From assembly GCA_002238485.1 (NCBI GenBank), contig MPMG01000006.1, positions 124,001 through 188,000 on the forward strand: a stretch of 64,000 nt of DNA. The letters are read 5' to 3'. A program made the translations under genes and the position numbers. Below, in pieces: positions 1 to 64,000 of the stretch. How positions within the stretch are numbered: position 1 is the first letter of the stretch; each line of letters starts with the position of its first letter. Origin of the DNA: Chloroflexi bacterium bin20. GTDB taxonomy: Bacteria; Chloroflexota; Anaerolineae; Aggregatilineales; Phototrophicaceae. Under the pieces are notes generated by a model. It searched no databases. It saw only the letters and a program-made list of their open reading frames with translations, and was not told the origin of the DNA.

Positions 1-748
1 TGAGCGCTATGTTGGCGTCATTTGTCCAATCGTTCATGGCTTGCGAAAGCAAGGATAAGGATGGGGTAAGGAACAAGACATTGCCGCCAAGGCCTGCCAT
101 CTGCTGGGCAATGTGGAGCGCTGTGAATGTCTTACCCGATCCGCAAGCCATAATCAGCTTGCCGCGATCATGATGCTCGAATCCTTGAACGACAGCGTTA
201 AGCGCTTCCTTCTGATACTCCCGCAGTGTCTTGGATTCTTTCTGCGCCAAGATAATCGGCGGCGTGAAACTAAACTGCTTCCAATCAATCGACGAGTCTT
301 CAAATATCTGCGGTCCCCAGCGCAATACGGGCTTGGACTCATGGTCTTCAAGCGCCTGCTCGGCGGTCGTTGTCCACTTGTCGGTAGTAGACACGAATAT
401 CCCGCTGGAGAATGTGTCGACGGAATAGGCTGCAAGGAATTTGTTGATCTCCGAAAGGCTAATGCTTGTGTCGGGACGGAAGAACTTGCACTGAATCGCG
501 ACCAGATCGCCGGTGTCGTGTTCTCGCGCTACCAGATCTATGCCCGTATCATGCCGATTTTGATTCCCGGGCCACTCTGACCACAGCCATACTTTGTCGA
601 ATCGCTCGGACTGCCTTTTCTCTTGTTCGAGAAAGGCTTTGACTACCCGCTCAAAAACTTGTCCCTTTTGCGCGGTATTTTCTGCCTCGTCGCCCAAACT
701 CGCGAGCAGACTTCTAAAAGTTGCTACAGTGTCACCTTGGTTGTTCAT
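1..748 (-). CDS. Type ISP restriction-modification enzyme, N-terminal part (cut by window edge)
   Basis: Reading the minus strand from the ATG at 748 gives 249 open codons that run off the left edge. Residues about 67-90 hold an Mrr/PD-(D/E)xK nuclease core (GID at 69-71, then QCK at 86-88). A helicase Walker A (ACGSGKT, 201-207) and a motif Ia-like stretch (LTPSLSLLSQ, 227-236) follow. Mrr nuclease followed by an SF2 helicase is the start of LlaGI-type single-chain type ISP enzymes, whose methylase and target-recognition domains would lie beyond the edge. It cleaves unmodified foreign DNA after translocation. No strong ribosome binding site is visible. A type III-like or stand-alone helicase-nuclease is the main alternative. 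The nuclease and helicase motifs are seen directly; the ISP assignment is inferred. Confidence 0.8.
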   Translation of the reverse strand, partial: MNNQGDTVATFRSLLASLGDEAENTAQKGQVFERVVKAFLEQEKRQSERFDKVWLWSEWPGNQNRHDTGIDLVAREHDTGDLVAIQCKFFRPDTSISLSEINKFLAAYSVDTFSSGIFVSTTDKWTTTAEQALEDHESKPVLRWGPQIFEDSSIDWKQFSFTPPIILAQKESKTLREYQKEALNAVVQGFEHHDRGKLIMACGSGKTFTALHIAQQMAGLGGNVLFLTPSLSLLSQAMNDWTNDANIAL

Positions 749-906
749 AGGTCTGTATTCTCGACTTTTGCAAGTTACATTGCATTGTAATGTCGAAGCG
801 TGGAATCCGATATGCGGAACTGATTCCGCGGCGCGGCAAGGAATCGATTGAACCTTCCTGCGCCGCAGCGGCTCTTTCTAGTGTAAGCATAGAGACAGGA
901 GCGCAT

Positions 907-1578
907 ATGGGAGATTTGAGCGGGCTGGTCGTGGCAGCGCGCAAAGGCGACAGCGATGCTTTTGAAGAAGTGCTGCGGCGCTTTCAAGATATGGCGGTGG
1001 GTTATGCCTATGCGACATTGGGCGATTGGCAAGAAGCGGAGGACGCGGCGCAGGAGGCTTTCATCGCGGCATGGGTTGGCTTGGTCAACCTGCGTGAAGC
1101 GGCGGCTTTTCCCGGCTGGTTCAGACGGATTGTGCATACGCAGGCGCAACGGCGTTTGCGCGTGAAGGAGCCGCTGCTGGTTTCTCTCGAACAAGTCGCC
1201 GAGATAGCCGCTGACGATGGGCGAGAGCAGGTAGAGCACGCGCCGATGGCAGACGATATCGCAGCCGCATTGGAAGCCTTGCCCGAGGCGCAGCGCACAG
1301 TCGCCCTGTTGCACTACATGAACGACTTTCGGCAGCGCGAGATCGCGGCGTTTTTGGAAATCCCGATTGGCACGGTCAAATCGCGCCTGTATCACGCGCG
1401 TCGATCAATGAAGGAAAGGATGACGGTTTTGAGCGAACTATCCACGCAACGCCCCTCGCGGGACAATCAATTTATCGAGAAAGTCATGCGGCTGTTTGCT
1501 GCCGCCAAAACGGGCGACAGCGCCGCCGTCAAGCGGATGCTCGGCGAAGACAGCGGCTTGGCGAACGCCAGCGGCTAG
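907..1578 (+). CDS. ECF-type RNA polymerase sigma factor, apparently truncated by a frameshift
   Basis: The start is ATG 907 because AGGAG lies at 897-901; a longer upstream reading has no such site. The 223-residue product has sigma region 2 (DWQEAEDAAQEAFIAAW near residue 40) and region 4 with a helix-turn-helix (LPEAQRTVALL...REIAAFLEIPIGTVKSRLYHAR, about 120-165). It should direct RNA polymerase to a set of stress or surface genes. After region 4 the chain enters an ankyrin-like helix (LFAAAKTGDSAAVKRML) and stops at 1576-1578, just before an ankyrin gene in another frame. The natural gene was therefore probably a sigma-ankyrin fusion running to 2600. No anti-sigma factor is adjacent. Confidence 0.85.
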   Translation: MGDLSGLVVAARKGDSDAFEEVLRRFQDMAVGYAYATLGDWQEAEDAAQEAFIAAWVGLVNLREAAAFPGWFRRIVHTQAQRRLRVKEPLLVSLEQVAEIAADDGREQVEHAPMADDIAAALEALPEAQRTVALLHYMNDFRQREIAAFLEIPIGTVKSRLYHARRSMKERMTVLSELSTQRPSRDNQFIEKVMRLFAAAKTGDSAAVKRMLGEDSGLANASG

Positions 1579-1625
1579 TTCGCACATCGCTTTGGGGCTC
1601 GGACGCGCTGGCGCTGCATGTAGCT

Positions 1626-2600
1626 GTGATGCACGGGCGAAAAGATATTGTCGATCTGCTCTTGGCGCACGGCGCTGATATTCACGCGCGCGATGACAAA
1701 TACCATTTCAACGCCTTGATTCACGCCATCGACCTGGCCGACTTCATGCCAGAATACGCCGCGCTGGGCATGGTCGACTTTCTGCTAGAGCGCGGCGCCG
1801 AGTTGGATGTCTGGGCTTGCGCCTGGCTGGGTGATAGGGAAGGTGTCAAAGAGCGGCTGGATGAGAATCCGGCGCTGGTGAACGAGATCGGTCCTGGTCC
1901 CAGCACCTTGCTTTCATTCTGTCGCGATGTGGAGACGGTTCAGTTCTACCTGGATTATGACGCCGACCCGCTGACTGTTTATGAGCGGACGGGGAAATGC
2001 GGGCGGACGACGCCGCTGCGCGATATCGCCTATCGCCGCAATTACGAGGCGACGCGGCATCTCCTGCGGCATCTGGGCTGGCAGGTCGATGTCTTCTGGG
2101 CGAGCATCATGGGCGATCTGGCTCAATTGCGCGGACTGCTCGCCGAAGATAGCGGGCTCGCGCAGGCTGCCACTGCTGGCGATCATGTCTTGGGCGGCGG
2201 CTTGAGCCCCTTGCACCTGGCAGCGCAGGGCGGTCATATTGAAGTGATGCAGGCGCTGCTGCAAGGCGGCGCGGATGTGAACGCGGGCGATGCCGATGGC
2301 TATACGCCACTGCACTTCGCCATCTGTTTTGGTCCCAAGCAATTGCTGGATCCGCTGCCAGACCTCAGCGAGGCGGCGCAGGACATCGGCGTTTATCATC
2401 TGCTGGCGGATGTGCCGCGCTTATTGCTTGAACGGGGCGCAGACTTGAGTGCGCGCGAAAGCGAACAAGGTCGCAGTCCGTTGCAGCTGGCGCAGTCGAC
2501 TTTCGAAGACGAGACCGATCGCAGCGATGTGATCGCTCTGCTGCAAATGGCGGAACCAACTAGCGGCAGTAGAGGCGAGGCGACGACTCGCCCTCAATGA
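1626..2600 (+). CDS. Ankyrin-repeat protein, probable C-terminal part of the preceding sigma factor
   Basis: About 320 residues of ankyrin repeats, including VMHGRKDIVDLLLAHGADI, PLHLAAQGGHIEVMQALL and GYTPLHFAI. Such repeats bind proteins. The GTG at 1626 has no ribosome binding site and falls inside a repeat: reading this frame upstream gives SDALALHVAV, the expected first half of that repeat. The preceding sigma factor ends with the first helix of an ankyrin array. Together these suggest a single fusion gene interrupted between about 1560 and 1600 by an indel, sequencing error or recoding site. If it is separately translated, it is a cytoplasmic ankyrin protein of unknown partner. Confidence 0.75.
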   Translation: MMHGRKDIVDLLLAHGADIHARDDKYHFNALIHAIDLADFMPEYAALGMVDFLLERGAELDVWACAWLGDREGVKERLDENPALVNEIGPGPSTLLSFCRDVETVQFYLDYDADPLTVYERTGKCGRTTPLRDIAYRRNYEATRHLLRHLGWQVDVFWASIMGDLAQLRGLLAEDSGLAQAATAGDHVLGGGLSPLHLAAQGGHIEVMQALLQGGADVNAGDADGYTPLHFAICFGPKQLLDPLPDLSEAAQDIGVYHLLADVPRLLLERGADLSARESEQGRSPLQLAQSTFEDETDRSDVIALLQMAEPTSGSRGEATTRPQ

Positions 2601-2605
2601 ACTCT

Positions 2606-2639
2606 CCTCGGTCCCCCCGAAAAGTCTCGGGGGGGGGGG
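2606..2639. repeat. Type A repeat core fragment
   Basis: CCCCCCGAAAAGTC is followed by a G-run, matching the internal hairpin of the full type A elements at 4735, 24399 and 41910 in minus orientation. The terminal repeats are missing. It sits between the convergent ankyrin and MFS genes and could act as a bidirectional transcription barrier. The run of eleven or so G residues is prone to assembly length error. Confidence 0.5.
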
Positions 2640-2723
2640 CAAAACATGCGCGAGCGCTCCGACCGGACAAATGTGGGCGATCGCTGGTCTCTTCACGAAC
2701 GTGTTGATCTCTTTGTACTGGCG

Positions 2724-4031
2724 CTAGAGCGCTGGCTTGAGCTTGCGCTCTGGTTTGCTTACGAAGACGTAGAGCCAGAAGAAAAAGGTGCCTGCGAGCG
2801 AAAGCATGGCGCCCATCAAAAACAGATCGCGGAAGGCGAATAACGTCAGCAGCAAGCCGCCGCCCAGCGCCATCATGGAGAAGCTGAGGCCCGCCGCCAT
2901 CTCGCCGCTGCCCGCCATGATCGACTGCTGCGCTTTGGGCGCCAGGTCGAGGATGTAAACCACAAAAGCCGTGTAGCGAATCGATGTCAGAGCCAGCGCG
3001 CCGATAAAGCCCAGCGCCGCCGCCAGCCAATGCTCCACCAGCGCCATAGGCAGCAGGCACAGCGAAGTCGCCAGCGATGACCAGACAATCACGCTGATCT
3101 CGCCCCAGCGCCGCACCAGCCGCGGCGTCAGCAGCGCCGTGGGCACGCCGGTCAGCCTGCCAATGGCCGCTATCGTGCCGATCGTGGCGGTCGCGACCAG
3201 CAACTGCTGATCCATATACACATTGAAATAGACCATGACAGTTGCGCTGCCCGCGACCTGGAAGAGGCGAATGAAGGTCATCACGCCGATCAGCGCCAGC
3301 AGCGCGCGCGACCAGTTTTTCGGCTGCGCAGATTCTCCCTTTGTATTGCCCGGCGCAGGCGCGTCAATTGGCAGCGGACGGATTCGCCACAAGAGCAGCA
3401 GCGTCGCCAGCAACATGACGCCGCTCGCCAGGTGCAGGGTCAGTCGATAAGGCATGGGATGATCCAGGTTGGTCTGTATCCCCGCGGCCAGCAAACCGGG
3501 CAAGACGCCGCCCAGCAAACTGCCCGCGAATCCTGCCAGCGCCCAAGCCGCCGTCTTCAGCGAAAAAGCGCGATGCTTCTGCGCAACATCGACGACATTC
3601 AGCAAAAATGGCGCGCCATTGACGAAGAAAAATGAAAATCCCACCAGCATCAGCGCATAGTTGCCGACCAGCCAGGCTTCAGTCTGCGCGCCGGGCAGCG
3701 CTTCGGCCAGGGGCAGGCAGCAAGCGCCCAGCGTCGCCAGCGCCGCGCCCAATTTCATCATGGCGGTGTTGGAATAGCGCGCGCCCAAAATGCCCGCGGG
3801 CAGGCTGGCCGCCGCGAATGTCAGCAATCCCGCCGCATTGACCAGCCCGATCAACTCGGTGCCATAGCCCAGCCGCAGCAAATACAGGTTCAGCAGCACG
3901 GCATAAATGCCATCGACCACCAGCGCCATGCCCACCAGCACGAGCAGAAACAAACGCGCCTGGCTGCTGAATGCGCTGATTTTGCTGTAGGGACGCGCCC
4001 AGGCTGCGCCCAACCGGGATGCCAGCGACAT
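2724..4031 (-). CDS. MFS transporter
   Basis: A 435-residue integral membrane protein with about twelve hydrophobic segments in two halves. They are separated by a polar loop (residues about 225-245, rich in P, N, K and Q). The length and topology fit the major facilitator superfamily, which moves small solutes by secondary transport. The loop between TM2 and TM3 (ILGARYSNTAMMKLGA) is a weak version of the MFS motif A. The substrate cannot be told from sequence. It follows the RidA-family gene by 5 nt on the same strand, so the two are probably co-transcribed. Confidence 0.85.
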   Translation of the reverse strand: MSLASRLGAAWARPYSKISAFSSQARLFLLVLVGMALVVDGIYAVLLNLYLLRLGYGTELIGLVNAAGLLTFAAASLPAGILGARYSNTAMMKLGAALATLGACCLPLAEALPGAQTEAWLVGNYALMLVGFSFFFVNGAPFLLNVVDVAQKHRAFSLKTAAWALAGFAGSLLGGVLPGLLAAGIQTNLDHPMPYRLTLHLASGVMLLATLLLLWRIRPLPIDAPAPGNTKGESAQPKNWSRALLALIGVMTFIRLFQVAGSATVMVYFNVYMDQQLLVATATIGTIAAIGRLTGVPTALLTPRLVRRWGEISVIVWSSLATSLCLLPMALVEHWLAAALGFIGALALTSIRYTAFVVYILDLAPKAQQSIMAGSGEMAAGLSFSMMALGGGLLLTLFAFRDLFLMGAMLSLAGTFFFWLYVFVSKPERKLKPAL

Positions 4032-4036
4032 GCGGG

Positions 4037-4474
4037 CTAGCCAACAACCTCGAAGATCGCTTCGATCTCGACCGCAAATCCATTGGGCAGCGAAGCAAAA
4101 CCCAAGGCGCTGCGGGCGTGCAACTCGCCATCATACAACGCCCAGAACAATTCACTGGCGCCATTGATGACCAGGTGCTGGTCGGTGAAGTCGGGCATGG
4201 AGTTGACAGCGCCCAGCAGCTTGCGCAGACGCAGGTTATTGACCGTGCCGGTGATGGTATAGGCGGCTTTGAGCAGGTCGATGGCGCAGACCCGCGCGGC
4301 TTGCTGGCCGGTCTCTACATCCAGGTCGCGTCCCAGCTTACCGACATAGCCGGTGGAGACATGCCCGGAGACATAAATCGTATCGCCGATGCGCGTGGCT
4401 GGCGCAAGCGTGCTCGAAGGACTGAAGTCGCTGAGATCAATGCCCATTGCCTGGGCTTTTTCGTCGAGAGTCAT
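4037..4474 (-). CDS. RidA family (YjgF/YER057c/UK114) protein
   Basis: A 145-residue protein with the RidA signature near the C-terminus (ARSALGFASLPNGFAVEIEA), including the conserved Arg (about residue 121) that binds the carboxylate of imine/enamine intermediates, and YVSGHVS in the middle. Canonical RidA hydrolyses reactive 2-aminoacrylate to pyruvate, but many paralogues have unknown substrates; this one has a longer N-terminus and belongs to a less characterised subgroup. AAGGAG lies well placed upstream of ATG 4474. It leads a two-gene unit with the MFS transporter. Confidence 0.85.
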   Translation of the reverse strand: MTLDEKAQAMGIDLSDFSPSSTLAPATRIGDTIYVSGHVSTGYVGKLGRDLDVETGQQAARVCAIDLLKAAYTITGTVNNLRLRKLLGAVNSMPDFTDQHLVINGASELFWALYDGELHARSALGFASLPNGFAVEIEAIFEVVG

Positions 4475-4600
4475 GGACTGGCGCTCCTTACATTTTCTGG
4501 AAACGCAGATAGTAACACAGCCAGCGCCAGGCGACAGAGAGGATGTTTTGGTTCTGCACAGCGCGCAAGGGGCTCACAGTATCCGATTCGGATCAATTTC

Positions 4601-4629
4601 TTGACACGGTGTCTGGGGAATGTTTATAT
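4601..4629 (+). promoter_or_regulatory. Sigma-70-like promoter
   Basis: TTGACA at 4601-4606 and TTATAT at 4624-4629 with an exact 17-bp spacer. It points right, into the repeat-filled gap before the dehydrogenase at 5019, whose own nearer promoter candidate is at 4921. It may instead give a short non-coding transcript across the type A repeat. Confidence 0.55.
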
Positions 4630-4670
4630 TCCTGGATACAACTTTTTCGTCATGCTTGACACAAGGTCAA

Positions 4671-4701
4671 TTCACCACAGAGACACAGAGAGCACAGAGA
4701 A
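4671..4701 (-). repeat. Type B repeat (CACAGAG family)
   Basis: TTCACCACAGAGACACAGAG followed by AGCACAGAGA. Read on the minus strand, the repeat points toward the RidA gene. It adjoins the type A element at 4735. Confidence 0.75.
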
Positions 4702-4734
4702 TCTCTTGTGTCCCAAATCCACGCTAATCGCCCT

Positions 4735-4868
4735 GGGAGTGGCGAATTCCGTGTATATGGTGTTTCCCCATCCCCGACCTGTCGACAGAATCCGCGTGTG
4801 CCGTTGCCTCCCCCTGACCTGTCGGGGGGACCGAGGGGGCGCCTGTATCCAGCAACTTAGCCACTCCC
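4735..4868. repeat. Type A element, copy 1 (134 bp)
   Basis: It is bounded by perfect inverted repeats GGGAGTGGC (4735-4743) and GCCACTCCC (4860-4868). Inside is a C-rich/G-rich hairpin (CCTCCCCCTGACCTGTCGGG...GGGGG). The copies at 24399 and 41910 share the layout but have GGGAGTGTC/GACACTCCC ends, so both ends changed together. There is no ORF of its own. It looks like a non-autonomous mobile element. Confidence 0.75.
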
Positions 4869-4920
4869 GAGTCCATTGCTGCTCTGAAGTACATGAGTGA
4901 TCTTTGTACTCTTGCAACGC

Positions 4921-4929
4921 TGGTATAAT
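4921..4929 (+). promoter_or_regulatory. Extended -10 promoter for the dehydrogenase
   Basis: TGGTATAAT: a perfect TATAAT (4924-4929) with the extended TGn. No good -35 lies at 16-18 bp. An inverted repeat AGTACA (4888-4893)...TGTACT (4905-4910) sits just upstream and could be a regulator site. The start codon of the gene is 90 nt downstream. Confidence 0.55.
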
Positions 4930-5018
4930 CAGGGCGTTGTCTTCTCTTCTGGCAGCAAATAAACGCCAATTTGCATCGTCAAGCGCCTGCAAACAGGCGA
5001 GAACAGGAATCGCGAGGC

Positions 5019-6041
5019 ATGAAAAACTCCAGTGTACTTTTCACAGCGCCCGGCCAGGTCGAGCTGCAAGAAGTCGACAGCGACTTCCTTCCCCTGGGCG
5101 ACCACGAAGTGCTGACGCGCACGCAGTACTCGCTCATCAGCGCCGGCACAGAGTTGGCTTGTCTGGCGGGCGTGGAGGCTTGGTTCCCTTTCCCCAATTC
5201 GCCTGGATACGCCACGGTGGGCGAAGTGGTCGAGACCGGCGCGGCAGTCAGCGCTGTGCAGCCGGGCGATATGGTCTACAGCATGGGGCGGCATCGTCAA
5301 TATCACCTGATTAATTTGGCGGATGCGCGGGCGATGTGCGTAAAAGTGCCGGCGGGCATGTCGCTGCAGCAGGCGGTTTTTGCGCGCTTGGCTGTGGTCG
5401 CCTTCACCGCGCTGCGTATATCGACCATCGAGCTGGGCGACTATGTTGGACTTGTCGGGCTGGGCGTAGTGGGCAACCTGGCGGCGCAATTATCCCGCTT
5501 GCAAGGTGGACGCGCCATCGGGCTGGACTTGAGCGCGGAACGAGTCGCGCTGGCGCGGGAATGCGGCATCGACCAGGCGCTGGTGATCGACCCAGCCAGC
5601 ATCGCGGACGAAATCGCGGCGCTCACTAACAAGGAAGGCATCGCCACACTGATTGAGGCAACAGGCAATCCACGCGCTTTGCCGCCTGTCCTGCCCCTGC
5701 TGGGGAGATTTGGCGAGGTCATCTTGCTGGGCACGCCACGCGGCGCGTATGAAACCGACCTGACCGAAGTGCTGCGTTATGCGCACCTGGATGGCATGGG
5801 CAATATCACTTTCAAAGGCGCGCACGAATGGCGTTATTCTGTGCCGCGCGATCCATTCACCAAGCATTCCATCACGCGCAATGCCGAGCTGGCGCTGGAA
5901 TTGATTCGTGATGGCGACGTAAAAATCGCGCCCCTGCACAGTCATACCCTGCCACCACAGCAAGCCGAGGTTGCCTACCGCGGGCTGCAAAACGAGAAGG
6001 ACAAGTACATCGGCGTCGTCTTTGACTGGACGGACGTGTAA
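5019..6041 (+). CDS. Zinc-binding alcohol dehydrogenase-like oxidoreductase (MDR family)
   Basis: About 340 residues with the medium-chain dehydrogenase/reductase layout: an N-terminal GroES-like domain (ISAGTELACLAG) and a Rossmann domain with GLVGLGVVGNLAAQL. The usual GHE...C zinc-site sequence is replaced by a shortened GTE version, as in the bacteriochlorophyllide dehydrogenase-like and sugar-dehydrogenase-like subgroup often found beside Gfo/Idh sugar genes. It should oxidise or reduce a polyol or sugar with NAD(P). ATG 5019 was chosen for the AGGAATCGCGAGG upstream; an earlier ATG would add residues with no homology-like character. The substrate is unknown. Confidence 0.8.
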   Translation: MKNSSVLFTAPGQVELQEVDSDFLPLGDHEVLTRTQYSLISAGTELACLAGVEAWFPFPNSPGYATVGEVVETGAAVSAVQPGDMVYSMGRHRQYHLINLADARAMCVKVPAGMSLQQAVFARLAVVAFTALRISTIELGDYVGLVGLGVVGNLAAQLSRLQGGRAIGLDLSAERVALARECGIDQALVIDPASIADEIAALTNKEGIATLIEATGNPRALPPVLPLLGRFGEVILLGTPRGAYETDLTEVLRYAHLDGMGNITFKGAHEWRYSVPRDPFTKHSITRNAELALELIRDGDVKIAPLHSHTLPPQQAEVAYRGLQNEKDKYIGVVFDWTDV

Positions 6042-6072
6042 TCCCCTCGGCGCCCTCGCTAGTTCAAAGACA

Positions 6073-6975
6073 TCATTCCCCGCGCAGCCGCGGGTCCAGG
6101 ATATCGCGCAGACCATCGCCGATGAAGTTGAAGGCCATGACCAGGCTGGCGATCGCCAAACCCGGGAAGAGCCACATCCACCACTGATCGAAGAAATCGA
6201 TGCCGATGCTGACCATGCGTCCCCATTCCGGCGAGGATGGGTCGGGTCCCAATCCGATGAAGCTCAGCGAGGCGAAAACGATGATCGCCGTGCCGATATC
6301 CAGGGTCGCCAGAATCACCGCCGGGGCGATGCAGTTGGGCAAAATCGTACGAAACAGGATATAGCCGCCGCCCGCGCCCACACTCCGCGCCGCCTCGACA
6401 TATTCTTGGGCTTTGACCTCCAGCACCAGCCCACGCAGCACACGCGCATAGCGGGGCCACCACACCACTACCAGCGCCAGCACAGCATTGCGGATATCTG
6501 GTCCCAGCGCCGACGTAACCGCCATCGCCAAAATGATGGTCGGGAAAGCCATGAAGAGCTCGGTCAGGCGCATCAGCAATTCATCGCCGACGCCACCCAC
6601 ATAACCCGCCACCGCGCCGATAATCACACCCAGCGAGCTGCCGATGATGATGACAGCCAGCCCGGCCGGGATGGTGATGCGCGATCCCCACAGCACCCGA
6701 CTGAAGATATCGCGGCCCAGCTCGTCTGTGCCGAATAGGAAGGTCGCGTTGGGCGGCAGCTTGCGGTTGAGCAGGTCTTGGGCCAGCGGCTGGTAGGGGG
6801 CGATATTGGGCACTTGCAGCATGATGACCAGCCACAGCGCCACGATGATCGCGCCAGCCAGCACCAACGGATTTCGTCGCAGGTGATAGCGCAGCTGCCA
6901 CCACAAACTAGGCGATGCGGATACGGGGGTCGAGAAAGTAGTAGGCGATATCGACGACAAAATTGACTCCCACAT
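6073..6975 (-). CDS. ABC transporter permease, DppC/OppC family
   Basis: A membrane protein of about 300 residues with the DppC N-terminal pattern (LLNRKLPPNATFLFGTDELGRD; the FGTD-x-LGRD motif is diagnostic) and the EAA loop (YVEAARSVGAGGGYILFRTILPN). With DppB it forms the channel of a peptide/nickel-type importer. The ATG at 6975 lies 68 nt inside dppB. A TTG right after the dppB stop (near 6910) is an alternative start that would remove about 22 residues merely overlapping dppB. No binding protein or ATPase is adjacent, so this pair depends on genes elsewhere. Confidence 0.9.
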   Translation of the reverse strand: MWESILSSISPTTFSTPVSASPSLWWQLRYHLRRNPLVLAGAIIVALWLVIMLQVPNIAPYQPLAQDLLNRKLPPNATFLFGTDELGRDIFSRVLWGSRITIPAGLAVIIIGSSLGVIIGAVAGYVGGVGDELLMRLTELFMAFPTIILAMAVTSALGPDIRNAVLALVVVWWPRYARVLRGLVLEVKAQEYVEAARSVGAGGGYILFRTILPNCIAPAVILATLDIGTAIIVFASLSFIGLGPDPSSPEWGRMVSIGIDFFDQWWMWLFPGLAIASLVMAFNFIGDGLRDILDPRLRGE

Positions 6976-7927
6976 AAATGACGGCGATAAGCAGGCTGAC
7001 GCCCATGATGGCCGGGAAGTCTTGCGATGTGCTGGCGCGGAACATGTAGCGCCCGATGCCAGGCCAAGCGAAGATCGACTCGATCAAAATCGAGCCGACC
7101 AGCAGGTTGCCATACGCCAAGCCGATCACCGTCACGACCGGGATGAGCGCGTTGCGCATGCCATGCCTGCCGATGATCTTGCGTTCGCGCAGTCCCTTGG
7201 CGCGGGCGGTGCGCATATACTCCTGATTCAGCACTTCCAGCAGCGACGAACGGGTGATGCGCGAAATGATGCCGCTGATGTAGAGCGCCAAGGTCAAGGA
7301 CGGCAAGACGAGGTGCGCCAGGGCGTCGTTGAAAATCTTCCGGTCGCCCGCCAGCAGCGCATCGATGGTGAACATGCCCGTGACGGTGGGCGGCGCACGC
7401 AATTTGTAATCCAGCCTGCCAGGCCCCGCGGCGATGCCCAATTCTGTGTGAAAGACCGTCAATGCCACCAATGCCAGCAAAAACACCGGGAAACTGACGC
7501 CGATCAAAGCGACCACGCGCGCGACATAATCGGCCAAGGTATCTTTCCACACCGCCGAAACCAGCCCCAAACCCACGCCCAGCCCAGCGCCCAGCAACAC
7601 CGAAAGCGTCGCCAACTCGATCGTAGCCGGCAAGAAGCGAGCGATATCCTCGCGGATGGGCTTGCGCGTCTTGATAGACATGCCCATATCGCCACGCAGC
7701 AGATTGCCCAGATAGGTCAGGTATTGTTCGTGTAGGGGTTTGTCCAGGCCCCATTTTTTGCGGAAGGCATCGACCAATTCCTGGTTGCCCAGCGCGTTTT
7801 GCGGCAGGTTGGCGTTGATGGGGTCGGCAGGCACCGCGTTGGCGATGATGAAGGCGACGATCGTGATGCCCAGCAGCAGCGGGACGATCAGCAGCAATCG
7901 GCGCACGAGATAGCGGAAGAAGTTCAT
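6908..7927 (-). CDS. ABC transporter permease, DppB/OppB family
   Basis: 339 residues starting with the typical DppB N-terminus (MNFFRYLVRRLLLIVPLLLG) and ending FLDPRIRIA, with the motif YMRTARAKGLRERKIIGRHG of the cytoplasmic EAA loop. It is a channel subunit of a peptide/oligopeptide-type importer. It precedes and overlaps the DppC gene on the minus strand. The ribosome binding site is weak. A type B repeat at 7985 points toward this gene about 57 nt before its start and may supply its promoter. Confidence 0.9.
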   Translation of the reverse strand: MNFFRYLVRRLLLIVPLLLGITIVAFIIANAVPADPINANLPQNALGNQELVDAFRKKWGLDKPLHEQYLTYLGNLLRGDMGMSIKTRKPIREDIARFLPATIELATLSVLLGAGLGVGLGLVSAVWKDTLADYVARVVALIGVSFPVFLLALVALTVFHTELGIAAGPGRLDYKLRAPPTVTGMFTIDALLAGDRKIFNDALAHLVLPSLTLALYISGIISRITRSSLLEVLNQEYMRTARAKGLRERKIIGRHGMRNALIPVVTVIGLAYGNLLVGSILIESIFAWPGIGRYMFRASTSQDFPAIMGVSLLIAVIYVGVNFVVDIAYYFLDPRIRIA

Positions 7928-7984
7928 CGCCGCCTAGTCTACCATATCTCCAGCGCGGTAGAGCCAAGCAAGTCATGCAAAAGA

Positions 7985-8010
7985 TTCACCACAGAGACGC
8001 AGAGGGTGGT
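7985..8010 (-). repeat. Type B repeat
   Basis: TTCACCACAGAGACGCAGAG followed by GGTGGT. On the minus strand it lies just upstream of dppB, oriented with its TGTGGTGAAT end toward that gene. Confidence 0.65.
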
Positions 8011-8095
8011 GTAGAGGCGATTCGCTAAAACGCGCCAAAGCCCGCAATGTGTTATAGTCCGCGCAAGGGCAGCAGGCAAAGTGGCGAGCGCGAAC

Positions 8096-9160
8096 ATGAT
8101 CATCGACACCGATATTCATCCCGTTCCGGTGCATGACCAGGTGGCGAATTACCTGGCAGAGCCTTGGCGATCACGCTATCTGCGGGGCGATCATGGCGCC
8201 GGGCATCCCAACTATTTTAATCCCAACGGCGTCATGCGCGGCGATGCCCTGACCGAAGATGGCAGGCGCATCGAGAAAGCGCCCGATACCATGGCGCGCT
8301 ATTTTTTGGATGTATACGATATCGACTACGCGATTATGAACCCCGCCGAAGCCATGGAACACTGTGTTTCGCCCGATGCCCACTATTCCGCCGCTGCCTT
8401 GTCCGCGGTCAACGACCACTTCGTGCACGAGTGGCTGCCCGCCGACCCGCGCTATCTGGCTTCCATCACCATCGCCTTCAGCAATATCGAGCTGGCCGTG
8501 CAAGAGATCCACCGCCTGGGCGAGCATCCGCGCGTCGTCCAGGTGCTGATGGCCAGCGGCTCGCCATTCCCGCTGGGGCACAGCTACTTCCATCCTATCT
8601 ATGCAGCCGCCGCCGAGCACGATCTGCCCCTGGCCATTCATCCGGGCCTGGAAGGCGTGGGCATCGCCGGCAGTGGCGGCACAGCGGGCATGCTCGCCAA
8701 TTATCTGGAATGGCACACCCTGCTGGCGACTTCGTACATGACGCAGTTGGTCAGCCTGGTGGTCGAAGGCGTCTTTGAGACATTTCCCACATTGCGATTC
8801 GTCTTTGTCGAGGGTGGCGTGGCCTGGCTGCCCGCGCTGATGTGGCGGCTGGACAAGAACTGGAAGGCGCTGCGCTCGACAACGCCCTGGCTCACGCGCA
8901 AGCCCAGCGAGATCATCCAAGAGCATATCTGGCTGACCACGCAGCCGATCGAAGAGCCCGAAGACAAACGCCACTTTCACCAGACCCTGGACATGTTCGC
9001 CGCCGAGCGCATGCTGCTGTTTTCCAGCGATTATCCGCACTGGGACGGCGATACGCCCGACTTTGCCATGCGCCAGATCGCGCCCGAGCTGCGCGATGCT
9101 GTGATGTTCCGCAATGCGCTGGAAGTATTTGGCTTGGAGGCGCAGACAAATGGCAGCTAA
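8096..9160 (+). CDS. Amidohydrolase 2 family metal-dependent hydrolase/decarboxylase
   Basis: About 355 residues of the amidohydrolase-2 TIM barrel: N-terminal metal ligand motif DTDIHP, central AIHPG, and C-terminal SSDYPHWDGD. Members include aminocarboxymuconate and hydroxybenzoate decarboxylases and hydrolases of cyclic substrates. I start at ATG 8096 (MIIDTDIHP), the usual family start; GTG 8081 with AGCAGG upstream would add five residues. The stop overlaps the Rieske ferredoxin gene by 11 nt, so the two are co-translated. This suggests a redox partner or an aromatic-degradation setting. The substrate is not identifiable. Confidence 0.85.
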   Translation: MIIDTDIHPVPVHDQVANYLAEPWRSRYLRGDHGAGHPNYFNPNGVMRGDALTEDGRRIEKAPDTMARYFLDVYDIDYAIMNPAEAMEHCVSPDAHYSAAALSAVNDHFVHEWLPADPRYLASITIAFSNIELAVQEIHRLGEHPRVVQVLMASGSPFPLGHSYFHPIYAAAAEHDLPLAIHPGLEGVGIAGSGGTAGMLANYLEWHTLLATSYMTQLVSLVVEGVFETFPTLRFVFVEGGVAWLPALMWRLDKNWKALRSTTPWLTRKPSEIIQEHIWLTTQPIEEPEDKRHFHQTLDMFAAERMLLFSSDYPHWDGDTPDFAMRQIAPELRDAVMFRNALEVFGLEAQTNGS

Positions 9161-9506
9161 AGCGCAAGTCTATGTGGCGAAAAAAAGCGAATTGCCGGTG
9201 GGCGGTCGGCGAATTATCGAGGCGGCAGGCAAGTCCATCGGCGTGTTTAATACGGGCGCGCAGATCGTCGCCGTACTGAACTTGTGCCCGCACGAATTTG
9301 CGCCGGTCTGCAAGGGACGCCTGGGCGGCACGACCCTGCCCAGCCAGCCCGGCGAATTCATCTGGGGGCGCGAAAATGAGATCCTGCGCTGTCCCTGGCA
9401 CGGCTGGGAATTCGACCTGCACACGGGCGAATGCCTGACCGACCGTCGCAAGCTGCGCCGTTTTTCTGTTGTGCTGCGAGAAGACGCCGTCTATGTGGAG
9501 CTGTAG
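9150..9506 (+). CDS. Rieske [2Fe-2S] ferredoxin
   Basis: 118 residues with the Rieske pair CPHEFAPVC and CPWHGWEFD: Cys-Pro-His and Cys-x-x-His ligate the [2Fe-2S] cluster. There is a long insert between the halves (KGRLGGTTLPSQPGEFIWG). It has no signal peptide, so it is a soluble cytoplasmic electron carrier or oxygenase ferredoxin. It starts at ATG 9150, inside the end of the amidohydrolase gene, indicating coupled translation. No oxygenase large subunit is nearby; the closest oxygenase in the window is the PhyH protein at 24.6 kb. Confidence 0.9.
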   Translation: MAAKAQVYVAKKSELPVGGRRIIEAAGKSIGVFNTGAQIVAVLNLCPHEFAPVCKGRLGGTTLPSQPGEFIWGRENEILRCPWHGWEFDLHTGECLTDRRKLRRFSVVLREDAVYVEL

Positions 9507-9622
9507 CCCAACCGTCCTCGGGCTGTTTCATCGCGTGGGCTGGGCAGGCGCTGCCAAGGCACAGTTGACATAGCAGAACCGATCCCCGGCAAAATCGGGC
9601 GACCAGGAACAATCCACAGCCG

Positions 9623-10642
9623 ATGAGCATAAAAGTTACTATCAAGGAGATCGCCCAACGCGCCGGCGTCGGCACGACCACCGTCAGCCGCGTGCTCAAC
9701 GACCATCCCTATGTCAGCGCCGACAAACGGCAGCGCGTAGAAGCAGCCATCGCCGACCTCGATTATCGCCCCTCGCAAACGGCCCGGCATCTGCGCGGCA
9801 GTCCCTCTGGCTTGCTGGGCTTCTTGACCGATGATGTAGCCACCACGCCCTACGCTGTCGATATCATCCGGGGCGCGCAAGATGTCGCCTGGGCGCACAA
9901 CATGGTGCTGCTGGTGACCGACAGCGGCGGCGATGAACAGGTTGCCGAAGCAGCTGTATCCGTCTTCCACGAGCGCGCTGTCGAAGGCATCGTCTACGCC
10001 GCCATGTATCACAGACCGGTCACCTTGCCGCGCGGGCTGAGCGACTTGCCCACCGTACTGGCGAATTGCTACCTGGAAGATGGCAGCGCCCCGGCTGCGG
10101 TGCCCGATGAATTCGACGGCGGCTTTCACGCAGCCTGCGCAGCTATCGAAGCCGGGCACAAGCGCATCGGCTTTATCAACTTGTGGGAAGAAGACGAGTC
10201 AAAAACACCGCCCTATCCAGCCATATATGGTCGGCTGCGCGGCTACAAACAGGCGCTGGCTCATCATGACCTGCCTTATGACGAATCGCTGCTGCGCTTT
10301 TCCGACCAGACTCCGCGCGAAAATTATCGCCACACCCGCGAGTTGATGACGCTGCCCGAGCCGCCCAGCGCCATATTTTGCGGCAACGACAAAGTCGCCA
10401 TGAATTGCTACAGCGCCCTGGCCGAGCTGGGCTTGCGCGTGCCCGCCGATGTAGCTGTCATCGGCTTCGACAACATCACGCATATCAGCGAAGGCTTGCT
10501 GCCGCCGCTGACGACCATGCAGCTGCCGCATTACGAGATGGGCAGGTGGGCGGTACGCTACCTGATGCAGAATCGCGGTGCAGCGCTGCAGCCCGTGCAA
10601 GTTGCGCTGCCATGTCCATTGGTGCGGCGCGGCTCGGTCTAG
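9623..10642 (+). CDS. LacI family transcriptional regulator
   Basis: 339 residues: an N-terminal LacI helix-turn-helix (TIKEIAQRAGVGTTTVSRVLN), the hinge region (RPSQTARHLRG), and a periplasmic-binding-like effector domain with GNDKVAMNCYSAL and VIGFDN. It should repress sugar genes until its ligand binds. The next operon downstream is a sugar ABC transporter at 11733, the likeliest target. The palindrome in front of that operon has a TT centre rather than the CG centre usual for LacI operators, so this link is unproven. Confidence 0.9.
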   Translation: MSIKVTIKEIAQRAGVGTTTVSRVLNDHPYVSADKRQRVEAAIADLDYRPSQTARHLRGSPSGLLGFLTDDVATTPYAVDIIRGAQDVAWAHNMVLLVTDSGGDEQVAEAAVSVFHERAVEGIVYAAMYHRPVTLPRGLSDLPTVLANCYLEDGSAPAAVPDEFDGGFHAACAAIEAGHKRIGFINLWEEDESKTPPYPAIYGRLRGYKQALAHHDLPYDESLLRFSDQTPRENYRHTRELMTLPEPPSAIFCGNDKVAMNCYSALAELGLRVPADVAVIGFDNITHISEGLLPPLTTMQLPHYEMGRWAVRYLMQNRGAALQPVQVALPCPLVRRGSV

Positions 10643-10748
10643 GGCGAAGGCAAAACCAGCAAGGACGCCAGGACACAGAGAAGTTGAATTTGCAGTAGGC
10701 GGTTGCGCTACAATCATTGCTTTGCGGACTGTACACGGAGAGAGCAAC

Positions 10749-11276
10749 ATGCCCTTCAACATCAAGCGGCGCGGCAAACTGAGCTACTACTACGAGGGCG
10801 ATGATCCTGTGCTCTCCAACATGGTCGTCGAAACCCTGCCCGATGGCGACCTGCGCATCTGCTTCAGCGGGCTGACGGGCGGCTACTCGGCGGCGGGCAT
10901 CCTGGGGCTGGAAGACGTGCCGCACATGGACCCGGAAACAGAGATCCCGCTGGTTTTCCAATGCTGGGAATTGTGGCTGCGCGAGGCGGGCATCTGCGAT
11001 TCGATATCGAAGGTCGATTTCATTGAAGTGCATGCATTTGGCACGCAGCCCAAAGCGCCCAATCCGCTGCTGGATGCGGCCGGATTCCAAGCCGAGCTGC
11101 AGCGCTTGCGCAGCGCCTACGCCAGCGCCTACCGCGACTGGTTCAAGCAGCATTGTCCGACCAGTGGCCTTCCCGCGCGTTTTACCGTGCATGTGGTCGA
11201 TGTGCCCGACCAAGCCGCCAGCTACGAGTTTTATGCGGTGGGCTTGCTGCAGCGAAGTCTGGAACGCGCACAGTAA
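10749..11276 (+). CDS. Protein of unknown function
   Basis: 175 residues from ATG 10749, chosen because GGAGAGAGC precedes it. The chain starts MPFNIKRRGKLSYYYEGDDP and has no signal peptide or membrane segment. The second half (FIEVHAFGT...AYRDWF...PARFTVHVVDVP) faintly recalls the RidA/YjgF fold arrangement, but the signature Arg motif is absent and I do not assign it. TACAAT at 10709-10714 is a possible -10 box. It lies alone between the LacI regulator and the sugar ABC operon. Confidence 0.65.
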   Translation: MPFNIKRRGKLSYYYEGDDPVLSNMVVETLPDGDLRICFSGLTGGYSAAGILGLEDVPHMDPETEIPLVFQCWELWLREAGICDSISKVDFIEVHAFGTQPKAPNPLLDAAGFQAELQRLRSAYASAYRDWFKQHCPTSGLPARFTVHVVDVPDQAASYEFYAVGLLQRSLERAQ

Positions 11277-11388
11277 ATCCCCTCGCTCTCCGACGATCCA
11301 GGGGGAGGCAAATCGCGACAGCCCGCCAGCCTATTGCCCTGCGTTGTTGCGCAAATACAGCTTTCGCCTCTCCCGAGGAAGAGATTGC

Positions 11389-11417
11389 TTGACAACCCCA
11401 TAATTTTGATATACACT
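11389..11417 (+). promoter_or_regulatory. Sigma-70-like promoter of the sugar ABC operon
   Basis: A perfect TTGACA (11389-11394), 17-bp spacer, then TACACT (11412-11417); TATACA at 11410 with a 15-bp spacer is an alternative -10. It is followed by an operator-like palindrome and a 5' leader of about 310 nt before the binding-protein gene at 11733. Confidence 0.7.
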
Positions 11418-11422
11418 CAGTT

Positions 11423-11440
11423 TATGTTGATTTCAACATA
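11423..11440. promoter_or_regulatory. Operator-like palindrome
   Basis: TATGTTGA-TT-TCAACATA: a perfect 8-bp dyad with a 2-bp centre placed at the predicted transcription start. A bound dimeric regulator would block initiation. The regulator is unknown. Confidence 0.6.
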
Positions 11441-11572
11441 TTTATCAGCACAATATGATTTATCGCACATCTGACGAGTCATTGACGCTATTCCAAGGCG
11501 AAGCATGATGAAGAGCCAGCAGCGAGCCGCAATCATCAGATCACGAAGCGCAAGCGACCGCATTTTTGTGAC

Positions 11573-11633
11573 GGATCTATCGCCAGCATGCAAGTCCGCC
11601 GGCAGACGCCATTTTTGCGCTGGCAATAGATCC
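11573..11633 (+). promoter_or_regulatory. Long hairpin in the operon leader
   Basis: GGATCTATCGCCAGC (11573-11587) pairs with GCTGGCAATAGATCC (11619-11633): 15 bp with one G-U-type mismatch and a 31-nt loop. It lies 100 nt before the binding-protein start. It could be an RNA control element, a small RNA or a small mobile palindrome. There is no U-run after it, so it is not a simple terminator. The rest of the 11277-11732 gap has no coding signal. Confidence 0.55.
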
Positions 11634-11732
11634 ATGTTACATTTGATCCAGTTTGGTATCAGAAGGGAGGCGTCATAAGCGGATTCTGCTTTCCTTATCA
11701 AACACAAACATACCTATGAATCGAGGTGAACC

Positions 11733-13022
11733 ATGTTCTCCAGCAAGAAACTGATCGTCCTGCTGGTTCTGTTTGCGCTGTTGCTTGGCTCGACCGCGCT
11801 GGCGCAGGACGATGGATTGAAGCTCACCGGCTGGCCCTATCAGGTCGATGTTGTAACCGAGAATCTCGGTCGCTTCACCGAACAGTCGGGGCAAGACGCG
11901 GTCTTCCTGCCCTTCCCCAGCAACGAGTATCACGACAAGATGGTCGCCAGCTTCGTGGCCGGCACCGAGTTTGATGTCGCCTATGTCCGCGACAGTTACT
12001 TGGCTGAGTGGGCGTCGGCTGGCTGGATCGTGCCGATAACGGGCCTGGACGGCGCGGACGAGCTGCTGGCGGACCTGCCTGCAGGAATCATCGAGCAGAT
12101 GTCCTATGAAGGCGAAGTCTATGGCTTGCCCTACTACTCCGGCGTGCAGACCATGGCGTATAACGCCGCCCACCTGGCAGCGGCTGGCATTGAAGAGCCG
12201 CCCGCAACCTGGGACGAAATGCTGGACCAGGCACAGATGATCAAAGACGCCGGCGTTGTGGACTACCCAATTCTAATGCAGTTGCGCAGCGGCGAGAATT
12301 ACCTGCTGCGCGAATGGGAAACCTTGACGGCATCCCGCGGCGGCAAGCTCTTTGATGACGACCTCAACCCGCTCTTCCAGGAAGAGGGCAGCGCAGCCTG
12401 GGAAGCGCTGGACTGGCTGACAGAGGGGCTCAATCAGGGCGTTATCGACCCGGCTTCGCTGACCGACGACGACGGCACGTTGCTGATGGCGGCTGGCACG
12501 ACATCGTTCATGACCACCACTGACTACACGTTGAAAGCCATGAACGATCCGGAACAATCCAATGTCGCCGGCGACATCAAAAACGCGCTCGTACCCGGCA
12601 CGGACGAAGTCCGCAGCGGCACCTGGGGCTATGTCCGCCTCTATTCCATCACCAGCAACACGCCGGACAAGGATGCCGCCTGGCAACTGGTGCAATTCCT
12701 GGGTGGGCGCGATGCCACCGGCGTCTATTATGTGCCCAAACGTTGGGCGCTGGAGTTTGGGCTGGGCTTCTCGCCCGCGCCACTCTATGAAGACGAAGAG
12801 GTGCGCAACTCCATCGGCGGCTGGATCGACCCCGACCTGCTCAGCGAGCAAGCGGAATACGCCATTTCCCGCCCCTATCGCTTTGTGCCCTTCTTCAGCG
12901 ATTGGGAGATCGGCAGTTGGGGTCCGCTGCAAGCAGCCATCTTGGGCGACGCCGACAAGGGCGATGTCCTCGCCGAGCTGGCGGACGAATGGAATGAGCT
13001 GAGGGAAGACTGGGACTATTAG
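11733..13022 (+). CDS. Sugar ABC transporter substrate-binding protein (family 1)
   Basis: 429 residues with a type I signal peptide (MFSSKKLIVLLVLFALLLGS, cleavage about ALAQ/DD) and no lipobox Cys. The fold pattern is that of family 1 extracellular solute-binding proteins (NEYHDKMVASFVAGTEFDV..., GLPYYSGVQTMAYN, then PATWDEML). It captures a sugar outside the membrane and delivers it to the permeases encoded downstream at 13156 and 14061. GAGGTGAACC before ATG 11733 is a good ribosome binding site. No ATPase is encoded in the operon, so a shared MsmK-type ATPase elsewhere is expected. Confidence 0.9.
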   Translation: MFSSKKLIVLLVLFALLLGSTALAQDDGLKLTGWPYQVDVVTENLGRFTEQSGQDAVFLPFPSNEYHDKMVASFVAGTEFDVAYVRDSYLAEWASAGWIVPITGLDGADELLADLPAGIIEQMSYEGEVYGLPYYSGVQTMAYNAAHLAAAGIEEPPATWDEMLDQAQMIKDAGVVDYPILMQLRSGENYLLREWETLTASRGGKLFDDDLNPLFQEEGSAAWEALDWLTEGLNQGVIDPASLTDDDGTLLMAAGTTSFMTTTDYTLKAMNDPEQSNVAGDIKNALVPGTDEVRSGTWGYVRLYSITSNTPDKDAAWQLVQFLGGRDATGVYYVPKRWALEFGLGFSPAPLYEDEEVRNSIGGWIDPDLLSEQAEYAISRPYRFVPFFSDWEIGSWGPLQAAILGDADKGDVLAELADEWNELREDWDY

Positions 13023-13051
13023 TCGCTAACCACCCTGCCCCCATCCGCCAT

Positions 13052-13136
13052 CCCCTTCCCCCAAAATGAGGGAAGGGGAGCAAGTAACGGATCAGTTGGG
13101 AGCAGGCAAGTCCCTCTCTCTATGGGGGAGGGACTT
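13052..13136 (+). repeat. Two hairpins between binding protein and permease genes
   Basis: CCCCTTCCC (13052-13060) pairs with GGGAAGGGG (13070-13078), and AAGTCCCTC (13108-13116) with GAGGGACTT (13128-13136). Neither is followed by a U-run. Such intercistronic stems can protect the upstream mRNA and so favour the binding protein over the permeases. Confidence 0.6.
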
Positions 13137-13155
13137 AGGGTGGGGGTTTACCACC

Positions 13156-14064
13156 GTGAAAGCCGAGACCAACAACGAACGCAAGGAGATGTCGCAGGGG
13201 ATGCTGGCGGTGCTCTTCAGCGCGCCGGCTGTGCTCATCATCGCCGCGACCATTCTCGTGCCCTTTGGTTTGGCGGTCTTCCTCAGCCTGCACAAATGGA
13301 ACTTGAAACGCCCGGGGCGCGAGCGCTTCATTGGGCTGGAGAATTATGTAGACTGGCTCACGGACAGCGACTTTTGGGAACCGCTGCAAACCACCTTCAC
13401 ATTCGCCATCGGCGCTGTACTGTTGATTGTGGCGGTCTCCCTGCTAGTCGCCCTGCTGCTCAACGAGAACTTTCCCGGGCGAGGCTTGGTGCGGGCGCTG
13501 CTGCTGGTGCCCTGGGCGATTCCCTCTGTGGTCAACGCCCTGCTGTGGAAGTGGCTGCTTAACCCACAGTATGGCTTGATCAACGCCCTTTGGTTCGAGC
13601 TTGGCATCATCACCGAATACCAGAACATGCTCGGCAGCATGCCTAGCGTGATGATCTGGCTGGTCATCGCCTATAGCTGGATTCACATTCCGCTGGCGAC
13701 GCTGCTGCTGCTTTCTGGCTTGCAGACCATCCCGGGCGACATCTATGAGTCGGCGATTGTCGATGGCGCGGGACTTTGGCAACGTTTTCGCTTCATCACC
13801 TTGCCCATGCTGCGCCCCATGCTGTCTATCGTCATCATCTTTGAAATGATCTTTGCGCTGAAGGTCTTCGACATCATCTTTGTGCTCACCGCTGGCGGAC
13901 CTGCCAACGCCACCAATGTATTGGGCTGGCAGATCTATACCGAGACCTTCCGCAAGCTGGATTTTGGCGCGGGCAGCTCGATCGCCATGCTGCTGGGCGC
14001 GATCACGCTGGGGCTGGCTATCCTTTTCTATGTCTTCCTGGACAAAGGGACGGAGCCGCAATGA
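13156..14064 (+). CDS. Sugar ABC transporter permease, MalF/UgpA type
   Basis: About 300 residues with six membrane segments and the EAA loop (IYESAIVDGAGLWQRFRFITLP) that docks with the ATPase; the C-terminal AGGPANATNVLGWQIY is typical of this subunit. Start options are GTG 13156 (used here), ATG 13189 and ATG 13201; the AAGGAG at 13183-13188 best fits ATG 13201, so the N-terminus is uncertain. Upstream codons lie in a hairpin repeat and are unlikely to be translated. It overlaps the next permease by ATGA. Confidence 0.88.
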   Translation: MKAETNNERKEMSQGMLAVLFSAPAVLIIAATILVPFGLAVFLSLHKWNLKRPGRERFIGLENYVDWLTDSDFWEPLQTTFTFAIGAVLLIVAVSLLVALLLNENFPGRGLVRALLLVPWAIPSVVNALLWKWLLNPQYGLINALWFELGIITEYQNMLGSMPSVMIWLVIAYSWIHIPLATLLLLSGLQTIPGDIYESAIVDGAGLWQRFRFITLPMLRPMLSIVIIFEMIFALKVFDIIFVLTAGGPANATNVLGWQIYTETFRKLDFGAGSSIAMLLGAITLGLAILFYVFLDKGTEPQ

Positions 14065-14933
14065 AACAGCACGCGCGCATCCGCCTGGCTGTCATTTACA
14101 TCGGCGCAGCCATCGTCTTGCTGGGCACTATCGGTCCCTTCCTGTGGCTTGTCAGTTCCAGTTTCCAGTATGAGAGGCAGCTGCTCAACCGACCGCCCCA
14201 ATGGCTGCCCAATCCCGTCGTGCTCGACAGCTACCGCGAGATCTTCGAGGGCGCTGTTTTGGGCGAGGACTCGGGCGTTCCCTATCAGTCGCGCATCTTC
14301 CTGCGCAGTTTTGGCAACAGCTTTATCGTGGCGGGCAGCGTGGCGGCGATTGCGGTGCTGGTCGGCTCGTATGCGGCTTATCCCTTGGCGCGGCTGGACT
14401 TCCGCGGGCGCAACGTCTTGCTCTTTGGCATCTTGGCCAGCCGCTTGATCCCCGCGCTGTCGCTGGCTATCCCCATCGTGCTGGTAGCAAAGAAGATCGG
14501 CATGAGCGACCGCCTCGTTTCGCTGGTCTTCATCAACTTGTCTTTCATCCTGCCCTATGTGATCTGGCTGCTGCAGTCCTACTTCAAAAGCATCCCCATG
14601 GAGCTGGAAGACGCCGGGCGCATCGACGGCTGCAGCCGCCTGCAAGTCGTGCACAAGATCATCCTGCCGCTCAGCCTGCCCGGTTTGACATCGGCGGGCA
14701 TCCTGGCATTCTTGCTAACCTGGGGTGAATTCCTCTTTGCGCTGCTGCTGTCAGAGACGCCAGCCTCGTACACCAGCACGGTGGTGGTCTCGCTCTTCGC
14801 CACCGATGTCGATGTCAATTTCGTGAGCATCATCACCGCGGGCGTGGTTTCTGTGATCCCGCCGATCTGCTTCGCCTTGATCTTCCAGCGTTTCATCATC
14901 AGTGGCCTGCTGTCGGGCTCGCTGAAGGGCTAG
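14061..14933 (+). CDS. Sugar ABC transporter permease, MalG/UgpE type
   Basis: 290 residues, six membrane segments and EAA loop MELEDAGRIDGCSRLQVVHK. It is the second channel subunit, paired with the product of the gene before it. The start ATG overlaps the upstream stop (ATGA, 14061-14064), showing translational coupling. It ends the three-gene sugar import operon. Confidence 0.9.
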   Translation: MKQHARIRLAVIYIGAAIVLLGTIGPFLWLVSSSFQYERQLLNRPPQWLPNPVVLDSYREIFEGAVLGEDSGVPYQSRIFLRSFGNSFIVAGSVAAIAVLVGSYAAYPLARLDFRGRNVLLFGILASRLIPALSLAIPIVLVAKKIGMSDRLVSLVFINLSFILPYVIWLLQSYFKSIPMELEDAGRIDGCSRLQVVHKIILPLSLPGLTSAGILAFLLTWGEFLFALLLSETPASYTSTVVVSLFATDVDVNFVSIITAGVVSVIPPICFALIFQRFIISGLLSGSLKG

Positions 14934-14974
14934 CTGCCACCGTCCCAAACGCCTCCTAATGCGAAAAAGGATTT

Positions 14975-15035
14975 CTCAGCGCCTCTGTGGCAATGAGCCT
15001 TTCAGTCCTTTGTGTCCTTTGTGTCTTTGTGGTTA
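14975..15035 (+). repeat. Tandem type B repeats
   Basis: CTCAGCGCCTCTGTGGCAA and TTTGTGTCCTTTGTGTCTTT followed by GTGGTTA, both in the same orientation. They end in TGTGGTTAAGAT, an extended -10-like sequence. The next start codon is 102 nt away and has its own TATAAT. Confidence 0.7.
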
Positions 15036-15090
15036 AGATTGGCATGATTACCTCGGTATTGTAGAGAAGACAGAGCTTCGCTGTGGCGTC

Positions 15091-15096
15091 TATAAT
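15091..15096 (+). promoter_or_regulatory. -10 box for the amine oxidase gene
   Basis: A perfect TATAAT about 40 nt before ATG 15138, giving a short leader. No convincing -35 was found. Confidence 0.45.
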
Positions 15097-15137
15097 GCCT
15101 GCAATTGACGCGTGATTCGGCGAAAAAGGATGCGCTT

Positions 15138-16319
15138 ATGGCAGCAGATCACTATGACATCATCGTCGTCGGTTTGGGCGCGATGGGGGCGGCAGCGCTC
15201 TACCAAGCCAGCCAGCGAGGCGCACGAACCTTGGGCATTGACCGCTATGATCCGCCGCACACAATGGGCAGCAGTCACGGTGACACCCGCGTCACCCGCC
15301 TGGCGATCGGCGAAGGCGAGATGTACATGCCGTTCATCCAGCGCGCCAACCATATCTGGGATGAGCTGGAAGCCAAGAGCGGTCGCACGCTATTTCATCA
15401 GAGCGGCGGACTGATCATCGCGCCAGAGCAGGGCGCAGCCAAATTCCATGCCGAAGGCGACTTCGTCGAACTATCCGCGCGCATCGCCAGCAAGTACAGC
15501 ATTGCGCACGAGATCCTGGATGCTGCGCAGATCGCCCAGCGCTTCCCCCTCTTGACGCCACGCGACTGCGACCGCGCCTATTATGAACCCGAAAGCGGCG
15601 TGCTGCGCCCCGAGCGCTGCATTCAAACCCAGCTGGAATTGGCGTTGGCGGACGGCGCAGACATCCGCACCTGTGAAGCGGTCGTGGAATATCGGGCAGA
15701 CGCGGAAGGCGTCACTGTGCGGACGGACAAGGACAGTTATCGAGCCGACAAATTGATCCTGTGCGCCGGCGCATGGATGAGCGAATTGCTGCCCGCCAAT
15801 AGCCGCGGCGTGCTGCGCGTCTGCCGCCAGGTCATCCATTGGTACGCAGCCCAAGACCTGCGCTCCTTCGACCCCGCAGTCTTCCCTTATGTCATTTGGA
15901 TTGGCGATGCGCCCGAAGACTTCTGGTCGGCCTTCCCCGCCCCGTCCGATGGCGTGCCCGGCGTCAAGATGGTTAGCGAGCAGTATCACACCAGCGAAGA
16001 AGTCCAGGCCATCAGCCGCGAAGTGACGCCAGACGAGATCGCCGATATGCACCAACGCCTGACCGTGCATCGACTGCGCGGCACAACAGAACGGTCGGTG
16101 CGCGCCGATGTCTGCTTGTACACCGTCACGCGCGACGAGCACTTCATCATCGATTTTCATCCAGAAAGCCGGCGCGTGGTGATGGCATCGCCCTGCAGCG
16201 GACACGGTTTCAAACACTCAGCGGCCATCGGCGAGACACTGGTACAAATGGCGCTGGATGGCGGCGCGCAGTTTGATGTGTCGGGCTTTGCGCTTGATAG
16301 AGCTCGAAAGAAAAGCTGA
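15138..16319 (+). CDS. FAD-dependent amine oxidase, SolA / monomeric sarcosine oxidase family
   Basis: 393 residues beginning with a Rossmann FAD motif (YDIIVVGLGAMGAAALYQAS) and MGSSHGDTRVTR, typical of N-methyltryptophan/sarcosine oxidases. CLYTVTRDEHFIIDFHP (Cys near residue 326) matches the position of the Cys that binds FAD covalently in this family, and ASPCSGHGFKHS completes the FAD site. It oxidatively demethylates a secondary amino acid, releasing formaldehyde and peroxide. ATG 15138 has AAAAGGA upstream. The hexulose-phosphate synthase-like gene at 22.3 kb could consume formaldehyde, but it is not linked. Confidence 0.88.
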   Translation: MAADHYDIIVVGLGAMGAAALYQASQRGARTLGIDRYDPPHTMGSSHGDTRVTRLAIGEGEMYMPFIQRANHIWDELEAKSGRTLFHQSGGLIIAPEQGAAKFHAEGDFVELSARIASKYSIAHEILDAAQIAQRFPLLTPRDCDRAYYEPESGVLRPERCIQTQLELALADGADIRTCEAVVEYRADAEGVTVRTDKDSYRADKLILCAGAWMSELLPANSRGVLRVCRQVIHWYAAQDLRSFDPAVFPYVIWIGDAPEDFWSAFPAPSDGVPGVKMVSEQYHTSEEVQAISREVTPDEIADMHQRLTVHRLRGTTERSVRADVCLYTVTRDEHFIIDFHPESRRVVMASPCSGHGFKHSAAIGETLVQMALDGGAQFDVSGFALDRARKKS

Positions 16320-16375
16320 GCTACAGAAGTAAGTCCGAGTAAGTCATGCAACAGGTAAGCACAAAGGTATAAATG

Positions 16376-16541
16376 ACACAAAGGCTTTTTGCCACAGGGG
16401 CGCAGAGACACAGAGAAAAAGCCTTGTGTTGGTTGATCTCGCTCGTGATTCGTTTCGCTATTGGTCAATGCGGACGATCCAATGGCTCGCCCCTACACCG
16501 ACTTTTCGAGGGGGTTTGCCCTCTGCGCCCTCTGTGGTTAA
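16376..16541. repeat. Composite B-C-B element
   Basis: The left end GCCACAGGGGCGCAGAGACA and the right end CTCTGCGCCCTCTGTGGTTA are inverted copies of the B repeat. Between them is the C palindrome (GATCCAATGGCTCGCCCCTA). A second inverted pair AAGGCTTTTT (16381-16390)/AAAAAGCCTT (16416-16425) lies in the left end. The right end sits 37 nt before the SDR start codon and ends in TGTGGTTAAAT. Confidence 0.7.
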
Positions 16542-16577
16542 ATCGGTGTATGGCACGAGCATGCAAAGGAAACAGAA

Positions 16578-17372
16578 ATGCGACTCACGGGCAAATGCGC
16601 CATCATCACGGGTGGCGGCAACGGAATCGGCGCGGGCTGCGCGCGCAGGCTGGCGGCAGAGGGCGCTCAGGTCTTCATTGCCGATATTGACGATGCGGGC
16701 GGCGCGGCGCTGGCGGCAGAGTTGGGCAAAAGCGCGCGTTATGTGCGGACGGATGTATCGCAGCGAGCGGCGGTCGAAGCGCTGATGACGGCGGCGCTTG
16801 AAAACGGTGGATCGGTCGATGTGCTGGTCAACAATGCCGCTTTCGTGCACAAAGCGGGCGTGGTGGAAAACTTCCTCGAATACAGCGATGAAGCCTGGCA
16901 GCGCACCCTGGGCGTCAATCTGTCGGGCTTGTTTTATTGCTCGCAGGCGGCGGCGCGTTTGATGGCCCAGCGCGGGACGGGCGGCAGCATCATCAACATC
17001 AGCAGCGGCGGCGCAACCCGCGCGCATCGGCATATGTTCGGCTATGACACCAGCAAGGGCGGCATCGAAGCAGCCACGCGCTCCATGGCGCTGGACCTGG
17101 CCCCCGTGAATATCCGCGTCAATTGCGTCGTGCCTGGCAGCACCCGCGTCGACCATGGCACCTCCGTTGGCGATTCGCCGGTTGCGCCCGGCGATGTCAT
17201 CCCGCTTTCGCGACAGGGCAGTCCGGCTGATATCGCGGCTGCGGTGGCATTCCTGGCATCGGACGACGCTGCCTACATCACCGGCACGCGCATCGTGGTC
17301 GATGGCGGCATGGATGCCCAGTTGCGCAGTCCAGCCGTCGATTTCAGCTACGATTTCAGCGCCTGGACCTAG
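16578..17372 (+). CDS. Short-chain dehydrogenase/reductase
   Basis: 264 residues of the classical SDR type: cofactor motif TGGGNGIGAG near residue 11, NNAAF, catalytic Ser in INISSGG, and Tyr156/Lys160 in YDTSKGG. The C-terminus reads FLASDDAAYITGTRIVVDGG. The acidic residue after the second strand (IADIDD) favours NAD(H). It reduces or oxidises an alcohol group, perhaps on a sugar, since sugar importers surround it. The B repeat right end 37 nt upstream may provide its promoter. It converges with and overlaps the thioesterase gene by 4 nt. Confidence 0.9.
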   Translation: MRLTGKCAIITGGGNGIGAGCARRLAAEGAQVFIADIDDAGGAALAAELGKSARYVRTDVSQRAAVEALMTAALENGGSVDVLVNNAAFVHKAGVVENFLEYSDEAWQRTLGVNLSGLFYCSQAAARLMAQRGTGGSIINISSGGATRAHRHMFGYDTSKGGIEAATRSMALDLAPVNIRVNCVVPGSTRVDHGTSVGDSPVAPGDVIPLSRQGSPADIAAAVAFLASDDAAYITGTRIVVDGGMDAQLRSPAVDFSYDFSAWT

Positions 17373-17818
17373 CGTTCGGGCATTTGCAGCGCGCGCACTG
17401 CTCTGCGCAGTCTCCCAGCGATGCGCACGGGTTGATGCGTTTGACGGTCGACGAAGACATGCACAAAATAGCCGACTGCCGCCGCTGATTCTTCGCCCGC
17501 TTTGAAAATGGCGATCTCGTAGCGCACGCTGCTCTCCCCCAAATGCCCCACGCGCAAGCAGGCATCGACCACCTCGGGGAAACGGACAGGCTGCAAGAAT
17601 TGGCAGTGCGTTTCCACCGCGAAGCCCACGGAGTCGCCAGCGCGATAATCCAGCCCGCCCGCGTCCATCAAATAGCCGTTGATGACCGTGTCGAAGAATT
17701 CGTAATAAATGACATTGTTGATGTGATGATAGACATCGTTGTCTCGCCAGCGTGTGGGGATCTGGCGCTGGTGCTGGTAATGCTCGCGACGTTCTTGTTT
17801 GGCATTTCTTGCGCCCAT
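17369..17818 (-). CDS. Acyl-CoA thioesterase, 4-hydroxybenzoyl-CoA type hotdog
   Basis: 149 residues with the hotdog signature (TRWRDNDVYHHINNVIYYEF), where the first Asp is catalytic in the 4HBT family. It cleaves a CoA thioester. ATG 17818 was chosen because GAGGAAA sits 7-10 nt before it; an upstream TTG would add six residues. It lies tail to tail with the SDR and probably follows the msrB gene on the minus strand. Confidence 0.85.
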   Translation of the reverse strand: MGARNAKQERREHYQHQRQIPTRWRDNDVYHHINNVIYYEFFDTVINGYLMDAGGLDYRAGDSVGFAVETHCQFLQPVRFPEVVDACLRVGHLGESSVRYEIAIFKAGEESAAAVGYFVHVFVDRQTHQPVRIAGRLRRAVRALQMPER

Positions 17819-17846
17819 GCTGAATTTCCTCAACAAAACAGGATGC

Positions 17847-17875
17847 AGGGGCGAGACGGAAACTCGCCCGCAACA
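17847..17875. repeat. Type C palindrome
   Basis: GGGGCGAGACGGAAACTCGC plus CC: inverted GGCGAG/CTCGCC arms as in the C core elsewhere. It lies between msrB and the thioesterase gene, both on the minus strand. Confidence 0.5.
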
Positions 17876-17883
17876 CCTATCGC

Positions 17884-18282
17884 TTAGTCATTCTGCAAAT
17901 CCAGCGCCAGCGAATTGATGCAATAGCGCATGCCGGTCTTATCGCGCGGACCATCATCAAAGACATGTCCCAGGTGCGATTCGCAGCGCGTGCAGACGAC
18001 CTCGATGCGGCGCATCCCGTGGCTGCGGTCTTCGCGCAGTTCGACATGGTCGCCATCGACCACATCCCAGAAGCTGGGCCAGCCACAGCGCGAGTCGTAC
18101 TTCGTATCGGACGAAAAGAGCGCTTGTCCACAGGCGGCGCAGGCATAGGTGCCCGGCGATTTTTCATGGACATATTTGCCGCTGAAAGGGCGCTCGGTGG
18201 CTTGCCGGCGCAGGATGGCGTATTGATCCGGGCTTAGCTGTTTGCGCCATTCGGCATCGGACTTGCTGATTTTGGCGGTCAT
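17884..18282 (-). CDS. msrB: Peptide-methionine (R)-S-oxide reductase
   Basis: 132 residues covering the whole MsrB family: two zinc CxxC pairs (CAAC and CTRC), GWPSFW, HVELREDRSHGM and the catalytic Cys in RYCINSLAL near the C-terminus. It repairs oxidised methionine in proteins. ATG 18282 is preferred to the ATG six codons upstream since AAAGGAC is spaced 8 nt from it. No msrA is adjacent. With 37 Met residues or so in the secreted protein at 20.2 kb, a link is tempting but MsrB here lacks a signal peptide. Confidence 0.95.
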   Translation of the reverse strand: MTAKISKSDAEWRKQLSPDQYAILRRQATERPFSGKYVHEKSPGTYACAACGQALFSSDTKYDSRCGWPSFWDVVDGDHVELREDRSHGMRRIEVVCTRCESHLGHVFDDGPRDKTGMRYCINSLALDLQND

Positions 18283-18460
18283 GGCGGTTTGTCCTTTCTG
18301 CATCGCGTTTCCGCCAGTGTCGACGAGAATTGTTACGCGTGGCTAACGAGGGCATCTGTATTGTAATAGAAGGACGGGCGGTTTGCGCGGGTGGCAGCGC
18401 GTTGCAAAGGCGGCGCAATAGCGAGTAAAATCAGGCTGGGATGAGGGAAAGGAGCCAGAC

Positions 18461-18934
18461 ATGCCCAGGCAAATCGACATCGCAGAAGTCGCGCGCGGCT
18501 TCGATTTCTTCATGACCGAAACATTCGAACAAGTGCGCGGCGCATACCTCGACAAAGGCGACTCGCTTTTTGAGAGCCTGGCGCAGATCTCCGCCGCCGA
18601 TGCTTCTATGCCGATGGGCAGCTGCGCCACCATCGCCGCCCATGTCGCGCATATCGACTATTATCTGCGCGTGCTGGAAGACCGCATGTTCGGGCGCGAT
18701 GTCAGCTGGGTGAACTGGGACGAAATCTGGCAGACGGTCGGCGCGGTGGACGAAGCGGCTTGGGCAGCCCTGCAAGACGACCTGCGGGCGAGCTATGCGC
18801 GCATCAAGGGACACCTGGCCGGCGCGGACGAGTGGCAGGGCACGCGCGAGCTTTCCAGCCTGATGGGCATCATCGTGCACAGCGCCTACCACCTGGGCGA
18901 GATTCGCCAGATGATGTGCCGCCTGCGCTCGTGA
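18461..18934 (+). CDS. DinB/YfiT family protein
   Basis: 157 residues, mostly helical, with the DinB metal-binding His pattern: AAHVAHIDYYLR in the middle and HSAYHLGEIRQM at the end. DinB-like four-helix bundles act as metal-dependent thiol transferases (bacillithiol or mycothiol), but this subgroup is uncharacterised. It overlaps the next gene by GTGA, so the two are translated together. TAAAAT at 18424 is a possible -10 box. Confidence 0.8.
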   Translation: MPRQIDIAEVARGFDFFMTETFEQVRGAYLDKGDSLFESLAQISAADASMPMGSCATIAAHVAHIDYYLRVLEDRMFGRDVSWVNWDEIWQTVGAVDEAAWAALQDDLRASYARIKGHLAGADEWQGTRELSSLMGIIVHSAYHLGEIRQMMCRLRS

Positions 18935-20025
18935 AAACCGCCGTCGTCTATCACGAGCCCGGGCGATTCGCTGCTTGGCCCGCCAATTACGGCATGTGGC
19001 GCTGGGGTGACGAGATCGTGGTCGGCTTCACAGTCGGCGCGCACCAAACGGTCGCAAGCGGGCATGCGCGCGACAAGCGGCAGCCCTTCGTCAACAGGCA
19101 GGCGCGCAGCCTCGATGGCGGACGCAACTGGCAGGTCGAGCCATTCCATGGCGCGTTGCCGGGTGGGCGCGGATTGTCGGCGGACGAGCACATGACGGCT
19201 GGGCTGCGCCTGGCGGAAGTCATGGACGCACAGACTGCGACCGTGCCGCCCGAGCCGCTGGACTTCACGATTGCCGATTCCGCGCTGATGCTGGCGCGCA
19301 CCGGGTTGGCGCGGGGCGTTTTCTCCTTTTTCTATGTGTCATGCGACCGTTGCCGCAGCTGGGATGGACCGTATCGCCTGCCCGACTTCGGCGAGACGGG
19401 CATCGCCGCCCGCACAGATGGCATCGTGCATGGCGCGCAGGCAGCGACGCTCTTCCTGACCGCCAACAAAGCCGATGGCCGCGAGGGTCGCATTATCTGC
19501 GTGCGTACGCGCGATGGCGGGCGCAGCTTTCAGCGCCTGTCACAAGTGGGCGCGGATCTGGATGCGCCTGGCGACTTCGCGATCATGCCCAGCAGCTTGC
19601 AGTTGGCGGAGGGGCGTCTGCTGTGCGCGCGGCGTTGTCGCATCGGCGCCACGATGCGCAGTCATATCGACCTCTTCGCTTCGGATGATCTGGGCATAAG
19701 CTGGCGCTGCATCAGTCAGCCAGTCGTGTTTCAAAAGCCCGGGCACAGCGGCAATCCGCCTTGTTTGCTGGCGCTGGGCGATGGGCGGCTGGCGCTGCTA
19801 TATGGCAACCGCGATAGGTATGCCATCTGCGCGCGAATCAGCGAGGACGGCGGAATCAACTGGAGCAGGGAGATCGTGCTGCGTGGCGGCGGCGCAAATG
19901 GCGATATGGGTTATGTGCGGGCGGTCGTATTCGAAGACGGGACGGTGGTTGCGACCTACTATTTCAATGATCGTTCCGATGGCGATGGCGAGCGTTTCAT
20001 TGAAGCGACGATTTGGCAGCCATAA
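18931..20025 (+). CDS. Sialidase-like six-bladed beta-propeller (BNR/Asp-box) protein
   Basis: 364 residues starting at GTG 18931, which overlaps the DinB stop (GTGA). Four Asp boxes (S-x-D-x-G-x-x-W/F) are visible: SLDGGRNW, TRDGGRSF, SDDLGISW and SEDGGINW, which mark sialidase-type propellers. There is no signal peptide, so it acts in the cytoplasm or is moved by an unknown route. It could hydrolyse a glycoside. The catalytic Arg triad of sialidases cannot be confirmed by eye. Longer upstream reading lies inside the DinB gene and is rejected. Confidence 0.8.
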   Translation: MKTAVVYHEPGRFAAWPANYGMWRWGDEIVVGFTVGAHQTVASGHARDKRQPFVNRQARSLDGGRNWQVEPFHGALPGGRGLSADEHMTAGLRLAEVMDAQTATVPPEPLDFTIADSALMLARTGLARGVFSFFYVSCDRCRSWDGPYRLPDFGETGIAARTDGIVHGAQAATLFLTANKADGREGRIICVRTRDGGRSFQRLSQVGADLDAPGDFAIMPSSLQLAEGRLLCARRCRIGATMRSHIDLFASDDLGISWRCISQPVVFQKPGHSGNPPCLLALGDGRLALLYGNRDRYAICARISEDGGINWSREIVLRGGGANGDMGYVRAVVFEDGTVVATYYFNDRSDGDGERFIEATIWQP

Positions 20026-20111
20026 GGCCCGCGATGAGAAATGACCAACCTGCGCGGCAACTGCTCGTCATGGTTTGGATTCTAGTTTTCGGGGTGTAAT
20101 AGATTGTTAAT

Positions 20112-20138
20112 TTGAAAACAAGCATCACGATGTATACT
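20112..20138 (+). promoter_or_regulatory. Promoter of the spondin-like gene
   Basis: TTGAAA at 20112-20117 and TATACT at 20133-20138. The 15-bp spacer is short. It lies in an AT-rich stretch about 50 nt before ATG 20189, which has TTTTAGGAG as ribosome binding site. Confidence 0.5.
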
Positions 20139-20188
20139 TATAGTTGCAGAATTTCCTGCCTGGAAACCAAGTTTTAGGAGCATTCAAA

Positions 20189-21097
20189 ATGCGCAAATTG
20201 ATTTACCTCTTTGCCTTGCTGCTGCTGATGTGTAGTGGCAGCGTCTTCGCCGATAGCCACGACGGCGATGACATGTCGATGGGCATGCCGTATACCGAAG
20301 GCGGCGTAGCGGCTGTGCCTGTCGGTGGTGATGGTCCCGCTCCCGCACATCCTGGCGGCGCTTACGAATTCATCATTCATGCCAACGAAGGCGACAGCCT
20401 GACCTTCGCCAGCATGCTCGCCCAATCCAACGATGGCTTCCTCGCGCCCAATGAATATGGCATCGCTCTCTATGACATGGGCGAGCCGGTCAGCGGCGAT
20501 GTTACCGACCAGGTCTATTATTGGGATCTTGGCAGCGAACGCAACGAGCCGATTGGGGAAGGCATGTATCAAGCGCCGCGCCAAGCCGCGCCCAATAGCG
20601 GCCCGGCCGGCGATGGCATGGTTCGCCTCGCCAGCGACCTCAACGACAACTTGAGCTATCCCACTGCCGATGAGATCGTCTCGGTTACGCTGACCCCCGG
20701 CGACATGGGCACGATCACCGTGCGCATCGAAAATGTCTCCGACATGTCCATGTATCCCTCGCCTATCACGCCGGTCTTCTGGGTCGTCCAATCGTCTGAT
20801 GACATGATGATGATGGATGAAATGATGATGATGGATGACGACATGAGCGACGACATGGCTGATGACGATATGAGCGACGACATGGCTGATGACGACATGA
20901 GCGACGACATGGATGACGACATGGGCGACGACATGATGGACGACGACATGATGATGATGAAGCATGGCTTCCTCTTCACCTCTGGCGCGCCCGATTACGG
21001 CTATGGTTTGGAGAGCCTGGCGGAAGATGGCGATCCTTCAGCGTTGGCTGCGCATCACGGCATCGACATGGACGACATGATGATGGACGATATGTAA
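20189..21097 (+). CDS. Secreted spondin-domain protein with Met/Asp-repeat tail
   Basis: 302 residues. There is a signal peptide (MRKLIYLFALLLLMCSGSVF, cleavage near FADS). A spondin-N-like domain covers about residues 25-205 (FASMLAQSNDGFLAPNEYGI, YYWDLGSERNEPIGEGMYQA). A tail of about 60 residues (208-265) is made almost only of Asp and Met with 9-residue MSDDMADDD units, and the C-terminal end is again DMDDMMMDDM. Bacterial spondin-N proteins are secreted and of unclear role. The tail is strongly acidic and Met-rich, suited to binding Ca2+ or soft metals such as Cu(I). No partner gene is linked. Confidence 0.85.
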   Translation: MRKLIYLFALLLLMCSGSVFADSHDGDDMSMGMPYTEGGVAAVPVGGDGPAPAHPGGAYEFIIHANEGDSLTFASMLAQSNDGFLAPNEYGIALYDMGEPVSGDVTDQVYYWDLGSERNEPIGEGMYQAPRQAAPNSGPAGDGMVRLASDLNDNLSYPTADEIVSVTLTPGDMGTITVRIENVSDMSMYPSPITPVFWVVQSSDDMMMMDEMMMMDDDMSDDMADDDMSDDMADDDMSDDMDDDMGDDMMDDDMMMMKHGFLFTSGAPDYGYGLESLAEDGDPSALAAHHGIDMDDMMMDDM

Positions 21098-21435
21098 TCG
21101 GCTATCCGATGCATGGGCGGCTCTTTTCCCAAGGTCGCCCGCCTGCAGAATTCGGCAGGGGCGACGCTATCGCTGTGTCGATGCGCGGCGATGTGTTGCC
21201 CTTGCTTTGTCACCCGGGTTGCTCGCTGGGCAAGCCGTCGCCACTCTCGACCTGATGCAATAAGCCGTCTCGCTGCGCGATTGCTTGTAACGCTTGTTTC
21301 TCCCCGCATACTGTGGGCAAGAAATTTCGCATCCGGGCAAATCTGCGCTTCCCTACTCGCCAATTGGCAGACCGAGAGGCTTTAGCGCAAAAGCGCGGAA
21401 TCTGCTATGGTAAGCGATGTGGAAAGGAGTGCGAC
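21098..21435. other. Intergenic gap without recognised genes
   Basis: About 340 bases between the spondin-like gene and ppk2. I see no conserved ORF, no type A, B or C repeat and no clear terminator. AAAGGAG at its end is the ppk2 ribosome binding site. Confidence 0.5.
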
Positions 21436-22248
21436 ATGACAGAGGCTCCGCGGAAACGCCGACGCATCAACAAGAAATTCTATGAACGGGAACTCGCCCG
21501 CCTGCAATTTGAGTTGGTGAAGTGGCAATACTGGATCAAGTCGCAGCGTATGCGCGTTATTGTAACGTTCGATGGGCGCGATGCGGCTGGCAAGGGCGGC
21601 ACCATCAAGCGCATCATGGCGCCGCTGCCGCCGCGAGACATCCGCCTGGTCGCCCTGGCAAAACCATCCGACCGCGAACAGACGCAATGGTACTTCCAGC
21701 GCTATGTCACTCATCTGCCGGCCGCTGGCGAGATCGTCATCTTCGACCGCAGCTGGTACAACCGCGCCACCGTCGAACGGGTCATGGGCTTTTGCAGCGA
21801 CCGTCAATATTGGGACTTCCTGCGCGATGCGCCGAACTTTGAACGGCTGTTGGCCAACGATGGCATCATTATGCTGAAGTATTGGCTGTCCGTAGACCAC
21901 GATGAGCAGGAACGCCGCTTCCAGGAACGGGCGCAAAACCCGGCGCGGCGCTGGAAATTGAGCGAGCTGGACCTCGAGGGGCGCAGGCGCTGGGTTGCCT
22001 ATTCCAAAGCCAAAGATGCCATGATTGAGCACACCGACATTCCCGAGTCGCGCTGGCGTCAGATCAATTCCAACGACAAACGGAGTCTGCGGCTGAATGT
22101 GATGCGCGATATGCTAGACGCGATTCCTTATCAGGATGTCATTCCCGAGCCGATTGATCTGCCCGAGCGGCCCGCGCAGGACGATTATCACACCCGTCCG
22201 CCGCGCGATTATCATTACATCGTCAAAGATTACTACACGGATATGTGA
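21436..22248 (+). CDS. ppk2: Polyphosphate kinase 2 family protein
   Basis: 270 residues, the size of single-domain PPK2. Walker A GRDAAGKGGT lies at about 47-56 and the lid/Walker B motif VIFDRSWYNRA near 100. It transfers phosphate between polyphosphate and nucleotides. The lid sequence and length fit the PPK2 class using GDP/ADP or making NTP from polyphosphate, but the class is not certain. AAAGGAG precedes ATG 21436. It converges with the HPS-like gene, leaving a 12-nt gap. Confidence 0.92.
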   Translation: MTEAPRKRRRINKKFYERELARLQFELVKWQYWIKSQRMRVIVTFDGRDAAGKGGTIKRIMAPLPPRDIRLVALAKPSDREQTQWYFQRYVTHLPAAGEIVIFDRSWYNRATVERVMGFCSDRQYWDFLRDAPNFERLLANDGIIMLKYWLSVDHDEQERRFQERAQNPARRWKLSELDLEGRRRWVAYSKAKDAMIEHTDIPESRWRQINSNDKRSLRLNVMRDMLDAIPYQDVIPEPIDLPERPAQDDYHTRPPRDYHYIVKDYYTDM

Positions 22249-22260
22249 TGGCTGCAGCCA

Positions 22261-22977
22261 TTATCCAGCCGCCTGCACTGCCTGCACAATCTCCTGTAGT
22301 TGAACGGCGAAGTTGGGGTCGGCGGCTTTGAATTCTTGCCCGCTGATGACCAGAGGCGCGCCAAAGACGACAATTTCCGCGCCCATGCGCAGGGTCTCGA
22401 TAGCTTGCGGCACACTTAGCCCGCCTACTGCCTGCACAGGAATATCGACCGCCGCCAGCACAGAGGGCAGGTCATCCAGGGGGCTCAGCCCGGGCAGCAT
22501 ATTGCGCTCGTCGAAGCCCGTGTGCACGATGATATAGTCGACGCCCATGTCTTGCGCCTGGCGGGCACGCGCAGGTTTGTCGGCGCAGAGCATGACATCA
22601 CACATCACCTGCTTGCCATAGTGCCGCGCCATCTTGACCTGCTCAATGATGCTGGCATCGTGCGCTTGACCCATCACCACGACCATGTCGCCGCCAGCTT
22701 TGAACATCATCTCGGCTTCCAAGCCCGCGCCGTCCATAGTCTTCAGGTCGACCACGATAGGCGTATCGGGGAAGTGGCTGCGGAAGGCGCGCACAGCATG
22801 CAGCCCTTCAGCCAACAGCAACGGCGTACCGACTTCCAGCCAGTCGACGCCAGCGGCAACCGATGCCCTCGCCAGCGCCAGCGCTTCGTCCAGGTCGATC
22901 ACATCAATTGAGATTTGGATCTTGGCGTTAATGGCGGCTGCTCCCTTTTCTCGTTGTGGCGTACATGCAGACATCAT
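22261..22977 (-). CDS. Hexulose-6-phosphate synthase-like protein (OMPDC superfamily)
   Basis: About 220-238 residues of the orotidine decarboxylase superfamily: IQISIDVIDLDEALALA, GVDWLEVGTPLL, the DxKTMD metal/catalytic motif (VDLKTMDGAG), YIIVHTGFD, VQAVGGLS and VVFGAPLV. This is the HPS pattern (formaldehyde plus ribulose 5-phosphate), with 3-keto-L-gulonate-6-phosphate decarboxylase as alternative. No isomerase (hxlB) is adjacent. The start is odd: ATG 22977 has no ribosome binding site, while AAAAGGGAG sits just before an in-frame ATT at 22932 where the family homology begins. Confidence 0.82.
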   Translation of the reverse strand: MMSACTPQREKGAAAINAKIQISIDVIDLDEALALARASVAAGVDWLEVGTPLLLAEGLHAVRAFRSHFPDTPIVVDLKTMDGAGLEAEMMFKAGGDMVVVMGQAHDASIIEQVKMARHYGKQVMCDVMLCADKPARARQAQDMGVDYIIVHTGFDERNMLPGLSPLDDLPSVLAAVDIPVQAVGGLSVPQAIETLRMGAEIVVFGAPLVISGQEFKAADPNFAVQLQEIVQAVQAAG

Positions 22978-23143
22978 GCCGCAAACTGGCGCGATTCTAC
23001 AGGGTATGCTGCGATGACAGGGCGAAATGCCAAGCGCATCTGTGATTCGAATTCGGCTCTATGCTACACTGCAAATAGGCGGAAAGGAATTGCATCCGCG
23101 CGATATTCAGACCCATACCAACGGTGTAAGGAGATGCCTGCCC

Positions 23144-24322
23144 ATGCGCACAATTACTTTACTGCTGCTCACGCTGCTGCTGCCGGTTGCAGCGCTGGCG
23201 AATGACGATGTTCCCACGATCGCCTTTTTGCGCTATGGCGTAACGACCCATTATAAGCTGACCGACAAGGGCGTGCTGGATACGCTGCAAGCCTATGGCT
23301 ACCTCAGCGAAGACGAACGCGCCACGCTAGACGGCGGCAGCGACATGCATGGCGAGAAGATAAACCTCCTTTATCGCGATGCCGGCTTCGACTTTTCCGC
23401 CGCCAGCCTGATGATCGAAGATGCACTGGACGAAGGCGCGGACATCCTGCTGACCGTGTCCACAGAGGTTGGCTCGCTGGCTGCCCAGGCGCTTTCTGAC
23501 CTGGAGGATCCGCCGGCGCTGATCTTCGCCATCGTCACCTCGCCCTATGACAGCGGGATTGCGCAGTCCACCTGCATCAAGCCCGACTATGTTGGCGGCA
23601 CAGAAATGCACTTCGACTGGGAAAAAGCCTGGCAAGTCCCCTTCGTGCAAGACCCCGATCTGGAGACCATTGGCTTCCTCATCGACGCCAATTCTCCTGT
23701 CGCCGAGCGCTACACCAGCTATATGGAAGGCTTCGCCGATAAGATTGGATTCAGCCTAGAAGTGGCTGCCGCGACATCCGCAACCGATGTGGCGCTGGCC
23801 GCGGAAGAGCTGATGAGCGCTGGGGTGGACGCCATCCTCATCATGCCGCGGACGAGCCTCGCCGTGGGCATTCCCGCGATTATGCAGTCGGCGATCGGCG
23901 TGCCTGTCTATTCGCCCCTGGTCACAGATGTTGCCGAGGGCGTAACCATCGGCTCTGGCTTTGAAGGCTGGTATCGCGAGGGCTTCAATGCAGCGCGCAT
24001 CGTAATCGGCCACCTGCGCGGGCAGATCGACCTGGCAAAGACCGGCATCGCCAGTACGCCCGGGCATGTCGTCGCCGTCAATTTGCAGGCAGCTGCCATG
24101 CAAGAGCTGGAAATCAGCCAGGCTATGCTGGAAAGCGCCGAAATTGTCATTGACGCAGACAGCGACCCTGCCGAAGTCTATCGGCATCCCAGCGTGATGA
24201 CATCGCTGCCAGAAATGAGCGACGAAGAGCGCATGGCAGAAGACAGCGCCTTTTTGCAGAGCCTGCAGTGCAGCGACGAAATGATCGCCGAACAGCAAGC
24301 GGCTCTGGCTTCGCAAGAATAG
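23144..24322 (+). CDS. ABC transporter substrate-binding protein, TrpX-like
   Basis: 392 residues with a signal peptide (MRTITLLLLTLLLPVAALAN) and the two-lobed pattern of the ABC_sub_bind (PF04392, TrpX) family: LTVSTEVGSLAAQAL, FAIVTSPYDSGIA, IGFLIDANSPVAERY and AILIMPRTSLAVG. Such proteins bind tryptophan or other aromatic or sugar-like ligands. The permease and ATPase that usually follow are absent here, so it is an orphan receptor. TAAGGAG precedes ATG 23144 by 10 nt. A bone-like C-terminal region with SDEERMAEDSAF lies beyond the usual fold. Confidence 0.8.
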   Translation: MRTITLLLLTLLLPVAALANDDVPTIAFLRYGVTTHYKLTDKGVLDTLQAYGYLSEDERATLDGGSDMHGEKINLLYRDAGFDFSAASLMIEDALDEGADILLTVSTEVGSLAAQALSDLEDPPALIFAIVTSPYDSGIAQSTCIKPDYVGGTEMHFDWEKAWQVPFVQDPDLETIGFLIDANSPVAERYTSYMEGFADKIGFSLEVAAATSATDVALAAEELMSAGVDAILIMPRTSLAVGIPAIMQSAIGVPVYSPLVTDVAEGVTIGSGFEGWYREGFNAARIVIGHLRGQIDLAKTGIASTPGHVVAVNLQAAAMQELEISQAMLESAEIVIDADSDPAEVYRHPSVMTSLPEMSDEERMAEDSAFLQSLQCSDEMIAEQQAALASQE

Positions 24323-24398
24323 ACGCAAGACCGCCCACCTCCTCCCCTCTGATAAAAAAAGGGGGAGGGATTTTGCCCTCGCTGCTACAACGAATCTC

Positions 24399-24534
24399 GG
24401 GAGTGTCGAAATTACTGGTTAAAGACACCCCCCTCAGTCCCCCCGAAAAGTCGGGGGGAGGCAACGGCGCGCGCGGACTTCTGCGATAGAGTGGGGATGG
24501 GAAAGCCCCCACATACACGAAAATAGACACTCCC
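24399..24534. repeat. Type A element, copy 2 (136 bp, inverted orientation)
   Basis: Ends GGGAGTGTC (24399-24407) and GACACTCCC (24526-24534) are perfect inverted repeats. Inside, CCCCCCGAAAAGTCGGGGGG forms an 8-bp stem with a 4-nt loop. It is the reverse orientation of the copy at 41910, with matching flank segments (ACATACACGAAAATA versus TATTTTCGTGTATG). Confidence 0.85.
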
Positions 24535-24536
24535 CG

Positions 24537-24567
24537 AATCTCTGTGTCGTTGCTTCTTTGTGGTAAA
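24537..24567 (+). repeat. Type B repeat, right end
   Basis: AATCTCTGTGTCGTTGCTTC followed by TTTGTGGTAAA. It abuts the type A element and ends in TGTGGTAAACT, an extended -10-like sequence, 38 nt before the PhyH start codon. Confidence 0.65.
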
Positions 24568-24604
24568 CTAAGCGTCGCTCGAAAGCCGATCTTGGAGCGA
24601 CAAA

Positions 24605-25645
24605 ATGACTGAAGACATCAAAGAACTGCGCGTATCCAACGATGCGCTGGACGACCCAAAAGAATTGCAGCGGCGCATCGCTGACGAAGGCTATCTGTTC
24701 TTTCGCGGCTTGATGCCCGCCGACCGCCTGCGCGCCCTGCGTTATGAGATGATGAGCACCATTCAAGAGGCGGGTTGGCTGGTCGCTGGCACGAATCCTG
24801 CCGATGGCATCGCCGACATCAACATGCGCTATACCGAAGGCGACAACGAATACACGACTGGCTATGCCCAGGTCTACAAGCTGGAAAACTTTCACCGCAG
24901 CGCCCACTGGGACGAAGTTACCAGCACGGTTTCCAAGATCCTGGGTGGCGAGATCATGCCGCATCCGCAGAAAGTGGCGCGCATCTGGTTTCCAAAATAC
25001 ACCGAGCACACCACACCCACCCACCAGGATTATGTGCACTTCCAGGGCAGCTTCAACACCTTGACCTGCTGGGCGCCCGTGGGCGATTGTCCGCTGGAGC
25101 TGGGCGGGCTGGCGGTCATCCCGCGTTCGCATCGCGTGCAGCGGGTGCTGGAGCATCACTTTGCGCTGGGGGCGGGCGGTTTGATTGTCGACGAAACCGA
25201 ACACGACGAGATCGACCCGGTCTGGCATTCCACCGACTACGAATGCGGCGATGCGCTCTTCTTCCCCGCACTGACCATTCACAAGGCATTGCCTAATTAT
25301 ACCGAAGACCGCCTGCGCCTGTCGCTGGACAACCGTTACTTGAAAGTGGGCGAAGAGATCGCCGAGCACATGCTGCTGCCGCACGGACCCAGCAAGCTCG
25401 GCTGGGACGAGATCTATCCGCATTGGCAAGCCGACGACCTGAAATACTATTGGCGCGGGGTTGACAACCAGGTAGTCGCGCGCGACCAGAGCTTCAAGGA
25501 AAAAGGCTGGGCAGAGGCGCTTTCGCGGGCCCGGAATGGCGATGAAGCGGCTATCTACAGCCTGGTGCGGACAATCAAAAACGACCCCGCCAGCCCGCAT
25601 GAGGATGCCCGCGCTGTGCTCGCCGAGCTGGGCGTGGCTGTGTAA
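24605..25645 (+). CDS. Phytanoyl-CoA dioxygenase (PhyH) family protein
   Basis: 346 residues of the Fe(II)/2-oxoglutarate oxygenase family: metal ligands His140 and Asp142 in THQDYVHFQG, distal His226 in ALTIHKALPN, and the 2-oxoglutarate Arg in DRLRLSLDNRY. It hydroxylates an unknown substrate. These PhyH paralogues are numerous in sugar-specialised environmental bacteria. CTTGGAGCG before ATG 24605 is a fair ribosome binding site. A B-repeat end just upstream may supply the promoter. A desaturase follows on the same strand. Confidence 0.88.
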   Translation: MTEDIKELRVSNDALDDPKELQRRIADEGYLFFRGLMPADRLRALRYEMMSTIQEAGWLVAGTNPADGIADINMRYTEGDNEYTTGYAQVYKLENFHRSAHWDEVTSTVSKILGGEIMPHPQKVARIWFPKYTEHTTPTHQDYVHFQGSFNTLTCWAPVGDCPLELGGLAVIPRSHRVQRVLEHHFALGAGGLIVDETEHDEIDPVWHSTDYECGDALFFPALTIHKALPNYTEDRLRLSLDNRYLKVGEEIAEHMLLPHGPSKLGWDEIYPHWQADDLKYYWRGVDNQVVARDQSFKEKGWAEALSRARNGDEAAIYSLVRTIKNDPASPHEDARAVLAELGVAV

Positions 25646-25703
25646 TTCAGCCTTTTTCTAGTTTCGCGCTACAATACGCGGCACAGTGTGACGAGGTGCC
25701 GCC

Positions 25704-26864
25704 ATGAGCTATCAACCGCTATCCGAAGTGCGCAAGACCCTGCGCGTGGACTGGTATCGCTGCCCCACCAAGCCGGGCAGACTGCGGGAATTGTCGCGAC
25801 GCAGCGATGCCCAAGCCTGGCTGCAAGCGGGCGGGCATTTTGCCTTGTTTCTGCTGACGGGCGCGCTGATCTTGGCTTGCTGGCTCAACGAATGGTGGCT
25901 GCCATTTCTGCTGGCGCTCTTCGCCCATGGCACAATCGCCAGCTTTTTCATCGGCACCGCCCCGCACGAGCTGGGGCATGGCACTGTCTTCAAAACCAAG
26001 ATTTGGAACAAAATCTTTCTGTACCTATTCAGCTTGATCGGCTGGTGGGATCCTTTCGACTATGCCAGCAGCCACACCTATCACCATCGCTACACCTTGC
26101 ATCCAGAAGGCGACCGCGAAAATCTGCTGCCGCTCGAGCCTTCGCTGGCTTCGTTCTTTATGCTGCAGCTATTCACGGTCAACCTGCTGACGCAGCGCGG
26201 ACGTACATTCGGCAAAGGCGGCTTGCTTTCCACCATCATGGTAACGGCGCTGGGCGCGGTCGGGCTGGTGGGCAGCGACGAAATCCCGATCAACGAATGG
26301 CTCAAAGCGCTGCATCAGGATCAACCCGAGCAGCATCGACGGTCGGTATGGTGGTCGCGCCTGCTGTTGGCTTTTCATGGCAGCGTCTTGGCGATTGCGC
26401 TGCTGACAGGCTGGTGGGCGCTGCCGCTCATCTTGACCGTGCCATCGTTCATCGCCAACTGGCTGTCCTACTTTGTGGGCTTGACGCAACATTGCGGCTT
26501 GCGCGATCACAGCCGCGACTTCCGCAAAAACACGCGCTCGGTCAAGCTGAATCCGCTGGCATCGTTTTTGTACTGGCGCATGAACTGGCATATTGAGCAT
26601 CACATGTATGCCGGCGTGCCTTGCTACAACCTGGCGCGCCTGCACAATGAAATCAAAGACGACATGCCCCAGCCGCGCAGTTTGGTCGAAGCCTGGCGAG
26701 AGATGCGCATGGTCTGGCACCGTCAACGAACCGAGCCCGACTATCAATATGACACGCCCCTGCCGCCCACAGCCAATCCCGAACCGCCGCTGGAAGTAGC
26801 CCTGCGCGCCGCGACAGATTTAGAAAGCTCCATCGGCGAACTGGCGCCTGCCGGTTTGGAATAA
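25704..26864 (+). CDS. Fatty acid desaturase
   Basis: 386 residues with the three His boxes of membrane di-iron desaturases: HELGH (88-92), HTYHH (124-128) and IEHHMY near 300, plus QHCGLRDH. Membrane segments lie before box 1 and between boxes 2 and 3. It introduces double bonds into acyl chains using O2, or hydroxylates a lipid such as a carotenoid. TACAAT at 25670-25675 and GAGGTGCC precede ATG 25704. The Pro-rich C-terminal tail (LPPTANPEPPLEV) is not part of the catalytic domain. Confidence 0.9.
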   Translation: MSYQPLSEVRKTLRVDWYRCPTKPGRLRELSRRSDAQAWLQAGGHFALFLLTGALILACWLNEWWLPFLLALFAHGTIASFFIGTAPHELGHGTVFKTKIWNKIFLYLFSLIGWWDPFDYASSHTYHHRYTLHPEGDRENLLPLEPSLASFFMLQLFTVNLLTQRGRTFGKGGLLSTIMVTALGAVGLVGSDEIPINEWLKALHQDQPEQHRRSVWWSRLLLAFHGSVLAIALLTGWWALPLILTVPSFIANWLSYFVGLTQHCGLRDHSRDFRKNTRSVKLNPLASFLYWRMNWHIEHHMYAGVPCYNLARLHNEIKDDMPQPRSLVEAWREMRMVWHRQRTEPDYQYDTPLPPTANPEPPLEVALRAATDLESSIGELAPAGLE

Positions 26865-26873
26865 CAGGATTTC

Positions 26874-26960
26874 ACCACAGTGTCGCCAGTGTGTAGCTGC
26901 AGATTCCATATGTGGGCGACCCAATAGCTTGCCCCTACATCAACCTCTGGGCCCCTGTGC
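26874..26960. repeat. Composite B-C-B element
   Basis: TTCACCACAGTGTCGCCAGT at the left, the C core GGGCGACCCAATAGCTTGCC with CCTACA, and a degenerate inverted B end CCTCTGGGCCCCTGTG at the right. It lies between convergent genes, so it is not a promoter here. Confidence 0.6.
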
Positions 26961-26967
26961 GTAAGTC

Positions 26968-27978
26968 CTAGGTCATCTGCTCGGCATCGACATAGGTGGG
27001 CACGCCCTCTTCGGCGAAGATGCGGTCGATTTCCGCGCGGTCGGCCTCGTCCAGCCGCCAGTCGGCCGCGGCGATATTGTCCTGCAGCTCGCCTTCGTTG
27101 CGCATGCCCACCAGCGCCACGGTGACGGTCGGATTGCCCAGCACCCAAGCCAGCGCCAACTGCGCCACCGATTTGCCATTGTCGCTGGCGATCGTCTTCA
27201 GCCGCTCGACCACGCGCAACGCTGCCAAGAAGTTCTCGCGTTCAAAGAGCGGCAATCCAAAGGCATTGCCACTGGCGCGCCAATCCCAGTCGACAAAGGT
27301 GGTTTCGGGCGTCATGGCGCCAGTCAGCAAGCCGAAGCCCAGGCTGCCATAAGCCATGAAACCGATGCCTTCGCGCTGGCAGTAGGGCAACACCGCCGCT
27401 TCCATGCGCCGGTCGAAGAGGTTGTAGCCGACCTGGTTGGCGGTCAGCTGTCCGTGCCGCTGGCAGGCTTCCAGCATGGGCACAGTATAATTGGACACGC
27501 CATAATAGCGGATTTTGCCAGCCGCTTTCAGCGTTTCCAGGCCAGCCATGGTGTCTTCGTGCGGCGTTTTGTGGTCGGGCCAATGGATGAGCATCAGGTC
27601 GATGACATCGGTATTCAGGCGGCGCAAACAGCCTTCGGTGTGCGCGATGATATTGGCGGACGAGGCATCGCGGCCACTGACAGCGGCATCGCCCCGCTTG
27701 CCTTGCTCTGCATAATCAGTTGTGAAGCCGACCTTGGTGACCAGCACGATGTCTTTGCGCCGCGAACCCAGTCCCCGCGCCAGCAACTCTTCGGAAATGA
27801 AAGGACCATAGACTTCGGCGGTGTCATAGAGCGTGATGCCAGCGTCCAGCGCCATTTCCACCGCTCGCACGGCATCGTCAACATCGATGTCGCCGTATTG
27901 GGTCGTGCCCAGCGCCCAGGTGCCAAAGCCGATCGCCGAGCAGCGTAAGTCGCTATTGCCAAAACTGCGCGTTTCCAT
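26968..27978 (-). CDS. Aldo/keto reductase
   Basis: 336 residues of the AKR barrel with the full tetrad: Asp and Tyr in YDTAEVYG, Lys in LVTKVGF, and His in LMLIHWPD. The C-terminal LVGMRNEGELQDNIAA is the NADPH-binding stretch. It reduces aldehydes or sugars and resembles the pyridoxal/galactose dehydrogenase-like AKR5/AKR11 types. GGGAGGCACAG precedes ATG 27978. It stands alone on the minus strand. Confidence 0.92.
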   Translation of the reverse strand: METRSFGNSDLRCSAIGFGTWALGTTQYGDIDVDDAVRAVEMALDAGITLYDTAEVYGPFISEELLARGLGSRRKDIVLVTKVGFTTDYAEQGKRGDAAVSGRDASSANIIAHTEGCLRRLNTDVIDLMLIHWPDHKTPHEDTMAGLETLKAAGKIRYYGVSNYTVPMLEACQRHGQLTANQVGYNLFDRRMEAAVLPYCQREGIGFMAYGSLGFGLLTGAMTPETTFVDWDWRASGNAFGLPLFERENFLAALRVVERLKTIASDNGKSVAQLALAWVLGNPTVTVALVGMRNEGELQDNIAAADWRLDEADRAEIDRIFAEEGVPTYVDAEQMT

Positions 27979-28036
27979 TCTGTGCCTCCCGCTTTCCCCT
28001 CAATTTCGGCGTATTGTAACGCAATGGCGCAAGACC

Positions 28037-29515
28037 TCAGACTTGGATCAACTCTCGACACGCTTCGCTGTCAAAATTGTCGCGCAGCCATTCCGCGCGT
28101 TCGCGGGCCGAGTCTCGCGCCAACAGCGCCAAGCCTTCGTCTTTCATCCACTTTGACTTCTTGTTTTCGCGGAGCAAGCCACGCAGCGTGAGGTTTGCCC
28201 CTTTTTTGCCATTGCAAGGGCGGCACAGCAAAATGCGGTTGCGGATGTGATTCTCGCCGCCATCGACACGCGGCATGATGTGATCCAGTTCCATGAACTC
28301 GCGCTCCAGTTCGCGACCACAGCCGGCGCAAATAACATTCCCATTGCTGCGCTGGGCATGCGCCAAGGCCTTGACCATCTGCCGATGCGTCAGCTTTTGC
28401 CAGGGCTCCACTGCGCGCGGCGTTCTCAGCTTGAGGCTGGGAGCGGCTAATTCGTTGCTGTCCGTTCGGCGTGGCGGCGCGGTTTCATAGTGGACGCGCT
28501 TCGTCCAGAATTGCAGCGGCATTTTGTCTTCTGTGAGCATGCCTTCTTCTGCCAGGCGGCTCAGGACGGTCTCATGCGCTTTGTCCCAGATGTCTATGCC
28601 GACCCATTGCCGCCCAAGCTGTTCGGCGGCGACAGGCGTAGTCGCGCAGCCACAGAAGGGATCGAGCACGATGTCGTCCTCATTGGAGCTCGCTTCAATA
28701 ATGCGCCGGTAAAGGGCTAGCGGCTTCTGGGTGGGATAGCCGGTAATCTCTCCTCTGGTGTTGGGAAACCACCCCGTCGAGCCATAGAGCGACTTGATGT
28801 CTGTCCAAGTATCCGACAATGGAACGCCCGGGCTTTCGTCAAGATACTGCTTGATGATTTTCCCATTGCGTGTACGAGTGCGATATTTTCGACCGTCCTC
28901 GTCCACATGTCTAAACCATCTCGTTTTGTAGTTTTCCGAGTACGGCGTGTACTGTTTGTTGTAAGTGTGCTTGCTATACTGTTTTGCATAGACGAGTAAA
29001 GTTTCGTGCGACTTGACCGGCTTTTTCCCTCCCGCCCTGCCGCCAGACGGCGTACCGTAATTCCAGATAATCTCGGTTATAAAATTCTTCTGTCCAAATA
29101 TGCCGTCTAAGAGGCATTTGACATAAGCGACTGCTGTGCGATCAAGATGCAGATAGAGCGTACCATTCAATCGCAAGACCCGATGCATCTCCATCAGCCG
29201 CACACCCAGCCAGCACATAAACGCGGCCATGTCATCTCCATAAGCCAGTCGGGCTCCCGCGATGATGGCTTCTACGGCGGGCCAATCGTCCTGGATGCTG
29301 TCCGTCCATTCTTCGTGCACATCCTCGTCCCAGCGCCAGCGATCCTTGAAGCGCGCGCCGGCTGCCAAACTGTCGGGCGTGGCGTGAAAGTCGCGATTCT
29401 TGTTGAAAGGCGGGTCGGTGGCTATGAGATGCACCGTCTCGCTGTTCATGCCGCGCAGGAAGTCCAGATTGTCGCCATGATATAGCGTGCGATTCTTGAA
29501 ATTGGCTTCTGCCAT
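28037..29515 (-). CDS. DNA methyltransferase fused to a C-terminal HNH nuclease domain
   Basis: 492 residues. Catalytic motif IV (TDPPF, 33-37) comes before the SAM motif I (DPFCGCATT, 285-293), the order of beta-class N6-adenine or N4-cytosine methylases, with a target-recognition region in between. A C-terminal HNH/McrA-type zinc nuclease follows at about 396-440: CAGC, ELDHIMPRVDGGENHIRN and CRPCNGKKG. One polypeptide thus carries modification and cutting modules. ATG 29515 has GGAAGGATAAG upstream; an earlier start would add 48 residues from repeat DNA. No separate restriction gene adjoins it. Confidence 0.88.
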   Translation of the reverse strand: MAEANFKNRTLYHGDNLDFLRGMNSETVHLIATDPPFNKNRDFHATPDSLAAGARFKDRWRWDEDVHEEWTDSIQDDWPAVEAIIAGARLAYGDDMAAFMCWLGVRLMEMHRVLRLNGTLYLHLDRTAVAYVKCLLDGIFGQKNFITEIIWNYGTPSGGRAGGKKPVKSHETLLVYAKQYSKHTYNKQYTPYSENYKTRWFRHVDEDGRKYRTRTRNGKIIKQYLDESPGVPLSDTWTDIKSLYGSTGWFPNTRGEITGYPTQKPLALYRRIIEASSNEDDIVLDPFCGCATTPVAAEQLGRQWVGIDIWDKAHETVLSRLAEEGMLTEDKMPLQFWTKRVHYETAPPRRTDSNELAAPSLKLRTPRAVEPWQKLTHRQMVKALAHAQRSNGNVICAGCGRELEREFMELDHIMPRVDGGENHIRNRILLCRPCNGKKGANLTLRGLLRENKKSKWMKDEGLALLARDSARERAEWLRDNFDSEACRELIQV

Positions 29516-29623
29516 GCGCTTATCCTTCCCATAGCGTGCCTTGTACTGACGAAGTATAACACTGGACCTAGCCATTCCTCGTCTTGCCCCCTGCGACTGT
29601 ATTCCTTCCTCATACGTCTCGAT

Positions 29624-29680
29624 GTCTCTGTGGCAAGAACCCTTTGTGCCCTTTGGCATTTCTTCGTGTTTTTGTGGTTA
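29624..29680 (+). repeat. Tandem type B repeats
   Basis: GTCTCTGTGGCAAGAACCCT and CTTCGTGTTTTTGTGGTTA, both in the same orientation, as in the copy at 14975. The end TGTGGTTAAATT lies 42 nt before the dehydratase start codon. Confidence 0.7.
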
Positions 29681-29722
29681 AATTGTCGTTCGTAGACTCG
29701 AAAAAGCGAAAGGAGCGCCCAC

Positions 29723-31441
29723 ATGCGCAGCCACGACTGGTTCTTGCGCGATGGCCAAGCCGGCTTCAAAGCGCGCAGCCGCATGAAAAATCAGGGCAGT
29801 CCCCAGCAGATGTTCGACGGTCGCCCCGTCATCGGCATCTGCAACACCTGGTCAGAGCTGACTCCCTGCAATGCCCATCTGCGCATCTTGGCTGAACATG
29901 TCAAACGCGGCGTGCTGGAAGCGGGCGGCTTCCCGCTCGAGTTTCCCGTCATGTCCCTGGGCGAAACGTTGATGCGCCCGACCACCATGCTCTATCGCAA
30001 CCTGGTCAGCATGGATGTCGAAGAATCGATCCGCGCCAACCCGTTGGATGCGGTCGTGCTGCTGGTCGGCTGCGACAAGACGACGCCAGCCGCCATCATG
30101 GGCGCTTGCAGCGTCGATATTCCCAGCATCGTTGTGACCAGCGGACCCATGCTCAATGGCAAGTTTCAAGGGCGCGACATCGGCGCGGGTACGGACAAAT
30201 GGCGCTTCACAGACGACTGGCGCAGCGGGCAGATGTCCACTGCCGACTACATCGAGTCCGAGACTTGCATGTCGCGCAGTGACGGGCATTGCATGACCAT
30301 GGGCACAGCCTCCAGCATGGCTTGTGTGGTCGAGGCGCTGGGATTGATGCTGCCGGGTGGCGCGGCCATCCCCGCTCCCGATGCCCGTCGCCGCCGTCTC
30401 TGTCATTTCAGCGGCAATCGCATCGTGCAGATGGCGCGCGAGGATTTGAAACTATCGCGCCTGTTGACCCGCGCCGCTTTTGAAAATGCCATCATCGTGA
30501 ATGCTGCCATCGGTGGCTCGACCAATTGTGTTTTGCACTTGCTGGCCATCGCCGGGCGCATCGGGGTCGAGCTGACGCTGGACGACTTCGACAAGCTGGG
30601 CGCGGATGTGCCGCTGCTGGTCAATCTCAAGCCGGCTGGCGAGTTCTTGATGGAAGAATTCTATTATGCGGGCGGTCTGCCGGTGGTCATGCAGCATCTG
30701 CGCGAAGTGCTGGACATGGACGCGCTGACTGTCACGGGCGAGAGCCACGCCCATAATACGGCAGAGGCTGTCTGTTATGACGATTCGGTCATCGCCAGGC
30801 TGGATGCGCCATTCCAGGAAGGCGCTGGCATCGTTGTACTGCGCGGCAACCTCGCCCCCGATGGAGCGGTCATCAAGCCCTCGGCTGCCAGTCCCGCGCT
30901 GATGCAGCATTGTGGGCGCGCTGTCGTCTTTCATTCGCTGGAAGACTTTCACGCGCGCATCGATTGTCCAACGCTGGATGTGGACGAAGATTGTGTGCTT
31001 GTGCTGCAACATGTCGGCCCGGTCGGCTTCCCTGGCATGCCCGAGGTGGGCAATATGAGCCTGCCGCAGAAGCTGTTGGAACGCGGCGTGCGCGATATGC
31101 TGCGCTTGTCCGATGGACGCATGAGTGGCACAGCGTATGGCGCAGTGGTGCTGCATATCGCGCCCGAATCGGCGGTGGGCGGTCCGCTGGCGCTGGTCCA
31201 AGAAGGCGATATGATCGAGTTGAATGTGCCCGAGCGCCGCCTGCATTTGCATATCAGCGATGACGAACTGGCCATGCGCCGCGCAGCCTGGCAAGCGCCC
31301 CCGCCATCTGCCGAACGTGGATATACGCGGATCTTCCTGGAAAATGTGCAGCAAGCCGACCGCGGCGTTGATTTTGATGTGCTGGTCGGCGGGTCGGGCG
31401 GCGCTGTTGTCAAGACATCCGATGCGCAAGCCGGCAGTTGA
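29723..31441 (+). CDS. IlvD/Edd family sugar-acid dehydratase (L-arabinonate dehydratase-like)
   Basis: 572 residues. Cys49 (ELTPCN), Cys117 (VGCDKTTPA) and Cys190 (DGHCMTMG) ligate the [2Fe-2S] cluster; their spacing of 68 and 73 residues is that of pentonate dehydratases, and RSRMKNQG near the start is also typical of that group rather than of IlvD for branched amino acids. It removes water from an aldonic acid to give a 2-keto-3-deoxy acid. GLSDGRMSGT-like LRLSDGRMSGTAYG is present. AAAGGAGC precedes ATG 29723. With the sugar importers nearby it fits non-phosphorylating pentose oxidation. Confidence 0.88.
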   Translation: MRSHDWFLRDGQAGFKARSRMKNQGSPQQMFDGRPVIGICNTWSELTPCNAHLRILAEHVKRGVLEAGGFPLEFPVMSLGETLMRPTTMLYRNLVSMDVEESIRANPLDAVVLLVGCDKTTPAAIMGACSVDIPSIVVTSGPMLNGKFQGRDIGAGTDKWRFTDDWRSGQMSTADYIESETCMSRSDGHCMTMGTASSMACVVEALGLMLPGGAAIPAPDARRRRLCHFSGNRIVQMAREDLKLSRLLTRAAFENAIIVNAAIGGSTNCVLHLLAIAGRIGVELTLDDFDKLGADVPLLVNLKPAGEFLMEEFYYAGGLPVVMQHLREVLDMDALTVTGESHAHNTAEAVCYDDSVIARLDAPFQEGAGIVVLRGNLAPDGAVIKPSAASPALMQHCGRAVVFHSLEDFHARIDCPTLDVDEDCVLVLQHVGPVGFPGMPEVGNMSLPQKLLERGVRDMLRLSDGRMSGTAYGAVVLHIAPESAVGGPLALVQEGDMIELNVPERRLHLHISDDELAMRRAAWQAPPPSAERGYTRIFLENVQQADRGVDFDVLVGGSGGAVVKTSDAQAGS

Positions 31442-31444
31442 AAA

Positions 31445-32323
31445 TCAGCCCGCCACCGCCAGCAACTCTGAAAGCGCGACCGGCTGCAGATCTCGCCGGC
31501 GCAGCATACGCAGCAGCGGCGCGACAGCCAGGTAGGCATTGCGGATCGAGTGATTCAATACCACGCTGCCAGGGCGCAACTTCTGGTCGAGTCGATCCAA
31601 GATGTGATCGACGCATATTTGCTCGCATTCTTTCTTCGTGCAGGCCACCGGCTGTGAAAACGTCTCTGACATGCTGACTTCTGCCGATATGCCATTCGTG
31701 GCTGGCGCAGAGCATGCGCTGTCGCAATCTGTGCGCACAGTGCACAGCGAATCTTGCGAATCGACACCCCACAATATCAGCGGGATGCCATAGAGCGCCG
31801 ACAGCTCGCGTATGGCGTCTGTCATGATGCCATAGGGCGGGCGGATACCGATGGGCGTGAAATCTTCTCCCAGCGCCTGCCGCATGGCTTGCAGCGCCGG
31901 CTCCATTTCTTCATCAATGAGCTGCTGCAAACTGAACTCGCGGTGGTTGCGATGCGTATACAGGTGGCAGCCGATCTCGTGCCCCATATCGCGCATGCGC
32001 GGATACAAGTCTTCGTAGCCTTCATGTGGACGCTTCAGGTTGTTGGTGATGGCGTGCCCGATCGGGAAGAGCCCGATGCGAATGCCGCGCTCGTGATAGA
32101 AGCGGGCGATGCGAAATGTGTAATACTCGCTCCACAGGTCGTCATAAGTCAAGCACACCTTGCGCCCAGCGGCCGCGACAGTACGAATAGGCTCCGCGCC
32201 ATTGGCCAGTGATCGCCCGGGAACGAGCAGGCTGCCACCCAGCGCCGCGCCAGCGCCCAAAATGCCGACCTGGCGCAAAAACTGCCGCCGGGTGATTGTC
32301 GAACTGCGCAGGTTATTGGACAT
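31445..32323 (-). CDS. Tat-exported polysaccharide deacetylase (NodB-like)
   Basis: 292 residues with a twin-arginine signal (TITRRQFLRQVGILGAGAAL). A NodB-like domain follows: VCLTYDD in place of the usual TFDDG, the metal pair in HEIGCHLYTHRNH, and RPPYG. It should remove N- or O-acyl groups from an extracellular glycan. Between RPPYG and the C-terminal LNHS there is an unusual insert with six Cys (CTVRTDCDSAC and CTKKECEQIC). ATG 32323 was chosen; GTG 32341 is possible and neither has a strong ribosome binding site. It faces the dehydratase gene tail to tail. Confidence 0.8.
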   Translation of the reverse strand: MSNNLRSSTITRRQFLRQVGILGAGAALGGSLLVPGRSLANGAEPIRTVAAAGRKVCLTYDDLWSEYYTFRIARFYHERGIRIGLFPIGHAITNNLKRPHEGYEDLYPRMRDMGHEIGCHLYTHRNHREFSLQQLIDEEMEPALQAMRQALGEDFTPIGIRPPYGIMTDAIRELSALYGIPLILWGVDSQDSLCTVRTDCDSACSAPATNGISAEVSMSETFSQPVACTKKECEQICVDHILDRLDQKLRPGSVVLNHSIRNAYLAVAPLLRMLRRRDLQPVALSELLAVAG

Positions 32324-32452
32324 AGGCGAAGAGTTTACCACCTAGCGCGACAATCTGTACAGGCATTCGCAACGACTGAATGGCTCGTTGTGCCGTCGCG
32401 CCCATGTTTGGTACTATTTGTGGGTGACTGACGAGCAGGAGCGAAGTCAACC

Positions 32453-33670
32453 ATGCCAACTCTACCCCAATATACCCAATTTGATGGCAGCTATTGGGAC
32501 ACAGGATCAATCCGCAACGCGCTGGGTTATCAGGGCGCCATCGCGCCGCATACTGACGAAGCTTATGACGAAGCCATGCTGCTGGGCATCAGCGGCGGCA
32601 TCGCCTTCGGATATTTCACCTTTCACTACAAGGGTTATGACCCGCAGGTCAATTTGCTGACTCGCAACACCTTTGATCCCATGCAGCGCATCTTCGAGCG
32701 GCTGGGCATTGAGGTCAAGCTGCTGCGCACCGCCAGCGTCGAGCGCATGCGTAAGAATCTGATCGAGACTCTCGAATCGGGGCAGGCGCCCATCGCCAAG
32801 CCCGATATGTACCTGCTGGATTACAACTGCCTGGAATATGACGACGCCAACTGGGCTACGATGCCGCTAGTGGTCTTTGGCTATGAGCCCGGCGGCGATG
32901 CTTCTATAAGCGACCGCAGTACACAGCCACTGCATGTGCCCGCCGGCAGCTTCGATCGGGCGATGAGCCGAGTCAAAAAAGACCGCCATGGCTTGATGCT
33001 GCTGGGCGAGCCAGACAATGAGCGACTGCCCGAAGCCATCCGCGCGGGTCTGCGCGACACGGTGAATCTGATGATCGAAAAGCCGCCCAAGGGCTCGGCG
33101 AACAATTTTGGCATCAAGGCATTGCAGCGCTGGCAAAAGATGCTGGGCGGCAAAGGGAAAGGCAGCTGGGCGAAAGAATATGCAAATGGACGCGCTTGCC
33201 TGGCTGCGCATACTTCTGCTTATAGCTTTCTGACCCCCGCCTTTGGCAAGTCCTGGGGCGCCGACCGCGACAGCTATGCCGATTTCCTGCGCCAAGCCGC
33301 CGATGTGCTGGGCGAAAACCAGCTGGGCGAGGTGGCGGTACTGTATGACAAGGCGGGCAAAACCTGGCAGAACCTGTTTGATGCGCTGCTGCCCCCAGAC
33401 GCGGCCTTGCTGGGGCGCGCGCGAAAGGTAATCAACCACAAGGCCGCCACTTTCATCGACATGGGCAGCAAAGACCTGGAAACCATCGCCAACTGCCGTG
33501 ACGAACTGGCTAGCTTGATGCAGCTGGCCGAAGACGACTTCCCGCTTGACGAGGACGGTATGGCGAAGATCCGCGAGAATCTGCGCGAATGCGTGGCGCT
33601 GGTCGAAGCGGCAGAGACGCGCGCAGTCTTGGCGTTGCAAGAGGCTTGCGCTACAATGGATGGTGATTGA
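32453..33670 (+). CDS. BtrH N-terminal/DUF4872-like protein
   Basis: 405 residues. The segment DEAMLLGISGGIAFGYFTF and the later LLDYNCLEYDDANW and GKSWGADRDSYADFL recall proteins with a BtrH N-terminal domain and DUF4872; BtrH transfers an acyl side chain in butirosin synthesis, using a Cys-protease-like fold. Here the N-terminal Cys nucleophile is not evident (SIRNALGYQG), so the catalytic role is unclear. A C-terminal helical region (TIANCRDELASLMQLAEDDF) follows. AGGAGCG precedes ATG 32453. It lies 40 nt before the sugar ABC operon and may be co-transcribed. Confidence 0.65.
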   Translation: MPTLPQYTQFDGSYWDTGSIRNALGYQGAIAPHTDEAYDEAMLLGISGGIAFGYFTFHYKGYDPQVNLLTRNTFDPMQRIFERLGIEVKLLRTASVERMRKNLIETLESGQAPIAKPDMYLLDYNCLEYDDANWATMPLVVFGYEPGGDASISDRSTQPLHVPAGSFDRAMSRVKKDRHGLMLLGEPDNERLPEAIRAGLRDTVNLMIEKPPKGSANNFGIKALQRWQKMLGGKGKGSWAKEYANGRACLAAHTSAYSFLTPAFGKSWGADRDSYADFLRQAADVLGENQLGEVAVLYDKAGKTWQNLFDALLPPDAALLGRARKVINHKAATFIDMGSKDLETIANCRDELASLMQLAEDDFPLDEDGMAKIRENLRECVALVEAAETRAVLALQEACATMDGD

Positions 33671-33709
33671 GCGAGTATCGCAGGGTTATGTATGAAGGAG
33701 ACAAGTCCT

Positions 33710-35008
33710 ATGAACAAACAGCTATCTCGGCGCGACTTTTTGCGGATCGCCGCGACCACAGCCGCCGCCAGCAGCATCGGCGCGCTGGGTGTGCAGCCCA
33801 TCGCCGCACAAGCCGACGCTGGCGCATTTTCGCTGGCGATGGTCGACTGGAGCGACCCGGTACAGACCGCCTTTGAAGAAACCATCATCCCGCGCTTCCT
33901 CGAAGAAAACCCCGGCACGAGCGTCAGCATCAACTGGACGAATTGGGGACGTTACAACGAAGAGATGACCACGGCTTTCGCTTCGGGCGTGACGCCAGAT
34001 GTCTTCCAGGGTGGCGCGGTGTGGGCGCCCCAGATGGCGCGCCGCAACTGGGCGGTGCCGCTCAACGACTTCATCAATGCCGACGCAGAATGGGACTGGG
34101 CAGACTTCCCCGCAGGCCTGCAAGCCGATGTAACCATCCGCGGCGATATCGTGGCTGTGCCCTACCGCCAAGACCTGCGCACGCTTTGGTACAACAAAGA
34201 AATGCTGGCAGAAGCTGGCATCGACGCAGCGCCCACCACCTGGGACGAATTCCTGGCAGCCGCCCAAGCCACCACCGTCCGCGGCGACATGGGCTACGAG
34301 GTCGAAGGCTATCACTACTCGGACGCCAGCGGCAATTGGCAGAAAGACTGGCAGCCCTTCCTGATGTGGCTGCACATGGCCGACGGGCAATTCCTCAGCG
34401 ATGACCTGACCACCTGCGCGCTGAACTCCGAGCAGGCTGTTGCGGCATTGGAATGGCTGGTGGCGCTGGTGCACGAGCATGAAGTTACCAGCTACCCCGG
34501 CTTAGAGCCCCAGGGCGATCTGAATGTGCTGGCCGGGCGCAACGCCGCCATGCAACTTTCCAGCGCCGATATGGAACGGGTCATCAATCTCTATGCGCCC
34601 GACGAAGCCGAAACCATCTACCCGACCCTGCCGCTGACCGGCGCAGTCCAAGCCACGCACAGCTGGGTCAACAAATTCTTCGTCAGCAGCCAGACATCGG
34701 ATGCCGCCGCCAGCTGGGGCTTCCTGCGCTTTTTGACGCGGCAGGACATGCTGGAGATCTATAGCGCGTCTAACAACAACACGCCGCCGCGGCTGTCGCT
34801 GCTGGAAGCCGACTACATGTCCGAGAAGCACAAGATCGTGCTGGAATCGGCTGTGTATGCGCGCACCTTCCCGCAGCACCACAACTTGATTGCGCTCTTC
34901 CGCCCCATCGCCGCCGAGCTTGAGCAAGCTTTGAGCGGAATGAAAGCGCCCGCCGATGCCCTGGCAGACGCCACCGCCGCTATCGACGAAATCCTGGCGG
35001 ACGACTAG
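33710..35008 (+). CDS. Sugar ABC transporter substrate-binding protein, Tat-exported
   Basis: 432 residues with a twin-arginine signal (QLSRRDFLRIAATTAAASS), unlike the Sec signals of the other binding proteins here. The body is a family 1 solute-binding protein (GRYNEEMTTAFASGVTPDV, AVPYRQDLRTLWYNKEML, TTWDEFLAAA). Tat export suggests folding before export. AAGGAGACAAG places the start at ATG 33710. It heads an operon with two permeases and no ATPase. Confidence 0.9.
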   Translation: MNKQLSRRDFLRIAATTAAASSIGALGVQPIAAQADAGAFSLAMVDWSDPVQTAFEETIIPRFLEENPGTSVSINWTNWGRYNEEMTTAFASGVTPDVFQGGAVWAPQMARRNWAVPLNDFINADAEWDWADFPAGLQADVTIRGDIVAVPYRQDLRTLWYNKEMLAEAGIDAAPTTWDEFLAAAQATTVRGDMGYEVEGYHYSDASGNWQKDWQPFLMWLHMADGQFLSDDLTTCALNSEQAVAALEWLVALVHEHEVTSYPGLEPQGDLNVLAGRNAAMQLSSADMERVINLYAPDEAETIYPTLPLTGAVQATHSWVNKFFVSSQTSDAAASWGFLRFLTRQDMLEIYSASNNNTPPRLSLLEADYMSEKHKIVLESAVYARTFPQHHNLIALFRPIAAELEQALSGMKAPADALADATAAIDEILADD

Positions 35009-35037
35009 GTGCATATGCCCTTGATCTATTCCTTTCT

Positions 35038-35061
35038 GTCCCCCCATGGCCATGGGGGGAC
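35038..35061 (+). repeat. Perfect 24-bp palindrome between binding protein and permease
   Basis: GTCCCCCCATGG followed by its exact complement CCATGGGGGGAC. No U-run follows. It occupies the same place in the operon as the hairpins at 13052 and 62163. Confidence 0.7.
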
Positions 35062-35138
35062 GACTGTGCGATCGCTGCCGAGCCGCCTCAACAAAACCGT
35101 GACGGCGAAGCCTTCCCCGCGCTGCCTTGGGGAGACCG

Positions 35139-36044
35139 ATGGGGGCTAGCTTTTCTCGCCGCGACAGCCTCTATCGCCTGGTCAACAGCCAGGCTTTTGT
35201 GGCTTTGCTCTTTCTGGCGGCGCCGGTGCTGCTGCTGGCCGCGCTGAAGATTTATCCTGTCTTTTATAACCTCTACCTCAGTTTCACCCGCTACGAGCTG
35301 TTTGAGCCGCCGCGCTTCGTGGGCATGAAGAATTACAATTATGTTTTCAACAACAGCGTAACCCGCCAGTCCATTATCAATACGCTGCTCTTCACAATCG
35401 AGGCGGTGCCAATCGGCACGGCGCTGGCGCTGGTCATCGCCAAGCTGCTGGATCAATCCATCCGCGGGCGAGTCTTCCTGCGCACGCTCTATTACCTGCC
35501 GGTGGTCAGCTCGGTGGTAGTTTCGGCGATGATCTGGCGCTGGATCTACAGCCCGCAGCACGGCTTGCTGAATTATTTTCTGGGCGCTGTGGGCATCCCT
35601 CCGCAGAACTGGTTGAACGACCCCAATCTGGCCTTGATCAGCCTGGTCATCGTGACAATCTGGGGCAGCATCGGCAGCAACATGGTCATCTTTTTGGCTG
35701 GTTTGCAAGATATCCCGCGCGATGTGATCGAAGCGGCGCGCGTCGATGGCGCAAATCCGCTGCAGAACTTTCTGCTGATCACCGTGCCATTGATGCGCCC
35801 GGTCATTTTGTTTGTGGTGGTCACTTTCACCATCGGCATCTTCCGCAACTTCGGCTTGATCTTCATGTTGACGCAGGGCGGTCCTTTCAACCGCACCAAC
35901 ACCATGGTTTGGGAGGTGTATCAGAATGTCTTTGGCTATCTGCGGCTGGGTCGCGGCGCTGCCATTTCGGTGGTGATGCTGGTCATCGTGCTGATCTTGA
36001 CCTTGATCAGCTTCCGCGTATTGCGCGAAAGGCAAGGCGCATGA
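35139..36044 (+). CDS. Sugar ABC transporter permease, MalF/UgpA type
   Basis: 301 residues with six membrane segments and EAA loop VIEAARVDGANPLQNFLLIT; TQGGPFNRTNTMVWEVYQ marks the MalF/UgpA side. ATG 35139 has GGGGAG nearby; a TTG four codons upstream is less likely. It overlaps the next permease by ATGA. Confidence 0.9.
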   Translation: MGASFSRRDSLYRLVNSQAFVALLFLAAPVLLLAALKIYPVFYNLYLSFTRYELFEPPRFVGMKNYNYVFNNSVTRQSIINTLLFTIEAVPIGTALALVIAKLLDQSIRGRVFLRTLYYLPVVSSVVVSAMIWRWIYSPQHGLLNYFLGAVGIPPQNWLNDPNLALISLVIVTIWGSIGSNMVIFLAGLQDIPRDVIEAARVDGANPLQNFLLITVPLMRPVILFVVVTFTIGIFRNFGLIFMLTQGGPFNRTNTMVWEVYQNVFGYLRLGRGAAISVVMLVIVLILTLISFRVLRERQGA

Positions 36045-36943
36045 AGCAGCAAAGCAGCCATCCCGGCACATTCAGCCACTGGGAAGCGCGCATCCCGCTG
36101 TTGCTGACCTATGTGATATTGATCGCCGGCGCATTCGTGATGATCATGCCCTTCGCCTGGATGGTTTCGACTTCGATCAAGCCCGACCGCGAGATCTTCG
36201 GTGACAGCATCCAGTGGCTGCCCAGCGAGCTGGATATGCAGAATTATACAGACGCCTTTGAACAGACAAATATGCCGCGGCTCTTCGCCAACACGGTGCT
36301 GGTGACGGCGGTGGCGGTGGCTTCGCAGGTTCTGCTGGGCTCGATGGCGGGTTATGTATTCGCGCGCTTGCACTTCCGCGGCAAGATGCTGCTTTTCTTC
36401 GCGCTGCTGACGACCATGATGGTGCCTTTTGAGGTGTTGATCATCCCGGTCTTTTTGTTGATCCGCTTCTTCCCGCTTGCGGGCGGCAATGATTTGTTCG
36501 GGCAAGGCGGCACGGGGTTGATCAATACGCTGGGCGGCGTGATGTTTCCCAACTTTGTGTCGGTCTTCGGCGTGTTTCTGTTCCGCCAGTTTTATCTGGG
36601 CTTCCCCAAAGAGATCGAAGAAGCGGCGATTGTCGATGGCTGCTCGCGGGTGGGCGTCTATTGGCGCATATTGATCCCCAATTCCAAACCGGTCATGGGC
36701 ACGATGGCGCTATTCGCCTTCTTGTGGTCGTGGAACGACTTTTTATGGCCCCTGGTTGTCGTTAAAGAAGACAGCCTGAAAACCATCCAGCTGGGGCTTA
36801 GTGTCTTCGACCAGGAGCAAGGCACAGCCTGGGCCGAGCTGATGGCGGCCTCGGTGATGGCGGTGGTACCGGTGATTCTGCTGTACATATTCTTGCAGCG
36901 CTTTTTGGTCAGCGGCGGTTTGACCAGCGGCTTGAAAGGGTGA
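36041..36943 (+). CDS. Sugar ABC transporter permease, MalG/UgpE type
   Basis: 300 residues with six membrane segments, PFAWMVSTSIKP near the N-terminus and EAA loop EIEEAAIVDGCSRVGVYWRI. It is the partner channel subunit of the preceding permease. ATG 36041 overlaps the upstream stop. It ends the operon and converges with the coiled-coil gene, with a 16-nt gap. Confidence 0.9.
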   Translation: MKQQSSHPGTFSHWEARIPLLLTYVILIAGAFVMIMPFAWMVSTSIKPDREIFGDSIQWLPSELDMQNYTDAFEQTNMPRLFANTVLVTAVAVASQVLLGSMAGYVFARLHFRGKMLLFFALLTTMMVPFEVLIIPVFLLIRFFPLAGGNDLFGQGGTGLINTLGGVMFPNFVSVFGVFLFRQFYLGFPKEIEEAAIVDGCSRVGVYWRILIPNSKPVMGTMALFAFLWSWNDFLWPLVVVKEDSLKTIQLGLSVFDQEQGTAWAELMAASVMAVVPVILLYIFLQRFLVSGGLTSGLKG

Positions 36944-36959
36944 GGTTGCGCGTGCGCAA

Positions 36960-37424
36960 TCAGGGAGTCGCTTCTTCTTCATCCTTGACCGGCGGCGGAA
37001 CAATGACAGCGAATAGGCGGTCATCGAGGCGTTGGATATCAGCCTCGAGCGCCGTCTGTACATTGTCGATATCGGCTTTCAAGCTGTCTATGTCGGCTTT
37101 GAGTTCCATGCGCACGCTTTCAACATCGCTTCGCACACTGTCGATGTCGGTTTTGAGTTCTGTGCGTACACCTTCAATATCGGCTTTGAGTTCTGTACGC
37201 ACGCCTTCAATATCGACTTTGAGTTCTGTTCGTACACCTTCAATATCGGCTTTCAACTCCGTACGCACATTGTCGATCTTGGTGTCCAGATGATTAATCA
37301 GCGCAAGATTGAATAATACGATCGTGAGAAACAAAATGACCGCGCCGACAATCGTCACCAGCCCTTCAAGAGAAAGCGTGCGGGGTATTTTTGGCGTCGG
37401 CGGTTGCGCGACTGCTGTAGCCAT
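36960..37424 (-). CDS. Membrane-anchored coiled-coil protein with 11-residue repeats
   Basis: 154 residues. One membrane segment (about 20-45, LVTIVGAVILFLTIVLFNLA) is followed by a long rod of 11-residue units, VRTELKADIEG repeated about four times perfectly or nearly so, then diverged copies (VRMELKADIDS, VQTALEADIQR). An acidic C-terminal tail ends PPPVKDEEEATP. Eleven-residue periodicity gives a right-handed coiled coil. It may tether or space something at the membrane. AGGAAAG precedes ATG 37424; the longer reading lacks a ribosome binding site. The repeat DNA (33-bp units, 37085-37270) can expand or contract. Confidence 0.75.
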   Translation of the reverse strand: MATAVAQPPTPKIPRTLSLEGLVTIVGAVILFLTIVLFNLALINHLDTKIDNVRTELKADIEGVRTELKVDIEGVRTELKADIEGVRTELKTDIDSVRSDVESVRMELKADIDSLKADIDNVQTALEADIQRLDDRLFAVIVPPPVKDEEEATP

Positions 37425-37537
37425 GTCGCTTTCCTGTTTTGCTTTGCGCCATGATTGTAGCACAATTGTACACCAGAATGGCAACCGATCTCTCTCCAAC
37501 CTGACTCTGAACCAGTAGCTTTGAGGAGCGCCTACAT

Positions 37538-38998
37538 ATGAAAGCCATTATGGTCATGTTCGACTCGTTGAACCGGCGCATGCTGCAGCCTTATGGCGGC
37601 GACTGGGTGCAAACGCCCAACTTCCAGCGCTTGTCGCAGCGCGCCGCGACCTTCGACAATGCCTTCATCGGCAGCATGCCTTGTATGCCCGCCCGCCGCG
37701 AGCTGCACACCGGACGCTACAACTTTTTGCATCGCAGCTGGGGTCCTCTGGAGCCTTTTGACGACTCGATGCCACAGTTGCTGGATGAGAACGGCGTGCA
37801 TTCGCATATCGTCACCGACCACCAGCATTATTGGGAAGACGGCGGGGCGACGTATCATCAGCGCTATACCACGCACGAATTTGTGCGCGGACAAGAGGGC
37901 GATGCCTGGATCGGCGATGTGGCGGCTGGAGTCGTGGTCGACGCGCCCAACCCACACTTTCGCACGCGCCTGCAAGACCAGATCAACCGCCGCTTCATCA
38001 CCGACGAGAGCATGATGCCCCAGGCGCGCACGTTCAGCCAGGGCATCGACTTCATGCGCCGCAACAGCGCTGCCGACAACTGGTATTTGCAGATCGAAAC
38101 CTTTGACCCGCACGAACCCTTCTTCACGCAGCCGGGCTGGAAAGAGCTGTATCCGCAGGAATACGACGGCGAGCCAATGGACTGGCCCCCCTATGCCCCG
38201 GTCAGCGAAGCGCCCGCGCTGGTCGAGCATTATCGCGCGCAGTACGCCGCCTTGCTGAGCATGTGCGACCATTACCTGGGGCGCGTGCTGGATGCCATGG
38301 ATGAACTGGATCTGTGGGACGACACCATGCTGATCGTCAATACCGATCACGGCTTTTTGCTGGGCGAACACGACTGGTGGGCGAAGATGCGCATGCCTTG
38401 GTACAACGAGCTGGCGAATATCCCGCTCTTCATTTGGGACCCGCGCGCTGCTGTGGCTGGCGAACACCGCAGCAGCCTCGTGCAGACCATCGACCTGCCG
38501 GCCACCCTGCTGGATTATTTCGGCGTCGCGCCCACAGCCGATATGCAAGGAAGGCCGCTGGGGAAGACTATCGCCGATGACAGCCCGGTGCGCGAGGCGG
38601 CGCTGTATGGCGTGCACGGCGGCCATATCAACATAACAGATGGCAGCCATGTCTATATGCGCGCGCCAAAAGATATCGACAACCAGCCGCTCTTCAATTA
38701 CACGTTGATGACCACGCACATGCGCCATCCCTTCCCGCCCAGCGAGCTGACGAACATGGCGCTGGCAGACCCTTTCACCTTCACCAAAGATTGCCAGACC
38801 TTGAAGATTCCCTGCATCATGCACCGCTTTTGGGGAGAAGAGCTGGATACCTTCCTCTACGATACGCAAGCCGATCCCGGACAGCTGAGGCCCCTGCAAG
38901 ATGCGGCGGTCGAAGCGCGGATGACGGAAGCCTTGGTGGCAGCCATGCGCGCCAGCGATGCGCCGGCCGAGCAGTTCGAGCGCCTGGGTTTAAGCTAA
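37538..38998 (+). CDS. Sulfatase
   Basis: 486 residues of the type I sulfatase/alkaline phosphatase superfamily. The formylglycine motif is C-x-P-x-R in PCMPARRELHTGR (Cys49), metal ligands are MFDSLN at the N-terminus and NTDHGFLLGEHDWW. There is no signal peptide, so it probably works inside the cell or on imported fragments. It cleaves sulfate esters, likely on sugars. A formylglycine-generating enzyme must be encoded elsewhere. GAGGAGCG precedes ATG 37538. It is divergent from the coiled-coil gene, with a 113-bp shared promoter region. Confidence 0.92.
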   Translation: MKAIMVMFDSLNRRMLQPYGGDWVQTPNFQRLSQRAATFDNAFIGSMPCMPARRELHTGRYNFLHRSWGPLEPFDDSMPQLLDENGVHSHIVTDHQHYWEDGGATYHQRYTTHEFVRGQEGDAWIGDVAAGVVVDAPNPHFRTRLQDQINRRFITDESMMPQARTFSQGIDFMRRNSAADNWYLQIETFDPHEPFFTQPGWKELYPQEYDGEPMDWPPYAPVSEAPALVEHYRAQYAALLSMCDHYLGRVLDAMDELDLWDDTMLIVNTDHGFLLGEHDWWAKMRMPWYNELANIPLFIWDPRAAVAGEHRSSLVQTIDLPATLLDYFGVAPTADMQGRPLGKTIADDSPVREAALYGVHGGHINITDGSHVYMRAPKDIDNQPLFNYTLMTTHMRHPFPPSELTNMALADPFTFTKDCQTLKIPCIMHRFWGEELDTFLYDTQADPGQLRPLQDAAVEARMTEALVAAMRASDAPAEQFERLGLS

Positions 38999-39084
38999 GC
39001 AAGCCAGCCAAGCGTGCGCATTATGACCTACAAGGGCATGCCCGTTGTGAACGGCAAGTACGCTGAGAGGAGCGATCTGAAGTC

Positions 39085-40206
39085 ATGGCAATTACTAAGG
39101 GTACTGTGGAAGTTAGCCGCAATAACGCACGCAAGATTGTCAAGAACTTGCCTGCGTTGCTCAGCTCCAATGCCGTTGTTTTTGATATCGAAACGACGGG
39201 CCTAAACCGCAAATGGCATGAGATCGTTTCATTTGCAGCCAAGTCGCCTGACGGCGCCATGGAAATGAATACATTCATCATGCCCAAACGACCAAAGGAC
39301 CTTCTCAAGAAAAGCGAGCGTGGTCAATCTGCCTATGACATAAACGGCATACATCCTGACGACTTGGTTGGTAGCCCGACATTTGAAGAAGCGTATCCCA
39401 AAATCCGCCAGGCGTTAGAAGGCAAACATTGGGTCTGTTGGAACGCAGATTTTGATTCCAATTTTCTCGATACAGTTTGTGGCAAGCGTGGCGTTCAGCG
39501 CATACCGCGTACCGGGGTAAGCTGCGCAATGGAACTTTTGTCGCCGCTTGCTGGACTCCGCGGGCAAAGGAGAGGACGAATAGAAAGGGTTGCCGTCAAT
39601 GAAGCCGCCGATGACCGATACAAACGGCAAAAGCTTTCTGGGCTGGCTCAACGCATGGGTATCGACACAAGGCAGGCTCATGACGCAGCGGCAGATGTTG
39701 GCATGACAATTGAGGTTATGAAGTGGGCATCTGAGAATCTACAGAGTTTACCCGAATCAAGCAGAAAGAAACTCGTTCGTACACAAGAAATGTCGGCGAT
39801 AACGCTAATTTATTCGCGGGAAGGGAAGAACGGGCAGTTTTGGATACTGCAACCCGACCATGACGTTGAGGGCGAGGCATTTTTATTCAAGAATCAGTTA
39901 GGGCAGAAACGATTTGCCAGGTGCAAGAGCTTTACAGCATGGCTCAAATCAATGCCGATTGGTTGTATCTCCCTCCCACCCACCAACGTCTCAATTGAAA
40001 CGAAGGTCAATTCACAAGGGTATATCCGTGTAGAGTCTTTGCAATGTGAGGCGAATATATCGGGGGCAAAATGGCACGTAAATATTAGGAAAAAGCGGAG
40101 ATTCTTTTCTCAAGGTTGGCAGGTTGGAAGGGAGTGGACACGTAATTTGAGGGAGGCTATTTCTCTAGCGCTGGAGCAGGATGGCTACGCTTATAGAAAA
40201 GACTAG
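39085..40206 (+). CDS. DEDDh 3'-5' exonuclease with extra C-terminal domain
   Basis: 373 residues. The N-terminal 215 form a DnaQ-like exonuclease: Asp34 and Glu36 (VFDIETTG), Asp122/124 (WNADFDSNF), His199 and Asp204 (HDAAAD). The C-terminal 150 residues (from EMSAITLIYSREG) match nothing I recognise and are rich in basic and aromatic residues near the end. Base composition is clearly AT-richer than the flanking genes, suggesting recent transfer. GAGAGGAGCG lies 12 nt before ATG 39085. It may act in repair or defence. Confidence 0.85.
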   Translation: MAITKGTVEVSRNNARKIVKNLPALLSSNAVVFDIETTGLNRKWHEIVSFAAKSPDGAMEMNTFIMPKRPKDLLKKSERGQSAYDINGIHPDDLVGSPTFEEAYPKIRQALEGKHWVCWNADFDSNFLDTVCGKRGVQRIPRTGVSCAMELLSPLAGLRGQRRGRIERVAVNEAADDRYKRQKLSGLAQRMGIDTRQAHDAAADVGMTIEVMKWASENLQSLPESSRKKLVRTQEMSAITLIYSREGKNGQFWILQPDHDVEGEAFLFKNQLGQKRFARCKSFTAWLKSMPIGCISLPPTNVSIETKVNSQGYIRVESLQCEANISGAKWHVNIRKKRRFFSQGWQVGREWTRNLREAISLALEQDGYAYRKD

Positions 40207-40279
40207 AACCCCAAAGGTGTAGCAGCAATGTAGTCGAATGATAAGTATTGCAATGGTGATATTCTTACGATAAGTGCCC

Positions 40280-41446
40280 TCAAGTGCGAAATGGCTCGAT
40301 CCAGCTATCCTCAATGCCCAAGCCAAAACCAGGCGCATCCGATACTTCCAGCCAGCCATCGACCGCGACAGGCATGCCAGGCAGCCAGGCGCCTTCTTCC
40401 AGCGGCACGCCGGGGTCTTCGCCGATGAAGTATTCGATCCAGGGCACAGCCGCCATCGCCGCCGAGAAGTGCTGTCCATAAGGCGTTCGCGCGCCGGCAT
40501 GCAGCATGACAGCCTTGCCAGCCGCTTCGGCAGCATGGGCGATTTTGATGCAAGCGCTCAGACCGCCCACCCATTCGATGTCCGGCTGCAAGATATCGAC
40601 AAGATTGTGGCGCAGCGCATATTGGAACGGGATGTGCGTATACCAGTGTTCGCCCGTGCTGAGCGTCTGCCAGGGCAAACGCGCGCGCAGTTCGGCATGG
40701 GCGTCAAAATCTTCGGGGATGAGGCACTCTTCAATCCACTTGAGCTTGTAAGGACGCAACGCTTCTGCCAGCCGCACAGTGTAGTCGACATCAAAAGCCA
40801 TCCAGCAGTCCAGCATCAACTCGCAGTCATCGCCGACCTGTTCGCGCACTTTCGCCACCATTTCGACATTGCGCTGCAAGCCATCCAGCCCGTCAGCCGG
40901 TCCATAGGGGCAAGCCAGCTTGTGCGCGCGGAAGCCCAATTCTTGATACCAGTCGATGTCGTTGCCGGTGGAATAGCAAAACATGCGCTCTTTTTGCAGT
41001 CCGCCGATCAAGCTGGTTACCGGCTGACCCAGCGCCTTGCCTTTGGCATCCCAAAGCGCCAGGTCGACCGCGCTGATGGCATAGGATGCCAAGCCCGTGC
41101 TGCCATAGAACTTGGTCAGGCGGAACATCATGTCGGCCAAGCGCTCGATCGCAAAGCCGTCTTGCCCGACCAGCTGCGGCGCGAGGTGATCGTCAATGAT
41201 GGCGGCGACCGGTTTGCCGTGCATGGTCGATCCCAAGCCCCATGTGCCATCTTCCAGCGTAACCTGGCAGAAGACGCGGCCCCAGCCCGTGTTCGTCCAC
41301 AAGCTGCGGTGGCGCTTGACATGGCTGTAGCGCGACATGGGGTTGGCGACCTCGGCTGTCTGCTGCCAGGCGGGACGGCGCGCTTTTTCGCTGGGCGCTC
41401 GTGGCGGCAAGTTGACCTGCACGGCGCGGATGGATGTGATCTTCAT
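40280..41446 (-). CDS. Enolase-superfamily sugar-acid dehydratase (L-rhamnonate dehydratase-like)
   Basis: 388 residues with the mandelate racemase/enolase fold: ANPMSRYSHVKRHRSLW near the N-terminus, AISAVDLALWDAKGKALG, metal ligands in LMLDCWMAFD, WIEECL and LSTGEHWY, and HAGART as the C-terminal acid/base region. The NPMS and KFYGSTGLA stretches point to the rhamnonate dehydratase subgroup. It would dehydrate an aldonic acid to a 2-keto-3-deoxy acid. It overlaps the VOC gene start-to-stop by 4 nt. Confidence 0.85.
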   Translation of the reverse strand: MKITSIRAVQVNLPPRAPSEKARRPAWQQTAEVANPMSRYSHVKRHRSLWTNTGWGRVFCQVTLEDGTWGLGSTMHGKPVAAIIDDHLAPQLVGQDGFAIERLADMMFRLTKFYGSTGLASYAISAVDLALWDAKGKALGQPVTSLIGGLQKERMFCYSTGNDIDWYQELGFRAHKLACPYGPADGLDGLQRNVEMVAKVREQVGDDCELMLDCWMAFDVDYTVRLAEALRPYKLKWIEECLIPEDFDAHAELRARLPWQTLSTGEHWYTHIPFQYALRHNLVDILQPDIEWVGGLSACIKIAHAAEAAGKAVMLHAGARTPYGQHFSAAMAAVPWIEYFIGEDPGVPLEEGAWLPGMPVAVDGWLEVSDAPGFGLGIEDSWIEPFRT

Positions 41447-41838
41447 GCGCTGCCAGCTTGGAGTTGCAGGTAGTCGCCTTCGATGGTCGTGAATTCGAGG
41501 ATGTTGCCGAATGGGTCGCGGCAGAAAAAGCGCGGACGCCCGGGGATCGGCGTCACAGCATAGGGTTGGTAGCCTGCATCCAAGAGCCGTTCGCGCAGCC
41601 CGACCAGATCATCAACCACCAGGCAAAGATGACGGTTGGAGCGGTCGTCCAGCGGCGCTTCGGCGAATACATGCAGCTCGGCATCATCACCGGCGCGGAA
41701 CCAGATGACTGCGTCGTCTTGCAGGCTGTTTGGCGGCGGGATTTCGTCCATCCCCAGTAAACCTCCAAAGAAATCGCGGGTGGCCCGCTCGCTGCCGGGC
41801 GGTCGCGGGATGCTGACATGCTGCAAGCGCGCGTTCAT
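41443..41838 (-). CDS. VOC/glyoxalase family protein
   Basis: 131 residues with two beta-alpha-beta-beta-beta units: LQHVSIPRPPGSERATRDFF and NRHLCLVVDDLVGLRERL, ending FFCRDPFGNILEFTTIEGDY, the glyoxalase/dioxygenase pattern with a C-terminal Glu metal ligand. The exact reaction is unknown. ATG 41838 is chosen over the ATG two codons upstream. It is the first gene of a pair with the enolase-superfamily dehydratase. Confidence 0.85.
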   Translation of the reverse strand: MNARLQHVSIPRPPGSERATRDFFGGLLGMDEIPPPNSLQDDAVIWFRAGDDAELHVFAEAPLDDRSNRHLCLVVDDLVGLRERLLDAGYQPYAVTPIPGRPRFFCRDPFGNILEFTTIEGDYLQLQAGSA

Positions 41839-41909
41839 CTTCACCTCGATAGATTAACTTGCGCCTAATTGTACAGTCTGCTGCGTCAATTGCGAATTCG
41901 TCCACCCAC

Positions 41910-42041
41910 GGGAGTGTCTATTTTCGTGTATGCGGGGCTTTCCCCATCCCCCGACATGCGTAGAAATCCGCGCGCCGTTGCCTCCCCCCGACTTTTCGGG
42001 GGGACTGAGGGGGGTCTTAATCCAGCAAGTTCGACACTCCC
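41910..42041. repeat. Type A element, copy 3 (132 bp)
   Basis: Ends GGGAGTGTC (41910-41918) and GACACTCCC (42033-42041), core CCCCCCGACTTTTCGGGGGG. It is the cleanest forward-orientation copy. It lies in the 288-nt gap between the divergent VOC and ribose-type binding-protein genes, which holds no gene. Confidence 0.85.
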
Positions 42042-42067
42042 CACCCACTCCCGAGGCACAGATGCTT

Positions 42068-42092
42068 AGTGTTCTTTATGTTTTTGTGGTTA
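42068..42092 (+). repeat. Type B repeat, right end
   Basis: AGTGTTCTTTATGTTTTTGT followed by GGTTA. With the next bases it reads TGTGGTTACAAT, in which TACAAT (42091-42096) is a good -10 box, 37 nt from its last base to the start codon at 42133. Confidence 0.65.
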
Positions 42093-42132
42093 CAATAGAG
42101 TTTCGTATACACAAAGCAATCTGGAGATTCTC

Positions 42133-43050
42133 ATGCGCAAACTCTCGCTGCTCCTCGTCTTGCTGCTCGCTATTGCTGGCGCTGCCTTCGCTCAAGATGC
42201 GCCAAGCATCGCTGTCATGACGCCTTTCCTCGCCCAGCCCGGCACGCAGCTGATGGTCGAAGGTTTTGAAGCCGCCGCCGCCGACAAAGGCTGGCAGGTC
42301 AATGTCATTGATACCAGTGAAGATATCGCCGCCCTGGTCAGCCGCATGGAAGATGTCGCGCTGCAAGGCGTGGATGCCATCGTCATCAATGTCGATCCCA
42401 CGCAGATCGAACCAGGCTTGCAGGCCGCCGCCGATGCCGGCATTCCTGTCTTTGGCCTGGATTCGGGCGCGCATCCGCTGCTGGCCACCAATGTAACCAG
42501 CAATGGCTATACCATGGCCGCCGAGACCGCCACCTATGTGGTCGACCGCCTGAACGGCGCGGGCGATGTGGTGATGTTCATTTTCGAGCCCTATCCGCCC
42601 GTACAAAAGCGCGGCGCAATCGCCCAGGCCATATTTGATAACAGTCCCGATATCAGCATTCTGGACGCCATCACGCCCAGCTTTGACAATGGGCCGCTGG
42701 AAGGCGCGCGCAATGCCATGGAAGCGGTGCTGCTGGCAAATCCTGAAGCGGGCAGCATATCGGCGGTCTGGGCGGCTTGGGACGATCCCGCTCTGGGCGC
42801 GCTGCAAGCCGTCGAAGACGCCGGACGCGCTGACGAAGGCATCGTCATCGTTGGCATAGACGCCACCGACCAGGCTCGTGATGCCATCGCGCGCGGCAGC
42901 AATTTTGAAGCGACTGTCGCGCAAGACTTCAGTGGCATGGCGGCGCGTGTGGCCGACCTGGTCGAGGCGCATCTGGGCGGCATGATGAGCGCGCAGGTCA
43001 ACCACTATGTGCCGGCGCGTCTGGTAACCCAAGCCGACCTGACGGGATAG
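42133..43050 (+). CDS. Ribose-type ABC transporter substrate-binding protein
   Basis: 305 residues with a Sec signal peptide (MRKLSLLLVLLLAIAGAAFA, cleavage before QDAP) and the RbsB/LacI-type two-lobe fold (SIAVMTPFLAQPGTQLMVEG, VDAIVINVDPTQIEPGLQ, IVIVGIDATDQARDAI). It binds a monosaccharide for the ATPase and permease that follow. CTGGAGATTC precedes ATG 42133. It is the first gene of a binding protein-ATPase-permease-kinase operon. Confidence 0.92.
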   Translation: MRKLSLLLVLLLAIAGAAFAQDAPSIAVMTPFLAQPGTQLMVEGFEAAAADKGWQVNVIDTSEDIAALVSRMEDVALQGVDAIVINVDPTQIEPGLQAAADAGIPVFGLDSGAHPLLATNVTSNGYTMAAETATYVVDRLNGAGDVVMFIFEPYPPVQKRGAIAQAIFDNSPDISILDAITPSFDNGPLEGARNAMEAVLLANPEAGSISAVWAAWDDPALGALQAVEDAGRADEGIVIVGIDATDQARDAIARGSNFEATVAQDFSGMAARVADLVEAHLGGMMSAQVNHYVPARLVTQADLTG

Positions 43051-43054
43051 GGGG

Positions 43055-43259
43055 ATTCACCACAGAGGCGCTACGGTCTACCCCCTCGGTCCATCCCGAA
43101 AAGTCGGGGAGAAGGCTGCTGCGAGCCGCCTTCTGTTATGCAGAGTTGTTGTCGGGGCGAGGCGGTGACTCGCCCGCAGCAGCCGATAGTTGGAAGACGG
43201 GCGACCCAATGGCTCGCCCCGACATCGTCCTCTGTGTCCTCGGTGTCTCTGTGGTGGAA
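43055..43259. repeat. Composite B-A/C-B element
   Basis: TTCACCACAGAGG at the left and CTCTGTGGTGGAA at the right are inverted. Between them lie a type A core fragment (43081-43114, CCCGAAAAGTCGGGGAGAAG) and two C palindromes (near 43153 and 43200). It fills the gap between the binding-protein and ATPase genes and ends 6 nt before the ATPase start. Confidence 0.7.
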
Positions 43260-43265
43260 CATCGC

Positions 43266-44873
43266 ATGACCAGCAGCCTGCACATGCAAATCCGCCAGGC
43301 CAGCAAAGCCTATGCGGGCATACCAGCGCTGATTGATGCGGCGCTGGACTTGCATGGCGGCGAGGCGCTGGGGCTGGTCGGTGAAAATGGCGCGGGCAAA
43401 TCCACGCTCATCAAGCTGCTGGCTGGTCTGGAATCGCCCGATTCGCTGGAGTTGCGGCTGAATGGCGGGCGCGTGACGATTCCCGACTCGGCTGCGGCGC
43501 GGCAGCTGGGCTTGCGCTTCATCCATCAGGAATTGGCGATCGTGCCGGCGCTCAACGTGGCAGAGAACCTCTTTCTCAATAACCCGCTGCCCCGCATCGG
43601 CGGCGCTTTCGTAAATCGGGCGGCGCTGTACAGGCTGGCGCGAGAAGCCCTGCGGCGGCTGGGCATCGACCATATCGACCTGCGCCAGCGCGCTTCGCTG
43701 CTCAGCCCGGGCGATGCCATGCTCGTCAAAATAGCCAGCGCATTCGTCGGCGCGGATGAACAGAAGCAGCCGCTCATCTATATCATGGACGAGCCGACAG
43801 CCGCGTTGAATCAAGCCGAAGCCCAACTGCTCTACGCGGTCATTGAGCGCTTGCGGGCGCGCGGCTGCGCCCTGCTGGTGGTGACACACCGCCTGCACGA
43901 GATCTTTCGCATTGCCCAGCGCGTGACAGTCATGCGCGATGGCATGGTGGTCAACACGCATCAAATCGCTGAGACAAGCGCCGGCGAACTCATCCACGAG
44001 ATGACAGGCTCGAGCGCCGCCCATCAGCCGCAGAGTGGCGAATCGCGTGTAGGCGAAGCGCTGCCTCCTCCGCACCAGCCGATAGATGCCACAAGCGCAA
44101 TGCCTCCCTCCGACTTTTCGGGGCGACCGAGGGGGGTCACAAACGCCCGACCTCTGCTGCGCGTGCGCGACCTGCAGACCGATGCGTTGACTGCGACCAG
44201 TTTTCATTTGCGCGCGGGCGAGATCGTCGGTGTGGCTGGCTTGGCGGGGGCGGGCAGATCGCAGCTGCTGCAGGCGCTGATGGGCATCGACAAGCTGCGG
44301 GCTGGCACGATCGAGCTGGGCGGCGAGGCTTTGCGCAATCCCGCGCCGGCAGTGTGCTGGGGACGTGGCATGGCCTACTTGCCCGAAGAGCGGCGTTCGC
44401 AAGGGCTGCTGCTGGGCGGGCGCATCAGCCACAATATGACGCTGCCGCATCTGGGTCGCTTCCGCCGTTGGCTGGCATTGATCGACCGACGCGCAGAAAA
44501 CCTGCGCAGCCAGCAGTTGAGCCGCTCGGTGCAGCTGCGCGCCACGGGTATCCAGCAACGTCTGCGAGAGCTTTCCGGCGGCAACCAGCAGAAAGTCATG
44601 TTTGCGCGGGCGATCTTGGCGAAGCCGCGACTGGTCTTGCTCGACGAACCGACTCGCGGCGTCGATGTGAGCGCAAAACGCGATATCTATCGTCTCATCC
44701 GCGAGCTGGCGGCGGGCGGCGCAGGCATCCTGCTGGTGTCTTCGGAACTGGACGAGCTGCTGGCGCTGTGCGGACGCATCCTGATCATGCGCGACAGGCG
44801 GCTTGTCGGCGAGGCGTCCACAGCAGATCTGGACGAGCGCGCCCTGCTGTCGCTTATGTTTGCCGGGACATAG
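43266..44873 (+). CDS. Ribose-type ABC transporter ATP-binding protein with repeat-derived linker
   Basis: 535 residues with two ABC domains, as in RbsA. The first has Walker A GENGAGKST and MDEPTAAL; the second has the usual degenerate P-loop GLAGAGRSQL and intact signature LSGGNQQKV, then LLDEPTRGVD. Residues about 256-292 (SGESRVGEALPPPHQP...PPSDFSGRPRG) between the domains are encoded by a degenerate type A repeat read in frame. It powers sugar import with the permease that follows. ATG 43266 is used because upstream codons lie in the composite repeat. Confidence 0.92.
   Translation: MTSSLHMQIRQASKAYAGIPALIDAALDLHGGEALGLVGENGAGKSTLIKLLAGLESPDSLELRLNGGRVTIPDSAAARQLGLRFIHQELAIVPALNVAENLFLNNPLPRIGGAFVNRAALYRLAREALRRLGIDHIDLRQRASLLSPGDAMLVKIASAFVGADEQKQPLIYIMDEPTAALNQAEAQLLYAVIERLRARGCALLVVTHRLHEIFRIAQRVTVMRDGMVVNTHQIAETSAGELIHEMTGSSAAHQPQSGESRVGEALPPPHQPIDATSAMPPSDFSGRPRGVTNARPLLRVRDLQTDALTATSFHLRAGEIVGVAGLAGAGRSQLLQALMGIDKLRAGTIELGGEALRNPAPAVCWGRGMAYLPEERRSQGLLLGGRISHNMTLPHLGRFRRWLALIDRRAENLRSQQLSRSVQLRATGIQQRLRELSGGNQQKVMFARAILAKPRLVLLDEPTRGVDVSAKRDIYRLIRELAAGGAGILLVSSELDELLALCGRILIMRDRRLVGEASTADLDERALLSLMFAGT
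44033..44141. repeat. Type A element relic inside the ATPase gene
   Basis: GAGTGGCGAATCGCGTGTA at 44033 matches the left part of copy 1 (GAGTGGCGAATTCCGTGTAT), and GCCTCCCTCCGACTTTTCGG followed by GGCGACCGAGGGGGGTC at 44102-44138 matches the core of copies 1 and 3. The right terminal repeat is lost. The reading frame is kept open through it. Confidence 0.7.
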
Positions 44874-44896
44874 AGGTAGTTAGAGGGCGCAGCCAG

Positions 44897-45973
44897 ATGC
44901 GCTACAATCCGGCGCACATTTGGCAGCCCTATCGACCGACCGTAACAGGATACGCCTTGCCACAACGTTCACATCTGTCTTCTTTCTTGCGCCGTTATGG
45001 CACGTTGATCGGCTTCATGGCGATCGTGCTCTTCTTTTGGACGCAGCGTCCGCAGACTTTCATGACCCTGCCCAACTGGGTCAATATCACTCGCCAGATG
45101 AGCATTTTGGGCGTGGTGGCTTTCACCATGACCATCGTGATGGTGACAGGAGACTTCGATCTCAGCGTAGGCGCGATGGCCAGCCTGGTTGGGATCGTGG
45201 CGGGCAGCGCTTTTCAAAACGGCGGGGGCCTGGGGCAAGCGGTCGCGCTGGCCTTGCTGGTAGGCGTGGCGGGCGGCGCGCTGAACGGGCTGCTGGTGGC
45301 GGGCCTGGGCATCTCGGCATTTGTGGCGACCCTGGGCACGTTGACGGTCTTTCGGGGACTGGCGCTGTATACCAGTGGCGGCGCGTCAATTTATGGTCGC
45401 GTGATCCCCGCCGAGTTTTCCAGTTTCGGGCGCGGAGCGATCGTCATTGGCGAGCTGCGCATCCCCAACTTGACGCTGCTGGCGGCGCTGGCGCTGGCCT
45501 TGGTCTTCGTCATTCTGCGCTTCACGATTGTCGGGCGACGCTTGTATGCCATCGGCGGCAATCGGGAAGCGGCGCGTTTTGGCGGCATCCGCATCGCCCG
45601 GCTGCGCATGTTGAGCTTTGTCATCAGCGGTTTGGGCGCGGCTGTCGCGGGTTTGATGCTCTTCAGCCGCCTCTCGACTGCCCATCCAACCCAGGGCGAA
45701 GGCTTGATGCTGCAAGCGATCGCGGCGGTCTTCCTGGGCATGACCATGAACGAAGAAGCGCAGCCCAATGTGCTGGGTACATTGGTCGGCGTGCTGATTT
45801 TAGGCGTGCTGGCCAACGGATTGACGCAGATGCAGATCGACACCTACATCCAGCAGATATTGACCGGCGTCATCATCATCCTGGCGGTTACATTGAGCAG
45901 CTTGTCGCAGCAGGGTCTGCGCGCGCCGGAGTGGCTGCGGCGTCTGCTGCCAGAGCGGGGCGAAGCGGCATGA
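44897..45973 (+). CDS. Ribose-type ABC transporter permease
   Basis: About 358 residues, RbsC family, with eight or more membrane segments, FTMTIVMVTGDFDLSVGAM (the diagnostic VTGGxDLSVG variant) and LYAIGGNREAARFGGI. The start is uncertain: ATG 44897 overlaps a TACAAT -10-like box (ATGCGCTACAAT) and has a weak ribosome binding site, while a TTG at 44957 has CAGGATACG before it. The gene lies 23 nt after the ATPase and overlaps the kinase by ATGA. Confidence 0.92.
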   Translation: MRYNPAHIWQPYRPTVTGYALPQRSHLSSFLRRYGTLIGFMAIVLFFWTQRPQTFMTLPNWVNITRQMSILGVVAFTMTIVMVTGDFDLSVGAMASLVGIVAGSAFQNGGGLGQAVALALLVGVAGGALNGLLVAGLGISAFVATLGTLTVFRGLALYTSGGASIYGRVIPAEFSSFGRGAIVIGELRIPNLTLLAALALALVFVILRFTIVGRRLYAIGGNREAARFGGIRIARLRMLSFVISGLGAAVAGLMLFSRLSTAHPTQGEGLMLQAIAAVFLGMTMNEEAQPNVLGTLVGVLILGVLANGLTQMQIDTYIQQILTGVIIILAVTLSSLSQQGLRAPEWLRRLLPERGEAA

Positions 45974-47430
45974 ACGCGCCCTGGCTGGTTTTTGATATCG
46001 GCACGGGCAGCGCCAAAGCCGCGCTCATCCACAACAGCCGCGTCCTCGCTGCGGCCAGCGCCGCCTACCCGACCGCGCATGGCGCAGGCGGCGTCGTCGA
46101 GCAGGATGCCGAGCAGTGGTGGGGGGCGATGCGCAACTGCTGTCGGGATTTGTCGCCGCGGCAGTTGGCTGGCATCGCGCTGACCGGGCAGATGCAAGAT
46201 GTCGTGCTGCTGGATGAAAGCGGGCACAGCGTCCGCCCAGTCATCTTGTACAGCGATACGCGCGCCCGCGCCGAAATTGAACAGATTCATACGTTGGTCA
46301 GCCAAGCCGAGCTGACCAGCCTGACCGGCACACAGCAAAATGCCGGCAGCCTGCTGGCAAAATTGCGCTGGCTGTGGCGGCACGAACGACAAAGCATCCT
46401 GCGCGCCAAGCATCTGCTGCTGGGCGGGGCAGACGCCATCGCCGCGCGCCTGTGTGGCAGCCGAGCATCCGACAGCACCACTGCTTCCACGACGGGATTA
46501 TGGCAACTGGCGACGGGCAAATTGCTGGACGCGTCGACATGGCACAGGCTGGAGCTGGGCTGGGCGCTGCCATTGCTGCCGCGGGTCGTGCCGGGCGGCG
46601 TGCAAGTGGGTGTGCTGGGGGCTGTGGCGGCGCGGGAATTGGGCTTGCCAGCGGGAACGCCTGTGCATTTGGGCCCGGGCGATGCCGGGGCAGCCACCAT
46701 CGGCGCGGGCTGTGGCGAGGTCGGTCCTGCCTATGCCTATGTCGGCAGCAGCGGTTGGGTGGGCTTCAGCGCGCAGGAAATCGGCGCTGCGGCGGCTGGC
46801 GTGATGAGCCTGGCGCATCCGCGGCGCGGGCATTTCATCCAGGTCGTGCCCATGATGACGGGCGCCGGCAACCTCAGCTGGCTGCGCGATCTCTTTGAAA
46901 GCGAAGACTATGCAAAAATCATCGCGCAGGCAGTCGCATGTCAGCCGGGCAAACTGGTCTTTTTGCCCTATCTGCAAGGCGAACGCGCGCCTTTCAACGA
47001 TCCGCTGGCGCGCGGCGCATTCGTGGGCCTCGCTGCCGATACCGGGCGTCCGCAGCTGTATCGGGCTGTGCTGGAAGGCATGATCTTCGCGTATCGTCAC
47101 ACGCTGTCGGCGCTTTCGCCACAATTGCCCGCGCAGCTGACGTTGATCGGTGGCGGGGCGCGCAACGACAGCTTGAACCAGCTTTTCGCCGATATTCTGG
47201 GCCTGCCCGTGCATCTGCCGCCAGACGCAGAAAATGCCGGTTTACAGGGCGCATTACGAGCGGCGCAGGTTGCGCAAGGCACAGCCAGCAGTTTTGCGAT
47301 CGCGCCAGCGCCACAAACGCGCATCTTGCAGCCACAGACGCAGCACAACCAGCATTATGCGCAGCAGTACCAGCATTATTTGGCGGCATATCAGGCTTTG
47401 AAGCCCTTGTTTGCGCAGATGGGCGGGTGA
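45970..47430 (+). CDS. FGGY-family carbohydrate kinase (xylulokinase-like)
   Basis: 486 residues: N-terminal DIGTGSAKAAL phosphate motif, GIALTGQMQDVVLLD, the ATP-site GPGDAGAATIGAG, YLQGERAPFNDPLARG and TLIGGGARND. The GQMQ/GERAPF pattern is that of xylulokinases and related sugar kinases. It phosphorylates the sugar brought in by the ABC transporter encoded upstream, so the whole operon is a capture-and-phosphorylate unit. ATG 45970 overlaps the permease stop. The 150-nt stretch after it holds only a weak type A-like G-rich remnant. Confidence 0.92.
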   Translation: MNAPWLVFDIGTGSAKAALIHNSRVLAAASAAYPTAHGAGGVVEQDAEQWWGAMRNCCRDLSPRQLAGIALTGQMQDVVLLDESGHSVRPVILYSDTRARAEIEQIHTLVSQAELTSLTGTQQNAGSLLAKLRWLWRHERQSILRAKHLLLGGADAIAARLCGSRASDSTTASTTGLWQLATGKLLDASTWHRLELGWALPLLPRVVPGGVQVGVLGAVAARELGLPAGTPVHLGPGDAGAATIGAGCGEVGPAYAYVGSSGWVGFSAQEIGAAAAGVMSLAHPRRGHFIQVVPMMTGAGNLSWLRDLFESEDYAKIIAQAVACQPGKLVFLPYLQGERAPFNDPLARGAFVGLAADTGRPQLYRAVLEGMIFAYRHTLSALSPQLPAQLTLIGGGARNDSLNQLFADILGLPVHLPPDAENAGLQGALRAAQVAQGTASSFAIAPAPQTRILQPQTQHNQHYAQQYQHYLAAYQALKPLFAQMGG

Positions 47431-47580
47431 TTCTTGAGGTTACCCAACGCCGCCTGGTCTTCCCCATCGCCCCACACACAAATTGACGGGACTGTTTAGG
47501 GCGAGATCTTGCCTCATCACGGGAAGTTGCCTGTCGGAGGGGGCGTCTGACTGACTCGCGTTATGCGAACCCACTCCCTG

Positions 47581-48648
47581 TCACAGCGCAATCCAACGCC
47601 GCTGATGGCTGCTGCTGCGGATGGCATCCATAGCGCGCTGGCAGGCGTGGCCGTCGGCAAATGTCGCGCCCCAACCGAGCGACCTGCCTTCGCGAATAGC
47701 CGCTGTCAACTCTTGCATTAACGCCACGAATGACACATTCCAGATGCCTTTGCCGATGCCTGGAAGCTCGGCATTGGGGTCTGACTGGCTGATATCGGCG
47801 AAGTCTTCTCCCGCCCGCGCCAGCAGCAGCTTCTCATCGCTGTCGGCCAGCATGATGCTGCCTTCGCTACCGGATATGCGCACCTGGTTGGGAAATCCGT
47901 GACGCGCCGCGCTGCTGACAAAAACCGAACACAACGCGCCCGACTGCATCTCGGCGGTGAAGCTGAATTGGTCATCGGCGCTGGCTTGCCAGGCTGCGCC
48001 GCTTTGTCGATCAATGCGCGCCGGCGCCATCGTGGCGATCTGCCCGCTGATTGCGCCGATATCGCCCAGCCAAAAGCGCAGCAAGTCGATCTGATGCGAT
48101 CCGTTTGCGCCCAGCCGGCCGCCGCCCATCGCTGCGCTCGACCACCAATCGCCCGCTGGACGCGAAGCCGGGTCGCCCCAGGATGCAGAAATGCCCGTGA
48201 TATGGCTATGCCGCACCGTGCCGATCGCGCCAGTTTCGATCAAATCTTTGATCTTGCGGCGGTTGGGATTAAAGCGCAACTCGTGCCCGATGATGTGCAG
48301 CTTGCCAGCCGATTCGGCTGTTGCCAACATCTGCGCCGATTCAGCCTGGTTCATGGCCATGGGTTTCTCGCAGAGCACATGCGCGCCCGCCTGCAGCGCC
48401 GCCAAGGTCATTGGCGCGTGATGTACGGTTGGCGTGGCAATGCACACCAGGTCGAGCTCGTGCGCGTCCAGCATGCGCCGCCAGTCGTCATAAGCCTGCG
48501 GGATGCCGAATGCCGCCGCGGCTGCCTGCGCGCTTTCCAGGCGATTGCTGGCGATGGCGACAAGATCAACATCGTCAATCAGGCGCAGGGCGGGCAGGTA
48601 GGCCTCCCGCGCGAAGCTTGCCCCGATGGCGCCGACGCGTATGGTCAT
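47581..48648 (-). CDS. Gfo/Idh/MocA family oxidoreductase
   Basis: 355 residues: Rossmann motif RVGAIGASF, catalytic-loop EKP (HVLCEKPMAMN), and the C-terminal GGRLGANGSHQIDLLRFWLG, whose Asp and His match the active site region. It oxidises or epimerises sugars or inositol with tightly bound NAD(P). AAAAGGAAGC precedes ATG 48648; reading further upstream would enter the next gene. It lies 43 nt after the FAD oxidoreductase gene on the same strand, so they are likely co-transcribed. Confidence 0.92.
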   Translation of the reverse strand: MTIRVGAIGASFAREAYLPALRLIDDVDLVAIASNRLESAQAAAAAFGIPQAYDDWRRMLDAHELDLVCIATPTVHHAPMTLAALQAGAHVLCEKPMAMNQAESAQMLATAESAGKLHIIGHELRFNPNRRKIKDLIETGAIGTVRHSHITGISASWGDPASRPAGDWWSSAAMGGGRLGANGSHQIDLLRFWLGDIGAISGQIATMAPARIDRQSGAAWQASADDQFSFTAEMQSGALCSVFVSSAARHGFPNQVRISGSEGSIMLADSDEKLLLARAGEDFADISQSDPNAELPGIGKGIWNVSFVALMQELTAAIREGRSLGWGATFADGHACQRAMDAIRSSSHQRRWIAL

Positions 48649-48691
48649 GATTGCTTCCTTTTCTATTCCATTTGCCCAGACGATACGAATA

Positions 48692-50308
48692 TCAGCGCGC
48701 AACTCGCCGCGCATAGGCGGGCCATTCCAGCGGCACACCCAGCTGCGTCGATAACAGATGCTGGAAGTCGCGCAGATGCGAGCGAATAGTGCCCACTTGT
48801 CGCGGCGCCAGCCCTTTGTCCAGGCAGAAGCTCGCCAGCGCCCCAGCCGCCTCGCCGATATTCCATTCCACCGGATGCAGCCGATAGCAACCATTGGTGA
48901 TATGGGTTACGCCCAGATTCTTGCATGCCGGCAGCAGATTCTCCACCCGCTGGGGCAATAGCGCGCCCAGGGGAATCTGGAATGGATAGCTGCTGATGTC
49001 AATGTAGCTGCGCAAGCCGCTGCTGGGGTGCAGGTCGATGCGGTAGCTGCCGATGCCCACGCTGTCGGCGAATTGCTCGGCAGTGGTCAAGTCGCCGCGC
49101 TGCACTACGCCGACATGGCTTTCGCAGACGGTGAACTCAGCCTGGATGCGCCGCGATTCGCGCACATAGGCGGCCTTCGCCAAGCCGTCTGTCGTCCCGA
49201 CAACATCGTGCCGCAGCCGCAAGCCCGGATAGCCATAGCCCCCGCCTTTGTGACGCGGCGCTTCTGTCTGCATCCAATACAACAGCGAATAACTCAGCTG
49301 GCGGCATTCGTGCAAGGCCTGCGTTTCGTCGGCTTCGCTGACGCCCAGCAGCGGCTTCAGCCAATAATCGATATGCGGCCAGTTGACCAGTGTGATATCG
49401 CTTGGGAATGCGCCGGGCAAGAAGTGCTCTTTGTACAAGATGCGCCGATAATGCCAGAAGTCGCCTGGCGAACCGCCAAATCCGCGCGTCGGCGGACGAT
49501 CGCTATGAAAGATGCCGCGCTTGCGCGTCTCCAGCGTCATCGGATGCACATCTTGCCAGCCCAGCTGCTTGCCGGGCCAGAAGTCGGCTTGGTACTCGCG
49601 CCAAAAGTCATAATCGGCTGGCTTGTCGATCGTGTGGTCTTCGCCGGGCAAGTGATCGATGGCAAAACACCAGCTGAATGCTTGCTGATCCAGCGGCTGG
49701 GGATCGCCTTCCAGCGCGTGCAGTTCGCCCGTTTGCGCCTGGCTTTCCGCGCCGATGACAAACTCGACATTTGCCAGCTCCAGCAGATCGCCGAGCTCGG
49801 TGGCGTCCAGGATATAGGGCGCGCTGACCACAAGCTGGTCGCCTGTGCGCCTGTCTTGCAGGGTCACCGCCAGCACCCGATCGCCATCGGTCTCGGCTGC
49901 CACCGGCACATGCTGCAGCAAGATGTCCAGTTGCTGGCTGCTGCGGTAGGGAGCAAGCATGCCTTCAATAACTGCCAGTGCGGCGCGTGGTTCGTGGCAG
50001 AGCCGGCTGACACTGCCCTGCCCGGGATTAAAATTGATGATGCGGCGCGCGGCTTCGGTCAAAGGATAATTGCGCCGGTAATAGTCGCGCACGCCTTCGG
50101 CAAAGCGCATGTACGAGGCAGTCGCTCCGCATTGCTCGACCCAGGGATTTTCATCGGGCGGGACAGCTTGCGCAGTCAGTTGGCCGCCGATCCAGTCTGT
50201 TTCTTCGCTCATGATGACCGACTTGCCCATGCGCAGGGCAGCCAACGCCGCTCCTATCGCGCCAGTGCCACCGCCTACTACAAGAATGTCGCATTGCCGA
50301 TCTTTCAT
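48692..50308 (-). CDS. FAD-dependent oxidoreductase (FAD_oxidored, PF12831-like)
   Basis: 538 residues with an N-terminal FAD motif (CDILVVGGGTGAIGAALAA), the family hallmark EETDWIGGQLTAQAVPPDE, and a C-terminal LLPACKNLGVTHITNGCYRL plus VEWNIGEAAGALASF. PF12831 members are common in polysaccharide-degrading bacteria and poorly characterised. No signal peptide is present. It leads a pair with the Gfo/Idh gene and is divergent from the P-loop protein gene at 50437. Confidence 0.88.
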   Translation of the reverse strand: MKDRQCDILVVGGGTGAIGAALAALRMGKSVIMSEETDWIGGQLTAQAVPPDENPWVEQCGATASYMRFAEGVRDYYRRNYPLTEAARRIINFNPGQGSVSRLCHEPRAALAVIEGMLAPYRSSQQLDILLQHVPVAAETDGDRVLAVTLQDRRTGDQLVVSAPYILDATELGDLLELANVEFVIGAESQAQTGELHALEGDPQPLDQQAFSWCFAIDHLPGEDHTIDKPADYDFWREYQADFWPGKQLGWQDVHPMTLETRKRGIFHSDRPPTRGFGGSPGDFWHYRRILYKEHFLPGAFPSDITLVNWPHIDYWLKPLLGVSEADETQALHECRQLSYSLLYWMQTEAPRHKGGGYGYPGLRLRHDVVGTTDGLAKAAYVRESRRIQAEFTVCESHVGVVQRGDLTTAEQFADSVGIGSYRIDLHPSSGLRSYIDISSYPFQIPLGALLPQRVENLLPACKNLGVTHITNGCYRLHPVEWNIGEAAGALASFCLDKGLAPRQVGTIRSHLRDFQHLLSTQLGVPLEWPAYARRVAR

Positions 50309-50436
50309 GGTCCGAGTCCATTATCGCCAACCAAGTCATGCCAGCGCGGCTATTGTAACCGTAATTGAGCTGCGCTGGCTGCGCGCGGAATCGGAGAAGA
50401 CGCCGCGAATTGAAAGCGCGCCACCCTACAGGTATC

Positions 50437-51219
50437 ATGGACAGCATGACTCCCCACGACCATTACATTCGCCAGGTTATGCCAGGCTTGGACAGTTGCC
50501 CGCTGCAGCGCTATCCCGCCATAAGCCTCTTGCCGCGCGCCGACAACCGGCCACTGGGCGATTGCGCGCTGTTGATGCTGGTCGGATTGACTGGCTGCGG
50601 CAAGTCGACCACCCTGGCGCAGCTTGACGGTGGCGGCATGCCTTCTCGCCGCGAAGTCGCAGACTGCATCGCCATTCCCTATGCTCAGGCCCTGGCTGGC
50701 GAAGCTCTGCTGCCTGTGCAAGATCGCGCGCGCCGATTTAAATACACGCGCCGATTTGCCCAGGCTGTGCCCGGAGGAATGGCTGCGGCTTTCTCGTGGC
50801 TGTGGCTGCACAACGATGCGCAGAAACCGCTGTTGACCGAGGGCATCCGTGGCGATGCAGAGCTGCACTTCGCCTTGGGCTGCTTCCCGCGCTGGCGGGT
50901 CGTCGAGCTGGCGCTGCCGCCTCTGCATCGTCTGCGGCGTCTCAGCGGACGGCAGGACGAGTTCGACCAGGTAGAAGAAGCCGCCGATCTGCGCTTTTTG
51001 CCGCGTGAATTGCGGGACGAAGCGCGCACACTGCTTGTCAGAGGCGAGATCAACCAGCGGGCGCTGGCCATCGTGCGGGCAGAAGCGCAGAATTATGGCT
51101 TGAACCCTTTCGCCGCTGGGCAAGACTATTCCAATTATCAGCGACTGGATGTGGCGCGCATGACACCAAAAGCCGTCACGGAAGCCGTGCGTGATTTGCT
51201 GGCCTTGCCATGCCCGTGA
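50437..51219 (+). CDS. P-loop protein of unknown function
   Basis: 260 residues with a clear Walker A (GLTGCGKSTT, 50-59). The rest (PSRREVADCIAIPYAQALAG, RGDAELHFALGCFPRWRVVE, LRFLPRELRDEARTLLVRGE) is unlike common kinases. It is probably a small-molecule kinase or NTPase. It overlaps the dipeptide epimerase gene by 10 nt, so the two are tightly coupled. ATG 50437 or ATG 50446 can serve as start. Confidence 0.7.
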   Translation: MDSMTPHDHYIRQVMPGLDSCPLQRYPAISLLPRADNRPLGDCALLMLVGLTGCGKSTTLAQLDGGGMPSRREVADCIAIPYAQALAGEALLPVQDRARRFKYTRRFAQAVPGGMAAAFSWLWLHNDAQKPLLTEGIRGDAELHFALGCFPRWRVVELALPPLHRLRRLSGRQDEFDQVEEAADLRFLPRELRDEARTLLVRGEINQRALAIVRAEAQNYGLNPFAAGQDYSNYQRLDVARMTPKAVTEAVRDLLALPCP

Positions 51220-52292
51220 TCGAACGCATAAGCTGCCAGCCGCTGCATGTGCCGCTGAAGGGCACGTTGACCTGGGGGCAGGGGCACGAGCTGCCGGCGC
51301 TGCAGCATGTACTCGTGCGCGTCGACTTGTCCGATGGCGCAGTTGGCATCGCCGAAGCCACGCCGCGGCCCAGCATCTATGGCGAAACGAGCGCCTCCGT
51401 CCAGCATATCCTCGTCGAGGAGCTTGCGCCGCGCCTGCGGGGTCGAGTCCTCAGCGACTTTGAGTCGGTTGCCAGATTGAGCGCGGAGATGGCGCATATC
51501 AAAGCCAACAACACCGCCCGGGGCGCGCTGGATATCGCACTGCACCAGGCGCTGGCGCAGAGCCGAGACCAGCCGCTGCGGGATTATCTGGGCTGCAGGC
51601 GCGAGTCGATTCCACAGAGCGGCATCGTCAGCACGGGCGATAGCGACATGGTGCGGTCGGATGTGGCAGGCGCTTATCAACAGGGCCTGCGCGTCTTCAA
51701 GGTCAAGATCGGGCGCAATATCCCCGCCGAAAGCGACAACCTGCGCGGCATGATGGCGGCTTTCCCGGCGGCGCGCTTTTATGTCGATGCCAACGAAACA
51801 CTAGCGCCCGAGACCGCTGCGCAGACACTGGACGCGCTGCATGAACTGGGCGCGCTCTATTGCGAAGAGCCGCTGCCTGTGCATCTGCTGCGCGCGCGGA
51901 GCCTGCTGCGCCGTCAAACTGCCATGCCACTGATCGCCGATGACAGCGCCTTCACCCCGCGCGAGCTGGATCGCGAGCTGGACTTCGACACCTTTGACAT
52001 CCTCAACATCAAGACGGCGCGCACGGGTTATTCGCAATCGCAATCGATGCTGCTGCGAGCGGCGGCGCAGGGCAAAGGTGCCATGGTCGGCTCGCAAGCC
52101 AGTTCGCTGCTGGGCTGTTTGCAGGCGGCGCTCTTCGCGGGCCGCGCAGAAGTCGACTGCCCGAGCGAGTGCAGCTTCTACCTCAAAACCGAAGCCGACC
52201 TGGAGCTTGCGCCAGAGATTGTCAATGGCTGCTGGTCGCTGGCGGCGGTGGAAACAGCGCTGCATGCCCTGTGTGAAGCATTGACAGCTTGA
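51210..52292 (+). CDS. Dipeptide epimerase-like enolase-superfamily protein
   Basis: 360 residues of the muconate-lactonizing subgroup: KVKIGRN (second Lys is an acid/base), metal ligands in VDANE, CEEPL and ADDS, and a C-terminal NIKTARTGY with a Lys on the other face. Two Lys acting across the site mark racemases/epimerases such as L-Ala-D/L-Glu epimerase, which serve murein peptide recycling. Other N-acyl amino acid racemases are possible. It overlaps the P-loop gene and precedes a D-aminopeptidase gene, which supports a peptide role. Confidence 0.82.
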   Translation: MPVIERISCQPLHVPLKGTLTWGQGHELPALQHVLVRVDLSDGAVGIAEATPRPSIYGETSASVQHILVEELAPRLRGRVLSDFESVARLSAEMAHIKANNTARGALDIALHQALAQSRDQPLRDYLGCRRESIPQSGIVSTGDSDMVRSDVAGAYQQGLRVFKVKIGRNIPAESDNLRGMMAAFPAARFYVDANETLAPETAAQTLDALHELGALYCEEPLPVHLLRARSLLRRQTAMPLIADDSAFTPRELDRELDFDTFDILNIKTARTGYSQSQSMLLRAAAQGKGAMVGSQASSLLGCLQAALFAGRAEVDCPSECSFYLKTEADLELAPEIVNGCWSLAAVETALHALCEALTA

Positions 52293-52307
52293 TTATCAAC
52301 GTTTTCT

Positions 52308-52479
52308 CCCATCCCAGGAGTGGCGGAAACCGTGGAGACCCCAACATCGTGGGCATGTAGGGACGACACTTGTGTCTCCCATCCGCGACAGACCGCAGGA
52401 AACGCGGACGAGACATCGCCTCGCCCCTACGCCGTTCCCATTCTGATCAACCTTTGTGCCCTTTGTGTCTTTGTGGTTA
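52308..52479. repeat. Composite A-end / C / B element
   Basis: AGGAGTGGCGGAAACCGTGG resembles the left end of type A copy 1; GTAGGGACGAC...GCCTCGCCCCTAC is a C-type palindrome (52358-52434); CCTTTGTGCCCTTTGTGTCT followed by TTGTGGTTA is a B right end (52451-52479). It fills the 232-nt gap before the D-aminopeptidase gene, whose start codon lies 45 nt after the end. Confidence 0.65.
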
Positions 52480-52524
52480 CGATTCGCATGACTTACTTTG
52501 TTCTGCTAAGAAAGGACGCGCGCG

Positions 52525-53340
52525 ATGAAAATCCTAATCATGGCCGATATGGAAGGAGTCAGCGGCATCGTCACCTGGAATCAGGTAACCGGTGGCGCGC
52601 CGATGTACGAAGAGGGCCGCCGCCTCTACACCGAAGAAATCAACGCAGCCGTACGGGGCGCGCTGCGGGCTGGCGCAGACGAAGTGGTGGTGGTCGACTG
52701 CCATGGCGCTGGTGGCGACTGGAGCTTCAACTCGCTCATTCCTGAATTGCTGGAGCCGGCTTGCAGCTGGGTCGCCCATCATCCCTGGTCGCGCTATACC
52801 GAGCTGTTGGAAGCGGGCGCAGATGCCTGCCTGCTGGTGGGCATGCACGCGCGAAACAATACCGCCGACGGCGTGCTCTGCCACACCATCAGCACGGTCA
52901 AATGGCACAACTTGTGGTTCAACGATGACCTGGTGGGCGAAGTCGGCATCAATGCCGCGCTGTGTGGGCATTATCGTTGCCCGGTGCTGCTGGTTACTGG
53001 CGATGAAGCGGTCTGCCGCGAATCGACTGCGCTGCTGGGCAATGGACTGACGACAGTGGCGGTCAAACGCGGGCTGACGCGCTATTCTGCCCGGCAGATC
53101 CCGCCCGTCCGCGCGCGCGAGATGATCGAGGCGGGCGCATGCCAGGCGCTCGAAGACCTGGCTGCTGTACAGCCCTATGTGCCCGGCTCGCCAGTCGCCA
53201 TCACCATCGAGGTCGACAAGGTGGAAAAGATGGCGGACTTTCGCGGACGGCCCGGCGTTGCACTGGATATGGCTGCGCAGAAAGTCATCAGCCGCGCCGA
53301 CACCTGGATGGCAGCCTGGGACCAGATCTGGCACTGGTAG
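52525..53340 (+). CDS. M55 family D-aminopeptidase (DppA-like)
   Basis: 271 residues with the DppA zinc-site residues: MADMEGVSG at the N-terminus (Asp and Glu ligands), VVDCHGAGG, LLVGMHARNNT and VTGDEAVCRE. DppA is a self-compartmentalising decamer that removes D-amino acids from peptides such as D-Ala-D-Ala. Next to a dipeptide epimerase it suggests salvage of cell-wall peptides. AAAGGACG precedes ATG 52525. A B-repeat end may act as promoter. It converges with menA, with a 4-nt gap. Confidence 0.92.
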   Translation: MKILIMADMEGVSGIVTWNQVTGGAPMYEEGRRLYTEEINAAVRGALRAGADEVVVVDCHGAGGDWSFNSLIPELLEPACSWVAHHPWSRYTELLEAGADACLLVGMHARNNTADGVLCHTISTVKWHNLWFNDDLVGEVGINAALCGHYRCPVLLVTGDEAVCRESTALLGNGLTTVAVKRGLTRYSARQIPPVRAREMIEAGACQALEDLAAVQPYVPGSPVAITIEVDKVEKMADFRGRPGVALDMAAQKVISRADTWMAAWDQIWHW

Positions 53341-53344
53341 GCGT

Positions 53345-54244
53345 TCACAGCAGCGAAAGCGCCCAACCCAGCGTCAGCAGCAATCCGACTTGCCCGTGCA
53401 GCTTGGCAGTCAAGCCTTGTGCCCGATGCAGCAGCGTCACATCGCCGCTGGAATTGATGATATGGATGAGGCGCAGCGCTTGCGGCAGTGTAATCAGTGT
53501 CAGCAGTGTGGCTGCCGGCAGCATGCCCGTGGCGACCAGCGCAGCTTGCGAGATATACGCGCCCAGAACCAAAAATATGTATTCAAAGCGAGCGAAACGA
53601 ATGCCGAAAAGTACCGCCAGTGTGCGTTTGTTGACAGCGCGGTCGGCGTCCATGTCGCGGATGTTGTTGGCGTGCAATATCGCCGTGACCATGAAGGCGA
53701 CTGGCAGCGAAACCAGACACAGCTGCCAAATACGCGCCTCGCTCATAGCAGGGGACATGACATAATACGCGCCGACCACAATGGCAGGACCCATAAAGAT
53801 GGCGACAGCGATTTCGCCCAGCCCATTGTAGGCCAGCGGGAAGGGACCGGCTGTATACGTAACCGCCACCAGCACGCCGCCAATGCCAATCAACCACAGC
53901 AGCGGACCGCTCTGCGCCAGCAAGAGCAGACCGATCACGCAGCCGCCCAGCGTGGTCAGCACCGCGCCAGCCAAGACCCTCTGCGGCGACAAGATCTGGC
54001 GTTTGATGGTCATGCCTTGCCCGGCTTGTTTGAGGGCATCGGCGCCACGGCGAAAATCGGCGTATTCGTTTATCAGGTTTGCGGCGCTCTGCAGCAACAG
54101 CGTGCCCAGCAATGCCAGCAGAAATTGCGGAGCGGCAAAGACGCCATCGCCATAAGCCGCGATGCCTGCCAAGCCCATGGGCACATACGTCGCCGTGAAG
54201 ACGCGCGGACGCACTGCCTGCAGCCACGCTTGCCAAGTTGTCAT
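53345..54244 (-). CDS. menA: 1,4-dihydroxy-2-naphthoate polyprenyltransferase-like UbiA family protein
   Basis: 299 residues, about nine membrane segments and both Asp-rich motifs of UbiA enzymes: NLINEYADFRRGAD and NNIRDMDADRAVNKRT. The second form (NNIRDMDxDxxxGKxT-like) is typical of MenA, which attaches the isoprenoid tail in menaquinone synthesis. It implies that the organism uses menaquinone. No other men gene is linked. No good ribosome binding site is seen. A type B repeat 33 nt upstream points toward it. Confidence 0.88.
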   Translation of the reverse strand: MTTWQAWLQAVRPRVFTATYVPMGLAGIAAYGDGVFAAPQFLLALLGTLLLQSAANLINEYADFRRGADALKQAGQGMTIKRQILSPQRVLAGAVLTTLGGCVIGLLLLAQSGPLLWLIGIGGVLVAVTYTAGPFPLAYNGLGEIAVAIFMGPAIVVGAYYVMSPAMSEARIWQLCLVSLPVAFMVTAILHANNIRDMDADRAVNKRTLAVLFGIRFARFEYIFLVLGAYISQAALVATGMLPAATLLTLITLPQALRLIHIINSSGDVTLLHRAQGLTAKLHGQVGLLLTLGWALSLL

Positions 54245-54276
54245 GCCCGCATTTTACACCATGCGCAGAGCTACGA

Positions 54277-54358
54277 TTCAGCACAGAGGCACAGAAGTAG
54301 AGCCAAAACCGTCTTGCGAGTGGAATCTGTAGGGGCATTCCATTGGGTCGCCCGCCAA
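54277..54358 (-). repeat. B plus C repeat upstream of menA
   Basis: ATTCAGCACAGAGGCACAGA (B, oriented toward menA) and GTAGGGGCATTCCATTGGGT followed by CGCCCGCC (C). The rest of the 248-nt gap to the glycosyltransferase gene has no coding signal. Confidence 0.6.
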
Positions 54359-54492
54359 TACAAGCGAAATCCTTGGGCAAGACAAGTCACGCCCTTACAA
54401 GGATCTGATGAGCGCTTCGCATGACAAACTTGGGAATACGGAGGGGTAAGAGAATTGCTGGGGAGTGAGATTTGCGGGCTGCTGCTAGAATA

Positions 54493-55728
54493 ATGCGCAT
54501 GAAAGTTTTGCTGCTTTCGATCTCCGACCGCATTGGTGGCGCGTCTATCGGCGCATATCGCCTGCATCGCTCCCTGCTGAGCGCCGGCATCGACAGCCAC
54601 ATGCTCGTCCTCTACAAGTCCACCGCCGACCCGACCGTGCACAGGCTTGCGGCACAACTTGATCTGGTGGCCCGGGCCAGGCGACGGCTGGCGGAAAGGC
54701 AGCACAAAGGCCGACTTCGTGACAATCCCCGCCGGCCCGAAAGCGATCACTGGAGCCTGAATCAGTTTGACTATCCTGTCGCGGCGGCCATCAATCGATT
54801 CTCCGCCGATATCGTGCATCTGCACTGGGTTGGCGACAACTTCCTGCCCATCGGCCAGCTGCCACGGATCAACGCGCCGCTGGTCTGCACCTTGCGCGAT
54901 AGCTGGTTCTTCACCGGCGGCTGCCATTATCCAGGCGACTGCAGGCGTTTCCGCCATGGCTGTGGCGATTGCCCGCAGCTGCTGTCTGGCGGCGCAAAGG
55001 ACCTCAGCGCAAGCGTTTTTCGTCACAAACAGCGCGCTTTTGCCGCTGCCAACTTGACTGTCGTGGCGCTGGGCGACTGGATCGCGGGCCGCGCGCAAGA
55101 GAGCGCCTTGCTGGGGGCTGCGCGCATGGAAGTCATCGGCAACGCCATCGATGGGCGCATGTTCAAGCCGCTGGACCGCGCACAGGCACGGCGTGCCTGT
55201 AACCTGCCCCAAGACAAAAGGCTGCTGCTATTTGGCGCGTTGGGCGGCACCAGCGACAAACGCAAGGGATTCGCTCATTTGCAGGCGGCGCTGGCGGGCA
55301 TCGGCACAGAGGCGGGCATCGAGCTGGTGGTCTTCGGCGCAGACCAGCCAGAAACGCTGGACATGTCGCTGCCCCTGCACCAGGTCGGGCGGCTGGCGGA
55401 CGAGCTGAGCATGAGCTTGCTCTACAGCGCCTGCGATGTCTTTGTGCTGCCATCGCTGCAAGACACTTCCCCAAAAACAGTCATGGAAGCGCTGGCTTGC
55501 GGCATTCCCTGCGTGGCATTTGCTGGCTCGGGCGCGGCAGACATGATCCGACAGCGGGGCAATGGCTACCTGGCGCGCCTGCCCGACAGCGACGACCTGC
55601 GAGCGGGCATTTTGTGGGCATTGGCACAAAGCTGGGATCGCGCAGCGCTACATGACGAAATCATCGCCCGCTATGGCGAAGCGCCTATCGCCCGGCAGCA
55701 CATTCGGCTCTATCAATCGCTGCTATGA
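54493..55728 (+). CDS. Glycosyltransferase family 4-like protein
   Basis: 411 residues of GT-B type. The N-terminus KVLLLSISDRIGGASIGAYR carries the donor-side Gly loop, DIVHLHWVGDN is typical of this subgroup, and the C-terminal domain has DVFVLPSLQDTSPKTVMEAL followed by ACGIPCVAF, the family EX7E-type region. It adds a sugar to a surface glycan. ATG 54493 and ATG 54499 are both possible. The stop overlaps the next glycosyltransferase gene by ATGA. Confidence 0.88.
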   Translation: MRMKVLLLSISDRIGGASIGAYRLHRSLLSAGIDSHMLVLYKSTADPTVHRLAAQLDLVARARRRLAERQHKGRLRDNPRRPESDHWSLNQFDYPVAAAINRFSADIVHLHWVGDNFLPIGQLPRINAPLVCTLRDSWFFTGGCHYPGDCRRFRHGCGDCPQLLSGGAKDLSASVFRHKQRAFAAANLTVVALGDWIAGRAQESALLGAARMEVIGNAIDGRMFKPLDRAQARRACNLPQDKRLLLFGALGGTSDKRKGFAHLQAALAGIGTEAGIELVVFGADQPETLDMSLPLHQVGRLADELSMSLLYSACDVFVLPSLQDTSPKTVMEALACGIPCVAFAGSGAADMIRQRGNGYLARLPDSDDLRAGILWALAQSWDRAALHDEIIARYGEAPIARQHIRLYQSLL

Positions 55729-56786
55729 GCGCCCTGCCCCGCATCAGCTTCGGCATGATCGTGCTGAATGGCGAGCCTTTCCTGCGTTACAACCTGCGCG
55801 CCCTCTATCCGTTCGCCTATGAGATCATCGTGGTGGAAGGCGCAGTGCTCGCAGCCCGCAATATCGCCAGCACCGATGGCCATTCCCGTGACAGCACCCT
55901 GCAGACCCTGCACAACTTCAAAGCCAGCGAAGACCCGCTTGACAAGCTGCGCATCATCACTCGCGACAGCTTTTGGAGCGAAAAAGACGACATGTCGCAA
56001 GCCTATGCGGCGCTCGCAAAAGGCGATTACCTGTGGCAGGTCGATGTCGATGAGTTCTATCAGCCGGACCAGATGCGCGCTGTCTGCGCCATGCTGATGG
56101 ACGATCCCGCAATCGGCGCGGTGTCTTTCAACACGCTCACATTTTGGGGCGCTCCGCAATATCGCGTGGACAGCTGGCACAAAAACCGCGGCGCCAACCA
56201 ATATCACCGTTTGTTCAAGTGGGGCGCAGGCTTCCAGTACGCGACGCACCGTCCGCCGACTGTGCTGGATGCCCAAAGGCGTGATTTGCGCGCTGGGCGC
56301 TGGATTCGCGGCGACGAGCTGGCGGAGCGCGGCATGTTTCTTTATCACTATTCGCTGCTGTTGCCCCGCCAGGTGCGCGAAAAATGCGACTATTACAGCC
56401 GTGCCGACTGGGCAAAACGTGCCGATGCGCGGCGCTGGGCAGATGAAGCCTGGTTTGCGCTGCGCCGTCCCTACCACATGCACAACATCGCAGACTATCC
56501 TGGCTGTTTGTATCGCTATACAGGCGAGCATCCACCGCAAGTGCAAGCCATGTGGCGCGAACTGCATGCAGATAGCTCGCAAGAAGACATCCGCCGCACA
56601 GACGATATCGAAGCGCTGCTGGATTCTCGACGCTATCAGCTGGGTCGGGCGCTGGTGATGCGCGGCAACAAACCGGCTCTGTGGCGCAGGCGCAGCTGGA
56701 TGCGGCTGAAAGCGCTGCTGACGCGCATACTGCCCAGGCGGGTCAAGGATCTGTTGCGACGAATCGGGGGAGATGATTCACAATAA
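55725..56786 (+). CDS. Glycosyltransferase family 2-like protein
   Basis: 353 residues of GT-A type: ISFGMIVLNGEPFLRYNLRA at the N-terminus and the metal-binding DxD-like LWQVDVDEFYQP near residue 105. It is a processive or single-sugar transferase, probably acting on the same glycan as the GT4. The C-terminus is strongly basic (RRRSWMRLKALLTRILPRRV), suited to contact with membrane phospholipids. It starts within the stop of the GT4 gene (ATGA). Confidence 0.85.
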   Translation: MSALPRISFGMIVLNGEPFLRYNLRALYPFAYEIIVVEGAVLAARNIASTDGHSRDSTLQTLHNFKASEDPLDKLRIITRDSFWSEKDDMSQAYAALAKGDYLWQVDVDEFYQPDQMRAVCAMLMDDPAIGAVSFNTLTFWGAPQYRVDSWHKNRGANQYHRLFKWGAGFQYATHRPPTVLDAQRRDLRAGRWIRGDELAERGMFLYHYSLLLPRQVREKCDYYSRADWAKRADARRWADEAWFALRRPYHMHNIADYPGCLYRYTGEHPPQVQAMWRELHADSSQEDIRRTDDIEALLDSRRYQLGRALVMRGNKPALWRRRSWMRLKALLTRILPRRVKDLLRRIGGDDSQ

Positions 56787-56808
56787 AGCAAAGTAAGTCA
56801 TGAAAAAG

Positions 56809-56915
56809 ATTCACCACAGAGGCACAGAGGGCACAGAGGGTGATGTAGGGGCGATACTTGTATCGCCCGTGTGTGGCAGTGCGCGTGGCATACGGGCGCG
56901 CGCCCCCTACATAAT
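56809..56915. repeat. B plus two C repeats
   Basis: TTCACCACAGAGGCACAGAG followed by GGCACAGAG, then GTAGGGGCGATACTTGTATC with GCCC, then GGGCGCGCGCCCCC. It lies between the GT2 and aminotransferase genes; the B end points back toward the GT2 gene, so no promoter role for the next gene is suggested. Confidence 0.65.
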
Positions 56916-56973
56916 CCGCGCGGAGTCCGCTATCATCGGCACAACCCGTCCCAGAGCCAGCGAGAAAAGAGCC

Positions 56974-58329
56974 ATGCCCACCTATGACCACGCCAGCTTG
57001 ATCGAGCAGGACAAACGCCAGCTGCATCCGCTGCATCATCCTTCGCGCGCCGAAAACCCGGCCATGGTGACCAGCGGCGAGGGCGTCTGGCTGCATACCA
57101 GCGATGGCAAGCGCATCCTCGATGGCATGGCGGGCTTGTGGAATGTCAACATCGGCTATGGCAGCCGCGAACTGCCCAAAGTCGCTTATGAGCAGATGCT
57201 GGAATTGTCTTACACCAGCGGCTTCGCGGGCATGAGCAATCCGCCTTCGGCCATGCTGGCGGACAAACTGGCCGGTTTCTTCCGTCCCAACATGAATTTC
57301 ACCTATTTCACATCGGGTGGCAGCGAAGCCAGCGACACTTCGTTTAAGACGGCGCGCTTTTATTGGCGGCAGCTGGGCAAACCCGCCAAGACCAAGATCA
57401 TCTCGCGGCTGAACGGCTATCATGGCATCACCATGGCCGCCATGAGCGCCACCGGCATCAGCAAATACCACAGCATGTTCGGTCCGCTGGTGGATGGCTT
57501 CATCCATATCCCCGACCCCAACGGCTATCGCTATGCGGGCGATATCGAGGCTGGCGAAACTGTGGCGCAGGCGGCGGCGCGGGCATTGACAGAAACAATC
57601 GAGCGCGAAGGGGCGGATACAATCGCCGCTTTCATCGCCGAACCCGTGCAAGGCGCGGGCGGCCTGGTCGTGCCGGACGCTGGCTACTTCGAGCTAGTCG
57701 GGCAGGTCTGCCGCGACAACGATGTGCTGCTGATTGTCGATGAGGTGATCTGCGGTTTTGGGCGCACGGGCAACTGGTTCGGCAGCGACGAATATGGCAT
57801 AGCGCCCGATATCATGCAATTCGCCAAAGGCGTCACCAGCGGTTATATCCCCCTGGGCGGCATGCAAGTCACGGACGAGATCCGCGATGTCATCTTGAAT
57901 GCGCCAGCCGAGCAAAGCTGGATGCACGGCTATACCTACAGCGGACATGCGGCGGCTTGCGCGGTGGGCATCGCCAATATCGACATCATCGAGCGCGAAG
58001 ACCTGGTCGGCAACAGCCAGCGGATGGGCGCGCGTCTGCTGCAGGGCTTGCAAGGACTTGCCGATGAATTCCCCAATATCGACAATGCGCGCGGCGTCGG
58101 GCTGATCGCCGGCATCGATGTGGTGCAGAGCAAAGAAGGGCGCGCCGCCGATTACGAGGCAGCGAATGCCATCAGCGACAGAGCCATGGAATTGGGCTTG
58201 CGCGCGAGGCCCCTGGGCGGGACGATCGCTTTCTCGCCGCCCTTGTGCATCACGGCGGAAGAAGTCGATATCGTCATCGAGACGATGGGCGAGGCGATTG
58301 CTGGGGCGAGTGGGGGAGTTAGCGACTGA
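56974..58329 (+). CDS. Class III aminotransferase (omega-transaminase type)
   Basis: 451 residues: FTSGGSEASDTSFKTAR, RLNGYHGITMAAMSATG, AAFIAEPVQGAGG, LLIVDEVICGFGRTG, and the PLP Lys in QFAKGVTSGYIPLGG. The length and motifs fit beta-alanine:pyruvate, taurine or putrescine transaminases. It moves an amino group from an omega-amino donor to pyruvate or oxoglutarate. ATG 56974 was chosen because the upstream reading is repeat DNA. It stands alone and converges with the restriction cassette. Confidence 0.92.
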   Translation: MPTYDHASLIEQDKRQLHPLHHPSRAENPAMVTSGEGVWLHTSDGKRILDGMAGLWNVNIGYGSRELPKVAYEQMLELSYTSGFAGMSNPPSAMLADKLAGFFRPNMNFTYFTSGGSEASDTSFKTARFYWRQLGKPAKTKIISRLNGYHGITMAAMSATGISKYHSMFGPLVDGFIHIPDPNGYRYAGDIEAGETVAQAAARALTETIEREGADTIAAFIAEPVQGAGGLVVPDAGYFELVGQVCRDNDVLLIVDEVICGFGRTGNWFGSDEYGIAPDIMQFAKGVTSGYIPLGGMQVTDEIRDVILNAPAEQSWMHGYTYSGHAAACAVGIANIDIIEREDLVGNSQRMGARLLQGLQGLADEFPNIDNARGVGLIAGIDVVQSKEGRAADYEAANAISDRAMELGLRARPLGGTIAFSPPLCITAEEVDIVIETMGEAIAGASGGVSD

Positions 58330-58334
58330 GAGGG

Positions 58335-58976
58335 TTACGGTTCGTCTCTTTGCTCAAATTCTTCTAACCTGGTCTTGGCTAGGTGTTCGAGCCGCCGCGC
58401 TTGCGCCCACAGGGTACGTCTAATGCCTGGTCTTACGCTGCGCTCGCTGATGACCCGGGCTAAATTGGCAATCGTCCGCGCTCGCCGAGCCAATCGAATG
58501 TCGGGATGCTCGCGCTTTTTGCGCAATTCCGAGGGCAATATGGAAACGCGCACCGATCTTGGCAGCGCAATATCTTCGGCAGGCTTTATGTCCTTCTCGT
58601 TCAATACAACAGAAAATTTCGATTCGCGCAGCGCATTCTGATAAAATGTGTATTCGGCGCGATCCAGCGTTTCATTCACATTGTCACTATCTAGATCCCA
58701 AAACGGCCACATCTCGATTTCAGCAACTTCAAAGGGATCAAGCACGCTCATCGCAACAGCGTCGGTTCGCTGATTGGTCAAGTGACGGCCGATGCGGCCC
58801 CGTAAGCTCTCCCTTGTTCGGCCGACATAGATAGGTTCGCCGTCGTAATCAAAGAATAGGTATACACCGCATTTGCTATTGCCGATCTTTCGCCCGTCGC
58901 CATAGTCCGTATCCAGCGCATTAGAAACGCCATCGTACAGTGCCGTGACCTCTTCCGGTTCTTTTTTGGGCTTCAT
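58335..58976 (-). CDS. GIY-YIG restriction endonuclease, Eco29kI-like
   Basis: 213 residues, close to the length of R.Eco29kI. The GIY-YIG core reads GVYLFFDYDGEPIYVGRTRE (37-56), then SLRGRIGRHL with the catalytic Arg region, and a Glu in ETLDRAEYTFYQNAL. A basic C-terminal tail follows. It cuts unmodified DNA; by analogy the site could be CCGCGG. ATG 58976 overlaps the methylase stop (ATGA), so it is the last gene of the cassette and is translated after the methylase. The base composition is AT-richer than the neighbourhood. Confidence 0.85.
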   Translation of the reverse strand: MKPKKEPEEVTALYDGVSNALDTDYGDGRKIGNSKCGVYLFFDYDGEPIYVGRTRESLRGRIGRHLTNQRTDAVAMSVLDPFEVAEIEMWPFWDLDSDNVNETLDRAEYTFYQNALRESKFSVVLNEKDIKPAEDIALPRSVRVSILPSELRKKREHPDIRLARRARTIANLARVISERSVRPGIRRTLWAQARRLEHLAKTRLEEFEQRDEP

Positions 58977-59953
58977 TGGCTCAATAGCGGCATTAGGCAA
59001 TTTTTTGCCAGCCATTCGATTACTGGGACACACACGGCGTCGCCAAGAGCGAACATCGCCTGTGAGGGAGTTACCGAGTCGTAACGTAAATGCTCAGCAC
59101 CTTGCAAGCGAGCATATTCTGTCAAGCTCATCCAGCGCACAGCAATGTCTCCATGCCCAGCGCGAACGATAGCTTGCCTGGCAGAACCGCCGCGAGTTGT
59201 GCGCAGGGTTCCGGCGATTTCGTCAGCGCGGACTTCCCATACGGGCCGACCGCCTCTCGTGCGCCGAAAAGCACCGTAGAAGCCGGGCCAGAAGCGCCGC
59301 TGATAGCCGGAAACACGCTTGGATTGTATAGGCGACAAAGTTTGCATAAACGCGTTGAGGCGGTCAGGAGGCCACCAGTTGCCTTGCTCTTCAGCAATAC
59401 CGGCCAGTCGGAGGTCTTTGCGGACTTTCGGAGGGTCAGGCAATTCGATAGGCCCCTTATGACCAAACAAGAAAACTCTCGCGCGACTTTGCGGGACAAA
59501 GGAACTGGCGTTTACTACGAGATGCGCCGATTGATAACCAAGCCCGTGAATTCCATTGACAACAGTCTCCCAATCACGTCCGCCATTTGCGGTTAGAAAA
59601 CCCATTACATTCTCAATCATGAGTGTATGTGGCGCACGCTCCCCCATTTCGTCGAGAATCCGCAGGAAATCCAATACAAGACCGGACTGCTCTCCATTTA
59701 GCCCTTTATATTTTCCGGCGAGCGACATATCTGTGCATGGAAACGACGCGGTTACAAGTTCTGCGGACGGTATATCGTCTCCAGTCAGCGCGCGGATATC
59801 GCCGACATTCAACTCTTCGCGCCCCCAGTTGTCGGCATAAAGCTTCGCCTTCGTAGTGTCGATGTCATTGGCATAGACTGTTTTAATGCCGACGCTTTCG
59901 AGACCAGCGCGCATTAGTCCCATTCCAGCAAAGAATTCAACAGCGCGGATCAT
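58973..59953 (-). CDS. DNA (cytosine-5)-methyltransferase
   Basis: 326 residues with all the key C5-methylase motifs: FFAGMG (motif I, 7-12), SFPCTDMSLAG (catalytic Cys73), MIENVMGF (motif VI), QSRARVFLFG (motif VIII, 155-164), a variable target-recognition region, RWMSLTEYARLQG (motif IX end) and GDAVCVPV (motif X). It protects the host site from the adjacent GIY-YIG nuclease. Both flanking genes overlap it by ATGA, giving a fixed vsr-methylase-nuclease order. Confidence 0.95.
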   Translation of the reverse strand: MIRAVEFFAGMGLMRAGLESVGIKTVYANDIDTTKAKLYADNWGREELNVGDIRALTGDDIPSAELVTASFPCTDMSLAGKYKGLNGEQSGLVLDFLRILDEMGERAPHTLMIENVMGFLTANGGRDWETVVNGIHGLGYQSAHLVVNASSFVPQSRARVFLFGHKGPIELPDPPKVRKDLRLAGIAEEQGNWWPPDRLNAFMQTLSPIQSKRVSGYQRRFWPGFYGAFRRTRGGRPVWEVRADEIAGTLRTTRGGSARQAIVRAGHGDIAVRWMSLTEYARLQGAEHLRYDSVTPSQAMFALGDAVCVPVIEWLAKNCLMPLLSQ

Positions 59954-60435
59954 GATTCTGTAGCTCGGTTCTTAATGTGATTTGCTTTGCCGCTAATTTC
60001 GCAAAATGCGATCGTCGAATAAAGCCACTCGGACGCCAATGCAATGACTTGATTAAGCTCCAGCTTCCATTTGCCCGTCAACGCGCATTCCCAAATTGTC
60101 ATTACACGCCACCCTGCCTCAAGTAGTGACTGGAGATTTGACGCATCGCGTTCCACATTTCTCGCGATTTTTCGCTCCCAATACTCAATATTTGTATTTG
60201 GCATTCTACAGCGCGGACACTTATGACCATGCCAGAAACATCCATTTATCTGAATGACTGACTTATATTGAGGAAATACAAGGTCAGGCTTACCAGGAAG
60301 ATCTTTGACATGCAATCGGTAGCGAAATCCTCTTGCATGCAGAGTCTTTCTTATCAAGAGCTCGGGGCGGGTGTCTTTGCTCCCGACCTTTGCCATCACT
60401 TCGCTTCGTTTTGTCGCTGTTAAGGTGTCAACCAT
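59950..60435 (-). CDS. vsr: Very short patch repair (Vsr) mismatch endonuclease
   Basis: 161 residues. The catalytic Asp51 in LPGKPDLVFPQY stands at the same number as in E. coli Vsr, followed by NGCFWHGHKCPRCRMP (zinc and catalytic His), RNVERDASNLQSLLEAGWRV and TIWECAL. It nicks at T:G mismatches that arise when 5-methylcytosine deaminates, protecting the methylase site. ATG 60435 (MVDTLTATKRSEVM) is used; an upstream start adds 15 odd residues. It is the first gene of the three-gene cassette. Confidence 0.95.
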   Translation of the reverse strand: MVDTLTATKRSEVMAKVGSKDTRPELLIRKTLHARGFRYRLHVKDLPGKPDLVFPQYKSVIQINGCFWHGHKCPRCRMPNTNIEYWERKIARNVERDASNLQSLLEAGWRVMTIWECALTGKWKLELNQVIALASEWLYSTIAFCEISGKANHIKNRATES

Positions 60436-60712
60436 TGTGCCGTATAACCCATGCGCGCAACTGGCACAAGATAACCGCAAGCTCTTATAGTCAGTATAGC
60501 CGATATTTCATTACAATGCAAACATTATTTCTACTATTATGATCGTCAATCAGCCTAACATGGGCTGCTGCTCACCAGTGATAGTTTCCCGGACAGTTGG
60601 GCGCCCCCATCCCAACACCCCTTTCTAATCGCATGATTCTATGCTGCCCTGCCCCCGCGCTGGGAATGTCCAGCGACTTCCGCAATATCCATCCAGTCCA
60701 AGGAGACACACC

Positions 60713-62146
60713 ATGAAGAGATGCTTCACGATTGTTTTGCTCATCGCCTTTGCGCTTGTCGCCAATATGAGCCTGGTCTCGGCAGACGACGCCTGGTGGG
60801 CAGAAGCCGCCGCGCCTTATGCCGGCTCGACCATCCGCGGCGTATCTGAAAGCACGCCGCCCTCCAACTATGTCGCCGATGTCCTCGCCGCCCAGTTCAC
60901 CGAGCTGACCGGCATCCATGTCGAATTTGAAACGACATCCTGGGACCAGATGTATTCCAAAGCCATCAACGACATGGAAGCCAACACCGGCATCTATGAC
61001 TTTGTCTACATCGAGCAGGACATCATCTACAGCTACCTGGCGCAGGATTACCTGGTCAACCTGACGCAATTCGCAGCCGACAATGCCGCCCTGGCAGCCG
61101 CCGACTATGATGAGAGCGCTTTCACCAGCTTCGCCGATTATTTCAAGAATGCCGATGGCGACCTCTTCGGCGTGCCCATGGAAGCCTTCGTCAAGGTCTA
61201 TCTGTATCGCAAAGACCTCTTCGAAGATGCCGATATCATGGCGGCTTTCGAGGCTGAATATGGCTATCCGCTAGCGCCTGCCGAAACTTTCGAGCAGTAC
61301 GCCGACAACGCCATGTTCTTCACCGCTTATGGCGAAAGCATGGACATGGATCTCTGGGGCACGACGGTGCAGGGTTCGACCGGTCACCCCGCCTCGACCT
61401 ATGAATTCCTCGAGTCGATTGGTCCTTCCTTTGGCTTGTACAACTGGGGCATCAACCTGGATGCTGGCAGCGCCCAAAGTGCCAATGGCGGCGCGCTGGA
61501 TGGCGAAACGGCTGTTGAAGCGCTGAGCTTCTGGCTGAGCATGCTGCCCTATGCGCCGCCCGAAGCCACCTCCAGCACCTGGGACGAGGTTGCTTCTTCC
61601 TTCGCCGCTGGTCGTGCCGCGCAGGGCTGGGTCTATGGCGAAAATGCTGCCTGGATCGCCACTGACGAGAGTCGTTCGGCTGTTACGGGCAATGTAGGCG
61701 TTCGCCTGCCAGTCACCGCGCCGGGCGTTATCGAAGCCGCGCAAATGGGCGAAGGTTACATCGGTTACTACGATGGCGGCGCTTTTGGCATCCCGCATTC
61801 GTCGCGCAACAAAGAAGCCACCCTGCTTTGGCTGCAATTCATCGGCCAGCCGTCGGTACAGGCTGAATGGGCTGCCGTTGGCGCGCGCATCACCCACACC
61901 GCCACCTTCGACGATCCGCTCATCGCCGAGCAAGACGCCAAGGTCGATGGCTACTACACGTTGCTGGAAGAACAGGGGCCGCTCTTTGCTGGCGCGCCGC
62001 CCTTCCCCTTCCACGCCCAAGTCCGCGAGATCATCGATCCCTTCATCCAACGCGCCATCCTCGGCGAGCTGACACCGGCTGAGGCCTTGTCGCAAGCTGC
62101 GATGGCTGTGGACGAAGAACTCGCCCGCCTGGGCTATGGCATGTAG
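60713..62146 (+). CDS. Sugar ABC transporter substrate-binding protein (family 1)
   Basis: 477 residues with a Sec signal peptide ([20 protein letters not shown], cleavage about VSAD). The N-terminal mature part ([40 protein letters not shown]) and [20 protein letters not shown] are typical of family 1 sugar-binding proteins. Several acidic residues cluster in the cleft region. AAGGAGACAC precedes ATG 60713. It heads the third sugar import operon of the window. Confidence 0.9.
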
Positions 62147-62157
62147 CTAGGAAATAT

Positions 62158-62226
62158 AAACGGGTCAGCCAATGGCTGGCCCCCTGCAAGGGAATGTAGG
62201 GCGATCCACTGAGGTCGCCCGTTACA
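62158..62226 (+). repeat. Hairpins and type C palindrome between binding protein and permease
   Basis: GGTCAGCCA (62163-62171) pairs with TGGCTGGCC (62173-62181), and GGGCGA (62199-62204) with TCGCCC (62215-62220). These are type C-like. No U-run follows. The position matches that of the palindromes in the other two sugar operons. Confidence 0.65.
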
Positions 62227-62242
62227 CTGGAAATAGGCTTGC

Positions 62243-63115
62243 ATGCGAAATCCGCGCGTTGGCTGGGCGCTGCTCAGCCCGACATTGGTCATTCTGCTGA
62301 TATTTGGCTTCGCGCCATTTCTTTATGTGCTCTTTGTCGGCTTTAACCAGTGGAATGTGTTTTCGGCTGCTGACGGCTTGGTCTTCAACGGGCTGGACAA
62401 TTTCCGCCGACTTGTCTTTGACGATGACTTTCTGCACTCGGTTGGTTTGACGGCGCGCTTCGCCATCTTCGCCATCGGCAGCGAGGTGGTGCTGGGCTTC
62501 GTGCTGGCGCAGATGTTGACGCGCGACTTCCCGGGCAGATCGCTTTTTCGCATCATCCACACCTTCCCGCTCATGGTCGCGCCCATTGCTGTCGGCGCGA
62601 TCTGGCGTCTACTGGTCATCCCGGGCTTTGGCCCCGTGCCCTTTTTCCTCGATCGCTGGCTCGACCTGACCTACCAGATCGGCACGTATCCCGACCAGGC
62701 GCTGATGACCTCGGTGCTCATGGACATCTGGCACTGGACGCCCTTCGTCACGCTGACGATGCTGGCGGGCTTGTCGTCTATCCCCCGCGAGCCGGTCGAA
62801 CAAGCCAAGGTCGATGGCGCGAATCGTCTGCAAGTCTTCTGGTATGTGACGCTGCCCTTCCTGCGACCGGTGCTGCTGACGACAATTTTCATCCGCATCA
62901 TGGACGCCATCCGCACGGTTGATGAGGTATGGATGCTGGCTGGCGGCGGACCGGGCACGCGCTTCACGGGCATCTATATCTGGCGCGTCGTCTTCCCGCG
63001 CACCGACTATGGTTATGGCTCGTCCATTTCCCTCATCACGCTTTATCTGACCATCGTTTTGTGCTGGCTGCTCTTCATCGCCATATCCGGACGGCGCAAA
63101 GGAGAAGTCGAATGA
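62243..63115 (+). CDS. Sugar ABC transporter permease, MalF/UgpA type
   Basis: 290 residues with six membrane segments, EAA loop [20 protein letters not shown] and [18 protein letters not shown] near the end. It pairs with the following permease, sharing its stop with that start (ATGA). The N-terminus [19 protein letters not shown] is typical. Confidence 0.9.
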
Positions 63116-63966
63116 GTCGGACTCAGCGGCAACGCGCCTGGGGCTACTTCGGCGCCTACGCATTTTGGATCTTCATGACCCTGCTGACGTTGATACCGAT
63201 CTGGTGGATGCTCGTCGTGTCCATGCGCACGCGGGTGGAGCTCTTCGGCAGGCCCAACCTGATGCTCAGCCGCATCTACCTGGAGAATTACAGCAATGTG
63301 CTGACTGACAGCACTTTCCAGCGCTACATGACCAATTCGCTAGTGGTTTCGACCGCCAACGCGCTGCTGGTGATGATATTGGCGCTGCTGGCGACCTATG
63401 CGCTTTCGCGCTACAAGCTAGCGGGACGCGACAACATCTTCTTCTGGCTGATCACCAACCGCATGGCGCCGCCGGCCGCTTTCCTGCTGCCCCTGTATAT
63501 CATGTTCACGCGCACCTTCCGCATCGGCAACTGGACGCTCTTTGATACGCAACTGGGCTTGATCTTGCTCTACTGCGTCTTCAACCTGCCTTTTGCTATC
63601 TGGCTGCTGAAAGGCGTGGTGGATGGCATCCCGATCGAGCTGGACGACGCCGCGATGATCGATGGCGCTGGTCTCTGGGGCGTGCTGCGCCATGTCATCA
63701 TTCCTTTGGCTGCGCCGGGCTTGGCGGTGACAGGCATCCTCAGTTGGATCTTCGCCTGGAACGAATACCTCTTCGCCGCCAACCTGACCAGCGTGGTGGC
63801 GCGCACCATCACCACAGCGCTGGCAGAATTCGTCACCGTGACGGGCACGAACTGGGGCGAGCTGGCAGCCATGTCCATGGTGACGCTGGTGCCCTCCGCC
63901 ATCATCGTCATCTTCGCCCAACGTTATATCGTCATGGGTTTGACCTTCGGCGCGGTCAAGGAGTAA
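63112..63966 (+). CDS. Sugar ABC transporter permease, MalG/UgpE type
   Basis: 284 residues with six membrane segments and EAA loop [40 protein letters not shown] is the N-terminal hallmark. It overlaps the upstream permease by ATGA. The next gene begins 5 nt later, so the operon continues beyond the window. Confidence 0.9.
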
Positions 63967-63971
63967 GCGCG

Positions 63972-64000
63972 ATGGACAATACCAAGCCAGAGAGCAAAAC
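63972..64000 (+). CDS. Start of next operon gene (cut by window edge)
   Basis: ATG 63972 opens a reading frame (MDNTKPESK...) 5 nt after the permease stop. Only nine codons are visible. AAGGAGTAAGCG lies before it. Its product cannot be named; a short hydrophilic start is compatible with a small membrane protein or an enzyme. Confidence 0.4.

Follow-up and report, generated by a model that had tools for sequence, protein, structure and literature searches.

The DNA analysed here, called the window, is a 64,000-nucleotide stretch of an uncultured Chloroflexota genome (Chloroflexi bacterium bin20, contig MPMG01000006.1). Dispersed in this genome is a short repeat, an 8-9 bp unit (CTYTGTGYC) in tandem array, whose TTA-type end reads CTYTGTGGTTA followed by AAAT, CAAT or AAAAT. 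The string TGTGGTTA occurs five times within the window, each time on the plus strand, where 0.46 occurrences are expected. Inverted copies of the repeat are also present in the window. For five plus-strand genes, the distances from repeat end to start codon given in the initial annotation (37 to 45 nt) all proved exact. Its plus-strand list was incomplete, as it missed the TTA copy at 15028-15035 (Table 1).

Table 1. Repeat ends, candidate -10 boxes and neighbouring genes in the window
Feature	Positions	Strand	Source
TGTGGTGA-type end, non-promoter	7983..8003	-	
Native -10 TAGACT of gene 6908-7927 (dppB of the initial annotation); TAAACT in G007	7936..7941	-	
Long-tailed TTA copy, TGTGGTTA at 15028-15035 (TGTGGTTAAGAT), 102 nt from next start; absent in G007	15007..15068	+	
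Native -10 TATAAT of gene starting at 15138; conserved in G007	15091..15096	+	
Degenerate array CCTCTGCGCCCTCTGTGG running into -10 TTAAAT (16538-16543), 37 nt before SDR start	16520..16543	+	
Short-chain dehydrogenase (SDR) gene, adh_short_C2	16578..17372	+	Pfam
CTTTGTGGTAAACT, extended -10 TAAACT, 38 nt before PhyH gene	24556..24569	+	
PhyH-family gene	24605..25645	+	Pfam
TGTGGTGA-type end just after stop of gene 25704-26864	26872..26880	-	
Degenerate array ending TTTTTGTGGTTAAAT, -10 TTAAAT (29678-29683), 42 nt before IlvD-type start	29641..29683	+	
IlvD/EDD dehydratase gene	29723..31441	+	
Degenerate array ending TGTGGTTACAAT, -10 TACAAT (42091-42096), 40 nt before ribose-binding-protein start	42063..42096	+	
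Sugar-binding periplasmic protein (ribose-binding protein) gene, Peripla_BP_4	42133..43050	+	
TGTGGTGA-type end touching stop of gene 42133-43050	43054..43074	-	
Intact array CCTTTGTGCCCTTTGTGTCTTTGTGGTTACGAT, long-tailed type, -10 TACGAT (52478-52483), 45 nt before dppA	52451..52483	+	
DppA-type D-aminopeptidase gene, Peptidase_M55	52525..53340	+	
Native leaderless -10 TAAAAT before gene 53345-54244 (menA of the initial annotation); in 5/5 species compared	54251..54256	-	
TGTGCTGA-type end, not TGGTTA	54275..54295	-	
TGTGGTGA-type end beyond stop of gene 55725-56786	56808..56828	-	

The minus strand gave a different picture from the one first drawn. The copies at 7985 and 54277, taken for TGGTTA ends, read TGTGGTGA and TGTGCTGA instead, and the wrong-way ends near 26874, 43055 and 56809 are likewise TGTGGTGA ends. 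Repeat promoters for the dppB and menA genes were rejected: native -10 boxes lie closer to both starts and are kept in relatives (one relative compared for dppB, four for menA).

We then scored repeat ends genome-wide. Ends were located by exact patterns, which builds in the conservation of the core within this genome; those closer than 150 bases to the edge of a locus were left out, and gene starts came from our own gene caller. The distance distribution is not flat for TGTGGTTA: 22 of 37 ends lie 30-50 nt upstream of a co-oriented start, a zone that holds 3.3% of directional intergenic positions (P = 2e-23). By contrast, none of the 49 TGTGGTGA ends, or TGA-type ends, falls at this distance (p = 5.5e-11 for TTA-type versus TGA-type ends); TGTGCTGA lies outside this scoring. 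This result ruled against the view that every repeat end is a promoter. The TGA-end search left out the TTTGTGG flavour, a bias from which the comparison inside the CTCT flavour is free: there, a single base separates CTCTGTGGTTA, in position in 12 of 14 cases, from CTCTGTGGTGA, in position in 0 of 44 (p = 1e-10). Intact long-tailed copies are found at promoter distance in 4 of 15 cases (P = 1.3e-3), namely dppA at 52479, L005, L009 and L015; the remaining 11, the window copy at 15028 among them, lie elsewhere. Relatives in the genus yielded 37 matches, of which 10 without a locus were left out; among the 27 loci read, on both strands, 15 place the end at 30-50 nt and 12 elsewhere.

A sigma-A-type extended -10 promoter has the consensus TRTGNTATAAT. 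The best match to the -10 hexamer averaged 4.4 of 6 bases for TTA-type ends in position, 3.5 for TTA-type ends elsewhere and 2.7 for TGA-type ends, and all 22 TTA-type ends at promoter distance match TATAAT at 4 or 5 of 6 positions. As in the sigma-A consensus, a TANNNT hexamer follows closely on TGTG, and its distance to the start is the usual one; in contrast to that consensus, TGTG and the hexamer often stand one base further apart (TGTGGT-TAMAAT). Further upstream there is a T at -26 in 21 of 24 sites and a C at -20 in 17 of 24, and both positions also occur inside array units, which may take a -35 role. The lineage's own extended -10 promoters offer a yardstick for these distances. The native pattern TGTGSTANAMT has 66 matches and its reversed control 4; among the 30 native matches that were read, 28 are co-oriented with the next gene, at a median of 37 nt. 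On the same scale the TTA-type ends in position lie at 29-42 nt. Because this is the lineage's ordinary extended -10 distance, the box at the TTA-type end is best read as an extended -10-like region. The fixed-distance box proposed in the initial annotation is thus supported by spacing, end type and native -10 distance, by its recurrence in other species of the genus and by a conserved core against a variable background at the GH4 gene.

These results led us to an explanation that we regard as probable, in which TTA-type ends would be housekeeping-type promoters, TGA-type ends would not, and the -10 core and the array would be separable in evolution. TGTGG together with TTAAAT or TAMAAT would form the extended -10 region, some 20-25 genes of this genome would use such ends for transcription, their leaders measuring roughly 22-35 nt, and a TGA-type end, having no -10, would give no promoter. 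Arrays would be gained, lost and swapped directly upstream of existing -10 boxes (GH4, SDR and ribose-binding-protein genes), and sometimes array and -10 would arrive jointly and replace the native promoter (amidase gene, probably also dppA and MR_MLE). What the data show directly is the spacing, its dependence on end type, the conserved GH4 core and the instability of the arrays; transcription from these sites, a -35 role for the upstream units, the direction of the changes and the repeat's mode of movement are inferred.

Core and array behave separately at the GH4 gene. All 15 of the 15 clade members with a hit carry the core below a variable upstream sequence; of the species added at a later stage, 5 of 5 clade members have it and 0 of 3 outsiders. 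Over 10 species, 14 of 15 core columns are invariant, compared with 1 of 65 flanking columns, a flank identity lowered by alignment without gaps, and 29 of 140 fourfold sites. This invariance covers a longer stretch than a -10 requires. We mapped presence and absence onto a quick tree that includes the amidase itself; G033, which is not in the tree, and species without fetched upstream DNA were left out. With G000 scored as carrying the core though its box is TTACGAT, the TGTGGTTA core is stable, with 3 changes for 17 of 27 species, and 3 were also counted in an earlier, smaller species set. Arrays are labile, with 5 changes for 5 occurrences; eight clade species carry the core without a visible array, and for seven upstream regions on the tree the lack of an array was scored by eye.

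At the amidase gene, 8 of 30 species combine the array with TTAAAAT, which takes at least 8 changes on the tree (6 with fewer species), and in these 8 species the native box is not seen. Promoter states were again judged by eye; two of the 8 species (G001, G008) read TGTAGTTA, and the tree left out G003 and G004 (5' part missing), G015 (TGTGGCAAAAT, ambiguous) and G033. An 18-base leader is common to the amidases of G000 and G019. Judged from these upstream sequences, the array and its -10 behave as a replaceable unit, and the amidase gene is the best-supported case of a -10 delivered by the repeat.

The GH4 and amidase patterns bear on an alternative that we consider rather unlikely, in which the repeat inserts preferentially beside promoter DNA that is melted or rich in A+T; its end would then abut an existing -10 and add no activity. 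A stable core below labile arrays speaks for it, and TGA-type ends too show a site preference, 12 of 49 lying within 13 nt of the facing gene's stop where 2.4% are expected. Target preference alone, however, leaves unexplained both the restriction to TTA-type ends and the substitution of the amidase gene's native -10.

The comparison of orthologues covered 7 of the 24 genes in position, and PhyH in one relative. Repeat delivery is plausible at the dppA and MR_MLE genes, where the repeat is present or absent among orthologous genes. At the ribose-binding-protein gene the -10 box is kept in three close relatives (G007, G028, G015), in two of which (G028, G015) the core stands without a clean array, and at the SDR gene GTGGTAAATCGG occupies the promoter position without an array, in G015 only. 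In such relatives, therefore, the repeat either did not bring the -10 or was lost. The PhyH orthologue in G015 has TGTGGTAAACT and no array. No TTA end lies at promoter distance before IlvD in 14 relatives; in G019 an array ends 55 nt before the start, and a TTATACT box lies closer to the gene. The proposal that promoters were spread by the repeat is thus best supported for the amidase gene and plausible for dppA and MR_MLE; it is not supported as a general rule, given the ribose-binding-protein, SDR and GH4 genes, where relatives have the -10 core but no clean array.

To quantify the array upstream of each site we used a spacing-tolerant score in place of a fixed-offset profile, which had scored CTCT-type sites in position as non-repeat because the spacing of their last unit is mostly 9, not 8. 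Short-tailed sites in position scored 9.9 on average (n = 19) versus 5.9 for generic upstream DNA and 6.7 for the 30 native sites read, which lack upstream repeat units (p = 6.6e-6 against the native sites); in 5 of the 19 no array exceeds the 95th percentile of the control. The four long-tailed copies in position have a score of 14, and most other sites in position share the core and a decayed array only. We consider it unlikely that these are just the usual native extended -10 promoters with a mere resemblance to the repeat end, the repeat being irrelevant: abundant native promoters, TGTGG as part of the lineage's native extended -10 and the cores standing without arrays (ribose-binding protein, SDR, PhyH, GH4) would fit this, but 57 of the 66 native matches read TGTGC, the array scores differ, intact long-tailed copies also lie at promoter distance, and array and TTAAAAT coincide at the amidase gene.

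We give equally little credence to the possibility that CTYTGTGGTTAAAT, overlapping the -10, is an operator through which a regulator controls the catabolism of sugars and sugar acids, so that the set is a regulon and the repeats mimic or derive from the operator. Carbohydrate-catabolism families account for 12 of 24 genes behind TTA-type ends versus 5 of 37 neighbours of TGA-type ends (p = 0.003), the latter taken from genes of at least 600 nt at loci outside the window (38, with L095 left out because its gene is shared with a site in position), and for 0-1 of the 20 genes that follow native extended -10s. This makes the earlier statement that the downstream functions are unrelated doubtful. 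The invariance of the GH4 core, extending past what a -10 requires, would also suit an operator. Against it, the carbohydrate classification was made after the gene list was known, half of the downstream genes fit no single pathway, and the tail after the TTA core differs among copies in this genome (AAAT, CAAT, CACT, TACT).

Promoter function of the TTA-type ends might, more tentatively, extend to a plug-in system. Arrays would be interchangeable upstream parts docking in register on TGTGG/-10 cores, TTA or TGA would set promoter or non-promoter, and catabolic genes, chiefly for sugar and sugar-acid breakdown, would have been rewired in place repeatedly across the genus with the start distance unchanged.

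Topic searches of the open-licence literature gave no earlier description of the repeat among the papers listed, and literal searches there with five of its 10-11-base strings gave no bacterial-repeat title among the matches listed. In an informal cross-phylum look, the array was matched in 4 of 80 loci fetched, all four in records titled Anaerolineae. The closest known systems are Correia-element promoters and 'mobile promoters'. Correia elements have inverted-repeat ends and a target duplication. The CREE of Neisseria, including the 'Black' promoter, are described in PMC2649163 as dispersed inverted-repeat elements of about 70-157 bp lying 5' of many genes, whose gene-proximal end has a -35 and a partial -10 completed by neighbouring sequence, with only some copies being promoters. 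The Chloroflexota repeat likewise has a promoter-like box at its gene-proximal end that is completed by neighbouring sequence, as judged here by position and sequence only. Unlike the CREE so described, it is a tandem array of 8-9 bp units in a different phylum, and one end base (TTA/TGA) tracks promoter position. Mobile promoters and promoter propagation (Matus-Garcia 2012; van Passel 2014, as cited in PMC8049555 and PMC9944727) resemble our case in that similar short promoter-bearing sequences, here putative promoters that are near-identical in the four long-tailed copies in position, stand upstream of non-homologous genes in one genome and are present or absent at orthologous genes (amidase, dppA, MR_MLE). 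As far as those citing accounts go, the difference is that in our case the similarity is often limited to a decayed array and about 15 nt, and a -10 core may be present where the array is absent. As in the horizontal regulatory transfer or regulatory switching treated in PMC9944727, alternative upstream sequences are scattered over the tree (8 changes for 8 occurrences at the amidase gene); unlike in the switching outlined there, the alternatives keep the -10 position and one of them is a dispersed repeat. REP/RAYT palindromes carry a GTAG or CGTC tetranucleotide at the hairpin foot, according to the description in PMC3733652; compared by consensus alone, the repeat end CTYTGTGGT[TG]A shows neither.

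If the promoter reading of TTA-type ends is right, the repeats would be a countable record of promoter exchange in uncultured bacteria, and one gene could be traced through about 30 species while its promoter changes. TTA versus TGA would provide a sequence rule for picking out, among the copies of a dispersed repeat, those that probably drive transcription, and TGTGSTANAMT would be a first promoter consensus for this Chloroflexota genus.

The initial annotation had proposed that the right ends of the dispersed repeats act as portable promoters at a fixed distance from start codons. We collected such ends throughout the G000 genome (Chloroflexi bacterium bin20; 3.66 Mb, 22 contigs, 94% complete), calling genes with our own codon-usage script instead of a standard caller; its training set was the window plus six further 20-kb stretches. 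Exact searches gave 23 TTTGTGGTTA sites and 63 YTSTGTGGTKA sites, and CYTTTGTGTCTTTGTGGTTA with at most 3 mismatches gave 38. After duplicates were merged and further ends inside the fetched loci were added, 102 distinct ends were read, 98 of them outside called genes. The TTTGTGGTTA sites are unevenly spread: 4 of the 23 fall in the window, which is 1.7% of the genome, and the 913-kb contig C15 holds only one; of the 63 YTSTGTGGTKA sites it has 2. Judged by dppA, the genome's nearest named relatives are metagenome bins titled Anaerolineae or Chloroflexi, several of them presumably of sponge origin, judging from isolate names.

Genome-wide, the fixed distance was borne out for one version of the end. 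TTA-type ends (TGTGGTTA) lay 30-50 nt upstream of a co-oriented start in 22 of 37 cases, versus 0 of 49 TGA-type ends (TGTGGTGA; Fisher p=5.5e-11) and 2 of 16 other ends; this zone represents just 3.3% of directional intergenic positions. The TGA ends searched did not include the TTTGTGG flavour, and within the single flavour searched for both types, 12 of 14 CTCTGTGGTTA ends versus 0 of 44 CTCTGTGGTGA ends were in position. The TTA ends without a GCATGACTTAC-like tail were in position in 18 of 22 cases, versus 4 of 15 for long-tailed ends, which resemble intact repeat copies (P=1.3e-3 against the 3.3% background). Thus most intact copies lie off promoter distance, and the signal resides mostly in the short-tailed class. 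In the window, TGTGGTTA occurs five times, always on the plus strand, versus 0.46 expected. The five plus-strand distances reported initially were exact, with one site omitted, and the two minus-strand copies do not end in TGGTTA.

Repeat ends and related features in the window
Feature	Position	Strand	Remark
TGTGGTTA end	15028-15035	+	omitted initially; 102 nt from its gene
TGTGGTGA end	7985	-	not TGGTTA
TGTGCTGA end	54277	-	not TGGTTA
Native -10	7936-7941	-	8 nt before start codon; kept in one relative
Native -10	54251-54256	-	6 nt before start codon; kept in four relatives
TGTGGTGA-type end	43055	-	at a stop codon
TGTGGTGA-type end	56809	-	at a stop codon
TGTGGTGA-type end	26874		at a stop codon
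ATTGACCTTGTGTCAAGCATGACGAAAAAGTTGTATCCAGGAATATAGAC subfamily member	4680	-	TGA-type
Sugar or sugar-acid catabolism example	42133		behind a TTA-type or related end

The in-position ends resemble native promoters. In 84 generic upstream regions, TANNNT peaked 40-49 nt before the start (29 versus 8 on the opposite strand), and TGTGSTANAMT had 66 matches versus 4 for the reversed control. Thirty of these 66 were read; 28 were co-oriented with the next gene, and the median distance from box end to start was 37 nt. On the same scale, in-position TTA ends lie at 29-42 nt. Their match to TATAAT averaged 4.4 of 6, versus 3.5 for TTA ends elsewhere and 2.7 for TGA ends. Transcripts from the two native boxes in the table would probably be leaderless.

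Short-tailed sites in position also carry remnants of tandem 8-9 bp units upstream of the core, with a mean array score of 9.9 of 14 (n=19). Generic upstream DNA averages 5.9, and the 30 native extended -10 sites that were read average 6.7 (p=6.6e-6); 5 of the 19 short-tailed sites do not exceed the control's 95th percentile. The 19 include locus L019, which is outside the 22 in-position ends but lies at 42 nt if an ATG start is used instead of the caller's TTG. Three short-tailed sites out of position averaged 8.7, and groups of other repeat copies 11.5-14. Among CTCT-type arrays scoring at least 11, four of five short-tailed TTA ends had a last-unit spacing of 9, the exception being L070, which is out of position, and 30 of 32 TGA ends had a spacing of 8; the relatives' TTA sites mostly had 9 too (20/26).

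Within the genus, 19 of the 33 other genomes contain CTYTGTGGTTAMRAT; none of 27 genomes from outside the genus does. Of its 37 matches in relatives, 27 loci were read: 15 preceded a start by 30-50 nt and 9 by other distances, and 3 had no co-oriented called gene next. (Further G-numbers denote these genomes.) At orthologous promoters, the idea of a portable promoter found support at the amidase, MR_MLE and dppA genes and ran into contrary evidence at others. The gene at 15138 lacks the repeat in G007, where a native TATAAT is retained. A start-proximal TAGACT/TAAACT is retained at dppB (G000, G007), and a leaderless TAAAAT/TACAAT at menA in 5 of 5 species. At the ribose-binding protein gene, G000 and three close relatives retain a -10 (TACAAT/TATAAT); their arrays range from moderate (G000, G007) to none (G028, G015). 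At the SDR gene, G015 has GTGGTAAATCGG without an array, and G028 has neither core nor array. At IlvD, none of 14 relatives has a TTA end at promoter distance; many have TATACT-like boxes, and in G019 an array end lies farther out. At MR_MLE, G000 has an array with TTACGAT, G003 and G007 have TTACAAT without one, and in G030, CTTTGTGGTTAAAAT and the start are 32 nt apart. At dppA, a TTA end is shared by G000, G015 and G028, and G000 alone has a full array; G003, G007 and G023 have other arrays, and none was seen at the promoter in the remaining species read. A third array flavour, CTCGGTG (loci L142, L171 and L173 in G007 and G003; L168 in G023), stands upstream of dppA (G007, G023) and the SDR gene (G007, G003), where G000 has CTTTGTG or CTCTGTG instead.

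GH4, also a contrary case, has a conserved core. YTGTGGTTAAATC occurs in all 15 members of one clade with a GH4 hit (10 first read, 5 fetched later); outside it, G008 has it, and it is absent from the 8 other relatives of the first reading and from 3 fetched later. In the first 10 members, the core is invariant in 14 of its 15 columns and the flanks in 1 of 65, although flank identity is lowered by comparison without gaps; 29 of 140 fourfold sites are invariant (mean identity 66%). An array is lacking in at least 8 of the 15 members. Counted over 27 species on a quick protein tree, the TGTGGTTA core at GH4 needs 3 changes; its 17 carriers are the 15, G008, and G000 with a TTACGAT box. The array, which occurs 5 times, needs 5. 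At the amidase gene, with states assigned by eye, 8 of 30 species have an array with TTAAAAT (in two of them TGTAGTTA), which by raw count needs at least 8 changes on the same tree. Other amidase promoters mostly have TGTGSTAMACT or another -10-like box in the same place. G000 (L061/L200) and G019 (L131/L217), whose amidases are about 73-74% identical, share an identical amidase leader, CCTGTCATCAACCCGCAC; this leader may have moved together with its promoter.

Downstream functions had been called unrelated; the counts point the other way. Behind in-position TTA-type or closely related ends, 12 of 24 genes belong to carbohydrate-catabolism families by our strict count (three PfkB kinases, GH4, fucosidase, NAGPA, SIS, galactarate/altronate dehydratase, a sugar-binding protein, DeoC/LacD aldolase, SGSH-type sulfatase and a xylose-isomerase-like protein), versus 5 of 37 adjoining TGA ends (p=0.003) and 0-1 of 20 behind native extended -10s (p=0.0001-0.002). 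Since the categories were defined after the names were seen, this enrichment is a lead, not a result. Sugar or sugar-acid catabolism examples include L005, L014, L025, L031 and L064.

TGA-type ends adjoin stop codons. Of the 49, 12 face a gene whose stop is no more than 13 nt away (2.4% expected, p=1.3e-9), possibly because the repeat prefers such sites or has a function at the 3' ends of genes. One TGA-type subfamily, whose tails closely resemble one another, ATTGACCTTGTGTCAAGCATGACGAAAAAGTTGTATCCAGGAATATAGAC (L030, L033, L039, L041, L046, L062, L063, L068 and a window copy), is apparently a recently spread element.

In the best-supported reading, the TTA-type end would serve RNA polymerase as an extended -10, made of TGTGG plus TTAAAT/TAMAAT, which one base change, TTA to TGA, would remove. 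A -35-like TTGTGY may come from the array units, though here it is inseparable from array structure. Arrays would be exchanged upstream of a retained core, or core and upstream DNA replaced together; we infer both this movement and transcription at TTA-type ends. Neisseria Correia elements are described as having a gene-proximal end with a -35 and a partial -10 that is completed at some insertion sites (PMC2649163). TTA-type ends would work like them, the likeness being one of position and sequence. Mobile promoters are a named concept (PMC8049555), and exchange of regulatory regions separately from the genes they control is described for pneumococcus and, as cited there, for E. coli (PMC9944727); TTA-type repeat ends would work like both.
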